Assembly: GCA_030430455.1 (NCBI GenBank)
Contig: JAUIJB010000012.1
Span: 1 to 64,000 of the forward strand
From: Verrucomicrobiia bacterium
GTDB lineage: Bacteria > Verrucomicrobiota > Verrucomicrobiia > Verrucomicrobiales > Akkermansiaceae
Direction of reading: 5' to 3'
DNA: 64,000 nucleotides
Shown: positions 1 to 64,000 of the stretch, piece after piece
How the letters are laid out: each line of letters starts with the position of its first letter
Position numbering within the stretch: the stretch's first letter is position 1
Program-made: the position numbers and the translations under genes
The notes under the pieces: generated by a model
Database searches by the model: none
What the model was told of the DNA's origin: nothing
Seen by the model: the letters and a program-made list of their open reading frames with translations, nothing else

Positions 1-1
1 G

Positions 2-1069
2 GAGCCGGGCCATGATCTGGCGGTCCTGCGGATCGAGGCCCCACGCGCCAAGCTCCGGCCGATCCCGGTCGGGACCTCCAAAGACCTGATGGTAGGCCAG
101 TTCGCGATGGCCATCGGCAACCCCTTTGGGCTGGATCAGTCGCTGACGACCGGCGTGGTGAGCGCGCTCGATCGCGAGATCGAGGCGGTCAATGGCCGAA
201 AGATCTTTGGCGTCGTACAGACCGACGCGGCGATCAACCCGGGGAACTCCGGCGGCCCGCTGGTCAACCTGCAGGGCGAGATCATCGGCATCAACTCGTC
301 GATCTACACCCCCGACCGCGCCAATCCGGGGTTCCAGGGCGTCGGCTTCTCGATCCCGTCCAACGACGTCCGCGACACCCTCTACACCATCCTCGAGCGC
401 GGCCGCCCGATCCGCGGCTACCTCGGCGTGCGGATGGTCGAGCTCGACCCCCGCCTCAACGTCCTGCTCGGCTACCAGGGCAAGGGCGCGGTGGTCGCCA
501 CCGTCGGCACCGACTCGCCCGCGGCGGCCGCCGGGCTGCAGCCGCGCGACGTCATCGTCCGCTACGGCGACCAGGACATCGAGTCGATCGCCCAGCTGAT
601 CACGCTGGTCCAGCGCACCCGGGTCGGCAAGACCGTGCCGCTCGAGGTCTGGCGCGACGGCAAGATGATCACCCTCGAGGCGACCATCGACGAGAGCCGG
701 CCGGAGGCGATCCAGCAGATGGAAAGCGAGGCCCAGGGCGCCACCCGCGACCGCCAGGAGGTGCTCGAGTCGGTCGGCGTCCGGGTCCGTGACCTGGGCA
801 CCCGCGAGCGCATCGCCGGCTACCGCGGCGTGCTGGTGACCGGCGTGGCCGCGGATTCGCTGGCGGCGGGCCAGCTCGAGGTGAACGACCTGGTCTACGG
901 CGTGAACCGGGACCGCATCGACTCGTCGACCGACTTCTACCTCCACCTCGCCGCCTCGGTGCCGGTGCAGTCGACGACCCTCCAGCTGCTGCGCGGGCGA
1001 AGCCGGATGCAGGCGACCCTTCCCCCGCTGCCGCGCAAGGACGACGACCCCGCCGCGGGTCGGGACTGA
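2..1069 (+). CDS. HtrA/DegP-family serine protease with two PDZ domains, 5' partial
   Basis: Envelope quality-control protease or chaperone that cleaves misfolded exported proteins. The reading frame is open from the window edge, so the N-terminus, signal peptide and catalytic His are missing. The visible 355 residues begin just before the catalytic Asp (HDLAVL) and contain the active Ser in PGNSGGPL near residue 83. Two PDZ-like domains follow: a clear one at about 135-230 (GYLGV, AAAAGLQPRDVI) and a weaker one at about 255-335 (GVRVRDLG, GLY-like GVLVTGV). The order protease-PDZ-PDZ is that of DegP/DegQ. An OmpA-like gene follows after 48 bases. Confidence 0.93.
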   Translation, partial: EPGHDLAVLRIEAPRAKLRPIPVGTSKDLMVGQFAMAIGNPFGLDQSLTTGVVSALDREIEAVNGRKIFGVVQTDAAINPGNSGGPLVNLQGEIIGINSSIYTPDRANPGFQGVGFSIPSNDVRDTLYTILERGRPIRGYLGVRMVELDPRLNVLLGYQGKGAVVATVGTDSPAAAAGLQPRDVIVRYGDQDIESIAQLITLVQRTRVGKTVPLEVWRDGKMITLEATIDESRPEAIQQMESEAQGATRDRQEVLESVGVRVRDLGTRERIAGYRGVLVTGVAADSLAAGQLEVNDLVYGVNRDRIDSSTDFYLHLAASVPVQSTTLQLLRGRSRMQATLPPLPRKDDDPAAGRD

Positions 1070-1117
1070 ACCGCGGACCTTGTCCGGCGCCCGGCCCGGG
1101 GCTACCATGGCGACGCG

Positions 1118-2467
1118 ATGACCGGGATCCCGAACCGCAACACCAAGCCCTTCTTCATCGGCTCGGTCCTGCTGTGCCTGCTGGTCATCCTGCTCTACCT
1201 CAACCGCCGGCCGGCGATCCAGCCGCAACCGGCCGAGCAGCCGCCGGCCGCCGGGGAGACGACCCGCGCCGCCCCCGCCCCCGAGCGCAGCCCGCGGCCC
1301 CGCGCGGTGGTGCCGCAGGACCCGCCAGCGGCCGACCCGGCCGCGGCGCCCGACCCCGGCATCCTGCGGGCCGCCAAGCCGGCGGCCGTCGTCGAGGCGA
1401 TCGCCGGCACGCTGGCCGCCGGTGACCTGGTCGAACTCGACCGCCGGATCGGACCGGATGCGCTCGCCCCGGCCGACCGCGGCCGGCTGGTCGACCTGCT
1501 CGCCGCCGGCGGCCTGCAGCTGCGCGCCGGCCCGGCGACCCGCGAGGTGGGCGAGCTCGAGCTCAACCGGCGCAGCCGCTGGGCGATCCTGCTCGCAGCC
1601 GGCCCGCGCGACGGCGGTGAAAGCAGCGCGACGATCGACCGCATCCTCGTCGACCTCGCCCAGGCGGACGACCGCCGGTGGTCGGTCGAGACCCTCCACG
1701 TCCCGCCTGCCGGTGGCGGGGTTGCCGACGCCCTCGGCGTTGCCGATGCCTTCCTGCAGGCGGCCCTGCGGCAGGACTTCGCCGCCGCGCGCGAGCAGGT
1801 CGATCCCGCCAGCGTCTCCGATGCCACCATCGCCGGGCTGTGCATCCTGTTCGAGGAGGGCGACTACCGGCTGCGCGAGCAGAAGCCGCTGCGCGCGATG
1901 ATCCAGCGCGAGACCCAGGCCGGCTTCATCGTCCCGGTGACCGCGGCGGGCGAGCAGGCGACCAGCGCCGAGTTCTCGCTGGTGGTGACCCGCGAGGATC
2001 CCGCCGCCCGCTGGACGGTGAGCGAGGTGAACATGGCGAAGCTGCTCGCCGACTACGCCCGGCGCCGTGCGGGCGGGGACATCCACTACACCCCGATCGT
2101 TCAGAACCCGGCCGGCGGCGACACCCTGGTGCTCTACTTCTCCTTCGACCAGCAGGAGGTCACCCCGCGCGCCGCGCGCCAGCTCGACATCGTCGCCCGT
2201 GCGTTGCGCAGCAATCCCGACCACAAGCTGAACCTCTCCGGCCACACCGACGCCCTCGGCACCGACACCTACAACCAGCTGCTCTCGGCGCGCCGCGCGA
2301 AGAACGTGAAGCAGTACCTCGTCGAGGCCGGGGTCGACCCGGCGCAGATCCTCACCGAGGCCAAGGGCCGCGCCGAGCCGCGCCAGCCGAACTTCACCCG
2401 CGCCGGCGAGGACAACCCCGAGGGCCGGCGGGCGAACCGCCGCGCCGAGATCTACCTCGACTTCTAA
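1118..2467 (+). CDS. OmpA-family protein with N-terminal membrane anchor
   Basis: Predicted to link the envelope to peptidoglycan. It has 449 residues. A single hydrophobic segment at about 11-28 is followed by a Pro/Ala-rich linker (about 33-80), an unassigned middle region, and a C-terminal OmpA/MotB-type domain at about 335-449. The peptidoglycan-binding signature is visible as LSGHTDALGTDTYNQLLSARR followed by KGRAEPRQPN. Because the N-terminal helix is not followed by a barrel, an inner-membrane-anchored topology with a periplasmic OmpA domain is more likely than an outer-membrane porin. It lies between an HtrA-type protease and an M23 peptidase, all on one strand. Confidence 0.88.
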   Translation: MTGIPNRNTKPFFIGSVLLCLLVILLYLNRRPAIQPQPAEQPPAAGETTRAAPAPERSPRPRAVVPQDPPAADPAAAPDPGILRAAKPAAVVEAIAGTLAAGDLVELDRRIGPDALAPADRGRLVDLLAAGGLQLRAGPATREVGELELNRRSRWAILLAAGPRDGGESSATIDRILVDLAQADDRRWSVETLHVPPAGGGVADALGVADAFLQAALRQDFAAAREQVDPASVSDATIAGLCILFEEGDYRLREQKPLRAMIQRETQAGFIVPVTAAGEQATSAEFSLVVTREDPAARWTVSEVNMAKLLADYARRRAGGDIHYTPIVQNPAGGDTLVLYFSFDQQEVTPRAARQLDIVARALRSNPDHKLNLSGHTDALGTDTYNQLLSARRAKNVKQYLVEAGVDPAQILTEAKGRAEPRQPNFTRAGEDNPEGRRANRRAEIYLDF

Positions 2468-2560
2468 TCCCGTCCGGTCCGCTCCTCGTTCGCTCCCGGT
2501 CCGCCCCTTCGCCCACGCTCCCTGTCCCCCCTCCCTGTCCCCCCCACCCACCCTCCCGGC

Positions 2561-3370
2561 ATGCGCTTCGTCAATCCCGTCACCCTGCTGCTGATCCTGG
2601 TCGGTGGCGCCATGGTCGCCTTCGCGGTCTGGTACCAGCCGGGGCCGGCGCCGCTCGAGATCGAGTCGCTGGCGTCCTACCAGAAGGCCGACGCCCCCCT
2701 GCTGCTCCCCGCGGACGGCGTCCCGCGCCACCGCCTGCACCAGCTCGGTGCCTGGCAGCTGGCGATGATCCCCGAGGCCCCGCGCTTCGACGCGCCGATG
2801 GGCACCGCGAGCGGGGGCCTGACCTACAACGCGCAGAAGTTCTGGGAAATGAACGGCGCCCGCGGCGGCCACCACACCGGCGACGACCTCAACGGCATCG
2901 GCGGCATGAACAGCGACCTCGGCGACCCGGTCCACGCCACGGCCGACGGCCTGGTCGTCTACGCCGGCAATCCCTCGCCCGGCTGGGGCCCAACCATCCT
3001 GGTGGTCCACCGGCTGCCGGACGGCGACCTGCTGCAGAGCATGTACGCCCACCTCGAGCGGATCGACGTCGCCACCGGCACGGTGGTTTCCCGCGGCCAG
3101 AGGATCGGCCGGGTCGGCACCGCCGGCGGGCTCTACCCGGCGCACCTCCACTTCGAGATCCGCCGCAGCCGCGGTGCGGACATCGGTGCGGGCTACAGCA
3201 TGGTCCCGCTCAACCGCCTCGATCCCGAGGCGACCGTCCGCGAGCACCGCGGCGCGCCCGCCGACCGGCCGGCAGCGTCGGCCTATGCGGTCGCGCTCGA
3301 CCGCGAGCGGGCGTGGAACCGACTGGAAATTGAGGGCGCCGAGATCCTCAGCGAGATCCTCGCCGAATAG
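2561..3370 (+). CDS. M23-family metallopeptidase (LytM-like)
   Basis: Probable cell-wall endopeptidase of 269 residues. The N-terminus is a single hydrophobic signal or anchor segment (residues 5-24). The M23 fold is shown by HHTGDDLN (zinc ligands His and Asp), DPVHATADGLVVYAG, and the C-terminal pair AHLHFEI that supplies further metal and catalytic His residues. These key residues are intact, so an active enzyme is expected. The start ATG lies in the C-rich gap after the OmpA-like gene. Confidence 0.9.
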   Translation: MRFVNPVTLLLILVGGAMVAFAVWYQPGPAPLEIESLASYQKADAPLLLPADGVPRHRLHQLGAWQLAMIPEAPRFDAPMGTASGGLTYNAQKFWEMNGARGGHHTGDDLNGIGGMNSDLGDPVHATADGLVVYAGNPSPGWGPTILVVHRLPDGDLLQSMYAHLERIDVATGTVVSRGQRIGRVGTAGGLYPAHLHFEIRRSRGADIGAGYSMVPLNRLDPEATVREHRGAPADRPAASAYAVALDRERAWNRLEIEGAEILSEILAE

Positions 3371-3559
3371 GGAGTGCTGCCAGGGAACCGCAGCAAATCC
3401 GGACAAACTACCGTTGCTCCGATCAAGGCCTGGCGGGGTTCGCCTGCCGAACCTCCACGGCCCCTGACAGCGCCGTGAGTCAACACGCGCAGGCGCGTCC
3501 GTGCAACGGGTTTTTCCGGAGTGCGCGACCCGCGTCAGGCCCGGGAGGGGCGCGCTCCG

Positions 3560-4570
3560 TCAGACGATCAGCATGCAGTCGCCGTAGCTGTAGAAGCGGT
3601 AGCGCTCGCGCACCGCCTCGCGGTAGGCCTCGAGGATCCGCTCGCGACCCGCGAAGGCGCTGACCAGCATGATCAGGGTGCTCTCCGGCAGGTGGAAGTT
3701 GGTCAGCAGGGCATCGACGACCCGGAAGCGGTAGGGCGGGTAGATGAAGATGTCGGTCTCCCCCACCCGGTCGGCCTCGTCGATGCGGCTGTCGCCGCCG
3801 GCCGCGCGGGTCCCGCCGAGGTGCTCGAGCACGCGCGTCACCGTGGTGCCCACCGCCACGACGCGCCCGGCGCGGTTCACCCGGCGCGCCGTGGCCGCGC
3901 GGATCGCGAAGCGCTCGGAATGCATCTCGTGATCCTCCGGCCGCTCGGCACTCACCGGCCGGAAGGTGCCGACGCCGACGTGCAGGGTCAGGTAGGCCGG
4001 GTCGAGCCGGTCGACCAGCTCCGGCGTGAAGTGCAGGCCCGCCGTCGGCGCGGCGATCGCGCCCTCCTCGCGGGCGAAGACCGTCTGGTAGCGCTCGCGG
4101 TCGAGCGCGTCGTCGCCGCCGGGCTCGCGCCCCATGTAGTGCGGCAGCGCCAGGTGGCCGTGCTCGGCGAGGTCGAGCTCGCGATCCCAGCGCAGCAGCC
4201 GGTCACCGTTGTCGAAGACCTGCCCGACCACCCCGCGCACCCCGCCGACCACCACCTCGCGGCCCGCCTTCATCCGCTTGCCCGGCTTGACCAGACAGCG
4301 CCATTCCAGCGCCGACAGCCGGTCGAGGCAGAGCAACTCGATCCGGCCGTCATCCGAGAACACCCGCGCCGGGATCACCCGGGTGTCGTTGAGCACCACC
4401 AGGTCGTCGGGCCGCAGGTGGGCCTCAAGGTCGGCGAAGCGCTGGTGCTCGATGCGCCCGGCCGCGCGGTCGATCACCATCATCCGCGCGGCGCTGCGCT
4501 CGCACGGCGGGCGCGAGGCGATCAGCTCCCCGGGAAGCTCGTAGGAAAAATCCGCGGTCCTGAGTGGCAT
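3560..4570 (-). CDS. queA: S-adenosylmethionine:tRNA ribosyltransferase-isomerase (QueA)
   Basis: Transfers and isomerises the ribosyl part of SAM onto 7-aminomethyl-7-deazaguanine in tRNA, giving epoxyqueuosine. It has 336 residues, close to full family length. The N-terminus (DFSYELPGELIASRP), the LNDTRVIPAR block, the PTAGLHFT block and the C-terminal FLLP-like segment (LTNFHLPESTLIMLVSAF) are characteristic of the family. It ends convergently with the M23 peptidase gene. The glycosyltransferase fusion lies upstream on the same strand, 6 bases away. Confidence 0.97.
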   Translation of the reverse strand: MPLRTADFSYELPGELIASRPPCERSAARMMVIDRAAGRIEHQRFADLEAHLRPDDLVVLNDTRVIPARVFSDDGRIELLCLDRLSALEWRCLVKPGKRMKAGREVVVGGVRGVVGQVFDNGDRLLRWDRELDLAEHGHLALPHYMGREPGGDDALDRERYQTVFAREEGAIAAPTAGLHFTPELVDRLDPAYLTLHVGVGTFRPVSAERPEDHEMHSERFAIRAATARRVNRAGRVVAVGTTVTRVLEHLGGTRAAGGDSRIDEADRVGETDIFIYPPYRFRVVDALLTNFHLPESTLIMLVSAFAGRERILEAYREAVRERYRFYSYGDCMLIV

Positions 4571-4576
4571 CGGTGC

Positions 4577-6664
4577 TCAGCCCCTATCCGCCGCGGCGCC
4601 GAGCCGCAAGCGTTCCTCGATCCCGGCGGGCTCGCCCCAGACCCGCAACAGCACGACCATGTCGCGCCGGTCGCCCGGCTCGACGGCCACCAGCACCCGC
4701 GTGTCGCCCTGCCGCAGGTCCCAGCCGTCACCCGCCTCGCCCGCCTCCCAGCCGGCCTCGAGCGCCCGCCTCAGCAGCAGCTCGCGGGGTTCCGCACGCT
4801 CCCGCCGGAGCCGCAGCTCGGCGGCCGGCGCCGCGGGCCGCCGGGCCCGCCCGCGGACCGGCCCGCGGAAGCGCCGGATCCGGAGCCACGCGCGCAGCCG
4901 CGGCGCCAGCCAGGACACCAGGCCGAGCTCGAGCCGCGCCAGCGGGCCGTCGAAGCGGTCATCGAGGGCCCGCAGCGGCTGCATCCGCGCGACCACCCCC
5001 TGGTAGCCCGCCAGGCCCATCCCGCCGTGGTAGATCACCGAGTCGCCGGTGACCCGCAGCGGACCGCCGGAATAGATCGCGCCGCGCCAGACCGCGTCGC
5101 CCGAGGGCGAGAACCGCCGCGGGTGCTTGCGCATCAGCAGCGCCTCGGCACGACCATAGCCAACCTGCTGGCGCAGGTAGCCGGACAGGGTCGGCCGGCG
5201 GTGGTGCCAGACGAAGGCATTCGGGCGGAAGCCGATCCGCCGGCCGGCGTCGCGCAGGCGCCAGCAGAAGTCGACGTCGTCCCCCGCGGTGACGAAGTCC
5301 GGGTCGAAGCCGCCGAGCTCGAAGTACGTCGATCGTCGTACTGCCAGGTTGCAGCCGGGGACGTGCTCGGCCTCGCGGTCGTCGAGCATGACGTGGCTCG
5401 CCGACCCGGGGGCCGCCGCGGTCACCGCCGCCGCGCGGTCCGCCGGCGGTGGCGGCAGGTTCGGGCCGCCGACCGCGTCCCAGCCGTCGGCGAAGCCGCG
5501 TGCCAGCTCGCCGAGCCAGGCCCGGTCGGGCTCGCAGTCGTCGTCGGTGAAGGCCACGAACTCCCCCGTCGCGGCCGCCGCGCCGAGGTTGCGGGCGGCG
5601 CTCAGGCCGACCCCCTCGCTGCGCAGCAGGCGGACCCCGGGGAACTCGCGGGCGACTCGTTCGGAGGTCCCGTCGGTCGAGCCGTCATCGACCACAATCA
5701 CCTCATGGGCAGCGGGTTGCATCGACCCGACGGCCTCCAGGCAGGCGCCGATCCGGTCGTGGCCGTCGCGCGTGCAGACGACCACCGAGATCGTAGCGGG
5801 CGGCTCGGGCTCGGCAGGCTCGGTGGACGCGGCAAAGGCCTCGGCCACCGCGGCGGCGGCCGGCTTGTCATTCCCCGCGCGGTCGGTCAGGCCGAAGTCC
5901 CAGTCGGGGACCTCCTCGCCGCGGTTCCACCAGCGGTCGCTCCAGCCGTAGACGGTGAAGCCGGCCATGCCCTCGTCGCGTGCCGCGCGGATCGCCCACC
6001 GCAGGACCTCGGCCTGGCGTTCGCGGCCGCCGCGGCGCGAGTCGAGGCCGAACTCGCCGAGCACCACCGGGCGGTCGCCGGCGACATGGTGCAGGCGCCG
6101 GAGGTAGCGGCGCAGGTCGCCCTCGTCCTCGAGGTAGACGTTCATCGCGGTGAAGTCGGCGTTGCCGGGCTCGAGGTACTCGGTGCTCGGATAGTTGCCG
6201 TAGCACCACAGGAGCTCCGGGGCCGACCCGCGGCCCGAGCGGATCAGCTCCTCGATCGTGTCGCGCACGAGGGCGGGGCCCATCCAGCGCACCAGGTCGG
6301 CGGGCACCTCGTTGGCGACGAACACGCCGGCCAGCGCGGGGTGCCCGGCCGTGGTCGCCAGGCCGGCGCAGATCGCCGCACGTGCCTCGGCCAGGAGCTG
6401 GGGCTGGCCGACGAAGTCGGCGGCGGCTTGCCAGAGCGGTGCGGCGAAGACGCCCTGGCCGCGCTCGGCGGCGTGGTCGAGGAAGCCCCTCTCGGGCCAC
6501 TCGTAGAGTCGCAAGCCGTTGAAGCCGAGTTGCTTGACCCGGTCGAGCTCGGCCGCCGGGTCGGCCGGGAAGCCGGCGGGAAAGGGGCCCCAGGTGACCA
6601 GCCGGAGGGTCTCCCGCCGCGTCCCCGCGCGGAAGAACCTGCCGTCCACCCGGAGCCGCTCCAT
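4577..6664 (-). CDS. Fusion of a clan-A glycoside-hydrolase-like domain and a GT2 glycosyltransferase
   Basis: A 695-residue two-domain protein. Residues 1-280 look like a (beta/alpha)8 glycosidase: MERLRVDGRFFRAGTRR, then ANEVP near residue 118 and VVLGEFGLDS near 203, which would be the acid/base and nucleophile glutamates of clan GH-A. From about 288 a GT2 domain starts (TISVVVCTRDGH, EVIVVDDGSTDGTS) with the metal-binding FTDDDCEPD near 373 and a later DDVDFCWRLRDAG block. A C-terminal part of about 165 residues is unassigned. The open frame extends upstream, but this ATG matches the start of the fold and avoids overlap with gdhA. No signal peptide is seen. Confidence 0.85.
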   Translation of the reverse strand: MERLRVDGRFFRAGTRRETLRLVTWGPFPAGFPADPAAELDRVKQLGFNGLRLYEWPERGFLDHAAERGQGVFAAPLWQAAADFVGQPQLLAEARAAICAGLATTAGHPALAGVFVANEVPADLVRWMGPALVRDTIEELIRSGRGSAPELLWCYGNYPSTEYLEPGNADFTAMNVYLEDEGDLRRYLRRLHHVAGDRPVVLGEFGLDSRRGGRERQAEVLRWAIRAARDEGMAGFTVYGWSDRWWNRGEEVPDWDFGLTDRAGNDKPAAAAVAEAFAASTEPAEPEPPATISVVVCTRDGHDRIGACLEAVGSMQPAAHEVIVVDDGSTDGTSERVAREFPGVRLLRSEGVGLSAARNLGAAAATGEFVAFTDDDCEPDRAWLGELARGFADGWDAVGGPNLPPPPADRAAAVTAAAPGSASHVMLDDREAEHVPGCNLAVRRSTYFELGGFDPDFVTAGDDVDFCWRLRDAGRRIGFRPNAFVWHHRRPTLSGYLRQQVGYGRAEALLMRKHPRRFSPSGDAVWRGAIYSGGPLRVTGDSVIYHGGMGLAGYQGVVARMQPLRALDDRFDGPLARLELGLVSWLAPRLRAWLRIRRFRGPVRGRARRPAAPAAELRLRRERAEPRELLLRRALEAGWEAGEAGDGWDLRQGDTRVLVAVEPGDRRDMVVLLRVWGEPAGIEERLRLGAAADRG

Positions 6665-6748
6665 CGCGGTGACCCTAGCAGTCCCGGGTCGCTGAGGAAG
6701 TGCCCTTTTTCCCTGCCCCCGATCCGGCACTTGGCCTATCAATCCACC

Positions 6749-8011
6749 ATGCGCGCCGAACTGCTCAAGAACCCGGTCTTCGCGATGGCCGCGACCCAGT
6801 TCGACCAGGTCGCCGACTTCCTCGAGCTCAACGACGAGATCCGCGAGCGCTGCAAGTGGCCGAAGCGCCTGATCACGGTGACCGTGCCGGTGCGCCACGA
6901 CGACGGCTCGACGCGGGTCTACTTCGGCCACCGCGTCCAGCACCACCTGACCCGCGGGCCGGTCAAGGGCGGGCTGCGCTTCCACCCGGAGGTCGACCTC
7001 GGCGAGGTCGCCGCGCTGGCGATGTGGATGAACTGGAAGTGCGCGCTGATGGACCTGCCCTTCGGTGGCGGCAAGGGCGGGCTGAACTGCGACCCGCGGC
7101 TGCTCAGCGTCGGCGAGAAGGAGCGCATCACGCGGCGCTTCACCATGGAGATGATCCCCTTCATCGGCGAGAGCATCGACGTGATGGCGCCCGACATGGG
7201 GACCGACGAGCAGACCATGGCGTGGATGCTCGACACCTACTCGACCCACGCCGGCCACCTCGTCCCGGGCATCGTCACGGGCAAGCCGGTCAACCTGCAG
7301 GGTTCGGCCGGGCGGACCCGCGCCACCGGCCACGGCGTGGCCTTCCTCGCCGGCCGCGCGCTCAGCAAGCTCGACATCCCGGTGCGCTCGGCCAGCGCGG
7401 TGGTGCAGGGATTCGGCAACGTCGGCACCTTCGCCGCCGAGACCCTGGCCGCCGGCGGCACCCGGATCAGCGGCATTTCCGACGTCACCGGGGCCTTCTG
7501 GAACGACAAGGGCATCCCGGTGGACAAGGCCATCGAGCACGTCCGCCGCACCGGCGGCCTGCAGGGATTTCCCGAGGCCGACCCGATCGACCCCGACGAG
7601 CTGCTGGTTCAGGAGTGCGACGTGCTCATCCCGGCGGCCACGGGCGGCGTGATCCACGGCGGCAACGCCGCGCGGCTGAAGTGCCGGGTCCTCGCCGAGG
7701 CGGCCAACGGCCCGACCACGCCGGAGGCCGACGAGGTCCTGCGGCAGCGCGACGAGATCTTCGTGATCCCCGACGTGCTCTGCAACGCCGGCGGCGTGAT
7801 CGTCTCGTACTTCGAGTGGGTCCAGAACCTGCAGCGCTTCCGCTGGACCGAGCGCGAGGTGATCACCCGGCTCGAGACCCAGCTCGAGGGCGCCTTCAAC
7901 CGCGTGCTCCACTTCGCCGGCCGCCACCAGCTCTCCCACCGCACCGCCGCGCAGGCGATCGCCGTGCACACCGTCGGCGACGTGAAGGCCCAGCGCGGCC
8001 TGTTCCCCTGA
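6749..8011 (+). CDS. gdhA: Glu/Leu/Phe/Val-type dehydrogenase, probably glutamate dehydrogenase
   Basis: Oxidative deamination of glutamate or reductive amination of 2-oxoglutarate with NAD(P). It has 420 residues, typical for the hexameric class. The catalytic Lys region MDLPFGGGKGGLNCD, the APDMGTDEQTMAWMLDTYS block and the Rossmann motif VVQGFGNVGTFAAE are all intact. The start chosen (ATG at 6749, giving MRAELLKNPV) matches the family N-terminus; the same frame stays open far upstream by chance of GC content. The next gene starts 5 bases after the stop, suggesting co-transcription. Confidence 0.95.
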   Translation: MRAELLKNPVFAMAATQFDQVADFLELNDEIRERCKWPKRLITVTVPVRHDDGSTRVYFGHRVQHHLTRGPVKGGLRFHPEVDLGEVAALAMWMNWKCALMDLPFGGGKGGLNCDPRLLSVGEKERITRRFTMEMIPFIGESIDVMAPDMGTDEQTMAWMLDTYSTHAGHLVPGIVTGKPVNLQGSAGRTRATGHGVAFLAGRALSKLDIPVRSASAVVQGFGNVGTFAAETLAAGGTRISGISDVTGAFWNDKGIPVDKAIEHVRRTGGLQGFPEADPIDPDELLVQECDVLIPAATGGVIHGGNAARLKCRVLAEAANGPTTPEADEVLRQRDEIFVIPDVLCNAGGVIVSYFEWVQNLQRFRWTEREVITRLETQLEGAFNRVLHFAGRHQLSHRTAAQAIAVHTVGDVKAQRGLFP

Positions 8012-8016
8012 CCGCC

Positions 8017-8988
8017 ATGAATGCCCTCCGCTTCCACCGCTTCGGCCCACCCCTCGAGGTCCTCCAGCACGAGGAGGTCGAGCCGGGCCGGCTCGCCGCG
8101 GGCGACGTGCGCCTGCGCGTGCTCGCCTCGCCGATCAACCCGGCCGACCTCAACCTCATCGAGGGCAAGTATGGGGTGAAGCCGGAGCTGCCCGCCACAG
8201 CCGGCATCGAGGGCTGCGGCGAGGTGATCGAGTCGTCCGCCCCCGGGTTCCGTCCCGGCGACCGCTGCCTGTTCCTCGGGCGCGCCGAGCTGTGGGCCGA
8301 CGAGGTCGCGGTCCCGGCGGCCGCGCTGCACCAGCTTCCCGGCGACCTCGACCCGCTGCAGGCGGCGATGCTCAAGGTCAACCCGGCCACCGCCTGGCTG
8401 CTGCTGCACGCCCTGCCCTTCGAGCCGAAGGGGTCGTGGATCATCCAGAACGCGGCCAACTCGGCGGTCGGCCGCTGCGTCATCCAGCTGGCCCGCGAGC
8501 TCGGCATCCGCACCATCAACCTGGTCCGCCGGACCTCGCAGATTCCCGGGCTGGTGATGCTCGGTGCCGACCACGTGCTGCTCGACGACGACAGCGCGGT
8601 CGACTCGGTCAGGGACATCACCGGCAGCGTGCCCCCGGTCCTCGCCCTCAATGCCGTCGGCGGCACGAGCGCGCTGCGGCTGATGAACGCGCTGGGCCCC
8701 GGCGGCACCCACGTCACCTATGGCGCGATGGGCCGAAAGCCGCTGACCGTCCCCAACGGCCTGCTGATCTTCAAGGACCTGCGGATCCGCGGCCTGTGGC
8801 TGACCCAGTGGATCGACAAGGCCCCGCGCGACGAGGTCACCGCGCTCTACGACCGGCTCGCCGGACTGATGCTCGAGGGCAAGCTCAGCTGCCCGGTCGA
8901 CCGCAGCTATCCCCTCGAGGAGTTCCCGGCCGCCCTCAAGCGCCTCGATGATCCGGAGCGCAGCGGCAAGGTGCTGTTCAAGCCGTAG
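8017..8988 (+). CDS. MDR-superfamily enoyl thioester reductase-like protein (MECR/ETR1 type)
   Basis: Predicted NADPH-dependent 2-enoyl thioester (acyl-ACP or acyl-CoA) reductase of 323 residues. It shows the medium-chain dehydrogenase/reductase fold: an N-terminal GroES-like part (SPINPADLNLIEGKYG, PATAGIEGCGEV), then a nucleotide-binding part (WIIQNAANSAVGRCVIQLA) and LNAVGG. The NPADLN(L/M)I(E/Q)G(K/T)Y signature and the NSAVG motif are those of the mitochondrial-type reductase rather than zinc alcohol dehydrogenases, and no structural zinc Cys cluster is present. It is probably translated with the upstream glutamate dehydrogenase gene. Confidence 0.85.
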   Translation: MNALRFHRFGPPLEVLQHEEVEPGRLAAGDVRLRVLASPINPADLNLIEGKYGVKPELPATAGIEGCGEVIESSAPGFRPGDRCLFLGRAELWADEVAVPAAALHQLPGDLDPLQAAMLKVNPATAWLLLHALPFEPKGSWIIQNAANSAVGRCVIQLARELGIRTINLVRRTSQIPGLVMLGADHVLLDDDSAVDSVRDITGSVPPVLALNAVGGTSALRLMNALGPGGTHVTYGAMGRKPLTVPNGLLIFKDLRIRGLWLTQWIDKAPRDEVTALYDRLAGLMLEGKLSCPVDRSYPLEEFPAALKRLDDPERSGKVLFKP

Positions 8989-9051
8989 TCAGTAAACTGG
9001 GCGGAGCCCCCTGTTTCGTGCGGCGCACGAGTTTGCCCGTGGAAGGCGGAA

Positions 9052-9737
9052 TCAATGGGTGCCCCAGACCACGAAGGCCTCGCGATGCTGCAGGTCGGTG
9101 CAAATGGACCAGAAAACATGGTCCTCGGATGCTTCCGCGGGAGAGTAGGTCTCGCAAGTCGGACCCCATCCCCAGGCATGCGGGTTGAAGTTGGCTCGGT
9201 GGAGCCAGAGGGTCATGCCCCCTGTGAGGCGGTCCCGCCTTGCTCCCAGGTCGTGGATCATCTGGTCGATCCCGTCCCCCTCCGCGCGAAGCCGGAAGGT
9301 CCTCCGTGTGTCCGCCAGCAGGCCACCCTTTGAGATGATTCAAGGAGGGTCGCGCCTTCCGGAAAGCGGATCTCGAAACACTGCTCGAACAGCCGCCGCG
9401 GATCGACCCGGTCGAGGACCCGGCCCGTGAGATCCCAGAGGAACACCCCGGCCACCGCGCCCAGTGAAATCCACCAGCGCCAGCGCCGCAGCGGACGAAT
9501 GTGGCCGATCCACATCCCGACCAGTCCGATCGGCAGGGTCACGAGGAGGAGGAAGGGTGAAAGGATCCCGCCGACCGTCAGCCCGTTCATCACGCCCGCC
9601 CGGGTGTCGGTCCACGACACCGCCTCGGCGACGATCATCCCGCACCAGCCGATCAGCCAGACACAGGCGATCCACGACGCGAGCCACCATCTCCGGGCCC
9701 GGCGGATGGCGGCATCCTGCAGTTCCTCATCGTCCAC
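9052..9737 (-). pseudogene. Membrane protein gene broken by a frameshift
   Basis: Two overlapping frames read as one protein of about 228 residues. The first (from 9737) gives three hydrophobic segments (ARRWWLASWIACVWLIGW, a second around TVGGILSPFLLLVTLPIGLV, a third around WWISLGAVAGVFLW) and reaches RFPEGATLLES near 9335. It then becomes an atypical tail ending at 9258. A second frame picks up there as SKGGLLADTRRTFRLRAEG and runs to VVWGTH at 9052. A one-base indel close to 9330-9340 would join them. The family is not recognised. Either a recent mutation or an assembly error is possible. Confidence 0.6.
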
Positions 9738-9852
9738 GCGGCGCCATCCTCGCCCCGGCAGATCAAGAACAAAAGCCGATCCGGCGCTTTCCTTTGGCCT
9801 TGGTTCCCCCGCCCCCGCCCCCGAGACTCCGGCCGTGCCTGCGGACTGGCAG

Positions 9853-11649
9853 ATGTATCTGGTCTACGCGCTGACGCTCGGGATCTTCGGCTCCTTCCTG
9901 TGGGGCAAGCGGTCGATCGAGCTGATCGCGCTGTGTGCCCCGGCGGTGCTGCTGCTCACCGGCGTCCTCAGCCGCGACCAGATCCTCGAATGCTTCTCGA
10001 ACCCGGCACCGGTGACCATCGCCGCTTTGTTCGTCCTCACCGCGGCGCTCGAGCGGACCGGCCTGATCGCCCAACTCGGCCGGGCCTTCAACCGGGTTGC
10101 CCGGAACAGCGAGCGGCGCGCCCTCGCCACCCTGTTGATCGGCGGCGCACTGTGCTCGGCGCTGGTCAACAACACCCCGCTGGTGGTGATCCTGCTGCCG
10201 GTGGTGCTCGGGTTTTGCCGCGACAGCGGCGCCAAGCCGTCGCGGCTGCTGATCCCGATGTCCTACGCGACGATCCTCGGCGGGACCTGCTCGATGGCCG
10301 GCACCTCGACCAACATCCTCGTCGACGGCATCGCGCGTGACTACGGCATCGCGCCCTTCGCGCTGTTCTCGATCGCGCCCCTCGGCCTGGTCTTCGTCGC
10401 CGTCGGCACCGGTTACCTGTGGCTGGCCGGCTGGCGCCTGCTGCCGGCCCGCGACACCCTGGCGACCCTGCTCGACGCCGCCCGCGGCAAGGAGTACCTG
10501 ATTCAGGCGGCGGTCACCGAGGGCTCCTCGCTGGTCGGGAAGTCCGGCGTGGAGGCACTCGGCGGCCGCTCGCGCAAGCTCAAGCTGATCGAGGTGCGGC
10601 GTCGGGGTCACGTGCTCGAGCAGACCCTCGACGAGGTCCGCCTCGAGGAGGGCGACCGGCTGCTGATCCGCACCGGCACCAAGGGCGTCGCCGAATTGCA
10701 CCGCTCCGAGGGGGTCAACGTCGGCCTCGCCGAGAGCGACCTCCAGCCGATGGAGCAACGCGAGGCGGTGCTGCTCGAGGGCATGATCGGCCCCAACTCG
10801 AACCTGATCGGGCGCACCCTGCCCGAGATCGCCTTCCGCCAGCGCTTCGGCGCCATCATCCTGGCGATCCACCGCGAGGGCCAGAACATCACCCGGAACT
10901 TCGAGACCCTGCGGCTGACCTTCGGCGACACCCTGCTGGTCGAGGGCTCGCGCGAGGGCATCGAGCGCCTCAAGGCGGAGCGCGACTTCCTCACCCTGTC
11001 CGAGCCGACCCCCGAGACCTTCAACCACCGCAAGGCGCCCTTCGCCCTCGCCGGCATCTTCCTGTTCGTCTTCCTCGCCTCGTTCAACTTCGCCTGGGTC
11101 GGCCTGCCGGGTCTCGACCTCGACACCTTCTCGGCCGCCTTCATCGCCGCGCTGTTCGTGCTTCTCGCCGGCTGCCTGCGGCCGGGCGAGGCCTACGAAG
11201 CGATCGACTGGAAGATCCTGCTGCTGATCATCGGGATGCTGGCGCTCGGCAAGGCGATGGAGGAAACCGGGGCCGCGGCCGCGGTCGCGGGCGAGCTGAT
11301 CCGCCTGCTCGGCCCGCTGGGCCCCCACGCCCTGCTCTGCGGCATCTACCTGATGGCCACGGTGATGACCGAGATGGTGTCCAACAACGCGGTGGCGGTG
11401 GTCCTCGCGCCGATCGCCATCGGCGTCGCGCAGTCCCCCGAGGTCGACGCCTCGCCGATCCCCTTCCTGGTGGCGATCATGTTCGGCGCCAGCGCGTCCT
11501 TCGCCACCCCGATCGGCTACCAGACGAACACCTTCGTCTTCGGTGCCGGCGGCTACCACTTCAAGGACTTCGTCAAGGTCGGCCTGCCGCTGAACCTGCT
11601 GCTCTGGCTGGTCGCCTCGCTGCTGATCCCCGTCATCTGGCCGTTCTGA
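9853..11649 (+). CDS. SLC13/DASS-family anion permease with paired TrkA-C domains
   Basis: Predicted inner-membrane transporter of 598 residues for sulfate, dicarboxylates or another anion; the substrate cannot be read from sequence. Hydrophobic segments form two halves (residues about 1-200 and 395-598). Both halves carry the family's SNT-like loops: ALVNNTPLVVILLPVV with GTCSMAGTSTNIL, and MVSNNAVAVVLAPIA with TPIGYQTNTFV. Between them at about 210-380 lie two RCK_C/TrkA-C-type regulatory domains (EGDRLLIRTG and FGDTLLVEG mark each). A GTG at 9835 would add six residues. The frame is open further upstream without family similarity. Confidence 0.88.
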   Translation: MYLVYALTLGIFGSFLWGKRSIELIALCAPAVLLLTGVLSRDQILECFSNPAPVTIAALFVLTAALERTGLIAQLGRAFNRVARNSERRALATLLIGGALCSALVNNTPLVVILLPVVLGFCRDSGAKPSRLLIPMSYATILGGTCSMAGTSTNILVDGIARDYGIAPFALFSIAPLGLVFVAVGTGYLWLAGWRLLPARDTLATLLDAARGKEYLIQAAVTEGSSLVGKSGVEALGGRSRKLKLIEVRRRGHVLEQTLDEVRLEEGDRLLIRTGTKGVAELHRSEGVNVGLAESDLQPMEQREAVLLEGMIGPNSNLIGRTLPEIAFRQRFGAIILAIHREGQNITRNFETLRLTFGDTLLVEGSREGIERLKAERDFLTLSEPTPETFNHRKAPFALAGIFLFVFLASFNFAWVGLPGLDLDTFSAAFIAALFVLLAGCLRPGEAYEAIDWKILLLIIGMLALGKAMEETGAAAAVAGELIRLLGPLGPHALLCGIYLMATVMTEMVSNNAVAVVLAPIAIGVAQSPEVDASPIPFLVAIMFGASASFATPIGYQTNTFVFGAGGYHFKDFVKVGLPLNLLLWLVASLLIPVIWPF

Positions 11650-11742
11650 GTGCCGGCGGGAATGCCGCGGCGGGTTTTTTGAGTTTGCCGCGCCTTGCCG
11701 GCACGGATAGCGCTCTGTAGCAGCCCGAGCTTCGCCCACGCC

Positions 11743-12513
11743 GTGTCCCACCGATCCGTTCCCGCCGCCCTCGCCCTCGCCGCCCTGCCCGCGGCCGCCG
11801 CCACTCCCCTGCCCTCTCTCGAGCCGGACTCGTGGCCCGCCGGGCGCGCCCGCTGGTCGACCGGGACCGCGCCGACCATGGAGGTCGTCGGGGCCGCCGA
11901 GGCCACCCCGGACGATCCCCGCTGGCGCTTCGGCCTGCACTACTTCCAGGGCACCTCGAACGCCCTCGGCGACGTCTTCACCGGGTCGATCGACGCGCTC
12001 GCCCAGAACGGCCTGCGCTTCACCGCGGCACGGGTGCTGACCACCGACCTGTGGAACACCCCGATCGACGTCCTCGCCGAGGGCGGCATCATGTGGCACG
12101 ACGAGAAGGGCAAGCAGCCCAACCTGTTCCAGTACACCCTCGGGCTGAAGTTCGAGTGGGACGAATTCCCCTGGGACTGCCACCTGCGCACCCGGCTCGG
12201 GTTCACCACCGGGATCTCCTACGCCGAGCACATCCCGATCGCCGAGCAGGTCAACCGCCGGGGCGCCTCGAGCTCCCACCTGCTCCACTACCTCGACTTC
12301 TCGCTCGCCCTGAACTGCGCCGACATCAGCCGCCTGACCCGCTTGGAGCTGCTCTTTCCCGGCGACGATGCCAGTGGCATCGACAACGTCTGGCTGACCA
12401 TCGGCGTGCCCCACCGCTCCGGGGCCTGGGGCCTCTACGGTGACGACAACACCGGCAAGGCGATCCAAGGCGGCTCGAACTACCTCTCCGTCGGCATCGA
12501 GGCGGACTTCTGA
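11743..12513 (+). CDS. Secreted, probably outer-membrane beta-barrel protein of unknown function
   Basis: About 256 residues from a GTG at 11743, chosen because it gives a clear signal peptide (SVPAALALAALPAAAATPLP); a TTG 48 bases upstream is possible. The mature part has alternating polar and aromatic residues (FGLHYFQGTSNALGD, LFQYTLGLKFEWDEFPW, LLHYLDFSLALNCAD) and ends in a strand finishing with Phe (VGIEADF), as expected for a barrel inserted by the BAM machinery. General resemblance to small acyl-hydrolase-like barrels was considered, but no catalytic triad was identified. It follows the SLC13 gene on the same strand. Confidence 0.65.
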   Translation: MSHRSVPAALALAALPAAAATPLPSLEPDSWPAGRARWSTGTAPTMEVVGAAEATPDDPRWRFGLHYFQGTSNALGDVFTGSIDALAQNGLRFTAARVLTTDLWNTPIDVLAEGGIMWHDEKGKQPNLFQYTLGLKFEWDEFPWDCHLRTRLGFTTGISYAEHIPIAEQVNRRGASSSHLLHYLDFSLALNCADISRLTRLELLFPGDDASGIDNVWLTIGVPHRSGAWGLYGDDNTGKAIQGGSNYLSVGIEADF

Positions 12514-12613
12514 TTGTCGATTGAAGATTTCCGATTAAGATTGGGAAATGCCTGTTCCGGCGCATCCTCGAGGGATGGATCAATCGGCAATCGGCAATCG
12601 GCAATCGGAGATC
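12514..12613. repeat. Heptamer-periodic inverted arms (GATT / AATC)
   Basis: The gap between two convergent genes holds a left arm of four 7-nt steps starting GATT (12513-12545) and a right arm of four identical CAATCGG steps (12580-12607). The right arm is the reverse complement of CCGATTG, so the two sides can pair imperfectly as a long hairpin. The loop contains a smaller stem CATCC/GGATG. A further palindrome GGAGATC/GATCTCC at 12607-12623 overlaps the stop of the minus-strand gene. Similar loci with other core words occur elsewhere in the window. Confidence 0.8.
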
Positions 12614-13639
12614 TCAGATCTCCAGCATGTGGGTGATGTGGGCGGCGGTCAGTTCGCCCATGGTCCGGCAGTCGTGGAAGACGTCGGTGTGATGGTACTT
12701 CTCGAGGTCGCGGGCGAGGGTCGCGACGTGTTCGCGCGGTGCCAGCTCCTCGCGCCGCATGACCCCGAGCAGCGCCTTCAGGCGGACCTTCTCCACCTTG
12801 GCCCGGCGTGACATCTGGGCGTGTTCCTCGGCGACGTACTGCTCGATCGTCTTGCGGTTGAGCACCTCGAAGGCCAGCCGGGTGATCGCCTTGTTGGAGT
12901 CGAAGCGGTAGGCCAGGTAGGTCTTGCCCCGCTTCTCGTAGCTCTGCTGGTCGAAGTCGATCGGCCGCACGCGGTACTGCACCTCCTCGAAGTCCGGGGT
13001 CATCTCGACCACGTAGTTCACGCTGCGCATGTCGCCGAGCAGGCGCACGAAGCAGCGCTCGTTGAACTTGGTGAACTCCTTGGCGATGCGGACCTTGTTG
13101 ACCCGGCGCCGCTTCAGCTCGTCGGCGAGGAAGACGTTGCCGGGAATGCCGGCGATGTGCTCCTCGATCAGGGTGTTGCCCTTGACCAGGTAGTTGATCC
13201 GGTTCGGCGAGAGGACGTGCTCGATCTCCAGGCCGTAGATCCGCGAGGCGTCGGCGTGCTTGACGTAGAAGTAGTCGGAGTTGTCGTTGTAGAGGTTGGT
13301 GACGCGGATGCGGAAGGGCCGCGAGTTGCCGAACTCGCCGAAGTCGACGCGGTCGACCTGGAGGTGCTCGTGGTGGTCGGTCGCACCGCCGCCGATCTTG
13401 AGCTCCTCGTAGATCCGGATCAGCGCCTCGCGCAGCTCGCGCATGTGCTCCGGCGGGTAGAAGACCGTCAGCCAGAGGGTCTCGCGGCCCTGTGGGTCCT
13501 CATAGGGCATCGAGCCCGCGAAGCGCCGCAGGTCCTCGTAGACGTTCGGTATATCCCTCTGACGGTCAAAGTGATACAGATACTGGCGCAGGGGCGCCGA
13601 AATGCCGTAGGTCTGCTTCCGGCGGGAGATCATCGCCAT
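12614..13639 (-). CDS. Conserved hypothetical protein, 341 residues
   Basis: I do not recognise a named family. The protein is soluble and charged, starts MAMISRRKQTYGISAPLRQ, and has no signal peptide or membrane segment. It contains many basic and acidic residues, several tyrosines in the middle (NLYNDNSDYFYVKHADASR) and a C-terminal helical part (EEHAQMSRRAKVEKVRLKA). Codon use is like its neighbours and the frame is intact for over 1 kb, so it is a real gene. Its ATG lies 76 bases from the stop of pyrE upstream on the same strand. There is no evidence for a function. Confidence 0.8.
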   Translation of the reverse strand: MAMISRRKQTYGISAPLRQYLYHFDRQRDIPNVYEDLRRFAGSMPYEDPQGRETLWLTVFYPPEHMRELREALIRIYEELKIGGGATDHHEHLQVDRVDFGEFGNSRPFRIRVTNLYNDNSDYFYVKHADASRIYGLEIEHVLSPNRINYLVKGNTLIEEHIAGIPGNVFLADELKRRRVNKVRIAKEFTKFNERCFVRLLGDMRSVNYVVEMTPDFEEVQYRVRPIDFDQQSYEKRGKTYLAYRFDSNKAITRLAFEVLNRKTIEQYVAEEHAQMSRRAKVEKVRLKALLGVMRREELAPREHVATLARDLEKYHHTDVFHDCRTMGELTAAHITHMLEI

Positions 13640-13675
13640 GGCGGCGAGCCTGCCAGTCCGCGGCCGCGATGGCGA

Positions 13676-13696
13676 GCGCCGGGTGCCGAGCGCCGG
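13676..13696. repeat. Short heptamer-periodic run (GCGCCGG-like)
   Basis: Three consecutive 7-nt steps (the first and third are GCGCCGG, the middle is GTGCCGA) lie in the gap between the conserved hypothetical gene and pyrE. There is no clear inverted partner. It is listed because the 7-nt step matches the longer loci in this window. Confidence 0.5.
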
Positions 13697-13714
13697 GGAG
13701 GCGCGGGGGTCGCC

Positions 13715-14287
13715 TCAGTCCTCGTCGAGCAGGCTGGCGCGGGTGAACAGGGCGACCACCGGGATGCCGCGGGCCTCGATCGCCTCGCGGCCGCCCTCCT
13801 CGCGGTCGACCAGGACCAGGGCGAAGGCGACCTTGCCGCCCTCGCGCTCGATCGCGTCGACCGCCTTGAGGGTCGAGCCGCCGGTGGTGATGACATCATC
13901 CACGACGATCACCGTACTTCCCTCGCGGAAGTTGCCCTCGATCTGCTTGCCGCGGCCGTGGCCCTTGGGCTCCTTGCGCACGGTGAAGACGGGCAGTGCC
14001 TCGTCGGGGGCGAGCCGATCGGAGGTCATGCCGACGGCCAGCGAGACCGGGTCGGCGCCCATGGTCATGCCGCCGATGGCGTCGACCTCGAGCCCCTCGG
14101 CCTGGATCCGGGCCCGCACCGCGGCCCAGCCGAGCTCGCCGACGAGGTTGGCGCCGACCGGGTCGAGGGTGGTCACGCGGCAGTCGATGTAGAGGTCGCT
14201 CTGCTTGCCGGAGGCGAGGGTGAAGCTGCCGGTGCGGACGGACTTCTCGAGCAGGATGGCCTTCAATTCGGCGGCGTGGTCGGTCAT
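13715..14287 (-). CDS. pyrE: Orotate phosphoribosyltransferase
   Basis: Forms orotidine 5'-monophosphate from orotate and PRPP in de novo pyrimidine synthesis. It has 190 residues, normal length. The PRPP-binding loop TVIVVDDVITTGGSTLKA lies near residues 122-139. The N-terminal helix (AAELKAILLEKSVRTGSFTLASG) and the YIDCR block near residues 32-36 fit the family. Downstream of a repeat cluster and not obviously in an operon with other pyrimidine genes. Confidence 0.95.
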   Translation of the reverse strand: MTDHAAELKAILLEKSVRTGSFTLASGKQSDLYIDCRVTTLDPVGANLVGELGWAAVRARIQAEGLEVDAIGGMTMGADPVSLAVGMTSDRLAPDEALPVFTVRKEPKGHGRGKQIEGNFREGSTVIVVDDVITTGGSTLKAVDAIEREGGKVAFALVLVDREEGGREAIEARGIPVVALFTRASLLDED

Positions 14288-14319
14288 GCCGGCAGCCTAG
14301 CCCGAGGGGCGCGGGTGAG

Positions 14320-14621
14320 AAGTGCGGAGTGGGGGGGAGTCCACGCGACCCCAAGATGCCTGCAAAGCACCGCCCTCACCCAAAGCGGCTCCCAGCCCCG
14401 GGTGAGGCCCAGCCGAACCCCATCGGTCCTATAGGACCCATAGGACCGATGCCCGGTGCTCCGCAGACTCCTCCCATGCGCTCCCAAGAAGCCTGCAAAC
14501 CACCGCCCCCACCCAAAGCTGCTCTCAGCCCCGGGTGAGGCCGAGCCGAACCCCATAGGTCCTATAGGACCCATAGGACCTATGCCCTGCGCTCCGCAGC
14601 ATCCACCCAGGCGCTCCCCAA
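14320..14621. repeat. Two tandem copies of a ~133-bp intergenic element with TAGGACC palindromic core
   Basis: Two direct copies start near 14352 and 14485 (period about 133). Each contains a conserved stretch (GCCTGCAAA then CACCGCCC, CACCCAAAGC, CAGCCCCGGGTGAGGCC) followed by a palindromic core of GGTCCTA, TAGGACC and a second TAGGACC at about 14425-14451 and 14557-14584. The copies differ at scattered positions only. The same element occurs in inverted orientation at 48395-48600, and its core occurs twice at 20570-20745. There is no reading frame with family similarity. A short AGTGCGG/AGTGGGG heptamer run lies at 14327-14337. Confidence 0.85.
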
Positions 14622-14655
14622 GAAAAAGCCGCCGACCCGGACGGGCGGCGGCTTG
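14621..14655 (-). terminator. Rho-independent terminator of rplU-rpmA
   Basis: On the minus strand an 8-bp GC stem (AAGCCGCC with GGCGGCTT on the other side) closes a short loop and is followed by a run of five T. It lies 27 bases past the rpmA stop, the expected place to end the L21-L27 transcript. Confidence 0.85.
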
Positions 14656-14681
14656 GAGAAAAACGGGTGGGTCGGCTTGCC

Positions 14682-14942
14682 TCAGCCGGCGACGACCTCA
14701 CCGGGCTCGACATTCACCCGGCGGCCGTTGCGGTCAAAGTAGACGTTGCCCTCGACGCCAGCGTGGATGGTGTAGTCCTTGCCCATGAAGACGTTCTTGC
14801 CGGGCTGCCACTTGGTGCCGCGCTGGCGGATGATGATGTTGCCGGGAACGACGACCTCGCCGCCGTACTTCTTCACGCCGAGGCGCTTCGAGCGCGAGTC
14901 GCGGCCGTTCTTGACGGAACCTTGTCCTTTCTTGTGAGCCAT
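14682..14942 (-). CDS. rpmA: 50S ribosomal protein L27
   Basis: Large-subunit protein near the peptidyl-transferase centre. It has 86 residues, normal length, starting [20 protein letters not shown] without the Firmicutes-type N-terminal extension. The [16 protein letters not shown] and [11 protein letters not shown]-like ([11 protein letters not shown]) blocks are typical. It lies 22 bases downstream of rplU, as in most bacteria, and is followed by a terminator. Confidence 0.98.
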
Positions 14943-14964
14943 GGTCGGAAGGGGTTGGGAGGGT

Positions 14965-15273
14965 TCAGGCGATCGAGGTGATCTCGAGCTTGGTGAGGTG
15001 GCGGCGGAAGCCCTTGGTCTTGTGGTAGCCCTTGCGGCGCTTGAACTTGAAGGCGACGCCCTTGGGTCCGCGGAACTGGCTGACGACCTTGGCGGTCACG
15101 GCGGCGCCGTCGACCACCGGGGCACCGACCTGGATGTCGGAGCCCTCGCCGATGAGGAGCGGGCTGAATTCGAGCAGGGTCCCGGTCTCGGCGTCGATCT
15201 TCTCGACGTCGATGTGGTCACCTTGTTGGACGCGGTACTGCTTGCCGCCGGTCTTGATCACTGCGTAGGCCAT
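14965..15273 (-). CDS. rplU: 50S ribosomal protein L21
   Basis: Large-subunit protein that binds 23S rRNA. It has 102 residues, normal length, beginning [19 protein letters not shown] and ending with the basic [19 protein letters not shown] segment. The frame is open further upstream, but the ATG at 15273 gives the family N-terminus. First gene of the rplU-rpmA unit; the 128-base gap upstream separates it from the divergent tsaE and should hold both promoters. Confidence 0.98.
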
Positions 15274-15401
15274 GGCCGTGGGAAAAAGGGTTGGAGCCGC
15301 CCGGGCTCGAGCGGGCGGGGAGAACACCACAGGGCCCCGGGCCGGGCAAGGGAATTTTTTGAAATCGACGGGGGAGGGAGATTCAGGTTCTAGGGGCCGG
15401 G

Positions 15402-15815
15402 ATGGAATGGATGGTGGCCGACGAGGAGGCGATGGTGGCGCTGGGCCGGCAAGTCGGCGCCGCTCTGGACGAGGGCGCGGTGCTCGGGCTGGTCGGCGGC
15501 CTCGGCGCCGGCAAGACCCGCTTCTGCAAGGGACTGGCCGAGGGGCTCGGCTACACCGGCGCGGTGACCAGCCCGACATTCCCGCTGCTGCACGAATACC
15601 TCGGCGGACGGCTGCCGGTGTTCCACTTCGACTTCTACCGGCTCGACGGGGAGGGGGAGTTGCTCGGGATCGGCTGGGACGAGTGCCTCGACGAGAGCGG
15701 CGTGGTGGTTGCCGAGTGGGCCGATCGATTCCCGCAACTGATGCCGGCCGGGACGCGCTGGCTCCATTTCGAGTTGCTCGACGAGGGTGGCCGGCGGGTG
15801 CGCGAGGGATCCTGA
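15402..15815 (+). CDS. tsaE: tRNA threonylcarbamoyladenosine biosynthesis ATPase TsaE
   Basis: ATPase partner of the TsaB-TsaD complex that makes t6A at position 37 of ANN-decoding tRNAs. It has 137 residues. The Walker A motif GGLGAGKTRFCKG lies near residues 33-45, followed by TSPTFPLLHEY and VFHFDFYRLDGE, both family hallmarks. The VVVAEWADRFPQL block near the C-terminus also fits. It is divergent from rplU. Confidence 0.95.
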   Translation: MEWMVADEEAMVALGRQVGAALDEGAVLGLVGGLGAGKTRFCKGLAEGLGYTGAVTSPTFPLLHEYLGGRLPVFHFDFYRLDGEGELLGIGWDECLDESGVVVAEWADRFPQLMPAGTRWLHFELLDEGGRRVREGS

Positions 15816-15855
15816 GCCCCCGGGCCGCTCCCGCGGCTGCGCGGTGCCAGCTGCC

Positions 15856-16536
15856 TCAACCGACCCGGCTGTCGAGGCGGAAGGTCTGGCCCGACGTGTG
15901 GGGCAGGTCGCGGTGGAGGTGGCGGATGAAGGCCGCCACGCAGTCCGCGGTGTTGAATCGGCCCAAGCTGTGCTCGCCGCGGACCTGCTCGCGGCGCTGC
16001 GGTGACAGCCCGGCCGTCATGCGGGTCTCGAGGAATCCCGGCAGCACGGCATTGCTGCGGATGCCGAAGGGCCCGGCCTCGCGCGCCAGCGAGCTCATCA
16101 GCCCAAGCAGGCCGGCCTTGGCCGTGGCGTAGGCGGCCTGGCCCGCCGGCGGGTGGATGGCCGAGTGGCTGGAGATGAACACCAGGTGGCCGCGGCGGGC
16201 GCGGCACATCGCCGGCAGCGCGGCCCGGGCGCAGCGCGCGGCACCGTGCAGGTTGACCTCGAGAACCCTCGACCAGCTGGCATCGTCGAGCCGGGCGACC
16301 AGCTTGTCCTCGATGATCCCGGCGTTCGCGATCACCAGGTCGAAGGCGGGCCGGGCGGCGAAATAGGCCGCCACCGAACCCGCCACGGCGACGTCGAGCT
16401 CGTCGCGGCCCGGCGCCTCGACCTGATCACGGTCCGCAGCGCCGGTGCCCGCAGCGCCGCTTGCGTCCGAGAAGGCCCGGGCCAGGGCCCGGCCCAGGTC
16501 GCCCGCGCCGCCGGTGATGAGAATCCGTTCACTCAA
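15856..16536 (-). CDS. Short-chain dehydrogenase/reductase (FabG-like)
   Basis: NAD(P)-dependent oxidoreductase of about 226 residues; substrate unknown. The cofactor motif ITGGAGDLGRA lies at the N-terminus, ANAGIIED supplies the NAG motif, VFISSHSA the catalytic Ser, and AYATAKAG the Tyr-Lys pair. The C-terminal substrate region (GFLETRMTAGLSPQRRE) resembles 3-oxoacyl-ACP reductase relatives. No ATG is available; the TTG at 16536 places the start just before the Rossmann strand, while another TTG at 16575 would add 13 residues. It is convergent with tsaE. Confidence 0.87.
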   Translation of the reverse strand: MSERILITGGAGDLGRALARAFSDASGAAGTGAADRDQVEAPGRDELDVAVAGSVAAYFAARPAFDLVIANAGIIEDKLVARLDDASWSRVLEVNLHGAARCARAALPAMCRARRGHLVFISSHSAIHPPAGQAAYATAKAGLLGLMSSLAREAGPFGIRSNAVLPGFLETRMTAGLSPQRREQVRGEHSLGRFNTADCVAAFIRHLHRDLPHTSGQTFRLDSRVG

Positions 16537-16600
16537 GCCGCGCCGAGCCTGCCTCCTGGCCGCCCCGGCCGGCAAGCCGCGGGATCACCCGGGGCGGGGA

Positions 16601-16650
16601 GGGGTCAACTGGGGCGGGTAGGGGAGGGGTCAACTGGGGCGGGTAGGGGA
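16601..16650. repeat. 25-bp direct repeat, two copies
   Basis: Two identical 25-nt units (16601-16625 and 16626-16650), each beginning GGGGTCAACTGGGG, lie directly before the stop codon end of the TPR gene. A third partial unit runs into that gene's last codons. Confidence 0.85.
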
Positions 16651-16654
16651 GGGG

Positions 16655-17191
16655 TCACGATCCCCCGGCCGGCCGGATGACCGTGGCGTGCTTGTCGAAG
16701 CGCGCCGTGGCGCCGGCCTGCTGCAGGAGGTAGTCGAGCGCGGTCTTGGCCGGGACCCCCCGCAGGCGGATGGTGACCTCCCGCTCGCCGAGGTCGCTGC
16801 CGCCGCCCTGGATCATGAAGTTGGGCGTGAAGGGGTCCTTCGATTCGGATTGTTGATCGGCGATCAACTGGTCGAGCCCCTGGAGGGCCTCGGACAGGGT
16901 GACCCGGTTGAAGTCGACTTTGTCGAGGGTCACCGCCGCCAGCTGGTTGGCGCGCTTCTTGCCGACCAGTTGGCCCTCCTGCTGTTTGAGGACGCCGAGC
17001 TGGTAGCGGGCGTGGGCGTGGTTCGGATCGATGCGCAGGGCCTCGCCGAAGGACTTGCGGGCGACTTCGACATCGCCGGAATTCATCGCGGACATGCCGC
17101 GCTTGTAGGCATCGTCGGCGGATTGCGCCGCCAACGGCAGGGCCGCCAGCGAGAGCAGGGCGGCGAGGAGCGGGAAGGAGCGGAGTTTCAT
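16655..17191 (-). CDS. Secreted TPR protein with STN-like C-terminal domain
   Basis: 178 residues. A signal peptide (MKLRSFPLLAALLSLAALPL, cleavage near AAQSADD) is followed by about 1.5 TPR units (DAYKRGMSAMNSGDVEVARK, FGEALRIDPNHAHARYQLG) and a C-terminal domain. That domain has the pattern of secretin/TonB short N-terminal (STN) domains: VTLSEALQGLDQLI, then VTIRLRGVPAKTALDYLLQQ. The frame is open 66 bases upstream, but this ATG gives the signal peptide. It lies downstream of the Lon-domain-like gene on the same strand and may act with it in the periplasm. Function is not known. Confidence 0.72.
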   Translation of the reverse strand: MKLRSFPLLAALLSLAALPLAAQSADDAYKRGMSAMNSGDVEVARKSFGEALRIDPNHAHARYQLGVLKQQEGQLVGKKRANQLAAVTLDKVDFNRVTLSEALQGLDQLIADQQSESKDPFTPNFMIQGGGSDLGEREVTIRLRGVPAKTALDYLLQQAGATARFDKHATVIRPAGGS

Positions 17192-17423
17192 GGGCTGCGT
17201 GGTTTCAGGTTTCACGACCCGCCGGTCGGGGGCGGGAGAGATCGGGATCAGTGCCATTCCAATACTCCCTCAGGGTTTTCCCGGGGGCAACCTCGCAGTC
17301 GCTTCCACAACGAATTTCCCGCTCCGCGTGTCGACGCTGTGCCCACATCGTGACAACCGCGCCGGCCGGGGGGGTCGGAGGCGGGCCGGGCGACCTGAGT
17401 GAAACGGGCGAAACGGAGCGGGC

Positions 17424-19136
17424 CTACTTCGGCGGCAGCCCGGCCTCGACGCGGAGCCTGGCGAGGAGCCCCTGGTAGGCCACCCGGGCGCGGCCGACAT
17501 TGCCATCGCTCATCACGTTCTGCTTGCGGATCGACTTGGTCACCTGGTCGACCGGATTGAGCAGGTCGTCGACGGCGGTGTGCAGTTCGCGATCGTCGAG
17601 GTCAAGGAGCGGGTAGATCTCCTCGAGACGCTGACGGCACTCCTCGATGGCGGCATCGACCGCGCCCTCCTCGATCAACTCGGGTTTCACGTTGATCGCC
17701 TTGCCGATCGGGGTGATGGCGCGGAGCAGTTCGCCGGCGACGATTTCCCGCGGCAGGTAGCGCGGCCACTTCGAGGTGCCGCGCAGGGCCAGCATGCGCG
17801 CCGAGGCGTGGCGCGGCTCCGCGGCGAAGACCTGCCGCAGGCGCGCCTGGGTGTGCGGGTTGGCGACGAAGGACCCCAGCGAGCTGCGCTGGCCGACCCG
17901 CTGGATTTCCGCAAACTGGGCCAGCGGTGCGGGCAGATCGCCGGCGACCGGCAGCGACGCCAGCCCGGCAAGACCGTCGGCGTCGCGGGCGAGGAGGACC
18001 TCGTGCTTCATGAAGAACGAGGCGCGGCCGAGGGTGAGCATCGCCGGAAAGGACTCGACCGCCTCGGCCGGCATCAGCCAGCGGCGACCGTCGAGCGACT
18101 CCAACTCAGCGAGCAGCTGCCAGAACTGGTTCGGCAGTTTCAGCGATCCATCGGGCTGGACCTCGGCGATGACCCCGGCGGTCGGCTCCGCACCGGTGAT
18201 GATGGCCTCGCTGATCAGGAAGGCCGCGGCCGAGATCGACATGCCGTTGCGGGCGGTCGAATAGGCCAGCCCCTTCGGCAGGCTGAGTACCAGCTTGATC
18301 CGGTGGATCTCCGCGCCATGGCGTTCTTCGAGGAGCGGGCGGAGGATGTTGCCGAGGAGCTGCGCGGTCGCCCGCTCGGTGCCGAACTCGACCGTGAAGC
18401 GCGGCGAGTTCTTTCCGGCACCCTTGCCGCCACCGTCGGGCTTCGGGGGCGCGACCACCGCGCGTCCGGCGAGGCTCGCGGCCACCAATCGGGTCCGGTT
18501 GCTCTCGCGGTCGAGCACCACGAGGGGAAAATCGGCGGTCGCGGCCTCGAGCGCGGGCTGCCAAGGCTCGTCCGGCTCCTCCGCCTGCGGGGGCTCCACG
18601 GACTCCGGATCGGGTGGGTCGACGAAGGCCTCGCGGTCCTCGACCCATCCCCGCCACGCTCCCGTCTCGGCCCGGCTCGCCGCCGCACGCGGGTGGTCCG
18701 GATCGAGCGCACCGAGCACGTCGAGCAGGCAGGCCCCGAGGGCGCGGCCGTCGGCGCCGGCGGCGTCCGAGCTGAGCCATCCCTCGAGCTCCCAGCCCTG
18801 GCGGACCACGCCCTGGAAGTCCATCTCGCGCGAGGCTTCCGGCTCGACGCCTTCGCCGAGCTCGCGCAGCAGGTCCCGCGCGGGCCGGTTCGCCGGGTCG
18901 AGCACCCGCGCCAGCCCGAGCAGCTGGGCCCGCAGCCGCATGCCGTCCGGGCCCTCGCGCTCGACCGAGGCGGCGAGGAATCCCAGCTGGCGGGACAGCT
19001 GGTTCATGCTGTCCACGTCGAGTGGCACCCGCTCGCGCCGGAATGGCTCGGCACCCTCCCGCGGCGGCACGAAGGCGGCGAGCGCACTGCCCGCCAGCAG
19101 GCAAAAGATGACCAGGGATGCTCTCAACCGCCTCAT
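17424..19136 (-). CDS. Secreted protein with a Lon-protease-domain-like segment
   Basis: 570 residues. A signal peptide (ASLVIFCLLAGSALAAF) starts the protein, followed by a helical, Pro/Glu-interrupted half. At about 285-345 the pattern RNGMSISAAAFLISEAI then AGVIAEVQPDGSLKLP resembles the S16 (Lon) proteolytic fold, where DGPSAG carries the Ser and TGEITLRGxVLPIGG follows. The Lys normally found in the GGLKEK segment is not visible, so activity is doubtful. The C-terminal third is helical (RVGQRSSLGSFVANPHTQAR). This assignment is an inference from pattern alone; the rest of the protein is unrecognised. Confidence 0.65.
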   Translation of the reverse strand: MRRLRASLVIFCLLAGSALAAFVPPREGAEPFRRERVPLDVDSMNQLSRQLGFLAASVEREGPDGMRLRAQLLGLARVLDPANRPARDLLRELGEGVEPEASREMDFQGVVRQGWELEGWLSSDAAGADGRALGACLLDVLGALDPDHPRAAASRAETGAWRGWVEDREAFVDPPDPESVEPPQAEEPDEPWQPALEAATADFPLVVLDRESNRTRLVAASLAGRAVVAPPKPDGGGKGAGKNSPRFTVEFGTERATAQLLGNILRPLLEERHGAEIHRIKLVLSLPKGLAYSTARNGMSISAAAFLISEAIITGAEPTAGVIAEVQPDGSLKLPNQFWQLLAELESLDGRRWLMPAEAVESFPAMLTLGRASFFMKHEVLLARDADGLAGLASLPVAGDLPAPLAQFAEIQRVGQRSSLGSFVANPHTQARLRQVFAAEPRHASARMLALRGTSKWPRYLPREIVAGELLRAITPIGKAINVKPELIEEGAVDAAIEECRQRLEEIYPLLDLDDRELHTAVDDLLNPVDQVTKSIRKQNVMSDGNVGRARVAYQGLLARLRVEAGLPPK

Positions 19137-19207
19137 TCTAGGAATCTCCTACGGTCACTCTCAAGCCGGGATTGCAGAGTAGCCCGGGAAGGGATCACCC
19201 TCGGCCC

Positions 19208-19624
19208 ATGTCCGGCACCGAGCGACCCCAGATCACCACCCATGAGGAGGTGATGTTCTTCGACACCGACTGCGCGGGAGTGGTCAACAACATCGCCTAC
19301 CTGCGCATGATCGAGACCTGCCGCACGCGCCTCGCCGCGGTGATGGGCATGGACCTGGCGGGAATGTCGCGGACCCAGCTCTTCCCGGTGGTCCATCGCA
19401 CCGAGATCGACTACCGGCGACCGGCCAAGCTCGCCGACCGGCTCGCCATCCACGGCAGGCTCGGCCGGCTCCAGCGGGCGCGGTTCTGGTGCGAGTTCGA
19501 GATGCGCCGCGAGGGCGACGACCAGCTTCTCATCACCTGCCGCCAGTCCCTCGCCCTGGTCCAGATGCCCGCCGGCCGCCCGGTCCGGCTGCCGGAGGCG
19601 TGGATGAAATGGGAGGGGGAGTGA
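19208..19624 (+). CDS. 4-hydroxybenzoyl-CoA-type hotdog thioesterase (YbgC/FadM-like)
   Basis: Hydrolyses acyl-CoA or acyl-ACP thioesters. It has 138 residues from the ATG at 19208. The catalytic Asp block FFDTDCAGVVNNIAYLRMIE near residue 18 is the family signature. VVHRTEIDYRRPAKLADRL and the MRREGDDQLLITCRQSLALV strand follow in the usual order. The frame is open 36 bases upstream but that stretch overlaps the promoter region of the divergent gene. It stands alone between divergent and convergent neighbours. Confidence 0.88.
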   Translation: MSGTERPQITTHEEVMFFDTDCAGVVNNIAYLRMIETCRTRLAAVMGMDLAGMSRTQLFPVVHRTEIDYRRPAKLADRLAIHGRLGRLQRARFWCEFEMRREGDDQLLITCRQSLALVQMPAGRPVRLPEAWMKWEGE

Positions 19625-19724
19625 TCCGCGCGACGGGAGCAGGGTGGGGGAGGAGAACCGGGGAAGGCAGCGCGCAGCGACCGCCGGCCACCCACGACTA
19701 GCAATGTCGTAGCTCTTGGCCGGA

Positions 19725-20126
19725 TCAGGCCTTGTCCTTCTTTTTCTTCTTCCCCGGCACGATCCACTCGACCTCGGCCAGGCGGGCCAGGGCGGGATCC
19801 ATGCTGAGGACCCGGGCCTTGCGCTGGCGGGCGGTGGCGACCACCATCGCCTGGATGATTCCAATTCCCTGATCATGAGCGAGTTCCGCGCTTTTCATGG
19901 CAAGCGACTCATCGACGGGGACCATCTCGCCCTGGCGCAGCGAGGCCACCGCGACCAGGGCCCGGGCGGGGTCGGTCTCCTGCAGCAACCAGTGGTGCAC
20001 CTCGGCGAGCACCGCCGAGGGCACCACCAGTGCCTCGGCCGCCTCGATCGTCACCGCCACCTCCTTGGCCTTCGGTCCCTCGGTGAGGAGCTCGATCCAC
20101 GCGCTGCTGTCGATGAGCCATTTCAT
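19725..20126 (-). CDS. vapC: PIN-domain ribonuclease toxin (VapC type)
   Basis: 133-residue PIN-domain protein, probable toxin of a VapBC pair. The N-terminal acid is in WLIDSSAWIEL (Asp6), the second in LAEVHHWL (Glu43) and a C-terminal one in VLSMDPALA. The segment that normally carries another Asp (LxxADAxIAATA) reads GIIQAMVVATA, with Gln where Asp is usual. It ends in a Lys-rich tail (PGKKKKKDKA). It lies 19 bases after the AbrB-like antitoxin gene on the same strand. Confidence 0.85.
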   Translation of the reverse strand: MKWLIDSSAWIELLTEGPKAKEVAVTIEAAEALVVPSAVLAEVHHWLLQETDPARALVAVASLRQGEMVPVDESLAMKSAELAHDQGIGIIQAMVVATARQRKARVLSMDPALARLAEVEWIVPGKKKKKDKA

Positions 20127-20145
20127 GGCCGCCCTCCCTCCCGGT

Positions 20146-20352
20146 TCATGGCCGCCCGCCCTCCCGCTTGAAGCGATTCTTCGCCTCCTTCACCAGCCCG
20201 CGCAGCTCGACCGCCGGGCGCACCGGCACCAGTTCGATGCGGCCCTCGACCAGCATCACCTCCACGGCATCCCCGATCGCGATCCCCGCCGCCTCGCGAA
20301 CCTGCTTCGGGATGACCACTTGGTACTTGGGAGAGACTGTGACGGCAGCCAT
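20146..20352 (-). CDS. vapB: AbrB/SpoVT-fold antitoxin of the VapBC-type module
   Basis: 68-residue swapped-hairpin DNA-binding protein. The fold is shown by VTVSPKYQVVIPKQVREAAG and GDAVEVMLVEGRIELVPV. Such antitoxins neutralise the PIN toxin and repress their own promoter. The C-terminal RGLVKEAKNRFKREGG would be the toxin-binding tail. The ATG at 20352 gives the family N-terminus, although the frame stays open upstream. A promoter and an inverted repeat lie directly upstream. Confidence 0.9.
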   Translation of the reverse strand: MAAVTVSPKYQVVIPKQVREAAGIAIGDAVEVMLVEGRIELVPVRPAVELRGLVKEAKNRFKREGGRP

Positions 20353-20360
20353 GGGGATTG

Positions 20361-20409
20361 GTTTAACGATAGGATTATCGATTAGACAAGTGTTAAACGT
20401 TTTGATCAA
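20361..20409 (-). promoter_or_regulatory. Promoter with inverted-repeat operator of the vapBC-type unit
   Basis: On the minus strand a -35-like TTGATC (20404-20409) and a -10-like TCTAAT (20381-20386) are separated by exactly 17 bases, with the start codon about 30 bases beyond the -10. A perfect inverted pair GTTTAAC/GTTAAAC (20392-20398 and 20361-20367) flanks the -10 region. This fits autorepression by the antitoxin, which is the rule in VapBC modules; the binding itself is inferred. Confidence 0.6.
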
Positions 20410-20569
20410 CCACCTTGAAGTCAGCGAGTCTGAGGATGATTCCGCTGGTTGGGGAAGGCGAGGCGCAGCGCTGAGGGACGGTGGTGGTGCAGCCGGTTGG
20501 CCATGCGGACCGGCTGGAAAGCGCGGGTGGGGCGATGAGTGGCTGGGAGAACAGGCGGAGCACAGGGAA

Positions 20570-20745
20570 TAGGACCGATAGGACCCATGGGACCTATCTG
20601 GCGTGAGGCTGCGCCTCACCCTTGAATTTTGGACGGCTCCGGAAGGTGAGGTCCCGCCCCGCCCATCTTCGCAGCGACAGGGCCGACACTGCGGAGCCCA
20701 GGAGATGCTCCCATAGGTCCTATAGGACCCATAGGACCTATTTCC
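20570..20745. repeat. Two copies of the TAGGACC-core intergenic element, diverged
   Basis: Two palindromic cores with the same TAGGACC words as at 14425 and 48415 lie at about 20570-20598 and 20715-20741, in the gap between the vapBC-type unit and mnmG. The first core is flanked on the left by GCGGAGCACAGGGAATAGG, as in the copy at 48400; the second is followed by CGCTCCGCC. The long conserved arm of the 133-bp unit is replaced by other sequence. A hairpin GTGAGGCTGCGCCTCAC at 20602-20618 lies between them. Confidence 0.75.
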
Positions 20746-20839
20746 TTCGCTCCGCCACCTCTCCCCATCCGCTTGCTTGCCTGGGCGGTGCTTCCCAGCC
20801 GGTCCGAGCCGCCAACCAGGCCCGCCAACTCACCCCACA

Positions 20840-22717
20840 CTAAGACGCTTGCCCCGCCTCACGTCGGCGTTTCTCCAGCCACACCGCGAGCACGGCGACA
20901 TCCGCCGGGGTGATCCCCGGAATCCTTCCGGCTTGGCCGAGAGTCGCCGGCTGGCGCTCGCCGAATCGCTCGCGCGCCTCGCGCTTCAGGCCGCTGATCG
21001 CGGAGTAGTCGAGATCCGCCGGGATCCGCTTCTCCTCGCTGCGTGCCAGCTTTTCAACCTGCTGCTGCTGGCGACCGAGATGGCCCTCGTGCTTGAACTC
21101 CGTCTCGATCAGCGGCCAATGTTCCACGTGGAACTCTCGACGAATGTCCTCGGGCAAGTCCGCCCAGCGGTTCTCCCCGCGGCGGAACCAGTGATCCAGC
21201 TTGAGACCCTCGTGGGTCCGCTTGCGACCCCACTCCTTGGCCCGATCCAGCTCCTCCTGCTTGTGCCGGGCGCGCTCGACCCGTTCTCCCGTGGCCAGTC
21301 CGAGCGCCGCGGCGATCGGCGTCAGCCGCAGGTCGGCATTGTCCTGGCGCAGCAGCAGGCGGAACTCGGCGCGGCTGGTGAACATTCGGTAGGGCTCGGT
21401 GCAGCCCTTGGTGACGAGGTCATCGATCATCACCCCGATGTAGGCCTGGTCGCGCCGCAGCACGAAGGGCGCACGCCCCAGCACCTTGAGGGCCGCGTTG
21501 GCCCCGGCGACCAAGCCCTGTCCCGCCGCCTCTTCGTATCCGGAGGTGCCGTTGATCTGACCGGCGAAGTAGAGCCCCTCGACCCGCTTGGTCTCCAAGG
21601 TGGAGTGGAGCTGGGTTGGCGGACAGTAGTCGTACTCCACCGCGTAGCCCGGGCGGAGGATCTCGCAGCGCTCGAGACCGGGGATGGTGCGCAGGAAGTC
21701 GAGCTGGACCGCATAGGGCAGGGAGGTCGACACGCCGTTGACGTAGTACTCATCGGTCTGGCGTCCCTCCGGCTCGAGAAAGATCTGGTGCCGCTCCTTG
21801 TCGGCGAAGCGCACCACCTTGTCCTCGATCGAGGGACAGTAGCGCGGTCCGACGCCCTCGATCACCCCGCAGTACATCGGGGATTGGTCGAGGTTGTCGT
21901 GGATGATCTGGTGGGTCGCCGGGTTGGTGTAGCTGATCCAGCAGGGCAATTGTTCCATGTGGAACGCCGGATCGCCCCAGCGATTCAGGGTGAAGATCTC
22001 GTCGGGACCCGCCCGCAGCGCATCACTGAGGAAGGAAAAGCGGGGTGGGGGCGTGTCGCCGTCCTGACGCTCGCATTTCGAATAGTCGAGCGAACGCCCG
22101 CGCAGTCGGCAGGGTGTCCCGGTCTTGAAGCGTTCGACGACAAAGCCAAGCTCCGCCAGCGAATCCGACACCGTCGAGATGGCATCCCCCATCCGTCCAC
22201 CCTTCTCGTTCTTCAGTCCCACATGCATCAGTCCGCGCATGAAGGTGCCGGCCGACAGGACCACGCTGCGGGCCTCGATGGTCATGCCGAGCGAGGTCCG
22301 GATGCCAGTCACCCGATCGCCATCGACCAGGATCTCGGCGACGTTGCCCTGGTGGAGCTCGATGCCATCGCAGGTCTCGAGCAACCACTTGCAGCGGAAC
22401 TGGTAGGCCTTCTTGTCGCATTGGGCCCGCGGCGCGCGAACCGAGGGCCCCTTGGAGGCATTGAGCATCCGGAACTGGATCCCGGTGGCATCCGTGTTGA
22501 GCGCCATCGCCCCCCCCAGCGCATCGATCTCCCTCACCATGTGTCCCTTGGCCAAGCCACCGATGGCGGGGTTGCACGACATCTGGCCAATGGTGTCGAG
22601 GTTCTGGGTCAGGACCGCCACCTCGGCGCCGAGCCGCGCGGCGGCCAGGGCGGCCTCGACTCCGGCATGGCCGGCACCGATCACCAGGACATCGTAACTC
22701 TTCGGGTAGCGAAACAT
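20840..22717 (-). CDS. mnmG: tRNA uridine-5-carboxymethylaminomethyl synthesis enzyme MnmG (GidA)
   Basis: FAD-dependent partner of MnmE that installs the cmnm5 group at the wobble uridine of certain tRNAs. It has 625 residues, full length. The FAD motif [19 protein letters not shown] lies at 12-30, and the family blocks [46 protein letters not shown] and [17 protein letters not shown] are all present. Its 3' part carries two parS-like sites, and a perfect one lies 51 bases upstream of its start codon. In many bacteria mnmG sits in the origin-proximal gid-par region, though rsmG and parAB are not adjacent here. Confidence 0.98.
21120..21135. promoter_or_regulatory. parS-like site inside mnmG
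   Basis: TGTTCCACGTGGAACT, one base from a perfect 16-bp palindrome. The consensus chromosomal ParB-binding site is TGTTNCACGTGNAACA. The C/G variant at positions 5 and 12 is known from pseudomonads. Confidence 0.75.
21951..21966. promoter_or_regulatory. Weaker parS-like site inside mnmG
   Basis: TGTTCCATGTGGAACG. The flanking half-sites are kept but the central CACGTG reads CATGTG and the last base differs, so ParB binding would be weaker if it occurs. Confidence 0.5.
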
Positions 22718-22767
22718 CAGCGGGCCGCGACGCTAGCAGGGACCTGCCCCGAAACAAGACCGAGCGA

Positions 22768-22783
22768 TGTTCCACGTGGAACA
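22768..22783. promoter_or_regulatory. Perfect parS site upstream of mnmG
   Basis: TGTTCCACGTGGAACA is a perfect 16-bp palindrome matching the ParB centromere site, in intergenic DNA just upstream of the mnmG start. Three related sites within 1.7 kb make chance unlikely. Confidence 0.82.
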
Positions 22784-23237
22784 AGTCACTCGATGGTAGG
22801 CCGCTCACGCGCCCGGGGTTCATCGAATCGGCGACGAGCGGGCCGGGCCGGGCGCGCCGAAACGAAATCAACCAAGGGTCCCCGCGATGGACCGGCGCGG
22901 CCCCGAGGCGGGATCGAGGCAGCGAGGCTCTCGTCGACGCAAAGGCACGCAGCGGGGAAGGGGAGGGGGGCGTCGCCGCGGGGCCAGTCTTTGGCTCCGC
23001 GCTGGGACCCCTCTGCGGAATCTGAAGTGTGACCCATGTATGGAACCTGGGCCGCACGCCTCACCACCAATCCCCCCAGCGCTCGGACCCACTTGTCGCC
23101 CCCCGGCTCCCCTCGCCGTCCCGGACCCGGCTCGTTCGGACCCCCGTTTCATCTGCCCGCGATCCACCCTCATTGACCCCCTTCAATCCTGCTCGACTCG
23201 GCGCCGGCAGCCCAGGTGCGCACCGCGCCACCAAGCC
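22784..23237. other. Gene-free stretch upstream of mnmG
   Basis: About 450 bases of GC-rich sequence with no frame that resembles a protein family on either strand. It was read for RNase P, tmRNA, SRP RNA and 6S RNA signatures, and none was recognised. DnaA-box-like 9-mers were not seen. Its place beside a perfect parS site makes it worth a structure search. Confidence 0.5.
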
Positions 23238-23660
23238 TCAGGCAGGGGCCGAACCGGGCGAGGGCGGAGGCGACAGGATCCCAGCCTTCGCACGCGGCAG
23301 GAGCTCACTGAGGCGAAACTCGAGGTGCCCGCTGCGATTGACCAGGCGGATGAGTGGATCGCCGAACTCGGCGAGGACCTGGCGGCACGCGCCGCAGGGC
23401 GAGATCGGCTCGTCGGTGTCCGCCACCACCACCACCGCCTCGATCCGCCGCTCCCCGGCGACGACGGCCGACCCGAGGGCCACCCGCTCGGCACAGAGGG
23501 TCAGCCCATACGAGAGGTTCTCGATGTTGGCTCCCGCAAAGACCCGCCCCCCGCCGACCACCACGGCGCCGACCGAAAACTTCGAATAGGGCGCGTAGGC
23601 CCGTTCCCGTGCCTGCCACGCCTGCTGCGTCCACGCGTCCCAGTCCATGACCCCATCCAA
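23238..23660 (-). CDS. cdd: Cytidine deaminase
   Basis: Zinc enzyme of pyrimidine salvage that deaminates cytidine and deoxycytidine. It has 140 residues from this ATG, or 136 from a second ATG at 23648. The motifs AYAPYSKFSVGAVVV, ANIENLSYGLTLCAERVAL (Cys ligand and catalytic Glu) and PCGACRQVLAEF (two Cys ligands) are intact. The C-terminal tail after SELLPRAKAG is Pro-rich. It is divergent from the DUF6580-like gene. Confidence 0.93.
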   Translation of the reverse strand: MDGVMDWDAWTQQAWQARERAYAPYSKFSVGAVVVGGGRVFAGANIENLSYGLTLCAERVALGSAVVAGERRIEAVVVVADTDEPISPCGACRQVLAEFGDPLIRLVNRSGHLEFRLSELLPRAKAGILSPPPSPGSAPA

Positions 23661-23854
23661 GCCGCTCGCCCGCCGCCTGACAAGGTTGGCGCCCCCCGGC
23701 GCGGCCCACCGCCCGTCCGGTCCACCGGAGCGAGACCGACCCGGGCCGCCCCCGGGCGACCCTTCCCCCGGCCCCCCCGGCTGGAGCGGTGGTCCCCGCA
23801 GCCCGCGGACATTTTCGACTCGCTCGCACCGCCGCCATGGGGCAGGGGTCTTGC

Positions 23855-24442
23855 ATGCGAAGCGCCTGGATTCCCGCCGCCCTGATTCTCGTCCTGCTCG
23901 TCGCCTTCCGTGCCCTGGGAGCCGCGATCACCGAATCCCTGCCGAACTTCAGCCCGCTCGTCGCGATCTTCCTCTGCAGCGTGGTCTGCCTGCGCGGTGC
24001 CATCGCCTGGCTCCTTCCGCTCGGCGCGTGGGTGCTGGGCAACCCGATCGCCAACCTCGTCCAGGGCTACCCCGCCTTCGCCGAGCCCGGGCCGGTGCTG
24101 ACCGCCCTGCTCACCCTGGTCGCCCTCGGCCTCGCCGCCGTGTGGCTGCGCCGCCGCCCGACCGCACCGGTGCTGCTGGGATCGTCCCTCATTGCCGCCA
24201 TCCTGTTCCATCTCATCACCTCCTTCGCCGCCTGGTTGACCTACCCCCCCTACGCCGCCGGCGCCGAGGGACTGTGGCAGGCGATCTGGACCGGTCCGCC
24301 CGGCGCCACGATCCCCTCCTGGGCCTTCCTCCGCAACCTCGCCGCCGCCAACCTGCTTTTCACCGCGGTCTTTCTCCTGGCCCAGCACAAACTCCATGCC
24401 CGACCGGCCACCTCGCCCGCCCTCGGCCAACCCGGCACCTGA
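23855..24442 (+). CDS. DUF6580-like integral membrane protein
   Basis: 195 residues with about six hydrophobic segments. The N-terminal part (NFSPLVAIFLCSVVCLRG) resembles the PNFTPxxAMxLFGGA block typical of DUF6580 proteins, and IAAILFHLITSFAAWL with LWQAIWTGPPGATIPSW also fits. The ATG at 23855 is chosen because AGGGG lies 6 bases upstream; ATG 23837 and a GTG at 23789 are open alternatives. The role is unknown; relatives resemble energy-coupling transporter membrane subunits. No partner gene is nearby. Confidence 0.78.
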   Translation: MRSAWIPAALILVLLVAFRALGAAITESLPNFSPLVAIFLCSVVCLRGAIAWLLPLGAWVLGNPIANLVQGYPAFAEPGPVLTALLTLVALGLAAVWLRRRPTAPVLLGSSLIAAILFHLITSFAAWLTYPPYAAGAEGLWQAIWTGPPGATIPSWAFLRNLAAANLLFTAVFLLAQHKLHARPATSPALGQPGT

Positions 24443-24454
24443 AGCCGTCCCGGG

Positions 24455-24545
24455 CCCGTCATGCCGGCCACCCGCCCATCAGGCCGGCCACCCGCCGATC
24501 AGAGCCCGCCACCCGCCCATCGGCCCCGCCACCCCGGCCCATTGC
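24455..24545. repeat. Imperfect ~20-bp tandem repeat upstream of pdhA
   Basis: Four degenerate copies of a unit like GGCCGGCCACCCGCCCATCA follow one another in the gap before the E1-alpha gene. The copies differ at several positions. There is no sign of a coding function. Confidence 0.65.
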
Positions 24546-24654
24546 CACTCCGATAAGTCTTGCGCCGGGCCGCCAACCTTGACTATCCCCGCCGCGCCGT
24601 TCGTTTCCGCCTCCAGCCCGCCCGTCACCAGCCCAAGCCATCCCCGCCGCGCCC

Positions 24655-25737
24655 ATGTCCTTCGCCCCTTCCGACCACTCGCAACTCGACTTCGCAGGCT
24701 CGCCCGTCAACCAGGCGCTCACCGCCGACGACAAGATCGAGCTGTTCCGGAAGATGCAGCGCATCCGCCGCTTCGAGCAGTCCGCGCTCAAGTACTACAA
24801 CTCTGGTAAAATGGGCGGCTTCCTGCACCTCTACATCGGTCAGGAGTCGGTCGCCGTCGGCACGCTCTCGCTGTGCGGCGAGAACGACCACAACATCACC
24901 GCCTACCGCTGCCACGGCCACGCCCTCGCCTGCGGCATGGGCATGAACGAGCTGATGGCCGAGCTCTTCGGCAAGGCCACCGGCTGCTCGAAGGGCAAGG
25001 GCGGCTCGATGCACTTCTTCGACCCCGAGCGCAACTTCTGGGGCGGCCACGGCATCGTCGCCGGCCAGACACCGCTCGGCCTCGGGCTCGGTTACGCGCT
25101 GAAATACAAGGGCTTGGAGGGATGCGCGCTGTGCTACCTCGGCGACGGCGCCGTCAACCAGGGCGCCTACCACGAGTCGCTCAACCTCGCCGCCCTGTTC
25201 GAGGTCCCGGTGATCTTCGTCATCGAGAACAACGGCTACTCGATGGGCACCTCGCAGAAGCGCTCGTCCTCGTTCCGCGGCTGCCTGGCGCAGCGCGCCG
25301 AGGCCTACGACATGGAGTGGGACCTCGTCGACGGCTCCGACCTCTACCAGGTCCGCGCCAAGACCCACATCGCGATGGAGCGCGCCCGCAAGAACCACCA
25401 GCCCACCGTGCTCGAGATCGCCACCTACCGCTACTACGGCCACAGCGTCGCCGACGCCAACGCCAAGAAGTACCGCACCCCGGACGAGATCGAGAACTAC
25501 AAGCAGAACCACGACCCGATCCGCCTGTGGCAGCGCCGCATCACCGAGGAGGGCGTGCTCAGCGAGGAGAAGGCCAAGGAGATCGACGACGAGGCCAAGG
25601 CGGACGCCGCCGCCGCCGTGAAGTTCGCCGAGGAGTCGCCGGCCCCGACGGTCGACGACATCATGGACGACGTCTACTGGGAGACCGACAACGACACCGA
25701 GGCCTCCCGCGTCGGCAAGCACTTCTTCAACGACTGA
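24655..25737 (+). CDS. pdhA: Pyruvate dehydrogenase E1 component, alpha subunit
   Basis: Thiamine-diphosphate subunit that decarboxylates pyruvate and passes the acetyl group to lipoyl-E2. It has 360 residues, as in alpha2beta2-type E1. The TPP/Mg motif begins YLGDGAVNQGAYHESLNLAA near residue 162 and ends with VIFVIENNGYSMGTS near 190. The regulatory-loop-like segment TYRYYGHSVADANAKKYRT and the GGHGIVAGQTPLGLG block are typical. E1 beta follows after 51 bases, and E2 is encoded about 1.8 kb further on. No E3 gene is in the window. Confidence 0.96.
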   Translation: MSFAPSDHSQLDFAGSPVNQALTADDKIELFRKMQRIRRFEQSALKYYNSGKMGGFLHLYIGQESVAVGTLSLCGENDHNITAYRCHGHALACGMGMNELMAELFGKATGCSKGKGGSMHFFDPERNFWGGHGIVAGQTPLGLGLGYALKYKGLEGCALCYLGDGAVNQGAYHESLNLAALFEVPVIFVIENNGYSMGTSQKRSSSFRGCLAQRAEAYDMEWDLVDGSDLYQVRAKTHIAMERARKNHQPTVLEIATYRYYGHSVADANAKKYRTPDEIENYKQNHDPIRLWQRRITEEGVLSEEKAKEIDDEAKADAAAAVKFAEESPAPTVDDIMDDVYWETDNDTEASRVGKHFFND

Positions 25738-25788
25738 TCCCCGGCCAACTACGATAACCCTAGTAGCACACCGCACCGCCTTCCTTCC

Positions 25789-26775
25789 ATGTCACGCAAA
25801 ATGCTCTACCGCCACGCCATCCGCGAGGGACTCGACGAGGAACTCGCCCGCGACGAGAACGTCGTCATCATGGGCGAGGAGGTCGCCCAGTACAACGGTG
25901 CCTACAAGGTCACCGAGGGCCTGTGGGAGAAGTGGGGCTGCAGGCGGATCGTCGACACCCCGATCTCCGAGGCCGGCTTCATCGGCATGGGCGTGGGCGC
26001 CTCGATGCTCGGCGTGCGCCCGGTGATGGAGCTGATGTTCTGGTCGTTCCACTCGGTCGCCTTCGACCAGCTGGTCAACAACGCCGCCTGCGTGCGCTAC
26101 ATGTCGGGCGGCCTGATCAACGTGCCGATCGTGATGCGCGGCCCGGCCAACGGCGGCACCAACGTCGGCGCGACGCACTCGCACGTTCCCGAGGGCCTCT
26201 TCGCCGCCTTCCCGGGCCTCAAGGTCTGCGCCCCGGCGACCCCGTCCGACGCCAAGGGCCTGATCAAGGCCGCCATCCGCGACAACGACCCGGTCTACGT
26301 GATGGAGAACACCCTGCTCTACGGCACCGAGGGCGAGGTGCCCGACCCGGAGGACGGTGACCACGTCGTCCCGCTCGGCAAGGCCGACCTCAAGCGCGAG
26401 GGCACGGACATCTCGCTGATCGCCCACGGCCGCTCGGTCTTGCACGCCCTCGAGGCCGCCAAGACCCTGGAGTCGGAGCACGAGATCTCCGCCGAGGTCC
26501 TCGACCTGCGCTCGATCCGCCCGCTCGACCAGGACGCCATCCTCGAGACCGTGCGCAAGACCAACCGCGTGGTCCTCGTCGACGAGTCCAAGGGCTTCGG
26601 CGGCGTCTCCGCGATGGTCTCCCACATCATCCAGGACCAGGCCTTCGACTACCTCGACGCCCCGATCAAGCGCGTCACGACGATCGACGCCCCGGCGATC
26701 TACTCGCCGCACATCGAGAACGAGCAGCTGCCGAACCCCAAGCGGATCGTTGAGCGGGTGCTGAGCATCGCCTGA
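25789..26775 (+). CDS. pdhB: Pyruvate dehydrogenase E1 component, beta subunit
   Basis: Transketolase-like beta subunit completing the E1 active site. It has 328 residues. MGEEVAQYNGAYKVTEGL, TPISEAGFIGMGVGASMLG, MRGPANGGTNVGATHSHVPE and the C-terminal EVLDLRSIRPLDQDAILETV are characteristic. It is co-directional with pdhA, and two small Cys-rich secreted-peptide genes separate it from the E2 gene. Confidence 0.96.
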   Translation: MSRKMLYRHAIREGLDEELARDENVVIMGEEVAQYNGAYKVTEGLWEKWGCRRIVDTPISEAGFIGMGVGASMLGVRPVMELMFWSFHSVAFDQLVNNAACVRYMSGGLINVPIVMRGPANGGTNVGATHSHVPEGLFAAFPGLKVCAPATPSDAKGLIKAAIRDNDPVYVMENTLLYGTEGEVPDPEDGDHVVPLGKADLKREGTDISLIAHGRSVLHALEAAKTLESEHEISAEVLDLRSIRPLDQDAILETVRKTNRVVLVDESKGFGGVSAMVSHIIQDQAFDYLDAPIKRVTTIDAPAIYSPHIENEQLPNPKRIVERVLSIA

Positions 26776-26847
26776 GCGCTTCCACCCCTCCGCTGCCAGC
26801 CTTTTTCGTTGCCTCGGCCCGGCTGGCGACCGCATTCTCGCCCCACG

Positions 26848-26919
26848 ATGCGTCTTGTCATCCTGATCGCCGCCACTGCCGCCTGCCTCGCGGCCAGCTC
26901 CTGCTGCTGCCTGTTCTGA
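26848..26919 (+). CDS. 23-residue Cys-rich lipoprotein-like peptide
   Basis: A tiny open frame with an ATG and in-frame TGA. The product has a short basic start, a hydrophobic core (LVILIAATAACLAA) and an AASSC segment that could act as a lipobox, ending CCCLF. After processing only about five residues would remain. The next gene downstream starts with the same kind of signal ending SSCCS, which supports the idea that this is a real small gene rather than chance. No family is recognised. Confidence 0.4.
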   Translation: MRLVILIAATAACLAASSCCCLF

Positions 26920-27014
26920 GGCCACCGAACCCGGACCGCTGATCTGCCGAACCCACCAATGACCTGAAATCCCACCGGATTCCACGCCACGAACTCCTTC
27001 CCTAAAAAACGACC

Positions 27015-27404
27015 ATGAAACGACTGATCCACCTCCTCTGCCTGATGGCCGTCGCCTTCGGCTTCTCGTCCTGCTGCTCGATGTTCGGCGGCTGGTCCCA
27101 CACGGCCGGCAGCTACGAGGAAACCTACCAGGTGAAGACCTGCGGCTACGACATCGTCCGCGAGGAGAAGGTCATCGACGCCAAGAGCGGCCTCGTCGAG
27201 GTGACCGAGACCAAGGTCCCGCGCTACAAGACCAAGACCCGCACGGTCCACGTCCCCTGCCCGAAGTGCACCCGCTACTACTGCCCGAAGGGTGGCTGCT
27301 GCGGGTCCGACAGCTCGGCCGCGCGCAAGATGGCCACCGCCCAGGGTCCCTCGGGCAGCCCACACATCGGCCTGATCCCGACGATGAAGCCGATCGCCCC
27401 CTGA
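27015..27404 (+). CDS. Small Cys-rich secreted protein, probable lipoprotein
   Basis: 129 residues. A signal peptide (LIHLLCLMAVAFGFSSC) ends at a likely lipobox Cys. The mature part has a repetitive KT/VT region (YQVKTCGYDIVREEKVID, ETKVPRYKTKTRTVHV) and a Cys cluster PCPKCTRYYCPKGGCCG that could bind a metal. It lies between pdhB and the E2 gene, co-directional, and is followed by a strong terminator, so the E2 gene probably has its own promoter. Function is unknown. Confidence 0.75.
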   Translation: MKRLIHLLCLMAVAFGFSSCCSMFGGWSHTAGSYEETYQVKTCGYDIVREEKVIDAKSGLVEVTETKVPRYKTKTRTVHVPCPKCTRYYCPKGGCCGSDSSAARKMATAQGPSGSPHIGLIPTMKPIAP

Positions 27405-27426
27405 GGCCCGGCGAAGAACTTCCCAC

Positions 27427-27457
27427 GGCGGAGATCCCCACGGGTCTCCGCCTTTTT
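27427..27457 (+). terminator. Rho-independent terminator
   Basis: Stem GGCGGAGA with TCTCCGCC (8 bp), a 10-base loop, then five T, 23 bases after the stop of the Cys-rich protein gene. It separates pdhB and the small genes from the E2 gene. Confidence 0.9.
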
Positions 27458-27583
27458 CATGCCCGCCGGGACGGGCGGTGCGCATCGTGCTGCGTCCGCT
27501 GAAACCCGCGCCCGAAATTCAAAAACACTGGAAAAGCCCGCCGCTTTCCCCAAGCCTTCGCCCCGGATCCTTCCGTTTCTTCA

Positions 27584-28954
27584 ATGGCTACCAACATCGA
27601 AATGCCCAAGCTCTCGGACACCATGACCGAGGGCACCGTCGTCAAGTGGCACAAGCAGGTCGGCGACGAGATCGAGATCGGCGACATCGTCGCGGACATC
27701 GAGACCGACAAGGCGACGATGGAAATGGAGGCCTTCGACGAGGGAACCATCACCGAGATCAAGGTCCAGGAGGGTGAGAAGGCGGCGATCGGCTCGGTCC
27801 TCGCCGTGCTCGACGGCGACGATGGCGGCTCGTCATCCGAGGCCTCCGCCGAGTCGGACGAACCGAAGGCCGAGGAGAAACCGGCCGCGCAGCCGGAGGA
27901 GAAGCAAGCCGAGCCCGCTGCCGAGGCCAAGAAGGACACCGAGGATAAGAAGGACACCAAGGAAACCAGCCCGGCCCCCGCCTCCGCAGAGGCCGCCGAC
28001 GGCAGCCGCCTGAAGATTTCCCCGCTGGCCCGCAAGGTCGCCGCCGACCTCGGCGTCGATCCCTCCGGCATCGAGGGCACCGGACCGGGCGGCCGCATCG
28101 TCCGCGCCGACGTCGAGGCCGCCGCCAAGTCGGGCGATGCCGCAGGCTCCGGCGACAAGCCGTCCAAGCAGGCCAGCGCCGCCGCCGGCCTCGCCGCCGC
28201 GGCCAAGGCCAAGTCCGCGGCCCCCGCAGCCGCCCCGCAGGCGGTCCAGCCGACCACCACCGACGAGGACCAGGTCATCGAGCTCAGTTCGATGCGCCGG
28301 GTGATCGCCAGCAGGCTGCTGCAGTCGAAGCAGACGATCCCGCACTTCTACCTGCACACCGAGGTCGATGCCGCCCCGCTGATGGCCCTGCGCAAGCAGA
28401 TCAACGCCCAGGCCGAACAGACCCACGGCAACAAGTACTCGGTCAACGACTTCGTCCTCAAGGCGACGATCAATGCCGCGCAGGCGGTGCCCGGCGTGAA
28501 TGCCTCGTTCACCGGGGACTCGATCGTCCAGTTCGCCCACGTCGGCCTCGCCGTGGCGATCTCGGTCGACGACGGCCTGGTCACCCCGGTGATCAAGCAG
28601 GCCGAGACCAAGTCGCTGTTGCAGATTTCCCGTGAGGTCAAGGATCTCGCCGTCCGCTCGCGCGACAAGAAGCTCAAGCCCAACGAGTTCGACGGCGGCA
28701 CCATCACGGTGTCGAACCTCGGCGCGTGGGGTGTCGAGAGCTTCGATGCGATCGTCAACCCGCCGCAGTCGCTGATCGTCTCGGTCGGCGCCATCGTCGA
28801 GAAGCCGGTCGTCAAGGACGGCCAGGTCGTTCCCGGCCTGCGCATGAACCTCGGCGTCAGCTGCGACCACCGCGTCGTCGACGGTGCGCTCGGCGCCCAG
28901 TTCCTCGCCGAGGTGAAGAAGCTCATCGAGGCTCCGGCGCTGATGCTGGTCTGA
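27584..28954 (+). CDS. pdhC: Pyruvate dehydrogenase E2, dihydrolipoamide acetyltransferase
   Basis: Core subunit that transfers acetyl from lipoate to CoA. It has 456 residues: one lipoyl domain (residues 1-80, lipoylated Lys43 in ETDKATMEME), an acidic Ala/Glu/Lys-rich linker (about 82-135), a peripheral-subunit-binding domain (ISPLARKVAADLGVD, GTGPGGRIVRADVE), a second Ala-rich linker, and the catalytic domain with CDHRVVDGALGAQFL near 425-439. All catalytic residues are present. It is downstream of a terminator, so expression may be partly uncoupled from pdhAB. Confidence 0.96.
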   Translation: MATNIEMPKLSDTMTEGTVVKWHKQVGDEIEIGDIVADIETDKATMEMEAFDEGTITEIKVQEGEKAAIGSVLAVLDGDDGGSSSEASAESDEPKAEEKPAAQPEEKQAEPAAEAKKDTEDKKDTKETSPAPASAEAADGSRLKISPLARKVAADLGVDPSGIEGTGPGGRIVRADVEAAAKSGDAAGSGDKPSKQASAAAGLAAAAKAKSAAPAAAPQAVQPTTTDEDQVIELSSMRRVIASRLLQSKQTIPHFYLHTEVDAAPLMALRKQINAQAEQTHGNKYSVNDFVLKATINAAQAVPGVNASFTGDSIVQFAHVGLAVAISVDDGLVTPVIKQAETKSLLQISREVKDLAVRSRDKKLKPNEFDGGTITVSNLGAWGVESFDAIVNPPQSLIVSVGAIVEKPVVKDGQVVPGLRMNLGVSCDHRVVDGALGAQFLAEVKKLIEAPALMLV

Positions 28955-28982
28955 GCCGGGCGGCTGCCTGGGTGAGCCGAGC

Positions 28983-29190
28983 GGCTGCGACCCCTGCCGG
29001 GGTCGGATGGGGTCGCACGCCTCCGGGGGTGTCGCTGCGCTCGACCCCCGGCTAATGGCTGTGACCCCTACCGGGGTCGGTGGAGGGCGTGAACGAACTC
29101 CGGGGGTGTTGCTGCGCTCGACCCCCGGCTAACGGCAGTGACCCCTGCCGGGGTCGCTGGAGGGCGTGGACGAACTCCGGAGGTAGGTGA
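28983..29190. repeat. ~77-bp tandem repeat with two hairpins per unit
   Basis: Units begin near 28983, 29057 and 29134 (the last partial). Each contains the palindrome GACCCC-TGCC-GGGGTC and then a longer stem CCGGGGGT/ACCCCCGG around GCTGCGCTCG, ending in GGCTAA. The copies differ at few bases. This fills most of the gap between the E2 gene and the photolyase gene. Confidence 0.85.
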
Positions 29191-29305
29191 GCGATGGAAG
29201 TGCATCCCGGCGGGATGCCAGCCCGCCACGCCCTCCCTGCGTCCGCTCGTCGCCCCCACCGCCATCTCCCTTTGCCCGCCGGCCGATCCCGGCGTAGGGA
29301 CCGCC

Positions 29306-30826
29306 ATGGCCTCGCTCCGCCTCGTCCTCGGTGACCAGCTCAGCCGCTCGCTCAGCGCCCTCGAGGACCTCGACCCCGGGGCCGACCGGGTCCTGATGGT
29401 CGAGGTGCACGAGGAGACCACCTACGTCCGCCACCACCCGCAGAAGATCATCCTCGTCCTCTCGGCGATGCGCCACTTCGCCGGGGAGCTGGAAAAGCGC
29501 GACATCCCGGTCGACTACGTCCGCCTGGACGACCCCGACAACAGCGGCAGCTTCACCGGCGAGGTGAAGCGGGCCGTCGAGCGCCACTCGCCGGAGCGCC
29601 TGGTCACCACCTGGCCGGGCGAATGGCGGGTGCTCGAGGCGATGCGTGGCTGGGAGGACGAGCTGGGCATCCCGGTCGAGATCCGCCCCGACACCCGCTT
29701 CCTCAGCCAACCGGAGGACTTCGCCGCCTGGGCCGAGGGCCGCAAGTCGCTGCGGATGGAGTATTTCTACCGCGAGATGCGCCGCCGGACCGGCTGGCTG
29801 ATGGACGGCGACGAACCCGAGGGCGGCCAGTGGAACTACGACCCGGAGAACCGCAAGGCCCTGCCCAAGGGCCACCAGCCACCCGACCGCCAGCGCTTCC
29901 AGGTCGACGACACCACCCGCGGGGTGATCGAGCTGGTGAAGGAGCGCTTCGACGGGCACTTCGGCGATCCCGAACCCTTCGAGTGGCCGGTCACCCGGCG
30001 CCAGGCGCTGATGGCCCTGCGGGCCTTCGTGGCCAATGCCCTGGCGAACTTCGGCGACTACCAGGACGCGATGAAGCAGGACGGCGACTTCCTCTACCAC
30101 TCGCTGCTCTCGACCTCGCTCAACATCGGCCTGCTCGAGCCGCGCGAGGTCGCCGAGGCGACCATCGAGGCCTACCGCGCCGGCGATGCGCCGCTGGCCG
30201 CGGTCGAGGGCTTCGTCCGCCAGGTCCTCGGCTGGCGCGAGTACGTCCGCGGCCTCTACTGGCTCAAGATGCCCGACTACGCCGACGGCAACTTCCTGCG
30301 CGCCCAGCGCAAACTCCCGGAATTCTACTGGTCCGGCGACACCGAGATGAACTGCCTGCGCCAGGCGATCGGCAACACCCGGCGCCACGCCTACGCCCAC
30401 CACATCCAGCGCCTGATGGTCACCGGGACCTTCGCGCTGCTCGCCGGCATCCGCCCGAAGGAGGTCGAGGAGTGGTACCTGATCGTCTACGCCGACGCCT
30501 TCGAGTGGGTCGAGCTCCCCAACGTCCACGGCATGGCCCTGTTCGCCGACGGCGGGCTGCTGGCATCGAAGCCCTACGCCGCCTCGGGCAGCTACATCGA
30601 CCGCATGTCGGACTATTGCTCGAACTGCCGCTACCGGGTGAAGGACAAGACCGGCCCCGACGCCTGCCCGTTCAACTACCTCTACTGGGACTTCCTGATC
30701 CGCCACGAGGAGCGCCTGCGCGGCAACCCCCGCCTCGGCATGCCCTACCGCAACCTCGACCGCATGTCGGTCGAACGGAAGGAGCAGATCGTGACGGATG
30801 CCGAGCGCTTCCTCGACTCCCTGTAG
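29306..30826 (+). CDS. Iron-sulfur bacterial cryptochrome/(6-4) photolyase (PhrB-like)
   Basis: Flavoprotein of the FeS-BCP class, which repairs (6-4) photoproducts in UV-damaged DNA or senses light. It has 506 residues from the ATG at 29306. Four cysteines that would bind a 4Fe-4S cluster fall at 350 (EMNCLRQ), 438 and 441 (DYCSNCRY) and 454 (DACPFNYLYWD); these are the positions reported for Agrobacterium PhrB. The N-terminal Rossmann part (LRLVLGDQLSRSLSALED) and the FAD region (NTRRHAYAHHIQRLMVTG, VHGMALFADGG) are intact. It stands alone between repeat-rich gaps. Confidence 0.93.
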   Translation: MASLRLVLGDQLSRSLSALEDLDPGADRVLMVEVHEETTYVRHHPQKIILVLSAMRHFAGELEKRDIPVDYVRLDDPDNSGSFTGEVKRAVERHSPERLVTTWPGEWRVLEAMRGWEDELGIPVEIRPDTRFLSQPEDFAAWAEGRKSLRMEYFYREMRRRTGWLMDGDEPEGGQWNYDPENRKALPKGHQPPDRQRFQVDDTTRGVIELVKERFDGHFGDPEPFEWPVTRRQALMALRAFVANALANFGDYQDAMKQDGDFLYHSLLSTSLNIGLLEPREVAEATIEAYRAGDAPLAAVEGFVRQVLGWREYVRGLYWLKMPDYADGNFLRAQRKLPEFYWSGDTEMNCLRQAIGNTRRHAYAHHIQRLMVTGTFALLAGIRPKEVEEWYLIVYADAFEWVELPNVHGMALFADGGLLASKPYAASGSYIDRMSDYCSNCRYRVKDKTGPDACPFNYLYWDFLIRHEERLRGNPRLGMPYRNLDRMSVERKEQIVTDAERFLDSL

Positions 30827-31139
30827 CCTCCCTCGGGCCAGGGCTGCGGTTCCATCACGAGCGCCTCGCTGGCTGTTCCCATGGAGGTTCTCCACAGGTA
30901 TCGGATGGAGATCGGATTTTTCCTTAAAAGGTTCTTCTTCTTCTGCGTGGGGACAAGTCGCCGAAATCACTGTTCCACCCCTTTGCCATCGGGGTTCCAC
31001 GGCCCCAACAAGATGCGAGGAAGGCGCGCAACAATCCCACCAAGTGCCCCGGCCGGCACATCCGGACCGCTTCGTTCGGCCCCGTCCCCAGCTTGTTCCC
31101 ATCGGCGTCCACAGCCGGGAGTCCCCGCCGCTGGCGCCG
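30827..31139. other. Gap without a recognised gene
   Basis: 313 bases between the photolyase gene and the end of the cyclase-like gene. A pyrimidine-rich, lower-GC segment (about 30915-30950) is present. No coding frame, clear terminator or repeat shared with other gaps was seen. Confidence 0.5.
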
Positions 31140-32303
31140 TTACAGGCGTTCGCGGCACCAGGCCAGCGCCATCAGCGCGTAGCCGGTGCCGTAGGGCTGG
31201 TGGTAGTCGTAGAGCGGGTAGTCCCACCAGCAGCCGTCCTTTTCCTGGCGGAACAGGATGAGCTCGGTGAGCCGGCGGGCGTGGGGCTCCTGCTCCGCGG
31301 CGGGGAGGAAGCCGACCGACTCGGTGAAGTAGTAGACGCCGTAGTAGTAGAAGTAGCCCGAGATGCTGAAGTGGGTCTCGTGCGGGATCGGGCGCTTGCG
31401 GCCGATGCTGAGGAAGCCCTCGCGCTCGATGAAGCGCTCCGCCCAGCGGGTGATCACCGCGTCGGTGACCGACTCGTCACCGAAGGTCCGCAGCGCCGCG
31501 TTGCAGGCCTGGCTGCGCGCCAGCGAGCCGGCCGGGCGGTTGATCGGACCGCGCGGGCGGATCCGGTGCGGGTGGGAGTAGACGTAGGAGAAGTCCGGCG
31601 TCTTCTGGCGCTCGATCCCGCGCAGCGCGTGGCGGACCAGCTTGTCGTCGAGGGCCACGCCGACCACCTCGCGGGCCTCGTCCATCGCCAGCAGCACGGT
31701 GGCGGTGGTGAAGGAGGTCGGGATGCCGCTCGGCTTGCGCGTCATCAGGTCGTCGTAGAGGTCGAGGTAGCCCCAGCCGCCGTTGACGTCCTCGTAGCGG
31801 TTGAGCAGGTCGACCTGCTGCTGCGCCAGGCGCTGCCACTTCCGCTTCTCCTCCTCGCCCTCGGCATGCTGCCACAGGCGGGTCAGCGCGCGCAGGCCGT
31901 AGGCGTGGCCCCAGACATTGTAGGTCGTCGTCTGGTCGGCCCGGCGCAGCAGCGGCAGGTGGACCTCGATCCACCCGGCGGCCCGATCGATCGCCTCGCG
32001 GGTCGCCGGGCGCTCGTCGCCGACGTCGAGCAGGCCCGACAGCGCCAGCCCGGTGGTACCGGCGCGGAAGGCGTGGTGGGCGCCGGGGATCGGGGCGTAG
32101 ATGTTGACCCCCTTGGTCCGGGTCGGGCCGCCCCAGGAGCCGTTCGGGTTCTGGTCGGCCACCAGGAAGTCCACTCCGCGCCGGATCGACTCGGCGACGG
32201 TCTCCGGGGTGACCTCGGCCTGTGGCTTTTCCTGGGCCCGGGCCGGCGCGGGAAGCATGAGCCACCCGGCCAGCACCAGCGGAGTCAGCAGGGCGGCACG
32301 CAT
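31140..32303 (-). CDS. Secreted prenyltransferase/squalene-cyclase-repeat protein
   Basis: 387 residues. A signal peptide (LLTPLVLAGWLMLPAPARA) is followed by an alpha/alpha-barrel-type repeat protein: GVDFLVADQNPNGSWGG, LLNRYEDVNGGWGYLDLYDD and ILFRQEKDGCWWDYPLYDYH are QW-like repeats of the terpene-cyclase fold. The DxDD motif of true squalene cyclases is not seen, so this is likely a periplasmic repeat-fold protein of unknown activity. The frame extends upstream into the fusion-protein gene, but the ATG at 32303 gives the signal peptide and a 4-base gap. Confidence 0.82.
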   Translation of the reverse strand: MRAALLTPLVLAGWLMLPAPARAQEKPQAEVTPETVAESIRRGVDFLVADQNPNGSWGGPTRTKGVNIYAPIPGAHHAFRAGTTGLALSGLLDVGDERPATREAIDRAAGWIEVHLPLLRRADQTTTYNVWGHAYGLRALTRLWQHAEGEEEKRKWQRLAQQQVDLLNRYEDVNGGWGYLDLYDDLMTRKPSGIPTSFTTATVLLAMDEAREVVGVALDDKLVRHALRGIERQKTPDFSYVYSHPHRIRPRGPINRPAGSLARSQACNAALRTFGDESVTDAVITRWAERFIEREGFLSIGRKRPIPHETHFSISGYFYYYGVYYFTESVGFLPAAEQEPHARRLTELILFRQEKDGCWWDYPLYDYHQPYGTGYALMALAWCRERL

Positions 32304-32307
32304 CGGT

Positions 32308-33741
32308 TCAGTCGGAGGATTCCGGAACGATGACCACCTGGCCGGCCTCGAGGCCCGAGAGGATCTCGCGCTTCTTGCCGGACAGCCGTCCGGGTTCGAC
32401 CGCGCGCGACTCGAACTGGCCATCGGCGAGCTTGACCCGCACCGACCAGCTGCCGTCGGCCTGCGGGTGCAGCGCCGCGTCCGGGACCACCAGCGCCTCC
32501 GGTTGCTCGTGGACCAGGGCAACGCATCGAGCCGGGGTCCCCGCGGCCACCGCGGCCAGCGGGAGTTCCTCGGGCCACTCGACGTCGATCATCGCGAGGT
32601 GCTTGCCATCGCCGCCCGGTGCCGCGGCCAGCGAGTCCAGCGTGCCGACGAGGGCCAGGCCCTCGCGGCCGCCGAGGGTCACGGCGAACTTCTGTTGCGG
32701 CCCGAGGGACCGCGCCACCTCGCTCGACAGTCGGGCACCGAGCGTGCGGCCGGCTTCCGCCGCGACGACCGCCGCCAGCGGCCGGCGCCGCGGCACGCTT
32801 CCCCCGACGACGAGGTGCTTGGCGAGGTCGCCGAGCTTCCAGCCGCCGTCCTCGAACACGCCGTGGTGGAACACCCCGCCGACCGGCGCCTCGATCGTCA
32901 GCAGCCCGGCGTCCTTCTCGAGCCGCTTCAGCTCCTCGGCGGCGCGCTCGGACCCGCGCCGCGCCTTGTCCCACTCCGCCTCGGCCTTGGCCAGGCTGCG
33001 GGGCAGCTCGTCCTCGGCCTTGGCCAGGGCGATGGCGGCGGCCTTCGCGGCGGCCTCGAGGCCCTTGAGCTGGCGCGGCAGGCTCGACTCGAGGGTCTGC
33101 TTGCCGCGCCGGCGGGTCTCCTCCAGCTCGGCTTCGGCCCGCTCGACGAGGAACTTCTGCCGGTCGAGGATGATCTCCTCGGTCTGCTCGGTCAGGTCGT
33201 CCTCCTCATACATCTGCTTGAGCTGCTTGAGCTCCTCGCGCTCGGCCTGCAGGCTGAAGTCGGCCCGCTCGTTGGCGAGCCGGACCTGCTTCTCGGCGGC
33301 CGGCCGGCCAACCTCGGTGAAGTAGCTGAGGTCCTCGTCGGCCTCGACCTTTGCCCGCCGGATGGCGGCCAGCTCGAGCTCGACCTCCTCCTTGCGCTTG
33401 TCGAAGGCGAGCTTCTTCGATGCCGCCTCGAGCCGGGCCAGCTCGGCCGCGCTGCGCTGGTCCTCGATCTTGTGTTCGAGCGGCTCGGCCTTGAACACGA
33501 ACAGCGAGTCGCCTGGCTCCACCGTCTCGCCGTGACCGACCAGCGACTCGATTTCGAAGTTCTCCCAGCTCTCCGGATCCAGCTGGATGACGGCCGGCTC
33601 GACCGGCAGCACGGTGGCGTCGAAGCGGTGGACGACCCGGAAGGGCGCCACTTCCAGGGTCAGCTCGGCGGCCGGCAGCGGCGGGGCGAGCAACGCGAGC
33701 GCAAGCAGTCGGGAAAGGCGGGTGGGGCTCATGGGGCTCAT
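32308..33741 (-). CDS. Periplasmic membrane-fusion-like protein (HlyD/RND adaptor type)
   Basis: 477 residues with a signal peptide (LSRLLALALLAPPLPAAEL). A lipoyl-like half (VGHGETVEPGDSLFVFKAEP) leads into a long coiled coil (about residues 85-270: many Glu/Lys/Arg/Ala heptads) and the matching half (AGLLTIEAPVGGVFHHGVFE). A beta-barrel region and a C-terminal proximal domain follow (EALVVPDAALHPQADGSW). This is the order of HlyD/AcrA adaptors. It is 4 bases upstream of the cyclase-repeat gene, suggesting one transcript. No pump gene is adjacent. ATG 33732 is an alternative start. Confidence 0.82.
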   Translation of the reverse strand: MSPMSPTRLSRLLALALLAPPLPAAELTLEVAPFRVVHRFDATVLPVEPAVIQLDPESWENFEIESLVGHGETVEPGDSLFVFKAEPLEHKIEDQRSAAELARLEAASKKLAFDKRKEEVELELAAIRRAKVEADEDLSYFTEVGRPAAEKQVRLANERADFSLQAEREELKQLKQMYEEDDLTEQTEEIILDRQKFLVERAEAELEETRRRGKQTLESSLPRQLKGLEAAAKAAAIALAKAEDELPRSLAKAEAEWDKARRGSERAAEELKRLEKDAGLLTIEAPVGGVFHHGVFEDGGWKLGDLAKHLVVGGSVPRRRPLAAVVAAEAGRTLGARLSSEVARSLGPQQKFAVTLGGREGLALVGTLDSLAAAPGGDGKHLAMIDVEWPEELPLAAVAAGTPARCVALVHEQPEALVVPDAALHPQADGSWSVRVKLADGQFESRAVEPGRLSGKKREILSGLEAGQVVIVPESSD

Positions 33742-33778
33742 GGAAAACGGGAAACGGGGGAGCAGGGCGGGGGTCAGA

Positions 33779-34444
33779 CTATTGTGCCTTCTTGCGGCCA
33801 AGCCAGAGGAAATGCAGGCGGGGCTTGCGTCCCGCCGGGGCGACGTCGATCTCGTGCCGCGTGACCTGGAAGCCGGCACGCCCAAGCAGCTTGTCGACCG
33901 GGCCGAGCCGGCGCGTCGACGCGATCGCCAGCAGCCCGCCCGGTTGAAGCACCTCGTATGCCGAGCCGAGCCAGCGCCGGTCGTCGAACAAGGCGCGGTC
34001 GCGGCGCAGCCGGGGCGCGGTGTCGGAGTGGACCAGCAGGGCATGATAGTGCCGGGCCTCGCCGCCGAAGTCCGTCGGGTCGTCGGTGAGCTCGAAGCGC
34101 GGGTCGTCCTCGAGCACCCCGCCGCCGAGGTGGTCGCGGTGCCAGCCGACCAGCTCGGCCGAGGGCTCGGCCACGGTGAAGACGGCGCGCTTCTGCGGCA
34201 GCTCGGCGGCCACCGCGGCGAGGGTCTCGCCGAGCGCGACCCCGGCGATCCACAAGCGCGGCTGGCGCACCGGGCGGAAGGGTGAGCAGGCGATGCGGGC
34301 CATCTCGACCTCGCTCGGCCGCGTCACCGGCCCGGCGACCATGGCGCCGTCGCACTGCAGGTAGTGGCGGCCGTCGTGTTCGTGCAGGCTGAGCTCGGAC
34401 CCGTCGGCGAGCGTGGTGGTGGCGATCTGGACTCGGGGCTTCAT
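33779..34444 (-). CDS. Class I SAM-dependent methyltransferase-like protein (spermidine-synthase fold)
   Basis: 221 residues. A short N-terminal beta-rich part (HEHDGRHYLQCDGAMVAG) precedes a Rossmann core: RLWIAGVALGETLAAVAAEL replaces the usual GxGxG loop, FTVAEPSAELV gives the acidic residue of strand 2, and HALLVHSDTA followed by GGLLAIAST the later strands. This layout resembles spermidine synthase-like proteins. The nucleotide loop is unusual for a methyltransferase, so the reaction is uncertain. It lies upstream of the adaptor gene on the same strand with 37 bases between. Confidence 0.75.
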   Translation of the reverse strand: MKPRVQIATTTLADGSELSLHEHDGRHYLQCDGAMVAGPVTRPSEVEMARIACSPFRPVRQPRLWIAGVALGETLAAVAAELPQKRAVFTVAEPSAELVGWHRDHLGGGVLEDDPRFELTDDPTDFGGEARHYHALLVHSDTAPRLRRDRALFDDRRWLGSAYEVLQPGGLLAIASTRRLGPVDKLLGRAGFQVTRHEIDVAPAGRKPRLHFLWLGRKKAQ

Positions 34445-34488
34445 GGTGTCTTGCCGTCGGCGCGGCGAGTTAGTAGAAAAGAGCCACC

Positions 34489-34857
34489 ATGTCCAACGAA
34501 CCAGAACAACCGCCCGGACCGCCACCCGAAAACGAAGCCCCCGGCGCCACTCCTCCCTACGAGGCACCGAAGGAGCCGACGACCCCGCCCGCGGGTGGTG
34601 GCGGAGCCGACAAGAAGCTGGTCGCCGGCCTGCTCGGCATCCTTCTCGGCTCGCTCGGGATCCACAAGTTCTACCTCGGCTACCAGAAGGAGGGCATCAT
34701 CATGCTGGTCGTGACCATCGTGGTCGGCGGCGTGACCTGCGGTGCCGGTGTCGGCATCATGGGGATCGTCGGCCTGATCGAGGGCATCCTCTACCTCACC
34801 AAGACCGACCAGGAGTTCGAGGACACCTACATCAAGGGCACCAAGCCCTGGTTCTGA
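34489..34857 (+). CDS. TM2-domain membrane protein
   Basis: 122 residues. A Pro-rich cytoplasmic tail (residues 1-40) precedes two helices typical of the TM2 domain: KLVAGLLGILLGSLGIHKFY then LGYQKEGIIMLVVTIVVGG, with the GIHKFYLG turn. A third hydrophobic stretch (GIMGIVGLIEGILYL) completes the domain. The function of TM2 proteins in bacteria is not established. Its own terminator follows. Confidence 0.93.
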   Translation: MSNEPEQPPGPPPENEAPGATPPYEAPKEPTTPPAGGGGADKKLVAGLLGILLGSLGIHKFYLGYQKEGIIMLVVTIVVGGVTCGAGVGIMGIVGLIEGILYLTKTDQEFEDTYIKGTKPWF

Positions 34858-34911
34858 CCCGACCCCGGCCCGGCGTTCCCCACCGGCCTGCCGGCCACCC
34901 CGTTTGAAACG

Positions 34912-34940
34912 AAAACCCCGGCCATCGCGGCCGGGGTTTT
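34912..34940. terminator. Bidirectional Rho-independent terminator
   Basis: AAAACCCCGGCC and GGCCGGGGTTTT form a 12-bp stem with a 5-base loop. The T-run serves the TM2 gene on the plus strand and the A-run serves the HU gene on the minus strand. Confidence 0.93.
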
Positions 34941-34975
34941 CTCATTGCAGCTTGGAAAAAACGAGGTCGATTCGC

Positions 34976-35251
34976 TCAGAGGGAATTCTTCAAGGCCGCG
35001 GAGGCCTTGAAGCCGACCGACTTCGACGCCGCGATCTGCATCGCTTCGCCGGTCTTCGGGTTGCGACCCATGCGGGCCGCCCGGTGTTTCACCTCAAAGG
35101 TTCCGAAACCGATGATCTGGACCTTGGAGTCGCCCTTGATCCCGGAGACGATCGAATCCAGAACAGCGGTGACGGCATCCTCCGCGGCCCGCTTGGTGGC
35201 CTCTTTTCCCAGAGCCGTCTGGACGGCATCGATAAGTTCAGCTTTGTTCAT
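34976..35251 (-). CDS. HU/IHF-family DNA-binding protein
   Basis: Nucleoid protein of 91 residues, MNKAELIDAVQTALGKEATK at the start, then QIIGFGTFEVKHRAARMGRN and PKTGEAMQIAASKSVGFKAS, which form the DNA-bending arm and the C-terminal helix of HU. It is a single gene between a shared terminator and the divergent C92-like gene. Confidence 0.95.
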   Translation of the reverse strand: MNKAELIDAVQTALGKEATKRAAEDAVTAVLDSIVSGIKGDSKVQIIGFGTFEVKHRAARMGRNPKTGEAMQIAASKSVGFKASAALKNSL

Positions 35252-35366
35252 GGCAAAACCGTAATGGGCGGGGCCTCCTTGTTTGGCAAGCCTAAATAAA
35301 CCCCCGGAAACCCTGATATTTCGGGGGATTCAGGCGCCTCCGCAACATTTCACCGATCTGGAAATT

Positions 35367-36779
35367 GTGGCCTTTACCTGGGCTCCAGCAGTTGCCAGAC
35401 TGACCGGCTTGGCCACGGACCCCTCGCTCGATTCCAACCTTCGCCGCGGCCTCCGCGCGATCCTCGCGGTCGCCGCCGGCCCGACCCATGGCAAGCTCCT
35501 CAGCGGTCACCCGCGACTGCTTTCCCGTGCCGAGAAGCGCGGCTACCTGAGCCCCGAGGAGGACCAGCTCATCCGGGTGCGCTACGCCCAGTACCTCGCC
35601 GAACGGGCCTCGCTGGTCGCGGTGCTCGATTCGCTCGAGCCGGCCTGCGGTCGCGGCCCGGCCGACTGGGAGGGTTGCCGGCCGGCCTTCCTGACCGCGC
35701 TGGCCGCCGCCTGCCTGCTGGTGACCGGAACCCGCCGGCTGCGCCGCCCGGTGATGCACTCGCGCCTGCTGCGCAAGGCTCTCGACGAAGCGGACACCCG
35801 CCGCGGCGTGCCGGCGAAGTCCTTCGCCGGGCTCTACCGCGCCACCACCGCGCCGCGCCGCCTGCACCTGCTCCACGCCGCCCAGCGCTGGTGCCTCGAG
35901 CACCGCAGCGAGTTTGCCCCGCCAGCCCGGGAATCCGCTGGGGGCGCGGTGGAAGGAGCGGTTGAGCTGCTGCCGATCATCGAGGCCCTCGACCTGAATC
36001 CGTCGCGGGAGGACATCTGGCGCGACCGCCTGCGCTACCGCTGGTTCTCCTTCCGCCGCCGCCACCACTCGGCCTGGAAGCGCAGCCTGTTCGAGGTCTT
36101 CCGCTGGTCCGGCAGCCTCATCGCCGACCTCCACCAGCCGGGCGTCAAGCCCCCCGGCGCGCCCAAGCGGGTCAGCCCGGCACTCCGCGACCAGCTGGTC
36201 GCCCGCCTGGAGCCCGGCGACGTCGTGGTCACCCGCCACGAGGACGCCCTGAGCAACCTGTTCCTGCCGGGCTTCTGGCCCCACGCCTCGCTCTACCTCG
36301 GCGATGCCGGCCAGCGCGATGCGCTCGGGCTCGAGCTCCCCGCCGGCGCCCCGGCGGCGACCGGCCCCCACTTCCTCGAGGCGCGCAAGGATGGCGTCCG
36401 GCTGCGCCCGGCCGCGGACACCCTCGCGGTCGATGCCGTGGTCGTGCTGCGCCCGACGCTCCCGGCCGAGGCGGTCCACCGGGCCCTCGACAATGCCCTG
36501 CAGCACTGGGGCAAGCTCTACGACTTCGTCTTCGACTTCCGCCGCAGCGAGCGGCTGGCCTGCACCGAGGTGATCTACCGTGGCTTCGACGGCGTCGGCG
36601 GTGTGAACTTCCGCCTCGAGGAAGTCGGCGGCCGCCTCTGCCTGCCAGCCGAGGAGCTGATCGGCCAGGCCCTCGAGCAGGGCTTCCGCGTCGTCGCCAC
36701 CCTCGGCATCGGCCGTGCCGACTTCCTCACCGGCCGCAATGCCGAACTCGCCCTCCACGGCACCCGCACCGGGCTCTAA
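35367..36779 (+). CDS. Peptidase C92 / YiiX-like papain-fold protein
   Basis: About 470 residues from a GTG at 35367, chosen for a GGA ribosome-binding site just upstream; a TTG at 35283 would add 28 residues. The first 290 residues are helical and unassigned. The C-terminal part has the permuted papain-like pattern of YiiX/C92: LEPGDVVVTRHEDALSNLFL, then the likely catalytic His in FWPHASLYLGD, and the Cys in RLACTEVIYRGF. Relatives are thought to cleave amide or ester bonds at the envelope. No signal peptide is seen. Confidence 0.75.
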   Translation: MAFTWAPAVARLTGLATDPSLDSNLRRGLRAILAVAAGPTHGKLLSGHPRLLSRAEKRGYLSPEEDQLIRVRYAQYLAERASLVAVLDSLEPACGRGPADWEGCRPAFLTALAAACLLVTGTRRLRRPVMHSRLLRKALDEADTRRGVPAKSFAGLYRATTAPRRLHLLHAAQRWCLEHRSEFAPPARESAGGAVEGAVELLPIIEALDLNPSREDIWRDRLRYRWFSFRRRHHSAWKRSLFEVFRWSGSLIADLHQPGVKPPGAPKRVSPALRDQLVARLEPGDVVVTRHEDALSNLFLPGFWPHASLYLGDAGQRDALGLELPAGAPAATGPHFLEARKDGVRLRPAADTLAVDAVVVLRPTLPAEAVHRALDNALQHWGKLYDFVFDFRRSERLACTEVIYRGFDGVGGVNFRLEEVGGRLCLPAEELIGQALEQGFRVVATLGIGRADFLTGRNAELALHGTRTGL

Positions 36780-36805
36780 GCCGGGCCAAGGGCTGCCCCC
36801 GAATC

Positions 36806-36888
36806 GGACCGCAGGCTTCAGCCTGCATCCGAACGGCCATGGGAGCCCCACCCACCACCCACGGCGGCCCCACCCACCACCCACGGCA
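36806..36888. repeat. GCAGGCT palindrome and 22-bp tandem repeat
   Basis: A GCAGGCTTCAGCCTGC palindrome (36812-36827) flanked by GGACC is repeated in inverted orientation at 51178-51203. It is followed by two identical-length 22-bp units (36845-36866 and 36867-36888) rich in CCCACC. Intergenic, upstream of the ATP synthase operon. Confidence 0.75.
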
Positions 36889-36980
36889 GCCCCGCCCTCG
36901 CTCCACAGCGCGGATCGATACCTCGTCAGGCTCCGCACATCCTCCTCAAACCATCACCAATCCAAAACATCAGAGAATCA

Positions 36981-37017
36981 GTGATTTATCGAGCTTGTGA
37001 AAAATTTCACAAATCAC
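36981..37017. promoter_or_regulatory. Nested inverted repeats upstream of atpB
   Basis: An AT-rich segment 66 bases before atpB has an inner pair TTGTGAAA/TTTCACAA separated by two A, nested inside an outer pair GTGATTT/AAATCAC. It lies where the operon's promoter or operator would be. The function is inferred only from place and symmetry. Confidence 0.5.
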
Positions 37018-37082
37018 TCTTGCAGGCTTCCGACCGGCTTTGCTAAACGCCCCCGCGCCGCCGCCAACGGTGTCCACCCGGC

Positions 37083-37952
37083 ATGTCTCGTCGTCCGCTG
37101 ATTCCCACCATCACCGCCTCGCTCGCTGCCGCGGCTCCGGCTCTCGGCGCCGGCGACGGCGTGCACCACGAGCTGCCGCTCTACGCGCAGCGTCTCCACG
37201 ACTGGCTGCCGATCACCAACTCGATGGTGATGACCTGGGTGGCGGTCGGCCTGATCGTCCTCTTCTGCCAGGCGGCGACCAAGCGGATGTCCCTGATTCC
37301 CGAGGGACTGCAAAACCTCGCCGAGTGGATGGTCGAGGGTCTCTACGACTTCCTCGGCAACCTGCTCGGCCACCACCTCATCAAGAAGACCTTCTGGTTC
37401 TTCGGCTCGGTGTTCTTCTTCATCCTGGTCAACAACTACCTCGGCCTCGTCCCCGGCGTCGGCACGATCGGCTGGACCACCGTCGACGCGGAGGGCCACC
37501 AAGGCTTCATCGCCCTGATGCGCGGCGGCAACGCCGACGTCAACATGACCGCCGCGATGGCCTTCACCTTCGCCATCCTGTGGTTCGTCTGGGCCTTCCA
37601 GGAAAACGGCCTCAAGGGCTTCTTCTCCCACATCTTCGCGCCCAAGGGGAGCTTCTCCGGCGTGATGCTGTGGATGATGATCCCGATCTTCCTCTTCGTC
37701 GGCGTGCTCGAGATGATCTCGATCGCGATCCGCCCGGTCGCCCTCTCCTTCCGCCTCTACGGCAACATCTACGGCGGTGAGCAGACGCTCGAGAAGCTGA
37801 TGGCCCTGGTGCCGCCCTACCTCGCCTTCCTGCCGGCGCTGCCGTTCTACTTCATTGAGCTGCTCGTCGGCTTCGTCCAGGCCCTCGTCTTCACCCTGCT
37901 CTGCGCGATCTTCCTCAAGCTGATCTGCGACCACGGCGACGAGCACCACTGA
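37083..37952 (+). CDS. atpB: F0F1 ATP synthase subunit a
   Basis: Membrane stator subunit that forms the proton half-channels. It has 289 residues with five or six hydrophobic segments. The essential Arg is in the IRPVALSFRLYGNIYGGE block in the penultimate helix region (near residue 225), followed by PFYFIELLVGFVQALVF. The N-terminus has a signal-like stretch (ITASLAAAAPALGAG). First gene of the operon; no atpI-like gene precedes it. Confidence 0.97.
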   Translation: MSRRPLIPTITASLAAAAPALGAGDGVHHELPLYAQRLHDWLPITNSMVMTWVAVGLIVLFCQAATKRMSLIPEGLQNLAEWMVEGLYDFLGNLLGHHLIKKTFWFFGSVFFFILVNNYLGLVPGVGTIGWTTVDAEGHQGFIALMRGGNADVNMTAAMAFTFAILWFVWAFQENGLKGFFSHIFAPKGSFSGVMLWMMIPIFLFVGVLEMISIAIRPVALSFRLYGNIYGGEQTLEKLMALVPPYLAFLPALPFYFIELLVGFVQALVFTLLCAIFLKLICDHGDEHH

Positions 37953-38046
37953 GCCACCCGCTTCCCAGCCTTCCCACTTTCATCGTCTGACCATGGCAAG
38001 ACCGTGGGGGCGATCGAAAACAACACCAAACCAAACAGACAAGACC

Positions 38047-38241
38047 ATGTTTACCAAAGCATTTGCAGTCGCCCTCGCCGCCCTCGGCGGTGGCATCGGC
38101 ATCGGCATCCTCGGCGCCAAGGCCGCGGAAGCCACCGGCCGCAACCCCGGCGCCGCCACCCCGATCCTCGTGATCTCGATCATTCTGGCCGCGCTCATCG
38201 AGGGTATCTTCATCCTCTCGGCCTTCGCCGTCGGATTCTAA
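38047..38241 (+). CDS. atpE: F0F1 ATP synthase subunit c
   Basis: Rotor ring proteolipid of 64 residues, two helices joined by the polar loop AAEATGRNPGAA. The ion-binding carboxylate is the Glu in LAALIEGIFILS. No Ser or Thr follows that Glu and the Gln of sodium-type rings is absent, which suggests a proton-driven enzyme. The ATG at 38047 gives the normal short N-terminus; the frame is open 54 bases upstream. Confidence 0.96.
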   Translation: MFTKAFAVALAALGGGIGIGILGAKAAEATGRNPGAATPILVISIILAALIEGIFILSAFAVGF

Positions 38242-38316
38242 TCCCTTCCCGATTCGCCGCGGGCGCCCCCGGGTGCCCGCGGCGATCTCTCCTCTCTCCT
38301 TCCTCACCTGCCCGCC

Positions 38317-38868
38317 ATGATGTCCTTCCTCGCCGCTGCCACCGAAGTCGCATCCGACGCCGGTCCCTTCGAGTCCATCAAGGCCACCTTCGGCCTGAAC
38401 AAGTGGTTCTTCCTCGCGCAGGTGATCAACTTCTTCCTGGTCATCTTCGTCCTCAAGAAGTTCGCCTTCGGACCGATCCAGGCGATGCTCGAGCAGCGCC
38501 GCGCGCGCATCGCCGAGGGCGAGGAGAAGCTCAAGCGGATCGAGAAGCAGCTCGCCGACTCCGAGAAGAACACCGCCGAGGCCATCGCCAAGGCCAACGA
38601 GGAGTCCCAGCGCCTGATCCAGGAGGCCCGCGACAGCGCCACCGCGCTCACCGAGGCCAAGGCCCAGGAAGCCGTCGCCCAGGCCCAGCAGATCCTCGTC
38701 AAGGCCGAGGCCGCCGCCAAGGCCGAGCGCGCCCAGATCGCCGCGGAACTCAAGCAGGAGTTCGGCCGCCTGGTCACCGCCACCACCGCCCAGGTCACCG
38801 GCAAGGTCCTCACCCCGGACGACCAGGCCCGCATCAACCAGGAGGCCCTCGCCAAGGTCGAGTCCTGA
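38317..38868 (+). CDS. atpF: F0F1 ATP synthase subunit b
   Basis: Peripheral stalk subunit of 183 residues. One membrane helix (WFFLAQVINFFLVIFVLKKF, about residues 29-48) is followed by a long charged, Ala/Glu/Lys/Gln-rich coiled coil to the C-terminus. The FGPIQAMLEQRRARI sequence after the helix is typical. Only one b-type gene is present, so the stalk is probably a homodimer. Confidence 0.95.
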   Translation: MMSFLAAATEVASDAGPFESIKATFGLNKWFFLAQVINFFLVIFVLKKFAFGPIQAMLEQRRARIAEGEEKLKRIEKQLADSEKNTAEAIAKANEESQRLIQEARDSATALTEAKAQEAVAQAQQILVKAEAAAKAERAQIAAELKQEFGRLVTATTAQVTGKVLTPDDQARINQEALAKVES

Positions 38869-38911
38869 TCCCCGCTTTCCGCCCCTTCCAGCCCGCCGCG
38901 CTCCTCCAGCC

Positions 38912-39304
38912 ATGAAGATCTCCAAGGTCGCCACCGTCACCGCACGCCGGATCTTCGCCATGTGCCAGAAGGACGGCCGCGTCGACGAGGAGCGCCTGCG
39001 CAAGGCGATCCGCCGCATCGCCGACGACAAGCCGCGCGACTACCGCGGCATCCTCGCCGCGCTGCGCCGCCTGGTCCGCCTCGACCTCGAGCGGCGCCAC
39101 GTCGTCGTCGAGAGCGCCGCCGAGCTCGATGCCGACACCCAGTCGCGGGTGCAGTCGTCGCTGGCAGGGCAGTACGGCGACGACCTCACCTACGAATACC
39201 GCATCACCCCGGACCTCATCGGCGGCCTCAAGGTCCGCGTCGGCAACGACGTCTGGGACGGCTCCGTCCGGGGCCGCCTCGACCGCCTCTCCCAGGCATT
39301 CTGA
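38912..39304 (+). CDS. atpH: F0F1 ATP synthase subunit delta, short form
   Basis: Stalk subunit that joins F1 to subunit b. It has only 130 residues, while the family is usually about 175-185. The C-terminal part is well conserved (ITPDLIGGLKVRVGNDVWDG then SVRGRLDRLSQAF), but the N-terminal helical domain is reduced (MKISKVATVTARRIFAMCQK). Position between atpF and atpA supports the assignment. The start ATG is the only good one; no upstream frame continues the domain. Confidence 0.88.
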   Translation: MKISKVATVTARRIFAMCQKDGRVDEERLRKAIRRIADDKPRDYRGILAALRRLVRLDLERRHVVVESAAELDADTQSRVQSSLAGQYGDDLTYEYRITPDLIGGLKVRVGNDVWDGSVRGRLDRLSQAF

Positions 39305-39355
39305 TTTCTTGTTCCAGCCGGAACCTCGAAGACTCACACCCAGCAAACTCTCAAC

Positions 39356-40897
<1,542 letters not shown>

Positions 40898-40899
40898 GT

Positions 40900-40965
40900 T
40901 ATACGTTACTTGTTATTTGTTATTGGGAAAACAAATAACAATTAACCACTAACCCTTAACAGACA
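40900..40965. repeat. Heptamer-periodic hairpin between atpA and atpG (GTTA / TAAC)
   Basis: The left side steps every 7 nt through xGTTAxx four times (40896-40923). The right side steps every 7 nt through xTAACxx four times (40935-40962). The inner 12 bases TTGTTATTTGTT (40910-40921) and AACAAATAACAA (40930-40941) pair perfectly with an 8-base loop. The segment is far more AT-rich than the flanking genes. Confidence 0.85.
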
Positions 40966-40967
40966 CA

Positions 40968-41867
40968 GTGGCCAACCTCCGCGACATCCGCCGGCGCATC
41001 AAGTCGGTCAAGAACACCGCCCAGATCACCCGGGCGATGCAGCTCGTCGCCGCGGCCAAGATGAAGAAGGCGCAGGACCAGGCCCTCGCCGGCCGCGACT
41101 ACGCCGACCTCCTCAACCAGGTCCTCGTCAACCTCAAGGAGAACGTCGACGAGGAGGCCCACCCGCTGCTCGAGAAGCGCGACGGGGGCGGCAAGGAGCT
41201 GGTGCTGGTCATCTCGACCGACAAGGGCCTGTGCGGCCCGCTCAACACCAACCTCGCCAAGAAGATCCGCGCCGACCTCCCGGACGCCGACCTCGTCACC
41301 GTCGGCCGCAAGCTGCGCATCCAGTTCGGCAAGGCCGGCCGCAACATGGTGGCCGACTTCGAGGTCAAGGACCCGGTCCCCTTCGGCGAGGCCCGGCCGA
41401 TCGCCAAGCTGCTCACCCAGCTCTTCCTCGAGAAGAAGTACGACAAGGTCAGCGTGGCCTTCTCCAACTTCGTCTCGACCCTCAACCAGGAGCCGACCGT
41501 CGTCCAACTGCTGCCGATCGCCGCCGACAAGCTCGGCGAGAAGCGCTCCTACGAGGGCATGGGCAACGAGGTGAAGGTCGACGAGACCAACCACACCGCG
41601 GCGCTCTCGAAGGACTACCTCTTCGAGCCCTCCGGTCAGGACGTCCTCGACACCCTGCTGCCGCTCTACGTCAACTTCCAGGTCTACCAGATGCTGGTCG
41701 AGAGCCGCGCCTCCGAGCACTCCGCGCGGATGGTCGCCATGAAGGGCGCCACCGACAACGCCAACAAGTTCATCAAGGAGCTCACCCTCGAGTACAACAA
41801 GCTCCGCCAGGCGGCCATCACCGCCGAACTCCTCGAGATCACCACCGCCATGAAGGCGATGGAGTGA
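40968..41867 (+). CDS. atpG: F0F1 ATP synthase subunit gamma
   Basis: Central rotor shaft, 299 residues. The start is a GTG (giving MANLRDIRRRIKSVKNTAQI), the typical N-terminal helix. VLVISTDKGLCGPLNTNLAK and the C-terminal helix MVAMKGATDNANKFIKELTL are conserved. The unusual start and the hairpin just upstream could tune gamma output relative to alpha. Confidence 0.97.
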   Translation: MANLRDIRRRIKSVKNTAQITRAMQLVAAAKMKKAQDQALAGRDYADLLNQVLVNLKENVDEEAHPLLEKRDGGGKELVLVISTDKGLCGPLNTNLAKKIRADLPDADLVTVGRKLRIQFGKAGRNMVADFEVKDPVPFGEARPIAKLLTQLFLEKKYDKVSVAFSNFVSTLNQEPTVVQLLPIAADKLGEKRSYEGMGNEVKVDETNHTAALSKDYLFEPSGQDVLDTLLPLYVNFQVYQMLVESRASEHSARMVAMKGATDNANKFIKELTLEYNKLRQAAITAELLEITTAMKAME

Positions 41868-43454
<1,587 letters not shown>

Positions 43455-43457
43455 TCC

Positions 43458-43497
43458 TTGTCAGCGTTTCAGGATTTCAGCTTTTCAGCCTTTTCAC
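43458..43497. repeat. 8-nt periodic TCAG run between atpD and atpC
   Basis: TCAG recurs every 8 bases four times, and a fifth step ends TTCAC directly at the atpC ATG. There is no inverted partner in this gap. It is the third periodic gap in the ATP synthase operon. Confidence 0.7.
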
Positions 43498-43911
43498 ATG
43501 AGCCTCCACCTCGAAATCGTCACTCCGGAGAAGAAGGTTTTCTCCAGCGACGTCGCCAACGTCTACCTGCCGGGAGCCGACGGTGAACTCGGGGTGCTGG
43601 AACTCCACGCCGCGCTGGTCACCGCGATCAAGCCCGGCGAGCTGCGCTACGAGAAGGACGGCAAGGTCGAGAACCTGGCCGTCGGCACCGGCTTCGCCGA
43701 GGTCACCCCGAACCGCGTCAACGTCCTCACCGACATGGCGCTCGGCGAGGAGCAGATCGACGAGTCCAAGGTCGAGGAGGCGATGAAGCGTGCCGAGGAG
43801 CAACTCAAGGGGCTCGCCCACGACCACGACGCCGAGGAGGTCGCCCACCTCCAGGCGATGATCGCCAAGTCGGTCGCCCAGCTCAACCTGAAGCGCCGCC
43901 ACCGCGGCTGA
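43498..43911 (+). CDS. atpC: F0F1 ATP synthase subunit epsilon
   Basis: Rotor and inhibitory subunit, 137 residues. The N-terminal beta sandwich (MSLHLEIVTPEKKVFSSDVA, LPGADGELGVLELHAALV) and the C-terminal helical hairpin (EAMKRAEEQLKGLAHDHD) are both present. Last gene of the operon; a G+C-rich repeat follows. Confidence 0.96.
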   Translation: MSLHLEIVTPEKKVFSSDVANVYLPGADGELGVLELHAALVTAIKPGELRYEKDGKVENLAVGTGFAEVTPNRVNVLTDMALGEEQIDESKVEEAMKRAEEQLKGLAHDHDAEEVAHLQAMIAKSVAQLNLKRRHRG

Positions 43912-43937
43912 TCCCGGCTGCGCCGCCGGCACCGCCG

Positions 43938-43963
43938 GCGGACCGCGCGACCCCAGTCGCGCC
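43938..43963. repeat. CGCGCGACCCC repeat unit after atpC
   Basis: The words GGACCGCGCGACCCC then AGTCGCGCCC recur at 45579-45603 in the same orientation and at 45722-45748 inverted. It is intergenic and self-complementary in part (GCGCGAC/GTCGCGC). Confidence 0.75.
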
Positions 43964-44060
43964 CGGCACCCCCCCGGGGTATCCAAGCGCCCGGCCTCCC
44001 CGCTGCCGAGCCGCCCTTTCGCCTCGTTCCGGCGACGCGGCCTGGCTAGGGTCCACCGCC

Positions 44061-45577
44061 ATGCGCCTCCCGCGTTGGATGTGGCGGGTGATCCGCTCCC
44101 GCAGGACCCGCGTGGCCCTGGCCTGCGCTCCATTCGTGGCGGCCTTGGCCGTGGTCGGCTACTACGGGGTCGAAAACCTGTCCGGTCGCCAGGCGGTCGA
44201 GAGCTACCTCGATGGTCTTGAGCGGCAGGGATTCGAGGTCGATCCAACCGAGGCGCTGGCGTGCGACCGTCCGGCGGACGAGCAGATGCTCCGGCACCCG
44301 GAGATGCTCCGCGAGATCGCCTCGGGCGACTTGAACCGGCTGTCCACCGACACCTTCTCGTTTCCGAAGTCCCCGCGCCCCCCCGGCCCGGGTGGTCGAT
44401 GGGGCACCGGTTGCCTCGCTTCAATCCGCACTTGGCCCGACCGACGCCGGTGGAGGAGTGGTTCGATCCCCGGACCGGACGTCCCGAGGCCGAGGTCGCG
44501 GCAACTCTCCTCAAGGATATCGCACCCCTGCTCAAGCGCTCCGAGTCGTTGGGCGATGCCTACCAACGCCCGGCCTTTGGCTGGTCGACCGTCGGAGCCG
44601 ACACCCCGGGAGCGGCCGCCCCGCAGTTCATCGGCGAGGTCTTCGACCTTCAACGCCTGTTTCAATTTCACTGCGATGCCGCCGTGCTCCACCTCGCTGG
44701 AGAGGAGCCGGCCGCAGCCGCCTGGCATCTCGACCGGGTGATCGGGGTCTCGACGAGGCTGGCCAACCGGCCGCCCGCCCTGGTGGGCGCCCTGATCGCG
44801 ATGGTGAATCTGCGCCGAGCGACCGATGTGATCCAGGAAGGGGTCATCCGGGGGGCTTGGAGTCCCCGCCAGCTGGAAACCTTCGAGCGGCACCTTGCCA
44901 GCATCGCGGTCGGCGAGGGATTCCGCCAAGCCATGCGCATCGAGGTCGCCTTCGCAGCCACGGCGCTGTCGAGCCAGCTCGCCACCGGTGCGCCGCGCGA
45001 TGAGATCGACTGGCTGGATGGCTGGGAACCCGACCCCGCGACCATTGCTGGCCGGATCGGCGAAATCTGGTCGGAACTCCGGCCGACGGGATCGAAGTGG
45101 AAGGACCAGTTGGAGGCACTCGAGATCTGGGTCGCCGAAATCCAGCACCAAGGCCGTCTCGACCGGGGCGACCTGGAACGGATCGAGCAGCAGATGGCCA
45201 CGGCATCCGAAGCCGCCCACGACGCGTGGTACGCCATTTTGATGGGGCCGGGGAAGGGGGCAGCCCAACTCGACTGCGAACTGAAGCTCGCCCGCGCCGG
45301 GATCGCGCTGGAGCGCTTCCGCCTGGCCCGCGGACACCATCCCGGGCGCCTCGCGGAGCTGGTTCCGGACTTTCTCGACGAGGTTCCGCCGGACCCCTGG
45401 TCCGACACCGGGACGATCTGCTACCACCGCATCGGCGGGGACGGGGTCCAGCTGTGGTCGGTCGGCCGCGATGGGATCGACGAAGGCGGCTTGCCGCACA
45501 ACGATCCGGATCGCGGCGACGAAGTCTGGCTGACCCGGCCGATCCCGGGCTTCACCGAAGCCGACCTGCGCCGCTGA
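44061..45577 (+). pseudogene. Membrane-anchored protein gene split by a frameshift at a poly-C tract
   Basis: The first frame (from 44061) gives an N-terminal anchor (RVALACAPFVAALAVVGYYG) and a soluble part to about 44380. The second frame continues from there to 45577 (FNPHLARPTPVEEWFDPRTG, then a long helical region ending TGTICYHRIGGDGVQLWSVG). The frames meet at seven consecutive C near 44378-44384, a site where polymerases slip. Joined, the protein is about 505 residues. The C-terminal YHRxGxGxxLWSxGxDGxD pattern resembles pseudopilin-like C-termini. Mutation, slippage-based switching and sequencing error cannot be separated here. Confidence 0.68.
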
Positions 45578-45578
45578 C

Positions 45579-45750
45579 GGACCGCGCGACCCCAGTCGCG
45601 CCCGAACCCCTGGCGAACAGCCGCCGCTCCCCGCCATCCTCCTCCGGCCCGGGGACCCGCACCAAGGCTGGCGCCAGGATCGCGCCTCTCCGCCACTCCC
45701 GCGGCCACTGCACCCAGGCGGGCGCGGCTGGGGTCGCGCGGTCCGCCCGT
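45579..45750. repeat. Inverted pair of the CGCGCGACCCC repeat
   Basis: The unit seen after atpC lies at 45579-45603 and again, inverted, at 45722-45748, flanking about 120 bases without a gene. The arrangement looks like terminal inverted repeats or a long hairpin. No target-site duplication was recognised. Confidence 0.65.
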
Positions 45751-45829
45751 CTCCGCCTCCGTCATTCTCGTGGCGGCGGGTCTCGGTCCCCATTGCGACC
45801 CCGCGGCTTTTCGTGTATCTCGCCAACGA

Positions 45830-47671
45830 ATGAGCGACACCCAGGGGCTCCACTACTGCCCGGACCTGCTGAACTACCAGCGCCGGAAGACCCGCGAGGT
45901 GATGGTCGGCGACGTCGGCATCGGTGGCGACCACCCGATCCGGATCCAGTCGATGATCACCGCGGACACCCGCGACACGCCGGCCTGCGTCCGTGAGGTG
46001 CTCGAGCTGGCCGAGGCCGGCTGCGAGATCGTCCGCATCACCGCGCAGACCCGCAAGTACGCCGAGAACCTCGAGAACATCGCCCGCGAGGTGCGCGCCG
46101 CCGGCTGCGGGGTGCCGCTGGTCGCCGACATCCACTTCAAGCCCGATGCCGCGCTCGAGGCCGCCAAGTGGGTCGAGAAGGTCCGCGTCAACCCCGGCAA
46201 CTACGCCGACAAGAAGAAGTTCGAGGTCCGCGAATACACCGACAGCCAGTACGCCGGGGAGCTCGAGCGCATCCGCGAGGAGTTCGCCCCGCTGGTCGAG
46301 CTCTGCAAGGAGCTCGGCCGGGCCATGCGCATCGGCACCAACCACGGGTCGCTCTCGGACCGGATCATGAACCGCTACGGCGACACGCCGCTCGGCATGG
46401 TCGAGAGCGCGCTCGAGTTCGCCCGCATCGCCCGCGAGCTCGACTACCACAATTTCGTGTTCTCGATGAAGGCCTCGAACCCGAAGGTGATGATCGAGGC
46501 CTACCGCCTCCTGGTCGCCCGCCTCGACCGGGAGGGCCCCGGCTGGAACTACCCGATCCACCTCGGCGTCACCGAGGCCGGCGACGGCGAGGACGGCCGC
46601 ATCAAGAGCGCCATCGGCATCGGTTCGCTGCTCGGCGACGGCATCGGCGACACCATCCGCGTCTCCCTCACCGAGGACGCGGTCCACGAGATCCCCGTCG
46701 CCCGCGCCCTCGCCGCACCCTACCAGCCGGGCGGAAGCGAGGCTCGGGCGGGCAGTGAAACCGTCCCCGTTCCCGCCCTCCCGTTCTCCCCCTCCTACGA
46801 CCCGTTTTTCTACGAGAGACGTCGTAGCACAGCGATCGAAGTCGACGGCGTCGCCCTCGGTGGCGAGGAGCCGATCCGGGTGCTGACGACGCAGGAGAAG
46901 TGGAACGCCCTGGCCCACAAGATCGAAAAGCTCGGCGACTACAAGCCGGAGGCCGTGCTCGAGAAGTCGGGCGTGGCCGCGATCGACCCGCGCGACGATG
47001 CCGCGGTGGCCGGGCTGAACGCCGCGGCGGAGACCACGCTGGTGACCCTGGCCGACGGCACCGACCTGCCGGTGGTCGCGGGCTTCCGCCTGCTCGCCGC
47101 GCGGGTCGACCCGCGTCACCCGGTGCTGCTCAAGGACACGCTCGACCCGCCGGCGGGGGACGTCGGGGGCGGGGACAATCGGGACGACGGCGACTTCCAC
47201 GAGTCCCTGCTGGTCGGCGCGCGGCGGATCGGCGCGCTGCTCTGCGACGGCATCGGCGACGCGGTCATCATCCGCAGCGAGCGCGCCCCCGGCCAATCAC
47301 TACGAATCTCGTACAACATCCTGCAGGCGGCCGGCGCGCGGATCTTCAAGACCGACTACGTCGCCTGCCCGAGCTGCGGCCGCACCTTGTTCAACCTGCA
47401 GTCGACGACCCAGCGGATCCGCGAGGCGACCGGACACCTCAAGGGGGTGCGCATCGCGGTGATGGGCTGCATCGTCAACGGCCCGGGCGAGATGGCCGAC
47501 GCCGACTTCGGCTACGTCGGCGGCGCGCCCGGCAAGATCAACCTCTACGTCGGCCGCAAGGCGGTGAAGTTCAACATCCCGGCGGACGAGGCGGTCGACC
47601 GGCTGGTCGACCTGATCCGCGAGCACGGCAAGTGGATCGATGCCCCGAAGGGCGAGCCGGTGGAATGGTGA
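45830..47671 (+). CDS. ispG: 4-hydroxy-3-methylbut-2-enyl diphosphate synthase IspG (GcpE), long form
   Basis: Iron-sulfur enzyme of the MEP isoprenoid pathway. It has 613 residues from the ATG at 45830, much longer than the 370-residue E. coli type. The N-terminal TIM barrel (YQRRKTREVMVGDVGIGGDH, SMITADTRDTPA, VRVNPGNYADK) runs to about 290. An insert domain follows at about 300-490, and the C-terminal cluster domain has ACPSCGRTLFN near 508 and MGCIVNGPGEMADADFGYVG near 543. The long form is known from Chlamydiae, Bacteroidetes and plants. ClpS is encoded 3 bases after the stop. Confidence 0.95.
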   Translation: MSDTQGLHYCPDLLNYQRRKTREVMVGDVGIGGDHPIRIQSMITADTRDTPACVREVLELAEAGCEIVRITAQTRKYAENLENIAREVRAAGCGVPLVADIHFKPDAALEAAKWVEKVRVNPGNYADKKKFEVREYTDSQYAGELERIREEFAPLVELCKELGRAMRIGTNHGSLSDRIMNRYGDTPLGMVESALEFARIARELDYHNFVFSMKASNPKVMIEAYRLLVARLDREGPGWNYPIHLGVTEAGDGEDGRIKSAIGIGSLLGDGIGDTIRVSLTEDAVHEIPVARALAAPYQPGGSEARAGSETVPVPALPFSPSYDPFFYERRRSTAIEVDGVALGGEEPIRVLTTQEKWNALAHKIEKLGDYKPEAVLEKSGVAAIDPRDDAAVAGLNAAAETTLVTLADGTDLPVVAGFRLLAARVDPRHPVLLKDTLDPPAGDVGGGDNRDDGDFHESLLVGARRIGALLCDGIGDAVIIRSERAPGQSLRISYNILQAAGARIFKTDYVACPSCGRTLFNLQSTTQRIREATGHLKGVRIAVMGCIVNGPGEMADADFGYVGGAPGKINLYVGRKAVKFNIPADEAVDRLVDLIREHGKWIDAPKGEPVEW

Positions 47672-47674
47672 GCC

Positions 47675-47950
47675 ATGGGGGAGACCGAGACGATCACGAG
47701 CGAGTCGACCCGGCTCGACCAGCCCTGGAACGTGGTGGTCCACGACGATCCGGTGAACCTGATGGGCTACGTGACCTGGGCCTTCATGAAGGTCTTCGGC
47801 TACCCGCGGGCGAAGGCGGAGGGCCTGATGATGGAGGTTCACCAGGCGGGGCGCTCGGTGGTGTGGAGCGGTGAGCGGGAGCACGCCGAGCTCTACACCC
47901 AGCAGCTCCAGGCGCTGCAGCTCAGGACGACCATGGAGAAGGCCGAATGA
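47675..47950 (+). CDS. clpS: ATP-dependent Clp protease adaptor ClpS
   Basis: N-end-rule adaptor that delivers substrates to ClpA/ClpC. It has 91 residues. PWNVVVHDDPVNLMGYVTWA carries the substrate-pocket residues, followed by MKVFGYPRAKAEGLMMEVHQ. It is 3 bases after ispG and its stop overlaps the start of the DUF2017 gene by 4 bases, so the three are probably co-translated. Confidence 0.93.
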   Translation: MGETETITSESTRLDQPWNVVVHDDPVNLMGYVTWAFMKVFGYPRAKAEGLMMEVHQAGRSVVWSGEREHAELYTQQLQALQLRTTMEKAE

Positions 47951-48393
47951 AGGTGGCGCCCACGCTCGACAAGCGGCTGCGGATCGACGTCGAGTCGGAC
48001 GTCGACCGCCTGGTGCTGCAGGCCATCGTGGTGGACGCCCGGGCGACTGGCGGCGGCCTCGCCGACCATCTTGGCGGCGGGATGCCGCGGGAGCTGGCCG
48101 GGGACTGGGAGGAGCTCGTGCTGCCGGAGCTGGGCGACGGCTTCGACCGGCAGCTCGAGGTCGTCGGCCGTGCGGTCGCCGCGCTGGATGGCGAGGGGGA
48201 GATCTACATCACGGTGAACGACGCCGAGTTCTGGTACGGGGCGCTCAACCAGGCCCGCCTGGCGCTGGAGGAGCGCCATCACCTGTCGGAGGTGGACGAG
48301 GAGCTCATGCCGCCGCCGCTGCGTAGCGCCTGGTACCGCTCGCAGTTCTACCTCATGGTCCAGGGGATGCTGCTGGACTACCTGATGGGCTGA
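47947..48393 (+). CDS. DUF2017-family protein encoded with ClpS
   Basis: 148-residue helical, acidic protein (KRLRIDVESDVDRLVLQAIV, LNQARLALEERHHLSEVDEE, YRSQFYLMVQGMLLDYLMG). DUF2017 genes also lie next to clpS in actinobacteria, so the pairing across phyla suggests a link to Clp-dependent proteolysis. No motif shows a reaction. Start and stop overlap with clpS is ATGA. Confidence 0.8.
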   Translation: MKVAPTLDKRLRIDVESDVDRLVLQAIVVDARATGGGLADHLGGGMPRELAGDWEELVLPELGDGFDRQLEVVGRAVAALDGEGEIYITVNDAEFWYGALNQARLALEERHHLSEVDEELMPPPLRSAWYRSQFYLMVQGMLLDYLMG

Positions 48394-48394
48394 G

Positions 48395-48591
48395 GCGGAG
48401 CGCAGGGGATAGGTCCTATGGGTCCTATAGGACCTATGGGGTTCGGCTGGGCCTCACCCGGGGCTGAGGGCCGCCTTGCGTGGGTGCGGTGCTTTGCAGG
48501 CTTCTTGGGAGCGAATGGTTGGAGGCTGCGGAGCACAGGGCATCGGTCCTCTGGGTCCTCTAGGACCGATGGGCTTCGGCCGGGCCTCCCC
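48395..48591. repeat. Inverted-orientation copy of the TAGGACC-core element, two units
   Basis: Two units in the opposite orientation to the pair at 14352. Cores lie at about 48411-48437 and 48543-48571, and between them are GGCCTCACCCGGGGCTGAG and GTGCTTTGCAGGCTTCTTGG, the complement of the arm in the 14.4-kb copies. The second core has extra C/T changes (CTCTGGG, CTCTAGG). Confidence 0.85.
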
Positions 48592-49545
48592 TCAGCCTCC
48601 CTCTCCGAGCAGCGGCCCGAGCTTTCGCAGCACCTCCGTCACGCTGAGCTCGAGCTGGCAGCGCTGGTCGAGCGGGCACTTGGCCAGCAGGCAGGGCGAG
48701 CACTCGACCTTGCGGCGGATCGGCCGGTGGCGGGTGCCCAGCGGGCGGTGCCGGTCGAGGTCGCCCGGGCCGAACAGGACGGCACAGGTGCAGCCGGCGG
48801 CGGCGGCGAGGTGCACCGCGCTGTTTTCGATGCTGAGGCAGTGGCGGAATCGCGCCATCGTCTCAAGCCCGGGCAGCTCGATGTCGAGGGCTTGCTGGTC
48901 GAGGGCCTCGGCGAGGGCCTCGGCCGCCTGCGACGGCATCCCGCCGATCCGGCCGACCACGATCCCGAGCCCCTTGCCCTGCAGGACCCCGGCCAGCTCG
49001 CTCCAGCGCTCGCCGGGCCAGTGGTAGTTCGAACCGAAGTCCGAGTCCGGGATCACCAGCAGTTGGCCACCCTCTTGCGGAACCTCGCGCAGCGGGCGGA
49101 AGTACTCGCCCTGGTAGGGGTCGGCATCGAGCTCGCGAACCCACTCGAGGAAGAAGCGTGCGTCGTGCTCGACCGGACCCGGGCGCGGCCGGGCGCCGAG
49201 CGGGTGGGTCAGCGACTTCTCCAGCTTGGCATCGCCGCGCGGGCCCAGCCGCTGCGGCAGCCGCTGGCAGGCCGATGCCGCGGCGCCCGCTTCCCAAAGC
49301 ACCACCGCATCGACCTCGGGCAGCACCGCGGCGATCTTGCGCGCGCTGGCGCCATCCGGGTAGTCGATGACCTCGCCGAACCCGGCCGCTTCCCACAGCG
49401 GCCGCTGGGTCTGCGGGCAGAGGATGCTGACCGGCCGGCCGTCCGCCATCAGCGAGCGGCTGGCGGGCAGCGAAAAACAGGCGGTCCGCCAGCTGGCCGG
49501 GGCGGCGACGAGAAGCGGCTGGCCGGCATCGAGGGGAGAGAGCAC
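48592..49545 (-). CDS. Glycosyltransferase family 9 (heptosyltransferase-like)
   Basis: Predicted ADP-heptose or related sugar transferase of lipopolysaccharide core synthesis. It has 317 residues from a GTG. The N-terminal Rossmann part is short (LLVAAPASWRTACFSLPASR); the C-terminal donor domain has LLVIPDSDFGSNYHWPGERW, GIVVGRIGG, and IENSAVHLAAAAGCTCAVLF with FGPGDLDRHRPLG, all typical of GT9. A Cys cluster CSPCLLAKCPLDQRCQ follows, as in many heptosyltransferases. It starts 9 bases after the CBM9-like gene. Confidence 0.85.
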   Translation of the reverse strand: MLSPLDAGQPLLVAAPASWRTACFSLPASRSLMADGRPVSILCPQTQRPLWEAAGFGEVIDYPDGASARKIAAVLPEVDAVVLWEAGAAASACQRLPQRLGPRGDAKLEKSLTHPLGARPRPGPVEHDARFFLEWVRELDADPYQGEYFRPLREVPQEGGQLLVIPDSDFGSNYHWPGERWSELAGVLQGKGLGIVVGRIGGMPSQAAEALAEALDQQALDIELPGLETMARFRHCLSIENSAVHLAAAAGCTCAVLFGPGDLDRHRPLGTRHRPIRRKVECSPCLLAKCPLDQRCQLELSVTEVLRKLGPLLGEGG

Positions 49546-49554
49546 GGCGGCAGC

Positions 49555-50211
49555 TTAGGGCGCATCCCCCTGCGGGAACAAGCGAGCTTCCACGAAGCGC
49601 AGGGTGGGGAAGCGGTCCGGGCGGTGGAAGTCGGGTTCGCCCGCGCCGAGCGGGCTGGCGCTGAGGAAGCGCTGCTCGGGCGAGCCGACGATGAAGCTCG
49701 CGTTGGCCGTGGTGGCCTCGCCGAAGTCGAGCCGCGCCCGCAGCAGGTCGAGCGGCAGCGCCATCGCCGCCAGCCAGCCGCCCTCCGGCGACAGCTCGGC
49801 GAAGGTCGCCACCTCGGGCATGGCGATCTCGACCTCCTCGCGGCGCTGTCGCGGGGCGTTGAACTGGCAGCTCCACCAGGCGCCGTTGGGGGCGAGGTTG
49901 AACTCGAAGTAAATCCCGCTCGCCGGGTGGCCGAGGAACAGCTCGGCGACGTCGTGCTGCCACAGCCCGGGCAGGAAACCGCCGGGGCGCGCCTTGGGAT
50001 GCAGCCGCGCCGCCCGGCCGTGGCTGGCGACGAACCACAGCCGCTCGCCATCCTCGGCAAGACTCCAGCCGAGCGCCGGCTCGACCGGCTTCCCGTGCCA
50101 GTCCCGATCGATGCCGAACAGCGGCAGATCCAGCTCGCCCCAGGCCAGGGGCTTCTCACTGCGAACACAGATCACGCGCGGCGACGCAGCCGGAAAAAAT
50201 CTGGAAATCAA
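49555..50211 (-). CDS. CBM9-like carbohydrate-binding-fold protein
   Basis: 218 residues, beta-rich. The layout resembles family-9 carbohydrate-binding-like proteins: an N-terminal aromatic strand (LAWGELDLPLFGIDRDWHGK), GLWQHDVAELFLGHPASGIY, then FEFNLAPNGAWWSCQFNAPR and GGWLAAMALPLDLL. There is no clear signal peptide. It is upstream of and probably co-transcribed with the GT9 gene. Such proteins in PVC and Bacteroidetes genomes are usually of unknown ligand. Confidence 0.72.
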   Translation of the reverse strand: MISRFFPAASPRVICVRSEKPLAWGELDLPLFGIDRDWHGKPVEPALGWSLAEDGERLWFVASHGRAARLHPKARPGGFLPGLWQHDVAELFLGHPASGIYFEFNLAPNGAWWSCQFNAPRQRREEVEIAMPEVATFAELSPEGGWLAAMALPLDLLRARLDFGEATTANASFIVGSPEQRFLSASPLGAGEPDFHRPDRFPTLRFVEARLFPQGDAP

Positions 50212-50268
50212 AGAAAATTAGTTCGATTAAGAAAAAAAGTTCGTATTGTGGTCCGCATTTCGTCTAGT

Positions 50269-51078
50269 ATGGGTCGCTCCATCTGGTTGATGCCTCGCCG
50301 CCCTTACAACCGCCTCGACACGATCGAATACATTGGCCCCAGGCCTCAGAAGGCTCCCAAGCGCCCGAATTTCCTGGGTGGCTGGGTGGTTCTCCTGATC
50401 GCCGCAGGCGCTGTGTGGTTCTTCGGCAAGCCCTTGGTTCCCTTCCTCAAGGCCCAGCAGGCGGCGCCAAGTTCGGAGTATGCCGACGTCCTGATCAATG
50501 AGCTGCAGCCCTCGGCTGCCTTCGGCGAACGCCTCGCCGCGGCCGCTCTGCAGCGGACCCAGTCGAAGATCACCTACGAGGACGCCTACTATGCGATTCC
50601 CTACCCGAACGGCGACGTGCCGAGTGACAAGGGTCGCGCCGAGGACCTGATCGTCCGCGCCTACCGCGCGATGGGCGTCGACCTGCAGGAGCGCGTCCAC
50701 CTGGACATGAGGGCGAACTTCGCCGAGTACCCGCAGATTTTCGGCCGCAAGGCCGCCGACCCGAACATCGACCACCGCCTCGCCGCGAACCAGCAGCGCT
50801 ACTTCCGCCGCCAGGGTGCCGAGCTGCTGGTGATGCACGACAGCGGCGTCGAGGAGCCCTCGCGCGACCCGGCCGACTACCGCACCGGCGACGTCGTCGC
50901 CTGGCGGCTCGCCGGTGGCCGCACCCACATCGGCATCGTGGTCCCCGGTCCGGGCGAACGCCGTGCCGAGCGCTGGGTCGTCCACAACATCGGTTCCGGC
51001 CCGGCCTGGGAGGACTGCCTGTTCGACTTCGAGGTCATCGGGCACTACCGCTATCCGGTCATCGCCGAGAGCCTGTAG
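50269..51078 (+). CDS. DUF1287-like membrane-anchored protein
   Basis: 269 residues. A basic N-terminal tail precedes one membrane helix (GGWVVLLIAAGAVWFFG, about 38-54). The periplasmic part has the DUF1287 pattern: RTQSKITYEDAYYAIPYPNG then GRAEDLIVRAYRAMGVDLQE, MRANFAEYP, DYRTGDVVAWRLAGGRTHIG and VVHNIGSGPAWEDCL. The conserved Asp, His and Gly residues suggest an NlpC/P60-like fold, which is an inference. An ATG at 50290 could also start it. The 57-base divergent gap upstream is AT-rich. Confidence 0.82.
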   Translation: MGRSIWLMPRRPYNRLDTIEYIGPRPQKAPKRPNFLGGWVVLLIAAGAVWFFGKPLVPFLKAQQAAPSSEYADVLINELQPSAAFGERLAAAALQRTQSKITYEDAYYAIPYPNGDVPSDKGRAEDLIVRAYRAMGVDLQERVHLDMRANFAEYPQIFGRKAADPNIDHRLAANQQRYFRRQGAELLVMHDSGVEEPSRDPADYRTGDVVAWRLAGGRTHIGIVVPGPGERRAERWVVHNIGSGPAWEDCLFDFEVIGHYRYPVIAESL

Positions 51079-51174
51079 GGCCACGTCCGAATCGAGGACG
51101 AGGTGGCGACGGTGCGTCATCCGCCGCGGCGGATCCGTCGGCCTCGAGGTGTGGAAGCGGGGCGGAAGGGCGAT

Positions 51175-51289
51175 TCGGCAGGCTGAAGCCTGCGGTCCGA
51201 CTGGGGGGAACGGCCGCGGCGGACGACGGCCCGGCGGTGCAGCCGCCTCGAGTCTTCCGTCTTGAGCCTTCCCGTCTTCCGTCTCCGGC
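51175..51289. repeat. GCAGGCT palindrome and heptamer-periodic run upstream of alaS
   Basis: GGCAGGCTGAAGCCTGCGG (51178-51197) matches, inverted, the element at 36806. At 51252-51287, five 7-nt steps start GTCTTCC or a close variant, with one extra base after the third. No inverted arm was found. The rest of the 315-base gap before alaS shows no gene. Confidence 0.65.
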
Positions 51290-51393
51290 GCAGCCGGCCT
51301 TTACTCGCCGCCGGGATTCTCCCATGGTCCCGCCCCTTTCGTGCTCAGAGAGTTCCCACCGATTCGTCAGCTCCCTCCCCGCCACGTCCGCCC

Positions 51394-54219
<2,826 letters not shown>

Positions 54220-55215
54220 TCAGCCGGCGTCTTCGTCGCCGTTCTGCTCGACGACCGCCTTGTTGCCGGCGGGATTCTCCTCGGGGGCCTCGGCGGCTTC
54301 GGGGTCGACCAGTCCGCGCAGCTCGCTTTGCCACTCCCCGGCCTTCTCGTGGGTCAGGTGGGCCTTGATGTGATTGAGCATCCTCAGGGCCGCCTGCTGC
54401 TCGTCGCCCGCCTTGAAGACGTCGACCTCCATTTCCCAGATCAGTTCCGGGCGCTTCTCGCGGATGAAGTCAGCCTTGGCGGTCTCGATGGCCTCCTCGT
54501 GGGCGTCGTCGTCGTCACCGTTGCGGCGGTTGGGCGGTGTCAGCTGCTCGATCACGGCGAGTTCGCAGTTGATCCGCTCGGTCCAGGTCGCCCGGATCCC
54601 GGCGTAGTCGCGGGCCAGGCGCAGGGGTGGCAGGATGACCTGCTCGTAGATGTTCTCGGCCGGAAGGATCGAACTGGGCCACTCCTGGGGCCTGAGATCG
54701 TCCAGTTCGTAGGCCTTGGCAAAGGGAGTGCCGAAGACGTTGGAACTCAGCACGCGCTGGTGCGGCTGCAGCGCCTTGGCGTCGTTGAAGACTCCCAGCA
54801 GGAGGCTGTGGGCGCGCGCAATGATGTCGTCCGGCGGGTCGTCACTGCCGGCCTGGACCGCCAGGATCAGCCAGCGCATCTGAAACTGCAGCGCCTTGCC
54901 GAAATCGTTGTCGCCGAGGCGCTCGCGATTGCGGCGCTTCCACTCGCGATAGTCCTGCGAGTCGCGGCCGCGGTCGATGAAGTCGACCTTCTCGACGCAC
55001 TTCTCGTAGAACTCGATCGCCGACTGGGGGCTCTCGAGGGCCGAGAGGAAGGCGCCCGCGGCGGCGCGGATCCGGGCGTCCTTGCTGTTCTGGGCGGCGT
55101 TTTCGAGCGCCTCGAGCTGGCCGAGAAGGGCCTGCCGCTCGGGCTCGGTCAGGGGATCAGCGGCGGCAAGAGCCAGCAGCAGGCCGAGCAAGGGGAACAA
55201 ACGGAGGAACTTCAT
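54220..55215 (-). CDS. Secreted helical protein of unknown function
   Basis: 331 residues. A signal peptide (FLRLFPLLGLLLALAAADPL) is followed by a helical region (TEPERQALLGQLEALENAAQ, LESPQSAIEFYEKCVEKVDF) and a charged C-terminal tail (EAPEENPAGNKAVVEQNGDE). No family is recognised. Codon use is typical of the window. It ends exactly at the alaS stop. Confidence 0.72.
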   Translation of the reverse strand: MKFLRLFPLLGLLLALAAADPLTEPERQALLGQLEALENAAQNSKDARIRAAAGAFLSALESPQSAIEFYEKCVEKVDFIDRGRDSQDYREWKRRNRERLGDNDFGKALQFQMRWLILAVQAGSDDPPDDIIARAHSLLLGVFNDAKALQPHQRVLSSNVFGTPFAKAYELDDLRPQEWPSSILPAENIYEQVILPPLRLARDYAGIRATWTERINCELAVIEQLTPPNRRNGDDDDAHEEAIETAKADFIREKRPELIWEMEVDVFKAGDEQQAALRMLNHIKAHLTHEKAGEWQSELRGLVDPEAAEAPEENPAGNKAVVEQNGDEDAG

Positions 55216-55268
55216 CAGGAGGCGGCTACGTCCCGCCTATCCAACTACTTACGGCTGCGGAGAAAATG

Positions 55269-56180
55269 TCAAGATGGCTCGCCCGCGGCGCGGACCCCCG
55301 ACCCGGCCCCCAGGCGGTCCCTGCCGCTTGGGTGGGCGAGCTTCTCAAGGGCCCTTGCGAGCGCCTCGGGAGGGGTGTAGCCCGGGGCGGCCAGCAGGAT
55401 CCGCGGCCCGATAAGCCGCGCCTCGCCCGCGCCGCCGACCACCGGGCAGCCACCGGCGCGGGCGAGCGCGGCAAGGGTCTCGCGGCCCGGATCGGCCGGG
55501 TCGGCGACCAGCAGCATCCCATCGATCCCGCCCAGGGCCTTCTCGATCGTGCGCTCGCGCGCCGCGGCCTCGGGAGTCCGCGTGTCGATCACCTCGACCC
55601 GGGCATCGCGGAAACGCCCCCGCACCGCGCCGGCGATCGCCGCCAGGCGGCGCCCCGGAAACTGGCTGGTGCAGGCGATCGAGATGCGCGTGGCGTAGCC
55701 GAGGGTGACCACCTCGTCGGCTTCCTCGATCAGCCGCAGGCCGGGGCAATCGCGCAACAGGAAGCGCGCCTCGGCATCGTCGCGACCACCGGCCAGCAGG
55801 GTCTCATCACCAGCCCGGAGGCAGGACAGCAGGGTTGCGCGGAGACGTCGGATCGATGGCAAGGTCAGGTCGACCAGCTCGTGACCCGCCTCCTTCCAGC
55901 CTCGCTGCACGGCCAGCGGCATCCCGGTCATCGGCACCACCACCGCCCGGGTCGATGCCTCGAAGGCAGCCGGATCGCCCTCGACGGCGCCGGCGCGGCG
56001 GGCCCGGTCCAGAAGCTCGCGGCTGGGAAGCGGGTCGCCCAGCAGGGTGAGCGGCTCCGCCTCCAGACGCCGGGCCAACACCGCCCAGGCATCCCGCGCC
56101 TCCTGACCCATCCCGAGCGCCGCCGACCGGCAAATCCGGAGTCCCGTCCCGTCCCATGCACTCGTGGCTCGATGATTCAT
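55269..56180 (-). CDS. IspH (LytB)-fold protein with lost cluster ligands
   Basis: 303 residues, the length of IspH. The order of elements follows IspH throughout: LRICRSAALG aligns with NPRGFCAGV, VVVPMTGMPLAVQRGWKEAG with the SAHGVSPAVREEAR block, LVDLTLPSIRRLRATL with IDATCPLVTKV, LGYATRISIACTSQFPG with the TQTTLS strand, and IDTRTPEAAARERTIEKAL with the ICYATQNRQEAV block. The first cluster Cys (Cys17) is kept, but the second and third read Leu and Asp/Thr, and the active-site His-Gly is Thr-Gly. This alignment is by eye. A real IspH must be encoded elsewhere. Confidence 0.55.
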   Translation of the reverse strand: MNHRATSAWDGTGLRICRSAALGMGQEARDAWAVLARRLEAEPLTLLGDPLPSRELLDRARRAGAVEGDPAAFEASTRAVVVPMTGMPLAVQRGWKEAGHELVDLTLPSIRRLRATLLSCLRAGDETLLAGGRDDAEARFLLRDCPGLRLIEEADEVVTLGYATRISIACTSQFPGRRLAAIAGAVRGRFRDARVEVIDTRTPEAAARERTIEKALGGIDGMLLVADPADPGRETLAALARAGGCPVVGGAGEARLIGPRILLAAPGYTPPEALARALEKLAHPSGRDRLGAGSGVRAAGEPS

Positions 56181-56181
56181 G

Positions 56182-56255
56182 CTTTGTAGTGCAAAGTTAA
56201 AGTGTCGAAAAGAACCCGCGTGGGCGGGCGATCGATCAAACTTTGCTACACAAAG
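56182..56255. promoter_or_regulatory. Paired CTTTG-N5-CAAAG operator-like boxes
   Basis: CTTTGTAGTGCAAAG (56182-56196) and CTTTGCTACACAAAG (56241-56255) are each palindromic 15-mers. Their surroundings (AACTTTG) repeat in inverted order. They lie beside the start of the IspH-fold gene and the end of the winged-helix gene. They may bind that regulator, which is an inference. Confidence 0.55.
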
Positions 56256-56285
56256 TCATTTTGACAAGCCCAATGTTGGGGTGGG

Positions 56286-56585
56286 CTATTTCCCCAGATC
56301 GACGATCTGCTCGAGCAGGGCGAGGTAGTCCTGGAAGGCCTTGCGGCCGGCCGGGGTGAGCAGGTAGCGGGTTTGTGGCCGGCCCTCGCCGGTGATTTTC
56401 TCGGACTCGAGGTAACCGGCGCGCTCGAGGTGGCGCAGGTGGGTGATGAGGTTGCCGTCGCTCATCTCCAGCTCGCCCTTGAGGTCCTGGAACGGCCACG
56501 GCGCGGCGCGCGAGGCGAGCAGCGTCATGATCGCCAGCCGACCCTTCTCGTGGATCGTCTTGTCGAGCTTGCTGAAATCGATCAT
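56286..56585 (-). CDS. Winged-helix transcriptional regulator
   Basis: 99 residues, a stand-alone DNA-binding domain of the ArsR/MarR-like helix-turn-helix group with the pattern FQDLKGELEMSDGNLITHLR (recognition helix) and ESEKITGEGRPQTRYLLTPA (wing). No metal- or ligand-binding Cys/His is seen. Its ATG overlaps the stop of the membrane gene upstream by 4 bases, so the two are co-translated; such pairs often have the regulator control its membrane partner. Confidence 0.88.
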   Translation of the reverse strand: MIDFSKLDKTIHEKGRLAIMTLLASRAAPWPFQDLKGELEMSDGNLITHLRHLERAGYLESEKITGEGRPQTRYLLTPAGRKAFQDYLALLEQIVDLGK

Positions 56586-57202
56586 GCGCCGTCGGTCCGG
56601 CCGGTGGTGACGATCATGGCCCCGTAGAGCAAGTGGAACCCGCCGAAGGTCGCGGCCATGAGGCCCGAGGGACCGAGCTTGGAAACCAGCGGGGTGGCCG
56701 ACTGCACGAAGGTCACCGCCGACAGCGAGAGCAGCCCGGTGGCGAGGAAGGCCAGCCCGAGCCAGCCCATCGAGCGCGGCGCGAACTCGCGGATCGCCAG
56801 CAGGGCGAGGCCGTAGTGGAGGATCCAGAAGCAGGCCGCGAAGGTCTCGCACTTGGGGCTGCCGAAGCGCAGGTAGAGCAGGCCGAGGAAGCCGCCGACC
56901 ACCAGCGAGGGCAGCCCGCCGCGCAGCGCCACCCGCAGGCCGTGGGACCAGAACGGCCGACCGTGGGCGATCGCCCGCCGCTGCAGCTGCCACAGGGCGA
57001 AGAGGATGACCAGGCCGAGGCCGACGAACCACGGCGCACCCCAGGCCCAGGTGTCCTTTCCCTCGCTCAGCCACCCTGCCGCCAGCGCCGCCGCCCCGCC
57101 GACCAGCGCCGCCTCGCCGGAAAGCGCGCGGAACAAGGTCGCCCGCTCCATCATCGTCCGGATCACCCGCAGCTGCTCCGCCGCCTCTTCATGGGTCGTC
57201 AT
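56582..57202 (-). CDS. Integral membrane protein paired with the regulator
   Basis: 206 residues with about six hydrophobic segments (WFVGLGLVILFALWQL, LPSLVVGGFLGLLYLRF, FWILHYGLALLAIREFA, GLAFLATGLLSLSAVTFVQS and others). The N-terminal part EEAAEQLRVIRTMMERATLF is a charged helix. The family is not recognised. It overlaps the winged-helix gene by 4 bases; a long repeat-filled gap lies upstream. Confidence 0.8.
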   Translation of the reverse strand: MTTHEEAAEQLRVIRTMMERATLFRALSGEAALVGGAAALAAGWLSEGKDTWAWGAPWFVGLGLVILFALWQLQRRAIAHGRPFWSHGLRVALRGGLPSLVVGGFLGLLYLRFGSPKCETFAACFWILHYGLALLAIREFAPRSMGWLGLAFLATGLLSLSAVTFVQSATPLVSKLGPSGLMAATFGGFHLLYGAMIVTTGRTDGA

Positions 57203-57265
57203 GCCGCGGACTTTGCGAAGCAAAGCGCCCTCCGGCAAGCGCGGAGTGCTCCCCGCCCACTGCCG

Positions 57266-57460
57266 GTGGTCCGTGGTCCCGTGTCCTTTGTCCCTTGTCC
57301 CTTGTCGAAGAAGGCCCTTGGAGTCGAGCGAAGCGCGCTGCAAGCGCGTCCCAGAGAAGCTCATGTGCCTCCGCGCCTCCCATGATCGACAACGGACAAC
57401 GGACAACGGACAAGGGACAAGGGACAAAGGACAACGGACAACGGACAACGGACAAAAAAG
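57266..57460. repeat. Heptamer-periodic hairpin (GTCC / GGAC), longest locus
   Basis: Left arm: six 7-nt steps with GTCC (57268-57309). Right arm: ten consecutive 7-nt steps, nine of them GGACAAC or a last-base variant (57388-57457). A 24-base segment (57283-57306) is the exact reverse complement of 57409-57432, with 102 bases between. The gap lies upstream of the membrane-protein gene. Confidence 0.9.
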
Positions 57461-57514
57461 CCCGCCACTTCATCGCGACCCGAAGTCGTGCCCAAGCGCC
57501 TCACTCCAAACCCG

Positions 57515-57612
57515 GCACCAAGCACAAAGCACAACACCCCGCAGCTCACCCGGCTCCGCCCCTCCCGCACCCCACCGCCACGGGCACTTTCCACTTTTTA
57601 CTCGGCACTCCC
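57515..57612. repeat. Two further short heptamer-periodic runs
   Basis: Near 57519-57535 the word AGCACAA occurs twice at a 7-nt step. Near 57586-57612 four 7-nt steps carry ACT (GCACTTT first). The two runs are not complementary. They extend the repeat-rich gap before argJ. Confidence 0.5.
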
Positions 57613-57681
57613 CCCGGACCAGGCGCGATGACGCGGCTGCAAGCCGCCGCTCCGTTCCATGGCGCCGACACGGCGCCACTC

Positions 57682-58935
57682 CTACACCAACCCGTCCTTC
57701 CGCGCCTGCTTCCAGTAGGCATACTCGGACCGGTTGAAGTCGATGTACTCGGGCGAGAGGTCACTACTAAACATGTAGTATTCCGCGTCGCCCTGGTTGA
57801 GGTTGATGTCGATCGTGAACTCCGGCTCGGCGACGATCTCGCGCAGGCGCTCCATCGGGGTCTCCGCCTGCAACCCGCCGAGGCAGGCCGCCGCGCCGTT
57901 GTAGCGGATGTCGACCAGCTCCTCGCGGATGCGGGCCCGCGAGTAGCCGATGGCGTGGATCACGCGGCCCCAGTTCGGGTCGCCGCCGTTCCACGAGGCC
58001 TTGACCAGGGCCGACTTGCAGACCGCCTCGGCGACCTTCTTGGCGTCGAGGTAGGTGCGCGCCCCGGCGACCCGCACGGTGACGAAGCGGGTCACCCGCT
58101 CGCCGTCGCGGACGATCGCCTTGGCCAGCTCGAGCATCAGCCAGCGCAGCGCGTGGCGGAACTGCCGGCAGCGCGGGCCGTTGCGGCGCACCGGGGGAAT
58201 GCCCGACTCGCCGTTGGCCAGCACCAGCACCGTGTCGTTGGTGCTCATGTCGCCGTCGATGGTGATCCGGTTGAAGCTCTCCTCGACCGCCTCGAGGGTC
58301 GCCTTCTCCAGCGTCTCCTGCGGGATGTTGGCGTCGGTGGTGATGAAGCACAGCATCGTCGCCATGCTCGGGCAGATCATGCCGGCGCCCTTGACGCAGC
58401 CGCCGAGGCGCACGCGGGTGCCGCCGAGGTCGAAGGACACCGCGATCTCCTTGTGGACGGTGTCGCTGGTCATGATCGCCTTGGCGACGTCGGTGCCGCC
58501 CTTCGAGGAAAGCTTCTCGACCAGCTTGCCGAGCTTCGGCTCGATCCGCTCCATCGGCATCGGCAGGCCGATCACGCCGGTCGAGCAGACGCCGACCTGC
58601 TGCGGCTTGATGCCGAGCGGCTTGGCCACCCCCTTGGCCATGGCCTTGGCGTCGTTGAGCCCCGGCAGGCCGGTGCAGGCGTTGGCATTGCCGGAGTTGG
58701 CGATGATCGCCTGCAGCCGGTTGCGCCGCATGTGGGTGACGGTCAGCTTCACCGGCGCCGCCTTGACCCGGTTAGTGGTGAAGGTGCCGGCCGAGCTGCA
58801 GGGGGCCTCGGAGGCGACCAGCGCCAGGTCGAGGCGCCGCGACGAGGGGTCCTTGATCCCGCAGGAAACCGCCGCGGTGCGGAATCCTCGGGGCGCGCCG
58901 ACGCCTCCCTTGATGCGGGTCAGATGGGTGTCCAT
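57682..58935 (-). CDS. argJ: Bifunctional ornithine acetyltransferase / N-acetylglutamate synthase ArgJ
   Basis: Recycles the acetyl group in arginine synthesis. It has 417 residues. The self-cleavage site lies in CPSMATMLCFITTDA near residue 190 (between Ala and Thr), giving the two subunits. GTFTTNRVKAAPVKLT, IIANSGNANACTG and the C-terminal YNGAAACLGG/NQGDAEYY segments are typical. ArgJ of this type suggests a cyclic acetyl pathway. It follows argC on the same strand after 31 bases. Confidence 0.96.
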   Translation of the reverse strand: MDTHLTRIKGGVGAPRGFRTAAVSCGIKDPSSRRLDLALVASEAPCSSAGTFTTNRVKAAPVKLTVTHMRRNRLQAIIANSGNANACTGLPGLNDAKAMAKGVAKPLGIKPQQVGVCSTGVIGLPMPMERIEPKLGKLVEKLSSKGGTDVAKAIMTSDTVHKEIAVSFDLGGTRVRLGGCVKGAGMICPSMATMLCFITTDANIPQETLEKATLEAVEESFNRITIDGDMSTNDTVLVLANGESGIPPVRRNGPRCRQFRHALRWLMLELAKAIVRDGERVTRFVTVRVAGARTYLDAKKVAEAVCKSALVKASWNGGDPNWGRVIHAIGYSRARIREELVDIRYNGAAACLGGLQAETPMERLREIVAEPEFTIDINLNQGDAEYYMFSSDLSPEYIDFNRSEYAYWKQARKDGLV

Positions 58936-58966
58936 GAACAGCAGGGGCGGCGAGCCTGACGAAGAG

Positions 58967-60010
58967 TCAGGCAAAATGCAACCCGGCGGTCGGCGCGAGG
59001 CCGAAGATCAGGTTGAAGGACTGGATCGCCTGGCTCCCGGCGCCCTTGCCGAGGTTGTCCTCGGCGCTCATCAGGATCAGCCGGCCGGTGCGCGGGTCGA
59101 GCGCCCAGCCGATGTCGATGAAGTTGGTCCGCGTGACGTGCTTGCTGTCCGGGCAGGCGCCCTCGCCGCGCAGGCGCACGAAGGGCGCCTCGCCGTAGGC
59201 GGCCTCGAGCGAGGCGCGGATCTCGTCGCCGCCGACCCCCTCGGCCAGCGTGGCCGTGGTGGTGGTGATGATTCCCGACTGCACCGGGACGAGGTGGGGG
59301 ACGAAGGTGATCGCGACCGCTTCGCCGGCGGCCAGCGCAAGCTCCTGCTCGATCTCCGACAGGTGGCGGTGCTTGGGCACGCCGTAGGCCCGCAGGCTCT
59401 CGTTGCACTCGCAGAACAGCAGCGCGATGTCGCCCTTGCGGCCGGCACCGCTGACCCCGCTCATCGAGTTGGCGACGATCGTCGCGGGGTCGACGAGGCG
59501 GTCGCGCAGCAGCGGCAGCAGCGGCAGGATGATGCTCGTCGGGTAGCACCCGGGCGAGGCGACCAGCGCGGCGCGCGCGATTTCCTCCGGGCGTACCTCC
59601 GGCAGCCCGTAGACGGCCTCCTCGAGCAGCGCCGGCGCCGGGTGGGGCTGGCCGTAGAACTCGCGGTAGACCGCCGGGTCACGCAGCCGGAAGTCGGCGC
59701 TCAGGTCGATCACCTTGAGATGGCGGTCGAGCAGCGCGGTGGCCATCTCCGCGGCAACCCCGTGGGGCAGCGCCAGGAAGGCGGCGGAGGCCCCGGTGGC
59801 GGCGATCTCGGCGGCGTCGGGCGCGATGAACTTCAGCCCGGCGCCGGGCAGCCCCTCGAGCCGCGGGAACACCTCGGCGATCCGCCGACCGGCCTCCTGG
59901 CGCGAGGTCGCCGCGACCAGCTCGACTTCCGGGTGCCGCAGCAGCAGCCGCAGCAACTCCTGCCCGGTGTAGCCGCTGGCGCCGACGATGGCGGTCTTGA
60001 TCCGTTCCAT
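58967..60010 (-). CDS. argC: N-acetyl-gamma-glutamyl-phosphate reductase ArgC
   Basis: Third step of arginine synthesis, 347 residues. NAD(P) motif IVGASGYTGQELLRLLLRHP, catalytic Cys in VASPGCYPTSIILPL near 153, and FVPHLVPVQSGIITT are conserved. First gene of an argC-argJ unit. The ATG at 60010 is chosen; the frame extends 36 bases further upstream. Confidence 0.97.
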   Translation of the reverse strand: MERIKTAIVGASGYTGQELLRLLLRHPEVELVAATSRQEAGRRIAEVFPRLEGLPGAGLKFIAPDAAEIAATGASAAFLALPHGVAAEMATALLDRHLKVIDLSADFRLRDPAVYREFYGQPHPAPALLEEAVYGLPEVRPEEIARAALVASPGCYPTSIILPLLPLLRDRLVDPATIVANSMSGVSGAGRKGDIALLFCECNESLRAYGVPKHRHLSEIEQELALAAGEAVAITFVPHLVPVQSGIITTTTATLAEGVGGDEIRASLEAAYGEAPFVRLRGEGACPDSKHVTRTNFIDIGWALDPRTGRLILMSAEDNLGKGAGSQAIQSFNLIFGLAPTAGLHFA

Positions 60011-60180
60011 GGATGCTGGGATGGCAGGCTTTGGCGGACTTGCCAATCCGGATCTGGACGCCGTGCTGGGGGAATCCGCGCCGGGATGGATCGGATGGGA
60101 TGGGGGCCATCACCCCGGTCCCGGCCGATTTCCGAGCTTGCCAAGCCGGCCCCTCGCTGATTCTTTGCGGCCCCGTTTGA

Positions 60181-60257
60181 CGGGCTGTGGCGCAGTCTGG
60201 TAGCGCACCTGCATGGGGTGCAGGGGGTCGTGGGTTCGAATCCCGCCAGCCCGACCA
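60181..60257 (+). tRNA. tRNA-Pro (anticodon GGG)
   Basis: 77 bases with CCA encoded. The acceptor arm CGGGCTG pairs with CAGCCCG, the discriminator base is A, the anticodon arm CCTGC/GCAGG closes the loop ATGGGGT with GGG, and the T arm contains GGTTCGAATCC. The 3' end is the likely attachment site of the adjacent integrase element. Confidence 0.97.
60237..60257 (+). other. Probable left attachment site at the tRNA-Pro 3' end
   Basis: Tyrosine integrases often use tRNA 3' ends, and this integrase gene starts 117 bases after the tRNA. A second copy of the tRNA end (attR) would have to lie beyond the window. The boundary is inferred. Confidence 0.5.
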
Positions 60258-60374
60258 TCCATTCAGATTCATTCTGAATGCGATTCAAAGTCAGTGAGTT
60301 GTGAAAAGAAGCGAAGTAGTCGCGACAGCATTTCACACAATTCTCCACACACGTTGACACGGAGACGGAGGCGA

Positions 60375-61688
60375 ATGAAGCCTCCGAAGAAGAAGCGGAA
60401 CAGGATCATTGAACTCGGCTCGGGCCCCTCGCTCGTCCGGATTTACACGATCAACCGCTCCGACGGCTACCCCCAGTACACGGTCGCCTGGAAGGAGGGA
60501 GGGCGGCGGAAAACCCGGATACTCGCGAATCTCGACGAGGCCCGGCTGATCGCCCGCCAGCAGGTCGTCCGCCTGACGAACATCGTGGAGGGCGCCGGCG
60601 AAGTGACCCTTCGGGACGTCGAGATATTCCAGCACTGCGAGGCGAAGGCCAAGGAGCAAGGGGTCAGTCTCTCGGCGGCCGTCGATGAGTGGCTGGCAGC
60701 ACGGAAGATCCTCAACGAGGCCGACCTGATCGAGGCCGTCCGGTTCTTCGAGGCGAACCGGCGTGACTTCCTGCCGGTGAAGTCGGTTGCCTCGGTGGCC
60801 GATGAGTTCGTCCGGTCCCGGGCGGCATCCGGAATGAGTCGGGCTTACGTGAAGACAGCCGAGCAAACGACGAAGAAGTTCGTCGAGGCGTTCCCGGTTC
60901 CCATCGGGGAGATCACAGTCCAGCAGATCGACAAATATCTTGGCGGGATGAAGGGCGTGGTTCCGACGACAAGGAACTCAAGGCGTCGCATCATCGTGAC
61001 GATGTTCAGCTTCGCGAGGAAGCAGGGCTACCTGCATCCAGACCGTCAGACAGCGGCGCAGTTGAGCGCCACCTACAAGGTCCCGGACAAGGAGGTCACG
61101 ATCTTCACGCCGGATGAGATGCGGAAGATCCTCCTGGCGGCCAACGCCCGGATCCTTCCGACAATCGCGCTCGGAGGATTCACCGGGATTCGAACTGGCG
61201 AGATTGGCAAGCTTCGCTGGGAGGACATCAAGTGGGACCGCGGCTACATCGAGGTCCGGGCCAAGGTGGCGAAGACAGCAGCACGCCGGCTGGTGCCGAT
61301 CCCCGAAAACCTCAGGGAGTGGCTTGCCCCATGGAGGCATGAGACGGGGAAGATCGTCACCCTGACCTCGGTGGCCGGGGCGTTCAGCACGACGGCCATC
61401 AAAGCGGAAATCCCCGGCGGATGGCGTCAGAATGCCCTCAGACACTCGTTCATCAGCTATCGGGTAGCGGAGACCAGTGACGTTCCCCGAACGGCTCTGG
61501 AGGCCGGCAACTCCCCGAAAATGATCTTCCGCCACTACCGTGAGGTCGTGGACGAGGAGGCGGCCAAGGCGTGGTTCTCGATCGAACCACCAGAGGGATG
61601 GGAGCCGAAGGATCTGCCATGGCCGGTCCGGGAGAGAATCAGGAAGGCGTTGCAAGAGCGCGGAATTGACACCGGGGACGAGGCGTGA
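60375..61688 (+). CDS. int: Tyrosine recombinase/integrase of a prophage
   Basis: 437 residues. The N-terminal part is Lys/Arg-rich (MKPPKKKRNR), the core-binding domain spans about 130-235, and the catalytic domain has the first Arg in GGFTGIRTGEIGKLRW, the ALRHSFISYR box and the Tyr in KMIFRHYREVV. The box II HxxR motif reads Asn for His (QNALRH), and the GH before the Tyr helix is GN, so this is a divergent catalytic set. The next gene overlaps by 4 bases. GC content is lower than in the core genome. Confidence 0.92.
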   Translation: MKPPKKKRNRIIELGSGPSLVRIYTINRSDGYPQYTVAWKEGGRRKTRILANLDEARLIARQQVVRLTNIVEGAGEVTLRDVEIFQHCEAKAKEQGVSLSAAVDEWLAARKILNEADLIEAVRFFEANRRDFLPVKSVASVADEFVRSRAASGMSRAYVKTAEQTTKKFVEAFPVPIGEITVQQIDKYLGGMKGVVPTTRNSRRRIIVTMFSFARKQGYLHPDRQTAAQLSATYKVPDKEVTIFTPDEMRKILLAANARILPTIALGGFTGIRTGEIGKLRWEDIKWDRGYIEVRAKVAKTAARRLVPIPENLREWLAPWRHETGKIVTLTSVAGAFSTTAIKAEIPGGWRQNALRHSFISYRVAETSDVPRTALEAGNSPKMIFRHYREVVDEEAAKAWFSIEPPEGWEPKDLPWPVRERIRKALQERGIDTGDEA

Positions 61689-61885
61689 AGACCGAAGATC
61701 CTGAGCCAACACTCATCAAGAAGCGGGAACTTGCGAAGCGCCTGTCAGTAAGTCCCCGAACCATCGAGGAGTGGACACAGAAGCGCATCATCCCGCGTAT
61801 TGCAGTCACGGCACGCCTGAACCTCTACGACTTCGACGAGGTGTTGGCTGTGCTCAAGGACCGCTACCATGTGGGGGCCCGTTGA
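61685..61885 (+). CDS. Excisionase-like MerR-type DNA-binding protein
   Basis: 66 residues from a GTG that overlaps the integrase stop. The winged-helix pattern IKKRELAKRLSVSPRTIEEW followed by RIIPRIAVTARLNLYDFDEV is that of small excisionase-like proteins. Its position after the integrase supports a role in excision or control. Confidence 0.8.
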   Translation: MKTEDPEPTLIKKRELAKRLSVSPRTIEEWTQKRIIPRIAVTARLNLYDFDEVLAVLKDRYHVGAR

Positions 61886-61905
61886 ATTGCTCGCGACCCA
61901 ATGGA

Positions 61906-61941
61906 AAAGGCCCCGGACGGTGTGAACCATCCGGGGCCTTT
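61906..61941. terminator. Bidirectional terminator after the integrase unit
   Basis: AAAGGCCCCGGA and TCCGGGGCCTTT form a 12-bp stem around a 12-base loop. It ends the integrase-excisionase transcript, and on the other strand the transcript of the small membrane protein. Confidence 0.88.
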
Positions 61942-61960
61942 GCGACTGTCAGCATCCTGG

Positions 61961-62152
61961 TCAGGAACTGAAGCTCTGGTTTGCCTTGCCGTCGTCGGCC
62001 AGGTCACCGACCCGGTTCACGGTGTCCTTGAGGATCGAGGCCGCGGCGAAAATGACGGCGCCGAGGCCGGGTTCGACGAACGGGATGGCATTGAGGGCGG
62101 CGACGAAGCCGGCGAGCTTGCCGACGTAGCTGAGGATCTTGAGTGCTTTCAT
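61961..62152 (-). CDS. Small hydrophobic phage-region protein (possible holin-like)
   Basis: 63 residues from the ATG at 62152. One long hydrophobic helix or two short ones (LAGFVAALNAIPFV, LGAVIFAAASIL) lie between charged ends. It is on the strand of the tail-type genes downstream in the prophage. A holin role is only a guess from size and place. Confidence 0.55.
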   Translation of the reverse strand: MKALKILSYVGKLAGFVAALNAIPFVEPGLGAVIFAAASILKDTVNRVGDLADDGKANQSFSS

Positions 62153-62161
62153 GGCACCCAA

Positions 62162-62380
62162 GACGCCATGTCAACGAGCGCAGTTCGTAGGCGGGGAGCG
62201 TATTGCGTCTCGACCGCTATCCGGAAGGATGAACCTATTGCCTGCTTGCGCTGTTGCAAGGTGGGTTGGTCATGGTAATGAAAACCTCCCGGGCTTTTCG
62301 CCTTGATGAAAGAGATCCAATCAGTGCTTCTTCATAGCCCGGCTTCTCGTGCCTGACACTTACGCCACGGGCCTCCAACG
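62162..62380. other. Gap without a recognised gene
   Basis: About 220 bases between two small minus-strand genes in the prophage. No frame with a supportable start and no repeats were seen. GC content is lower here. Confidence 0.5.
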
Positions 62381-62424
62381 GCACAAAAAAGCCCTAGGGC
62401 CGAGCTAAGGCCCTAGGACTGTGC
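62381..62424 (-). terminator. Terminator of the 64-residue protein gene
   Basis: An outer stem GCACA/TGTGC and an inner 9-bp stem CCTAGGGCC/GGCCCTAGG surround a 7-base loop. The minus strand has six T after the inner stem. Confidence 0.8.
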
Positions 62425-62466
62425 AAATGCCAGGATCAATCGAAGCTTGCGATGAACACGCGCCTT

Positions 62467-62661
62467 CTACTTCTTCGACGATTTGATCTCGTTGTCCTTG
62501 TCGTGCCATCCTTCTCGATAGGCTTCGTTTTCGATCCTCTCGGTGCGGATCGTGTTATCGGACTTAAACATGTGCCACGCCTCTGAATCGTGGGGCGTGC
62601 TACAAGACTTGCCAGCGGCTCGATCAGCCCGGCCCTTGTGGTATTTTTCGTCTCGTGACAT
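62467..62661 (-). CDS. Small hydrophilic protein of unknown function
   Basis: 64 residues from the ATG at 62661; the frame is open for 29 more codons upstream without similarity. It is charged (SRDEKYHKGRADRAAGKS, ENEAYREGWHDKDNEIK), with repeated Gly-Arg-Ala/Tyr-Arg patterns. It is typical in size for a phage accessory gene. Its own terminator follows. Confidence 0.55.
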   Translation of the reverse strand: MSRDEKYHKGRADRAAGKSCSTPHDSEAWHMFKSDNTIRTERIENEAYREGWHDKDNEIKSSKK

Positions 62662-62879
62662 GGTGTCGTTTGTTTGGATTAACGCCTTACGGCATCCCAA
62701 AATCGGACAGTTCACGAAGCTGTCAAGTGACAGCCGGACGCATTTCACTCGGAAGAAGCAAGGTCAGTTGGAGTTGCTTGCTTCGGGCTTTGTGACAATT
62801 AGGCGCTTCTTGACTTCACGTGATGTCCTTCATCGATCGAAGAATGGGAGCCTGTATTCCCCGCGAAGCGACTACCTGA

Positions 62880-63071
62880 TCACGGCCGCCTCCGCAGCTT
62901 CCGGATCATCGTCACCATCGAAAGCAGGCCGACGAGGAGACCTACGACCAGCGACGCCACCCGCAGGTGCCATTCGATCTGCTCCTGCATGGAGGTGACG
63001 ACTCCGAGTAGGGGTGAGACGGTGCCGACGATGCCACGAACGGCGAAATCGAACTCAGAAGGTGGGCGCAT
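62880..63071 (-). CDS. Small single-helix membrane protein of the prophage
   Basis: 63 residues with one hydrophobic helix (VASLVVGLLVGLLSMVTM) and a basic C-terminus (IRKLRRRP). Its position next to the tail-fibre-like genes would suit a holin or spanin component, but no family is recognised. Confidence 0.5.
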   Translation of the reverse strand: MRPPSEFDFAVRGIVGTVSPLLGVVTSMQEQIEWHLRVASLVVGLLVGLLSMVTMIRKLRRRP

Positions 63072-63112
63072 GTTGCCCCGGATCGGCTGTCAACGGGGCC
63101 TCGCTGGCGGTT

Positions 63113-63667
63113 CTAGCTGTATGGCTCGTCGATCTCGGGCCCTCCCGCAGCCCCGATGTCGATCCGCAGGTCGTCCAGTTGGAGGTAGGCGTGGCTTTTG
63201 TTCGCACCGATGTTTCGAGTGACGTCCACAAGGCACTCGGGTTTAACCACGTCAAAGCTGCCGGCGACCGTGCTGCCGTCCGTCGAATACTCCCAAGTGA
63301 TCCTGACCTCGATGCTCGTGTACTGGTCCGTCTCTCCGCTCGCCGGCCAAGTCGCCCAGTCTTCTTTCTTGAGACCCCCGTTGTAGTCGTAGTCGTAGGG
63401 CAGGGTCGAGTTTCCGGCAGGGAGGGGGCTCCAGGACGATTGGCCCTGAAGCCTCAGGTAGACGACATCCGCCCCGGAGTTGTCGAACCAGACGTTTCGC
63501 CCGGTGTTGAGCCAGCCGCTCGAGCTGGAGACGGTGTCCGACAGTGCGACCGGTCCGTATGTTTCGGAGCTTGGTGGCGCCCACACCTCCTCGCTGCCGA
63601 GGTGGATCCCGAGGACCTCGGTGGCACCGAGCCTCGCCGCGACGACCGGGTTCGAGCCTACGTTCAT
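63113..63667 (-). CDS. Phage tail-associated protein
   Basis: 184 residues, Gly/Ser/Thr/Asp-rich and beta-predicted (VVYLRLQGQSSWSPLPAG, YTSIEVRITWEYSTDGSTVA). No named family. Its ATG overlaps the stop of the upstream tail-fibre-like gene by 4 bases (ATGA), as in late phage operons. Confidence 0.65.
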   Translation of the reverse strand: MNVGSNPVVAARLGATEVLGIHLGSEEVWAPPSSETYGPVALSDTVSSSSGWLNTGRNVWFDNSGADVVYLRLQGQSSWSPLPAGNSTLPYDYDYNGGLKKEDWATWPASGETDQYTSIEVRITWEYSTDGSTVAGSFDVVKPECLVDVTRNIGANKSHAYLQLDDLRIDIGAAGGPEIDEPYS

Positions 63668-64000
63668 GCCGTGATGATGTAGAGGGTGTCCGCGTCAGGA
63701 GGCGAAAGCAGGTCGTAGGCGGCCTGGGTGAGGGTCACGATCTTCATCGCCGTTCGGGCCGTGGGGGCATCCGCCGCCTGCAGCACTGCGCGTCCGGTCG
63801 CCCCGGCATCGGATACCTGGTGGGAATTCACCTTGCCGGGGATGCGGCCGGTGTCGTCGAGGCAGACCGCGTGTCCTTGGGCCTGCTCTTCGGTCAGGGC
63901 GGCACCGGTGTGGTCGACCAGCGGAGGGGCGGTGCCCGGGGCCGTGAGCCCGGCGAAGACGGTGTCGCGGAAGGCGGCGCGGCCGAGCTCGGTGGGGTCG
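63664..64000 (-). CDS. Phage tail-fibre-like protein, 5' end outside the window
   Basis: The visible C-terminal 112 residues have the repetitive pattern common in phage fibre or receptor-binding proteins: HQVSDAGATGRAVLQAADAP, TARTAMKIVTLTQAAYD and the end LSPPDADTLYIITA. The frame is open to the window edge. It is the first visible gene of the late-gene block of this prophage. Confidence 0.75.
   Translation of the reverse strand, partial: DPTELGRAAFRDTVFAGLTAPGTAPPLVDHTGAALTEEQAQGHAVCLDDTGRIPGKVNSHQVSDAGATGRAVLQAADAPTARTAMKIVTLTQAAYDLLSPPDADTLYIITA

Follow-up and report, generated by a model that had tools for sequence, protein, structure and literature searches.

The window, which is the whole analysed stretch of 64,000 nucleotides from an Akkermansiaceae genome (here G000), contains an ATP synthase operon and an argJ-like gene, with short tandem arrays in the gaps between genes. 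The genes and arrays are given below, together with two runs named in a preliminary description of the same DNA.

12514–12613, no strand assigned: array in a convergent gap, with a GATT-type 5′ arm at 12512–12545 and four CAATCGG units at 12581–12608
13673–13695, no strand assigned: run of the preliminary description, score 6, background level
39356–40897, plus strand: atpA (ATP synthase alpha), Pfam PF00006, subunit assigned from operon order
40898–40967, plus strand: atpA–atpG gap array, with a GTTA-type 5′ arm at 40898–40924 and a TAAC-type 3′ arm at 40932–40960
40968–41867, plus strand: atpG (gamma), named from operon position alone, without a Pfam scan
41868–41990, plus strand: atpG–atpD gap array, with an AGTGATC-type 5′ arm at 41872–41908 and a CACTGAT-type 3′ arm at 41952–41983
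41991–43454, plus strand: atpD (beta), name based on its place in the operon and on weak similarity to the 39356 gene
43457–43496, plus strand: atpD–atpC gap array, 8-nt step, TTTCAG core, one-sided
43498–43911, plus strand: atpC (epsilon), Pfam PF02823
51252–51284, no strand assigned: run of the preliminary description, scores 5 and 6, background level
57266–57306, minus strand: GTCC-type arm (plus-strand reading), in the gap upstream of the minus-strand gene 56582–57202
57388–57455, minus strand: GGACAAC array of 9.7 units, complementary to the arm at 57266–57306
57515–57534, minus strand: GCACAAA run, one-sided, score 10.5
57682–58974, minus strand: argJ-like gene, Pfam PF01960, upstream on its strand of the gap 57203–57681

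Seven loci had been listed in the preliminary description. The four two-armed loci and the run at 57515 stand, while the runs at 13676 and 51252 are background; a score of 6 is reached in the window by 33 segments at lag 7, 32 at lag 8 and 37 at lag 10. Stable RNA folds are found at the two-armed loci. The fold z is −2.70 at 12514–12613 (2 of 200 shuffles fold as well), −2.37 at 40898–40967 (6 of 200), −6.69 at 41868–41990 (0 of 200) and −3.86 at 57266–57455 (0 of 200, with only 57263–57410 folded). RNA folding gives no stable fold for the atpD–atpC array (43457–43496). The TAAC-type 3′ arm in the atpA–atpG gap ends 7 bases upstream of the start codon.

The 7-nt arrays are real, and the excess of period 7 is both genome-wide and family-wide. 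In the window, where the lag count used a harsher mismatch penalty than the other array scans, four lag-7 segments score at least 13, compared with a mean of 0.1 (maximum 1) in ten order-3 Markov sequences. Lags 8, 10 and 11 give no such segment, lags 9, 12, 13 and 18 give one each, and lag 14, the double step, gives three. Array score cut-offs vary by analysis (9, 11, 12 and 15). In 0.99 Mb of G000, a score of at least 15 is reached by 36 arrays at lag 7, while lag 8 yields 14 and lags 10 and 11 yield 5 each; lag 9 also gives 24 in all sequence including coding, where codons raise multiples of three. Within the G000 gaps, z is 9.9 at lag 7, 7.9 at lag 9, 8.2 at lag 11 and 13.3 at lag 1. The 80 related loci contribute 999 gaps, in which the conspicuous lags are 7, 14 and 21; coding DNA is flat at lag 7. 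The lag-7 autocorrelation proposed in the preliminary description is borne out against Markov controls, other lags and coding DNA. Its common 7-nt step holds at the two-armed loci, but period 8 also occurs, for example in the atpD–atpC gap of the window's own ATP operon.

Since atpG is the centre of all 80 named loci, the ATP operon dominates this set, and two of its members (L071 and L075) share an assembly. Gene prediction relied on a custom codon model, which found all of the 30 atpG genes that were checked; some of the predicted gaps are bound to be wrong. With these calls, 42 of the 45 arrays in the G000 sample lie in predicted gaps. Array density varies inside the genus, from 53 arrays (score at least 11) in 0.99 Mb of G000 to 3 in 0.4 Mb of G001; G178 has 21 arrays in 0.2 Mb. 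A pattern census gives no AACT match and one TCAA match in G000, but it sees a single core (AACT, with TCAA as the tool's own control) and hence undercounts.

Arrays of period 7, less often 8, lie in gaps, and part of the family inherits them at specific operon gaps. Among the named loci they occupy 65 of 570 co-directional ATP-operon gaps (defined by position) and 8 of 277 other co-directional gaps, counts that come from related species and hence are not independent. The atpA–atpG gap carries an array in 20 of 79 cases and the gap after atpG in 20 of 78. The other 58 have no recognised array, so any function would be dispensable. By orientation, 73 of 847 co-directional, 0 of 126 divergent and 1 of 97 convergent gaps of the named loci have an array; in G000, convergent gaps are richer (16/100) than co-directional ones (23/349).

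The starts behind these arrays have a characteristic leader in the named loci. A motif like Shine–Dalgarno (SD) precedes only 1 of the 65 starts that have an array no more than 30 nt away, compared with 31 of 782 co-directional starts without an array and 40 of 252 divergent starts, and G makes up 7.9% of the last 30 nt before array-bearing starts. The leader is less clear in G000, where the same three classes give 1/9, 48/340 and 43/242 and G is 19.6%. Co-directional gaps show a polarity, with an A/C-rich right half in 52 of 59 arrays and an A/C-rich left half in 19 of 41 (p 1e-5). This polarity is absent in the 1-Mb G000 sample (p 0.46 and 0.19) and reversed in seven convergent G178 arrays, and it can be explained by the G-poor leader of the named loci.

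At operon gaps the word differs among relatives, the period is kept, and complementary arms are present in some lineages. The comparison with sister genomes suggested earlier gives this result at the atpG–atpD gap, where some relatives keep both period and arms with another word. On the atpG tree the word classes track descent but also turn over, with 14 changes, compared with 19.6 when shuffled (0 of 200 as low). Nine two-armed atpG–atpD gaps of similar length were chosen and aligned, leaving out the armed L049, L067 and L075; in this set, where the share of paired cells depends on the choice, both sides showed changes in 23 cells; shuffling gives 7.8 (0 of 500 reach 23) and slid controls give 2–5. 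The counts of doubly changed pairs (9, with 6.1 when shuffled; 12 of 500 reach it) and of pair types (11, with 10.0 when shuffled; 204 of 500) are less striking. Nearly all the double substitutions come from three related rows (L089, L093 and L120), so they may be one event. Complementary halves occur in 27 of 40 array gaps, mostly of the ATP operon, compared with 9% of swapped halves. The preliminary description had the complementary word on the opposite side; this holds at four window loci, but for G000 arrays outside the window a search of each array's own gap at score 11 finds a complement for only 2 of 34, and for 11 of 234 controls, and two-armed loci are not above control there. Long one-sided arrays without arms occur in G000.

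Each locus was said to have its own word, and this is so inside the window, but in the 0.99 Mb of G000 words recur. GGACAAC and GAGCGGA are found at five loci each, several unrelated words coexist, and 43 of 976 array pairs at unlinked loci share a word, against a null of 2.4. None of these 43 pairs has common flanking sequence, and copies of one mobile element are rejected as the source of common words. The earlier suggestion of a generating process, in place of copies of one mobile element, agrees with this result, with the family-wide period 7 and with the word turnover at atpG–atpD. A lexicon common to all genomes was looked for and not found; G000 and the named loci have 5 words in common, two or more of them from the ATP operon, compared with 1.8 expected (null maximum 8). 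A constant core with many different variable positions is seen in L219 at 1508 and L146 at 12673. As a feature of the arrays this is suggestive, with p<0.05 for 17 of 122 arrays under a lenient null that treats changes in neighbouring units as independent.

We see an even chance that the arrays are heptamers of the STRR kind (short tandemly repeated repetitive sequences), born by slippage and homogenised, some of them retained at operon gaps as a hairpin with a G-poor leader. Units would arise by local duplication or replication slippage, and further slippage of units could homogenise the array and let the locus drift to a new word. At two-armed loci, the second arm may follow through hairpin-templated copying (quasi-palindrome template switching) or through selection for an RNA hairpin. 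In the ATP operon of the family, arrays may be tolerated or retained as an intercistronic hairpin after one gene, and would also provide a weakly folded, G-poor leader without Shine–Dalgarno before the next start codon. In Anabaena nif, hairpins near processing sites prolong transcripts (PMC4284476, whose available text does not say that they are heptamers), and we count this effect for a retained hairpin. Elsewhere in G000, above all in convergent gaps, the long one-sided arrays look like tolerated expansions, and no function is attributed to them. The less SD-poor and less G-poor starts of G000 itself count against this explanation. Slippage in its plain form predicts neither the small lexicon reused at unlinked loci nor constant-core arrays with many variable positions.

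The arrays might also be neutral microsatellites only, with period 7 as the commonest long simple repeat of bacteria and no retained function. In most genomes no class of long repeat is more abundant than heptanucleotides (Mrazek 2007, cited in PMC4679880), and the strong variation of density inside the genus and the long one-sided arrays fit such an origin. The two arms with paired changes at atpG–atpD do not, nor does the concentration of arrays in the same ATP-operon gaps across the named loci, and we regard this alternative as possible but doubtful. We consider it unlikely that the arrays are binding sites, at which a heptad-reading RNA- or DNA-binding protein selects a genome-specific word at many gaps; candidates would be an S1-, Csp- or Csr-like protein, which was MacGregor's proposal for TAACTGA, or a global regulator of the sort suggested for Geobacter. 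Such a protein would account for a small lexicon that recurs in G000 without common flanks and is hardly shared between genomes, for arrays that keep a core and vary elsewhere, and for the preference of named-loci arrays for co-directional gaps. However, words at the same gap differ among relatives, several unrelated words coexist in one genome, and the convergent gaps of G000 are the richer ones.

A dedicated enzyme that writes the arrays is improbable. It could be an HUH (Y1) transposase with hairpins as its substrate, or else a polymerase, terminal or templated, that would add T/G-rich heptamers to the 3′ ends of breaks. The preliminary description proposed to look for a co-occurring enzyme, and no dedicated one was found. 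Y1_Tnp is the best co-occurring family, found in 73 of the 77 Verrucomicrobiota genomes with arrays and in 64 of the 117 others (p 2e-10; 57/60 versus 37/49 in genomes of at least 3 Mb, p 0.0045; median p 0.007 with one genome per family). Co-occurrence is weaker for RVT_1 (37/77 versus 32/117, p 0.004; p 0.25 at 3 Mb or more) and DDE_Tnp_1 (49/77 versus 60/117, p 0.1). A lag-7 array lies within 1.5 kb of 4 of 8 Y1 loci in G050, as a raw count, and at 2 of 3 in G118, but at 1 of 21 in G000, 0 of 3 each in G101 and G070, and 2 of 12 in G178. The five other genomes together give 8 of 29, four of them in G050, and for G000 a Y1 transposase as array neighbour is rejected. Of 50 genomes with arrays, 26 (G118, G101, G160 and G178 among them) lack any RVT_1 match, although a few may be missed because the genomes are partly incomplete; a reverse transcriptase is rejected as a requirement, and a weak association remains. 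The right-half A/C richness would suit a polymerase, but with polarity absent in the larger G000 sample and reversed in G178, telomerase-like addition at break ends is rejected. We give just as little credence to an unknown activity that would rewrite whole arrays in place, both arms together, with a lineage-specific 7- or 8-nt unit and a genome-specific lexicon spreading between unlinked gaps without flanks, Y1 (HUH) transposases possibly being part of it.

These arrays extend a poorly explained heptamer-repeat phenomenon to Verrucomicrobiota. In the essential ATP synthase operon of many related species, the same gap keeps its 7-nt architecture in some lineages with a differing word, which makes the origin of the heptamers and a possible mRNA role directly testable. 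Plain polymerase slippage must account for word sharing between unlinked loci without flanks and for the mix of 7- and 8-nt periods. A limited literature search gave no published report of heptamer arrays in Verrucomicrobiota among the matches listed; PMC4060949 is a repeat survey that covers Verrucomicrobia. The earlier suggestion that this may be an undescribed system is not supported, as heptamer repeats with hairpins in cyanobacteria and paired hepta- and octamers in Geobacter are already published.

STRR sequences of filamentous cyanobacteria are usually 7 bp long, intergenic and hairpin-capable, for example between hupS and hupL, and they have been suggested to act in transcript stability or translational coupling (PMC2670836). 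Compared by description only, the arrays here share the tandem 7-bp units (lag 7 above lags 8, 10 and 11) and the intergenic location; for the hairpin trait the picture is mixed, with stable folds at the four two-armed window loci and supporting paired changes at atpG–atpD, but no excess over controls elsewhere in G000 (2 of 34 arrays). Unlike in the STRR report, as far as its available text goes, the phylum is another one, several words occur per genome, and words differ at orthologous gaps. TAACTGA direct repeats of Beggiatoaceae, Cyanobacteria and some Bacteroidetes, for which S1, Csp or Csr binding was proposed (MacGregor 2015, PMC4679880), are likewise intergenic heptamer arrays close upstream of start codons. 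They consist of one word, with 169 direct sets and one indirect set in that genome, whereas many words, and complementary arms at some gaps, occur here. The GGGNATC repeats of Xanthomonas and Nostoc are genome-wide heptamers over-represented in non-coding DNA, which vary in length and sequence between related species and form some inverted pairs (PMC4692102). They resemble our arrays in all these respects, but are one G-rich, quadruplex-forming word type. REP elements with RAYT (Y1) are intergenic palindromes of 20–40 bp with GTAG or CGTC tags, and Opitutus terrae, a verrucomicrobium, is named as rich in GTAG repeats (PMC3733652). The intergenic location and the co-occurrence of Y1 transposases at genome level are similar, but here the units are tandem heptamers and are not linked to Y1 genes in G000. 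In Geobacter metallireducens, three to five tandem units of 7 or 8 nt often form pairs on opposite strands at variable distance (PMC2700814), as the units here also do. The Geobacter sites are similar sets matched by BLAST in one genome, whereas here word-sharing loci have no common flanks and words vary. From the reports available, the cyanobacterial heptanucleotide STRR/hairpin repeats and the paired hepta- and octamer sites of G. metallireducens are the closest known systems.

All four two-armed heptamer arrays of the preliminary description, in which a tandemly repeated word faces its complement across the gap, are found in the window, at 12514 (GATT/AATC), 40898 (GTTA/TAAC, atpA-atpG), 41868 (AGTG/CACT, atpG-atpD) and 57266 (GTCC/GGAC). 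A segment scan shows four lag-7 segments scoring at least 13 and none at lags 8, 10 and 11, while ten order-3 Markov control sequences give a mean of 0.1 such lag-7 segments and a maximum of 1. The single-sided run described at 57515 is also present (score 10.5). Those described at 13676 and 51252 score only 6, a value attained in the window by 33 segments at lag 7, 32 at lag 8 and 37 at lag 10, and are not retained. The window is contig 74 of a 4.22-Mb assembly in 150 contigs (G000). Among named species, Haloferula rosea and H. luteola stand nearest by atpG, with 87% protein identity, and the genome therefore belongs with Akkermansiaceae-like Verrucomicrobiota.

Other features of the window are the following:
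Window 3375-3469, minus strand: bacterial small SRP RNA (RF00169, 46.7 bits)
Window 14349-14624: tandem repeat of ~133-bp units
Window 28982-29184: tandem repeat of ~77-bp units
Window 14419-14577, 20575-20735 and 48415-48564: separate family of short palindromes on CCTATAGGACCCATAGG, part of it with a 9-nt step
With up to two mismatches, CCTATAGGACCCATAGG has 10 matches in the window versus 0 in shuffles, and the exact sequence is present in three other G000 loci (L033, L036 and L208).

Intergenic DNA shows an excess at lag 7 over shuffled gaps both in G000 and in 80 atpG-centred loci of related species (the named loci), and coding DNA is flat at this lag. In the first G000 sample (234 gaps) the match excess has a z of 9.9; lag 1 exceeds it (13.3), and lags 11 (8.2) and 9 (7.9) are close below. 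The 999 gaps of the named loci give z values of 21.7, 13.5 and 11.5 at lags 7, 14 and 21, and, lag 1 apart, every other lag stays at or below 9.8. Over 993,726 bases of G000, arrays scoring at least 15 number 36 at lag 7, 14 at lag 8, 5 at lag 10 and 5 at lag 11; the 24 at lag 9 include codon-phased repeats. Predicted gaps hold 42 of the 45 lag-7 arrays scoring at least 12. In G001, a genome of the same genus, lag 7 is not special (z 3.1 versus 3.8, 3.2 and 3.7 at lags 8, 9 and 11), with 3 arrays scoring at least 11 in 400 kb.

The 7-nt step, proposed as common to all loci, is not universal: the atpD-atpC gap of the window steps by 8 nt. A pattern of four AACT units, sought in 194 Verrucomicrobiota genomes, occurs with a 7-nt step in 50 of them, an 8-nt step in 16 and a 6-nt step in 9. 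Another compared genome, G178, has 21 lag-7 and 15 lag-8 arrays in its sample. Several differing 7- and 8-nt arrays follow one another within single G178 gaps (L171 16515-16826, L172 15823-15942 and L173 5320-5403); those of L172 and L173 resemble one similar composite on opposite strands.

Arrays in the named loci occupy 73/847 co-directional, 1/97 convergent and 0/126 divergent gaps; the G000 counts are 23/349, 16/100 and 3/121, respectively. Among the co-directional gaps of the named loci, ATP-operon gaps, assigned by placement, carry arrays in 65 of 570 cases versus 8 of 277 elsewhere, counts that are not independent because the gaps are homologous and the species related. Arrays lie in 20/79 atpA-atpG gaps, 20/78 gaps after atpG and 15/72 of the following gaps, and in 3/72 and 0/54 of the two gaps upstream.

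Shine-Dalgarno-like motifs are rare at co-directional starts of the named loci: they precede 1 of 65 starts that have an array no more than 30 nt away and 31 of 782 that lack one, versus 40 of 252 divergent-gap starts. G makes up 7.9% of the last 30 nt at array-bearing starts. Folding around these starts is weak, averaging -1.4 kcal/mol over 58 array gaps versus -3.3 over 603. An A/C-rich array ahead of the start codon thus fits the initiation context of the family. The contrast is smaller in G000 (motif at 1/9 array starts, 48/340 co-directional starts without arrays and 43/242 divergent starts; 19.6% G at array-bearing starts). The complement of a start-proximal array, placed after the preceding stop codon, would form a hairpin, and array and hairpin may have a role in expression. 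Three loci whose gaps carry heptamer arrays (L068, L088 and L111) have a common TTT(T/C)ACGCAGTAAAA-like stretch immediately 5' of the atpG start codon.

Complementary arms hold within the window, where four of five arrays have a complement elsewhere in their own gap at score 11 and the fifth contains both arms within itself. They do not extend to G000 at large: at the same score 2 of 34 other arrays have a complement, versus 11 of 234 controls, and the majority are one-sided. When array-bearing co-directional gaps 70-250 bases long are taken from all first samples (40 gaps, mostly ATP-operon), 27 have complementary halves scoring at least 10, versus 9% of swapped halves. At a score of at least 9, complementary halves occur in 9/78 atpA-atpG gaps, 11/75 gaps after atpG and 8/61 thereafter.

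At the atpG-atpD gap, words change among relatives while the period stays in some of them, as had been proposed; the words are of TGATCAC, TGAAAAC, TGATAAC or TTTTAAC type, or there is no word. Along the atpG protein tree (78 rows, 58 of them with no recognised array), word classes need 14 changes versus 19.6 with shuffled labels (0/200 shuffles as low), which is inheritance with turnover. Nine two-armed atpG-atpD gaps of similar length, hand-picked from the gaps with complementary halves plus the window, align in register with 23 predicted pairs, 94% paired. Cells changed on both sides number 23 versus a shuffled mean of 7.8 (0/500 as high) and fall to 2-5 when one side is slid by 1-3 columns. 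Doubly changed pairs (9 versus 6.1 expected) and pair types (11 versus 10.0) give weaker contrasts, and the paired changes may be one replacement event because nearly all of the changed rows belong to one set of three relatives.

Copying of one mobile element, which the preliminary description had argued against, is indeed not seen for shared words: none of 43 word-sharing G000 array pairs has homologous flanks, and 14 of 933 pairs without a common word do. The idea that each locus has its own word fails beyond the window: these 43 pairs are out of 976 at different loci, and 500 simulations give 2.4 on average and never more than 8. Between genomes, word sharing is near chance: G000 and the named loci have 5 words in common (1.8 expected), and none of four other sets has more than 1 in common with G000. 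The within-genome lexicon is the observation least explained by plain slippage. Arrays at L219 1508 (G000) and L146 12673 (G118, another compared genome) have a constant core (AGC..G and AAC) with other positions highly variable, and seem to differ from plain slippage copies.

Pfam scanning of 19 window proteins, four of them without any match, gives no polymerase, reverse transcriptase or recombinase family. The reverse transcriptase family RVT_1 occurs in 24/50 genomes with AACT heptamers versus 45/144 others, and in 37/77 versus 32/117 when AACT or TCAA heptamers are counted (p 0.004, or 0.25 with the set limited to genomes of 3 Mb or more). Of the 77 genomes with AACT or TCAA heptamers, 73 have the HUH transposase family Y1_Tnp, versus 64 of the 117 others; the difference persists under the same size limit (57/60 versus 37/49) and when one genome is drawn per family (median p 0.007); for comparison, DDE_Tnp_1 gives 49/77 versus 60/117. 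Physical linkage of Y1 loci to lag-7 arrays is mixed, with 1/21 in G000 (under background density), 2/12 in G178, 2/3 in G118 and 0/3 in each of G101 and G070, and the co-occurrence is a lead rather than a mechanism. In G050 the raw count is 4 of 8 Y1_Tnp loci (L244, L259, L261 and L265) with a lag-7 array inside 1.5-kb flanks.

No Verrucomicrobiota heptamer arrays appear among the open-access matches listed, but the proposal of an undescribed system is not upheld, as the arrays belong to a kind of heptamer repeat already published. In most genomes, heptamers are reported to be the commonest class of long repeats (Mrazek 2007, cited in PMC4679880). TAACTGA repeats (PMC4679880), GGGNATC heptamers with inverted pairs among them (PMC4692102) and paired tandem hepta- and octamers of Geobacter (PMC2700814) have been described. 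Stem-loops near processing sites, not stated to be heptamers, may stabilise nif transcripts (PMC4284476). Cyanobacterial STRR, usually 7-bp repeats, are hairpin-capable and located between hupS and hupL; their function is given as unknown, with transcript stability or translational coupling suggested (PMC2670836).

Follow-up and report, generated by a model that had tools for sequence, protein, structure and literature searches.

A dispersed hairpin element with matched heptamer arms in a Verrucomicrobiia genome, possibly a gene-less relative of IVP-flanking cassettes

Introduction

What are the two facing heptamer arrays in the gap between argJ and a membrane-protein gene of this member of the Verrucomicrobiia, and how do they come to match each other? 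Intergenic heptameric arrays have been described for decades, and we know of no accepted cause for them. The S23/IVP protein (PF05635), a four-helix-bundle protein of 23S rRNA intervening sequences (IVSs), is widespread and to our knowledge has no known function. Its gene is optional in the known IVSs, and many 23S rRNA intervening sequences have no protein gene.

Paired heptamer arrays as such are already known. Rehm et al. reported GGGAATC arrays in two genomes of Xanthomonas, where they form 70 and 75 inverted pairs, and also GGGGA(C/T)T arrays in Nostoc; G-quadruplexes were discussed, and no association with mobile elements was reported (PMC4692102). The P6b stem of the Nostoc tRNA-Leu(UAA) intron consists of paired class I and class II heptanucleotide repeats (PMC4476775). 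Warrier et al. described tandem GACAGAT heptamers directly before S23p in the 23S rRNA IVS of Coxiella burnetii, where heptamer number differs between strains and RNase III cuts in the stem (PMC4990558).

Results

The window, by which we mean the whole 64,000-nt stretch that was analyzed, carries the arrays in an argJ/membrane-protein gap of ~480 bp (57203..57681). TRF, an inverted-repeat search and reading by hand delimited a left arm (57266..57306, + strand, as are all parts of the element given here) of six steps ending in GTCC or GTC (GTGGTCC GTGGTCC CGTGTCC TTTGTCC CTTGTCC CTTGTC), the outer two of which are degenerate (GTGGTCC); TRF scored 4.4 copies of a 7-nt unit at 57276-57306. TRF and reading by hand placed the right arm at 57388..57455, with 9.7 copies and 95% matches by TRF and ten GACAA-N-G steps by hand (GACAACG three times, GACAAGG twice, GACAAAG, GACAACG three times, GACAA). 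The earlier note's ten GGACAAC-type steps and six reverse-complement steps 102 bases away are therefore both present; in the inverted-repeat search, 57261-57306 and 57409-57454 were 87% complementary, with a spacing of 102 nt. Its 24-base exact inverted repeat is indeed exact and is one base longer than described, 25 nt (57282..57306 with 57409..57433). The right arm is not uniform: in its middle the units are GACAAGG GACAAGG GACAAAG. These variants recur in the left arm, in matching order as reverse complements, which accounts for the 25-nt match. Between the arms lies a non-coding core, GAAGAAGG...CATGATC (57307..57387), with two small GC-rich hairpins, as defined by folding, core comparison and a six-frame search. 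Comparison with other copies (see below) added a conserved right end, AAAAAGCCCGCCACTT (57456..57472), and, together with TRF, a second, short array of the word GCACAAA (57515..57534), which has the same relative place in several copies. The left end of other copies, GGCGGGCTTT, is the inverse of AAAAAGCCCGCCACTT and is unrecognizable in the window copy.

The periodicity is not a product of chance, as the earlier note had maintained: the two tracts reached lag-7 scores of 53.5 and 19.0, compared with a peak of 16.5 when the whole 64-kb window was shuffled 20 times. Nor does a codon-like reading frame explain it, since a period of 7 does not suit a frame and the tracts lie in a gap between two genes. 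Folding of the stretch predicted that the terminal complementary arms form a stable stem-loop, both as RNA from the + strand (-98.8 kcal/mol, z = -5.1) and as DNA of the - strand (-61.4 kcal/mol, z = -6.9).

A strong predicted hairpin on both strands, a terminator-like site at the argJ-side end, and two adjoining genes that both lie on the - strand are what one would expect of a cis-regulatory RNA hairpin (an attenuator, terminator or stability element) serving the - strand argJ, membrane-protein and regulator genes. We found no Rfam match in 56900-57800, even at E 1, and the element is absent from orthologous gaps while the same core adjoins unrelated genes elsewhere in the genome, all of which makes this explanation improbable. 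Searches of the window in six frames gave no IVP match, and the stretch has no DNA similarity to plasmids.

Orthologs of the membrane-protein gene, present in 15 of 17 congeners, allowed the gap to be compared. The argJ-adjacent gaps of four relatives measure 65, 68, 72 and 84 bp, against 480 bp here; the window stretch has therefore been inserted. Two other relatives carry a different palindrome in this gap (L205 and L209), and one carries a different gene-less heptamer hairpin (L214), so that the gap repeatedly collects hairpins. The window insertion is probably composite. Set against the unfilled gaps it showed no readable target-site duplication, the gaps being too diverged. A separate palindrome, CTTTGC-N3/4-GCAAAG (57210-57228), lies directly before the membrane-protein gene start and is kept in nearly all relatives read; it may serve as an operator for the conserved gene of a small regulator next to it (56286-56585).

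The element belongs to a dispersed family. In the assembly of this organism (4.22 Mb in 150 contigs, 91% complete and broken at repeats), the pattern GGACAANGGACAANGGACAA gave 20 matches at ~14 places and its reversed control none; CATGATCGACAANGGACA, with up to 2 mismatches, was found at 18 places, and the two patterns together mark ~20 sites. The core is shared by 12 extracted matches, and the window core matches the genome-wide core at 77% over 95 nt. Several copies have a common anatomy: a left end GGCGGGCTTT-TGTCC, GTTGTCC units and GTCGAAGAGGCGCTTGAAGTCGAGC..CAAGCGC, then a variable middle, then AAGCTCATG..GCGCTC..CATGATCGACAAC, GGACAAC units and a GGACA-AAAGCCCGCC end. The heptamer arms, of 2 to 10 units, enclose a core of two small hairpins, and further outward several copies have a second-word array (GCACCAA/GCACAAA). 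Other palindromic REP-like units are nested in the middle or within the heptamer array (L010, L033 and L025); those inside arrays sit at a GTCC/GGAC step (L033, about 1500-1590; L010, left arm). The neighboring genes of different copies are unrelated. A BLAST search with the 95-nt core among 97 genomes matched this genome only and none of the 96 relatives; a stricter pattern found one further record, a Verrucomicrobiia MAG contig (L039). Congener G010 gave 21 matches to the reversed control pattern, which suggests from sequence that this congener carries a long array of its own, built from a different heptamer word.

A dispersed, multicopy palindromic unit is also what a REPIN- or MITE-like DNA element moved by a Y1 (RAYT/TnpA-REP) transposase would present, with the core hairpins as the recognized part and the heptamers as secondary expansions. 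As generally characterized (for REPINs, PMC3116915), REPIN, MITE and BOX palindromes are likewise short, non-coding, lineage-specific, dispersed and hairpin forming. The genome has 21 Y1_Tnp matches, the GGACAAC family is lineage-specific, its core holds REP-like palindromes, and several copies have further REP-like units nested in them. At 6 inspected Y1 loci of the 21, the flanks held neither the core nor the element ends; the family also departs from these palindromes in having variable heptamer arrays as arms, with no transposase partner or target-site duplication identified. Heptamer arms are, moreover, common to IVP cassettes with unrelated cores (see below). We consider a Y1-moved element a serious candidate, though a rather unlikely one.

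The earlier note had asked for a genome-wide search, and this genome has similar arms at other places. Across 1.04 Mb of its sequence (the window plus fetched stretches, some of them picked for carrying the element), 66 period-7 tracts scored at least 15, compared with 28 of period 9, 20 of period 12, 16 of period 8 and between 1 and 9 for each of periods 10, 11 and 13; 3-mer-shuffled sequence gave no tracts even at a score of 12. The same threshold gave 22 tracts of period 7, 17 of period 9 and 10 of period 8 in 567 kb of contigs selected without regard to the repeat, so that many tandem intergenic heptamers, the mark of the cyanobacterial short tandemly repeated repetitive (STRR) sequences, are present there. 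Coding sequence makes up a putative 82% of the sequence and holds the middle of 29% of the 66 period-7 tracts. The words include GGACAAC, AGTGAGC, GGATGGT, GGAGGTC, GTAGCCG and AGAGCGG.

Other repeats of the window were recorded alongside. An inverted pair AGTGATC/GATCACT (41872-41983; RNA fold z -5.7) lies between putative atpG and atpD and is of the same word type as IVP locus L054 (AGTGAGC); an almost loopless hairpin GTTATTT/AAATAAC (40894-40960) lies between putative atpA and atpG; and a gene-less inverted pair (GATTG.. with CAATCGG four times; fold z -3.6) is found at 12509-12622. Palindromic CCCATAGGACCTATAGG units (14349-14624, 20569-20594, 20710-20738 and 48412-48440), once as a 133-bp tandem, form a further dispersed repeat of this genome. 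A 77-bp tandem repeat (28982-29184) has the REP-like unit CGGGGGTGTCGCTGCGCTCGACCCCCGGCTAA, which also occurs around a Y1 transposase gene (L226).

Heptamer arrays of many words, period 7 being the commonest, and arms that match within a locus could also arise with no element-specific function, if replication slippage made arrays in any hairpin-holding gap and quasi-palindrome correction copied one arm onto the other. We regard this explanation as unlikely: it leaves unaccounted for the core and ends shared by many copies, and equally the inverted arrays that flank IVP genes in a roughly 150-fold excess, which we describe next.

In two relatives (G012 and G049), GGACAAC arrays adjoin a gene for the 23S rRNA intervening-sequence protein, and all four PF05635 loci of the genome under study have heptamer-like flanks of other words. 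An IVP gene with GGACAAC arms was not found in the genome itself, as far as the assembly (91% complete, with breaks at repeats) shows. We collected 74 IVP loci, the top-scoring matches from the relatives and this genome, mostly the former, with gene starts taken from the profile rather than the annotation. Lag-7 identity in their 90-nt flanks was 0.40 and 0.39, compared with 0.257 in controls, and other lags were near background. The best inverted match between the upstream and downstream flanks had a median of 14.25, whereas pairing flanks from different loci gave 6.25 and the direct orientation 6.0; the inverted match reached at least 14 at 55% of IVP loci and in 1% of mismatched pairs. Of the IVP genes, 74% had an inverted match of at least 12, compared with 0.5% of 587 other genes in this genome and 0 of 19 neighbor genes, the roughly 150-fold excess mentioned above; this gene-flank control is mostly from the own genome, whereas the IVP loci are mostly from relatives, and several of the IVP-flank and arm statistics rest on related sequences. 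The words differ between IVP loci while the two arms match within a locus, and the cassettes have unrelated cores. The words of the four own-genome cassettes are over-represented among the gene-less arrays of that genome (P = 0.04, a weak signal from four loci only).

The association extends to plasmids. At 15 plasmid IVP loci (fourteen cyanobacterial and one from Riemerella), lag-7 identity was 0.46 and 0.47 versus 0.265, and in Nostoc edaphicum inverted arrays (GGGAGTA..CCCTACT) lie between nrdB and nrdA. The likeness to cyanobacterial heptamers that the earlier note had remarked on may thus go deeper than the surface, as arrays flank an IVP-type gene both there and in the relatives of this genome; the words differ. 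What cannot be kept is its statement that the paired inverted arms are different: inverted pairs are published for Xanthomonas (PMC4692102) and the Nostoc intron P6b (PMC4476775), and here they are the usual arrangement at IVP genes. The IVP cassettes are often placed within an operon, between two of its genes (cas6-cas4, cas10-cmr3, nrdB-nrdA, pheS-pheT and metK-ahcY; names at Verrucomicrobia loci were assigned by reading translations). Several (L189, L195, L199 and L052) are within CRISPR-cas operons, at cas6-cas4, at cas10-cmr3 and, in the own genome, next to a cas4-cas1-like gene.

IVP proteins group by site (argD-argF, 6 of 6 with support 0.998; livF, 4 of 4 with 0.987; site A, 11 in a clade of 12), indicating that these cassettes were inherited in place. 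Heptamer words nevertheless differ among orthologous cassettes at one site, and by permutation own arms matched each other better than they matched orthologs' arms at site A (P < 0.0001) and argD-argF (P = 0.007), with P = 0.08 at livF and P = 0.09 at metK-ahcY. Both arms therefore change in concert, either because one is copied onto the other or because pairing is selected for. In the GGACAAC family, the left arm of the window copy has a 25-nt match in the right arm of the same copy and one of at most 14 nt in the right arms of other copies; arm matching inside this family rests mainly on the window copy, the one clearly informative copy.

Discussion

We propose to read the window element as one gene-less copy of a selfish hairpin element that is dispersed and resembles intervening sequences, and put the probability of this reading at about one half. 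Like the IVP-flanking class, it has a pair of inverted arrays built on a single 7-nt word and a locus-specific arm match, and it has no IVP gene between them; from this we infer that it belongs to that class without a protein gene of its own. With a non-coding core of ~80 nt it is classed as gene-less and IVS-like rather than as an IVP cassette. An IVP cassette that had lost its gene was considered and is unsupported, as the core is conserved in its own right and shows no similarity to IVP coding sequence. Arm polarity was dropped as a difference from IVP cassettes; both polarities occur around IVP genes, which makes it uninformative.

On the proposed reading, the arms would pair as a long stem in RNA, and cutting of this stem by RNase III, or its toleration, would make insertion between genes harmless. 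Slippage would alter the number of 7-nt units, and arm pairing would keep the arms matched through hairpin-templated copying or selection for pairing. The element would spread selfishly with help in trans, for which IVP-dependent mobilization is the leading candidate. PF05635 resembles the DGR protein Avd (PMC10053308). A reverse transcriptase partner was considered and rejected, as the sole RVT_1 gene in the assembly looks to be of the group II intron type.

Among the closest known systems are the 23S rRNA IVSs, for example the Coxiella IVS with S23p (PMC4990558), which shares inverted arms forming a long stem, a variable number of heptamers in an arm, the S23/IVP gene (here in relatives) and insertion where continuity is unneeded. 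The window element differs in lying between protein genes, argJ and the membrane-protein gene, rather than inside an rRNA gene, in having no S23/IVP gene in any of six frames, and in pairing chiefly through heptamers, which both of its arms carry. The Nostoc P6b repeats (PMC4476775) likewise pair as complementary arrays in a stem, with variable unit number and motif switching, but are within a group I intron and have no dispersed core. The Xanthomonas and Nostoc heptamers (PMC4692102) are intergenic arrays too, in Xanthomonas often inverted pairs; what distinguishes the present case is the many words, the arm match per locus and the IVP genes between arrays. The Beggiatoaceae TAACTGA repeats (PMC4679880) are intergenic heptamer tandem arrays, some also in cyanobacteria and Bacteroidetes, yet nearly always direct repeats upstream of start codons, with one inverted case. 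We found no literature report of a general link between heptamer arrays and IVP genes; the search mostly excluded subscription papers, so novelty is unproven.

More tentatively, and as a possibility that we would not favor at present, heptamer arrays at large (the cyanobacterial STRRs, the verrucomicrobial arrays and perhaps the Xanthomonas pairs) could be the self-pairing ends of one class of IVP/S23 mobile cassettes, with the IVP protein acting on the stem and gene-less copies moved or maintained in trans. The strong, locus-matched association between heptameric arrays and the S23/IVP protein gives each of them a testable partner, and arms that stay matched yet change fast offer a natural example of two inverted repeats evolving in concert.
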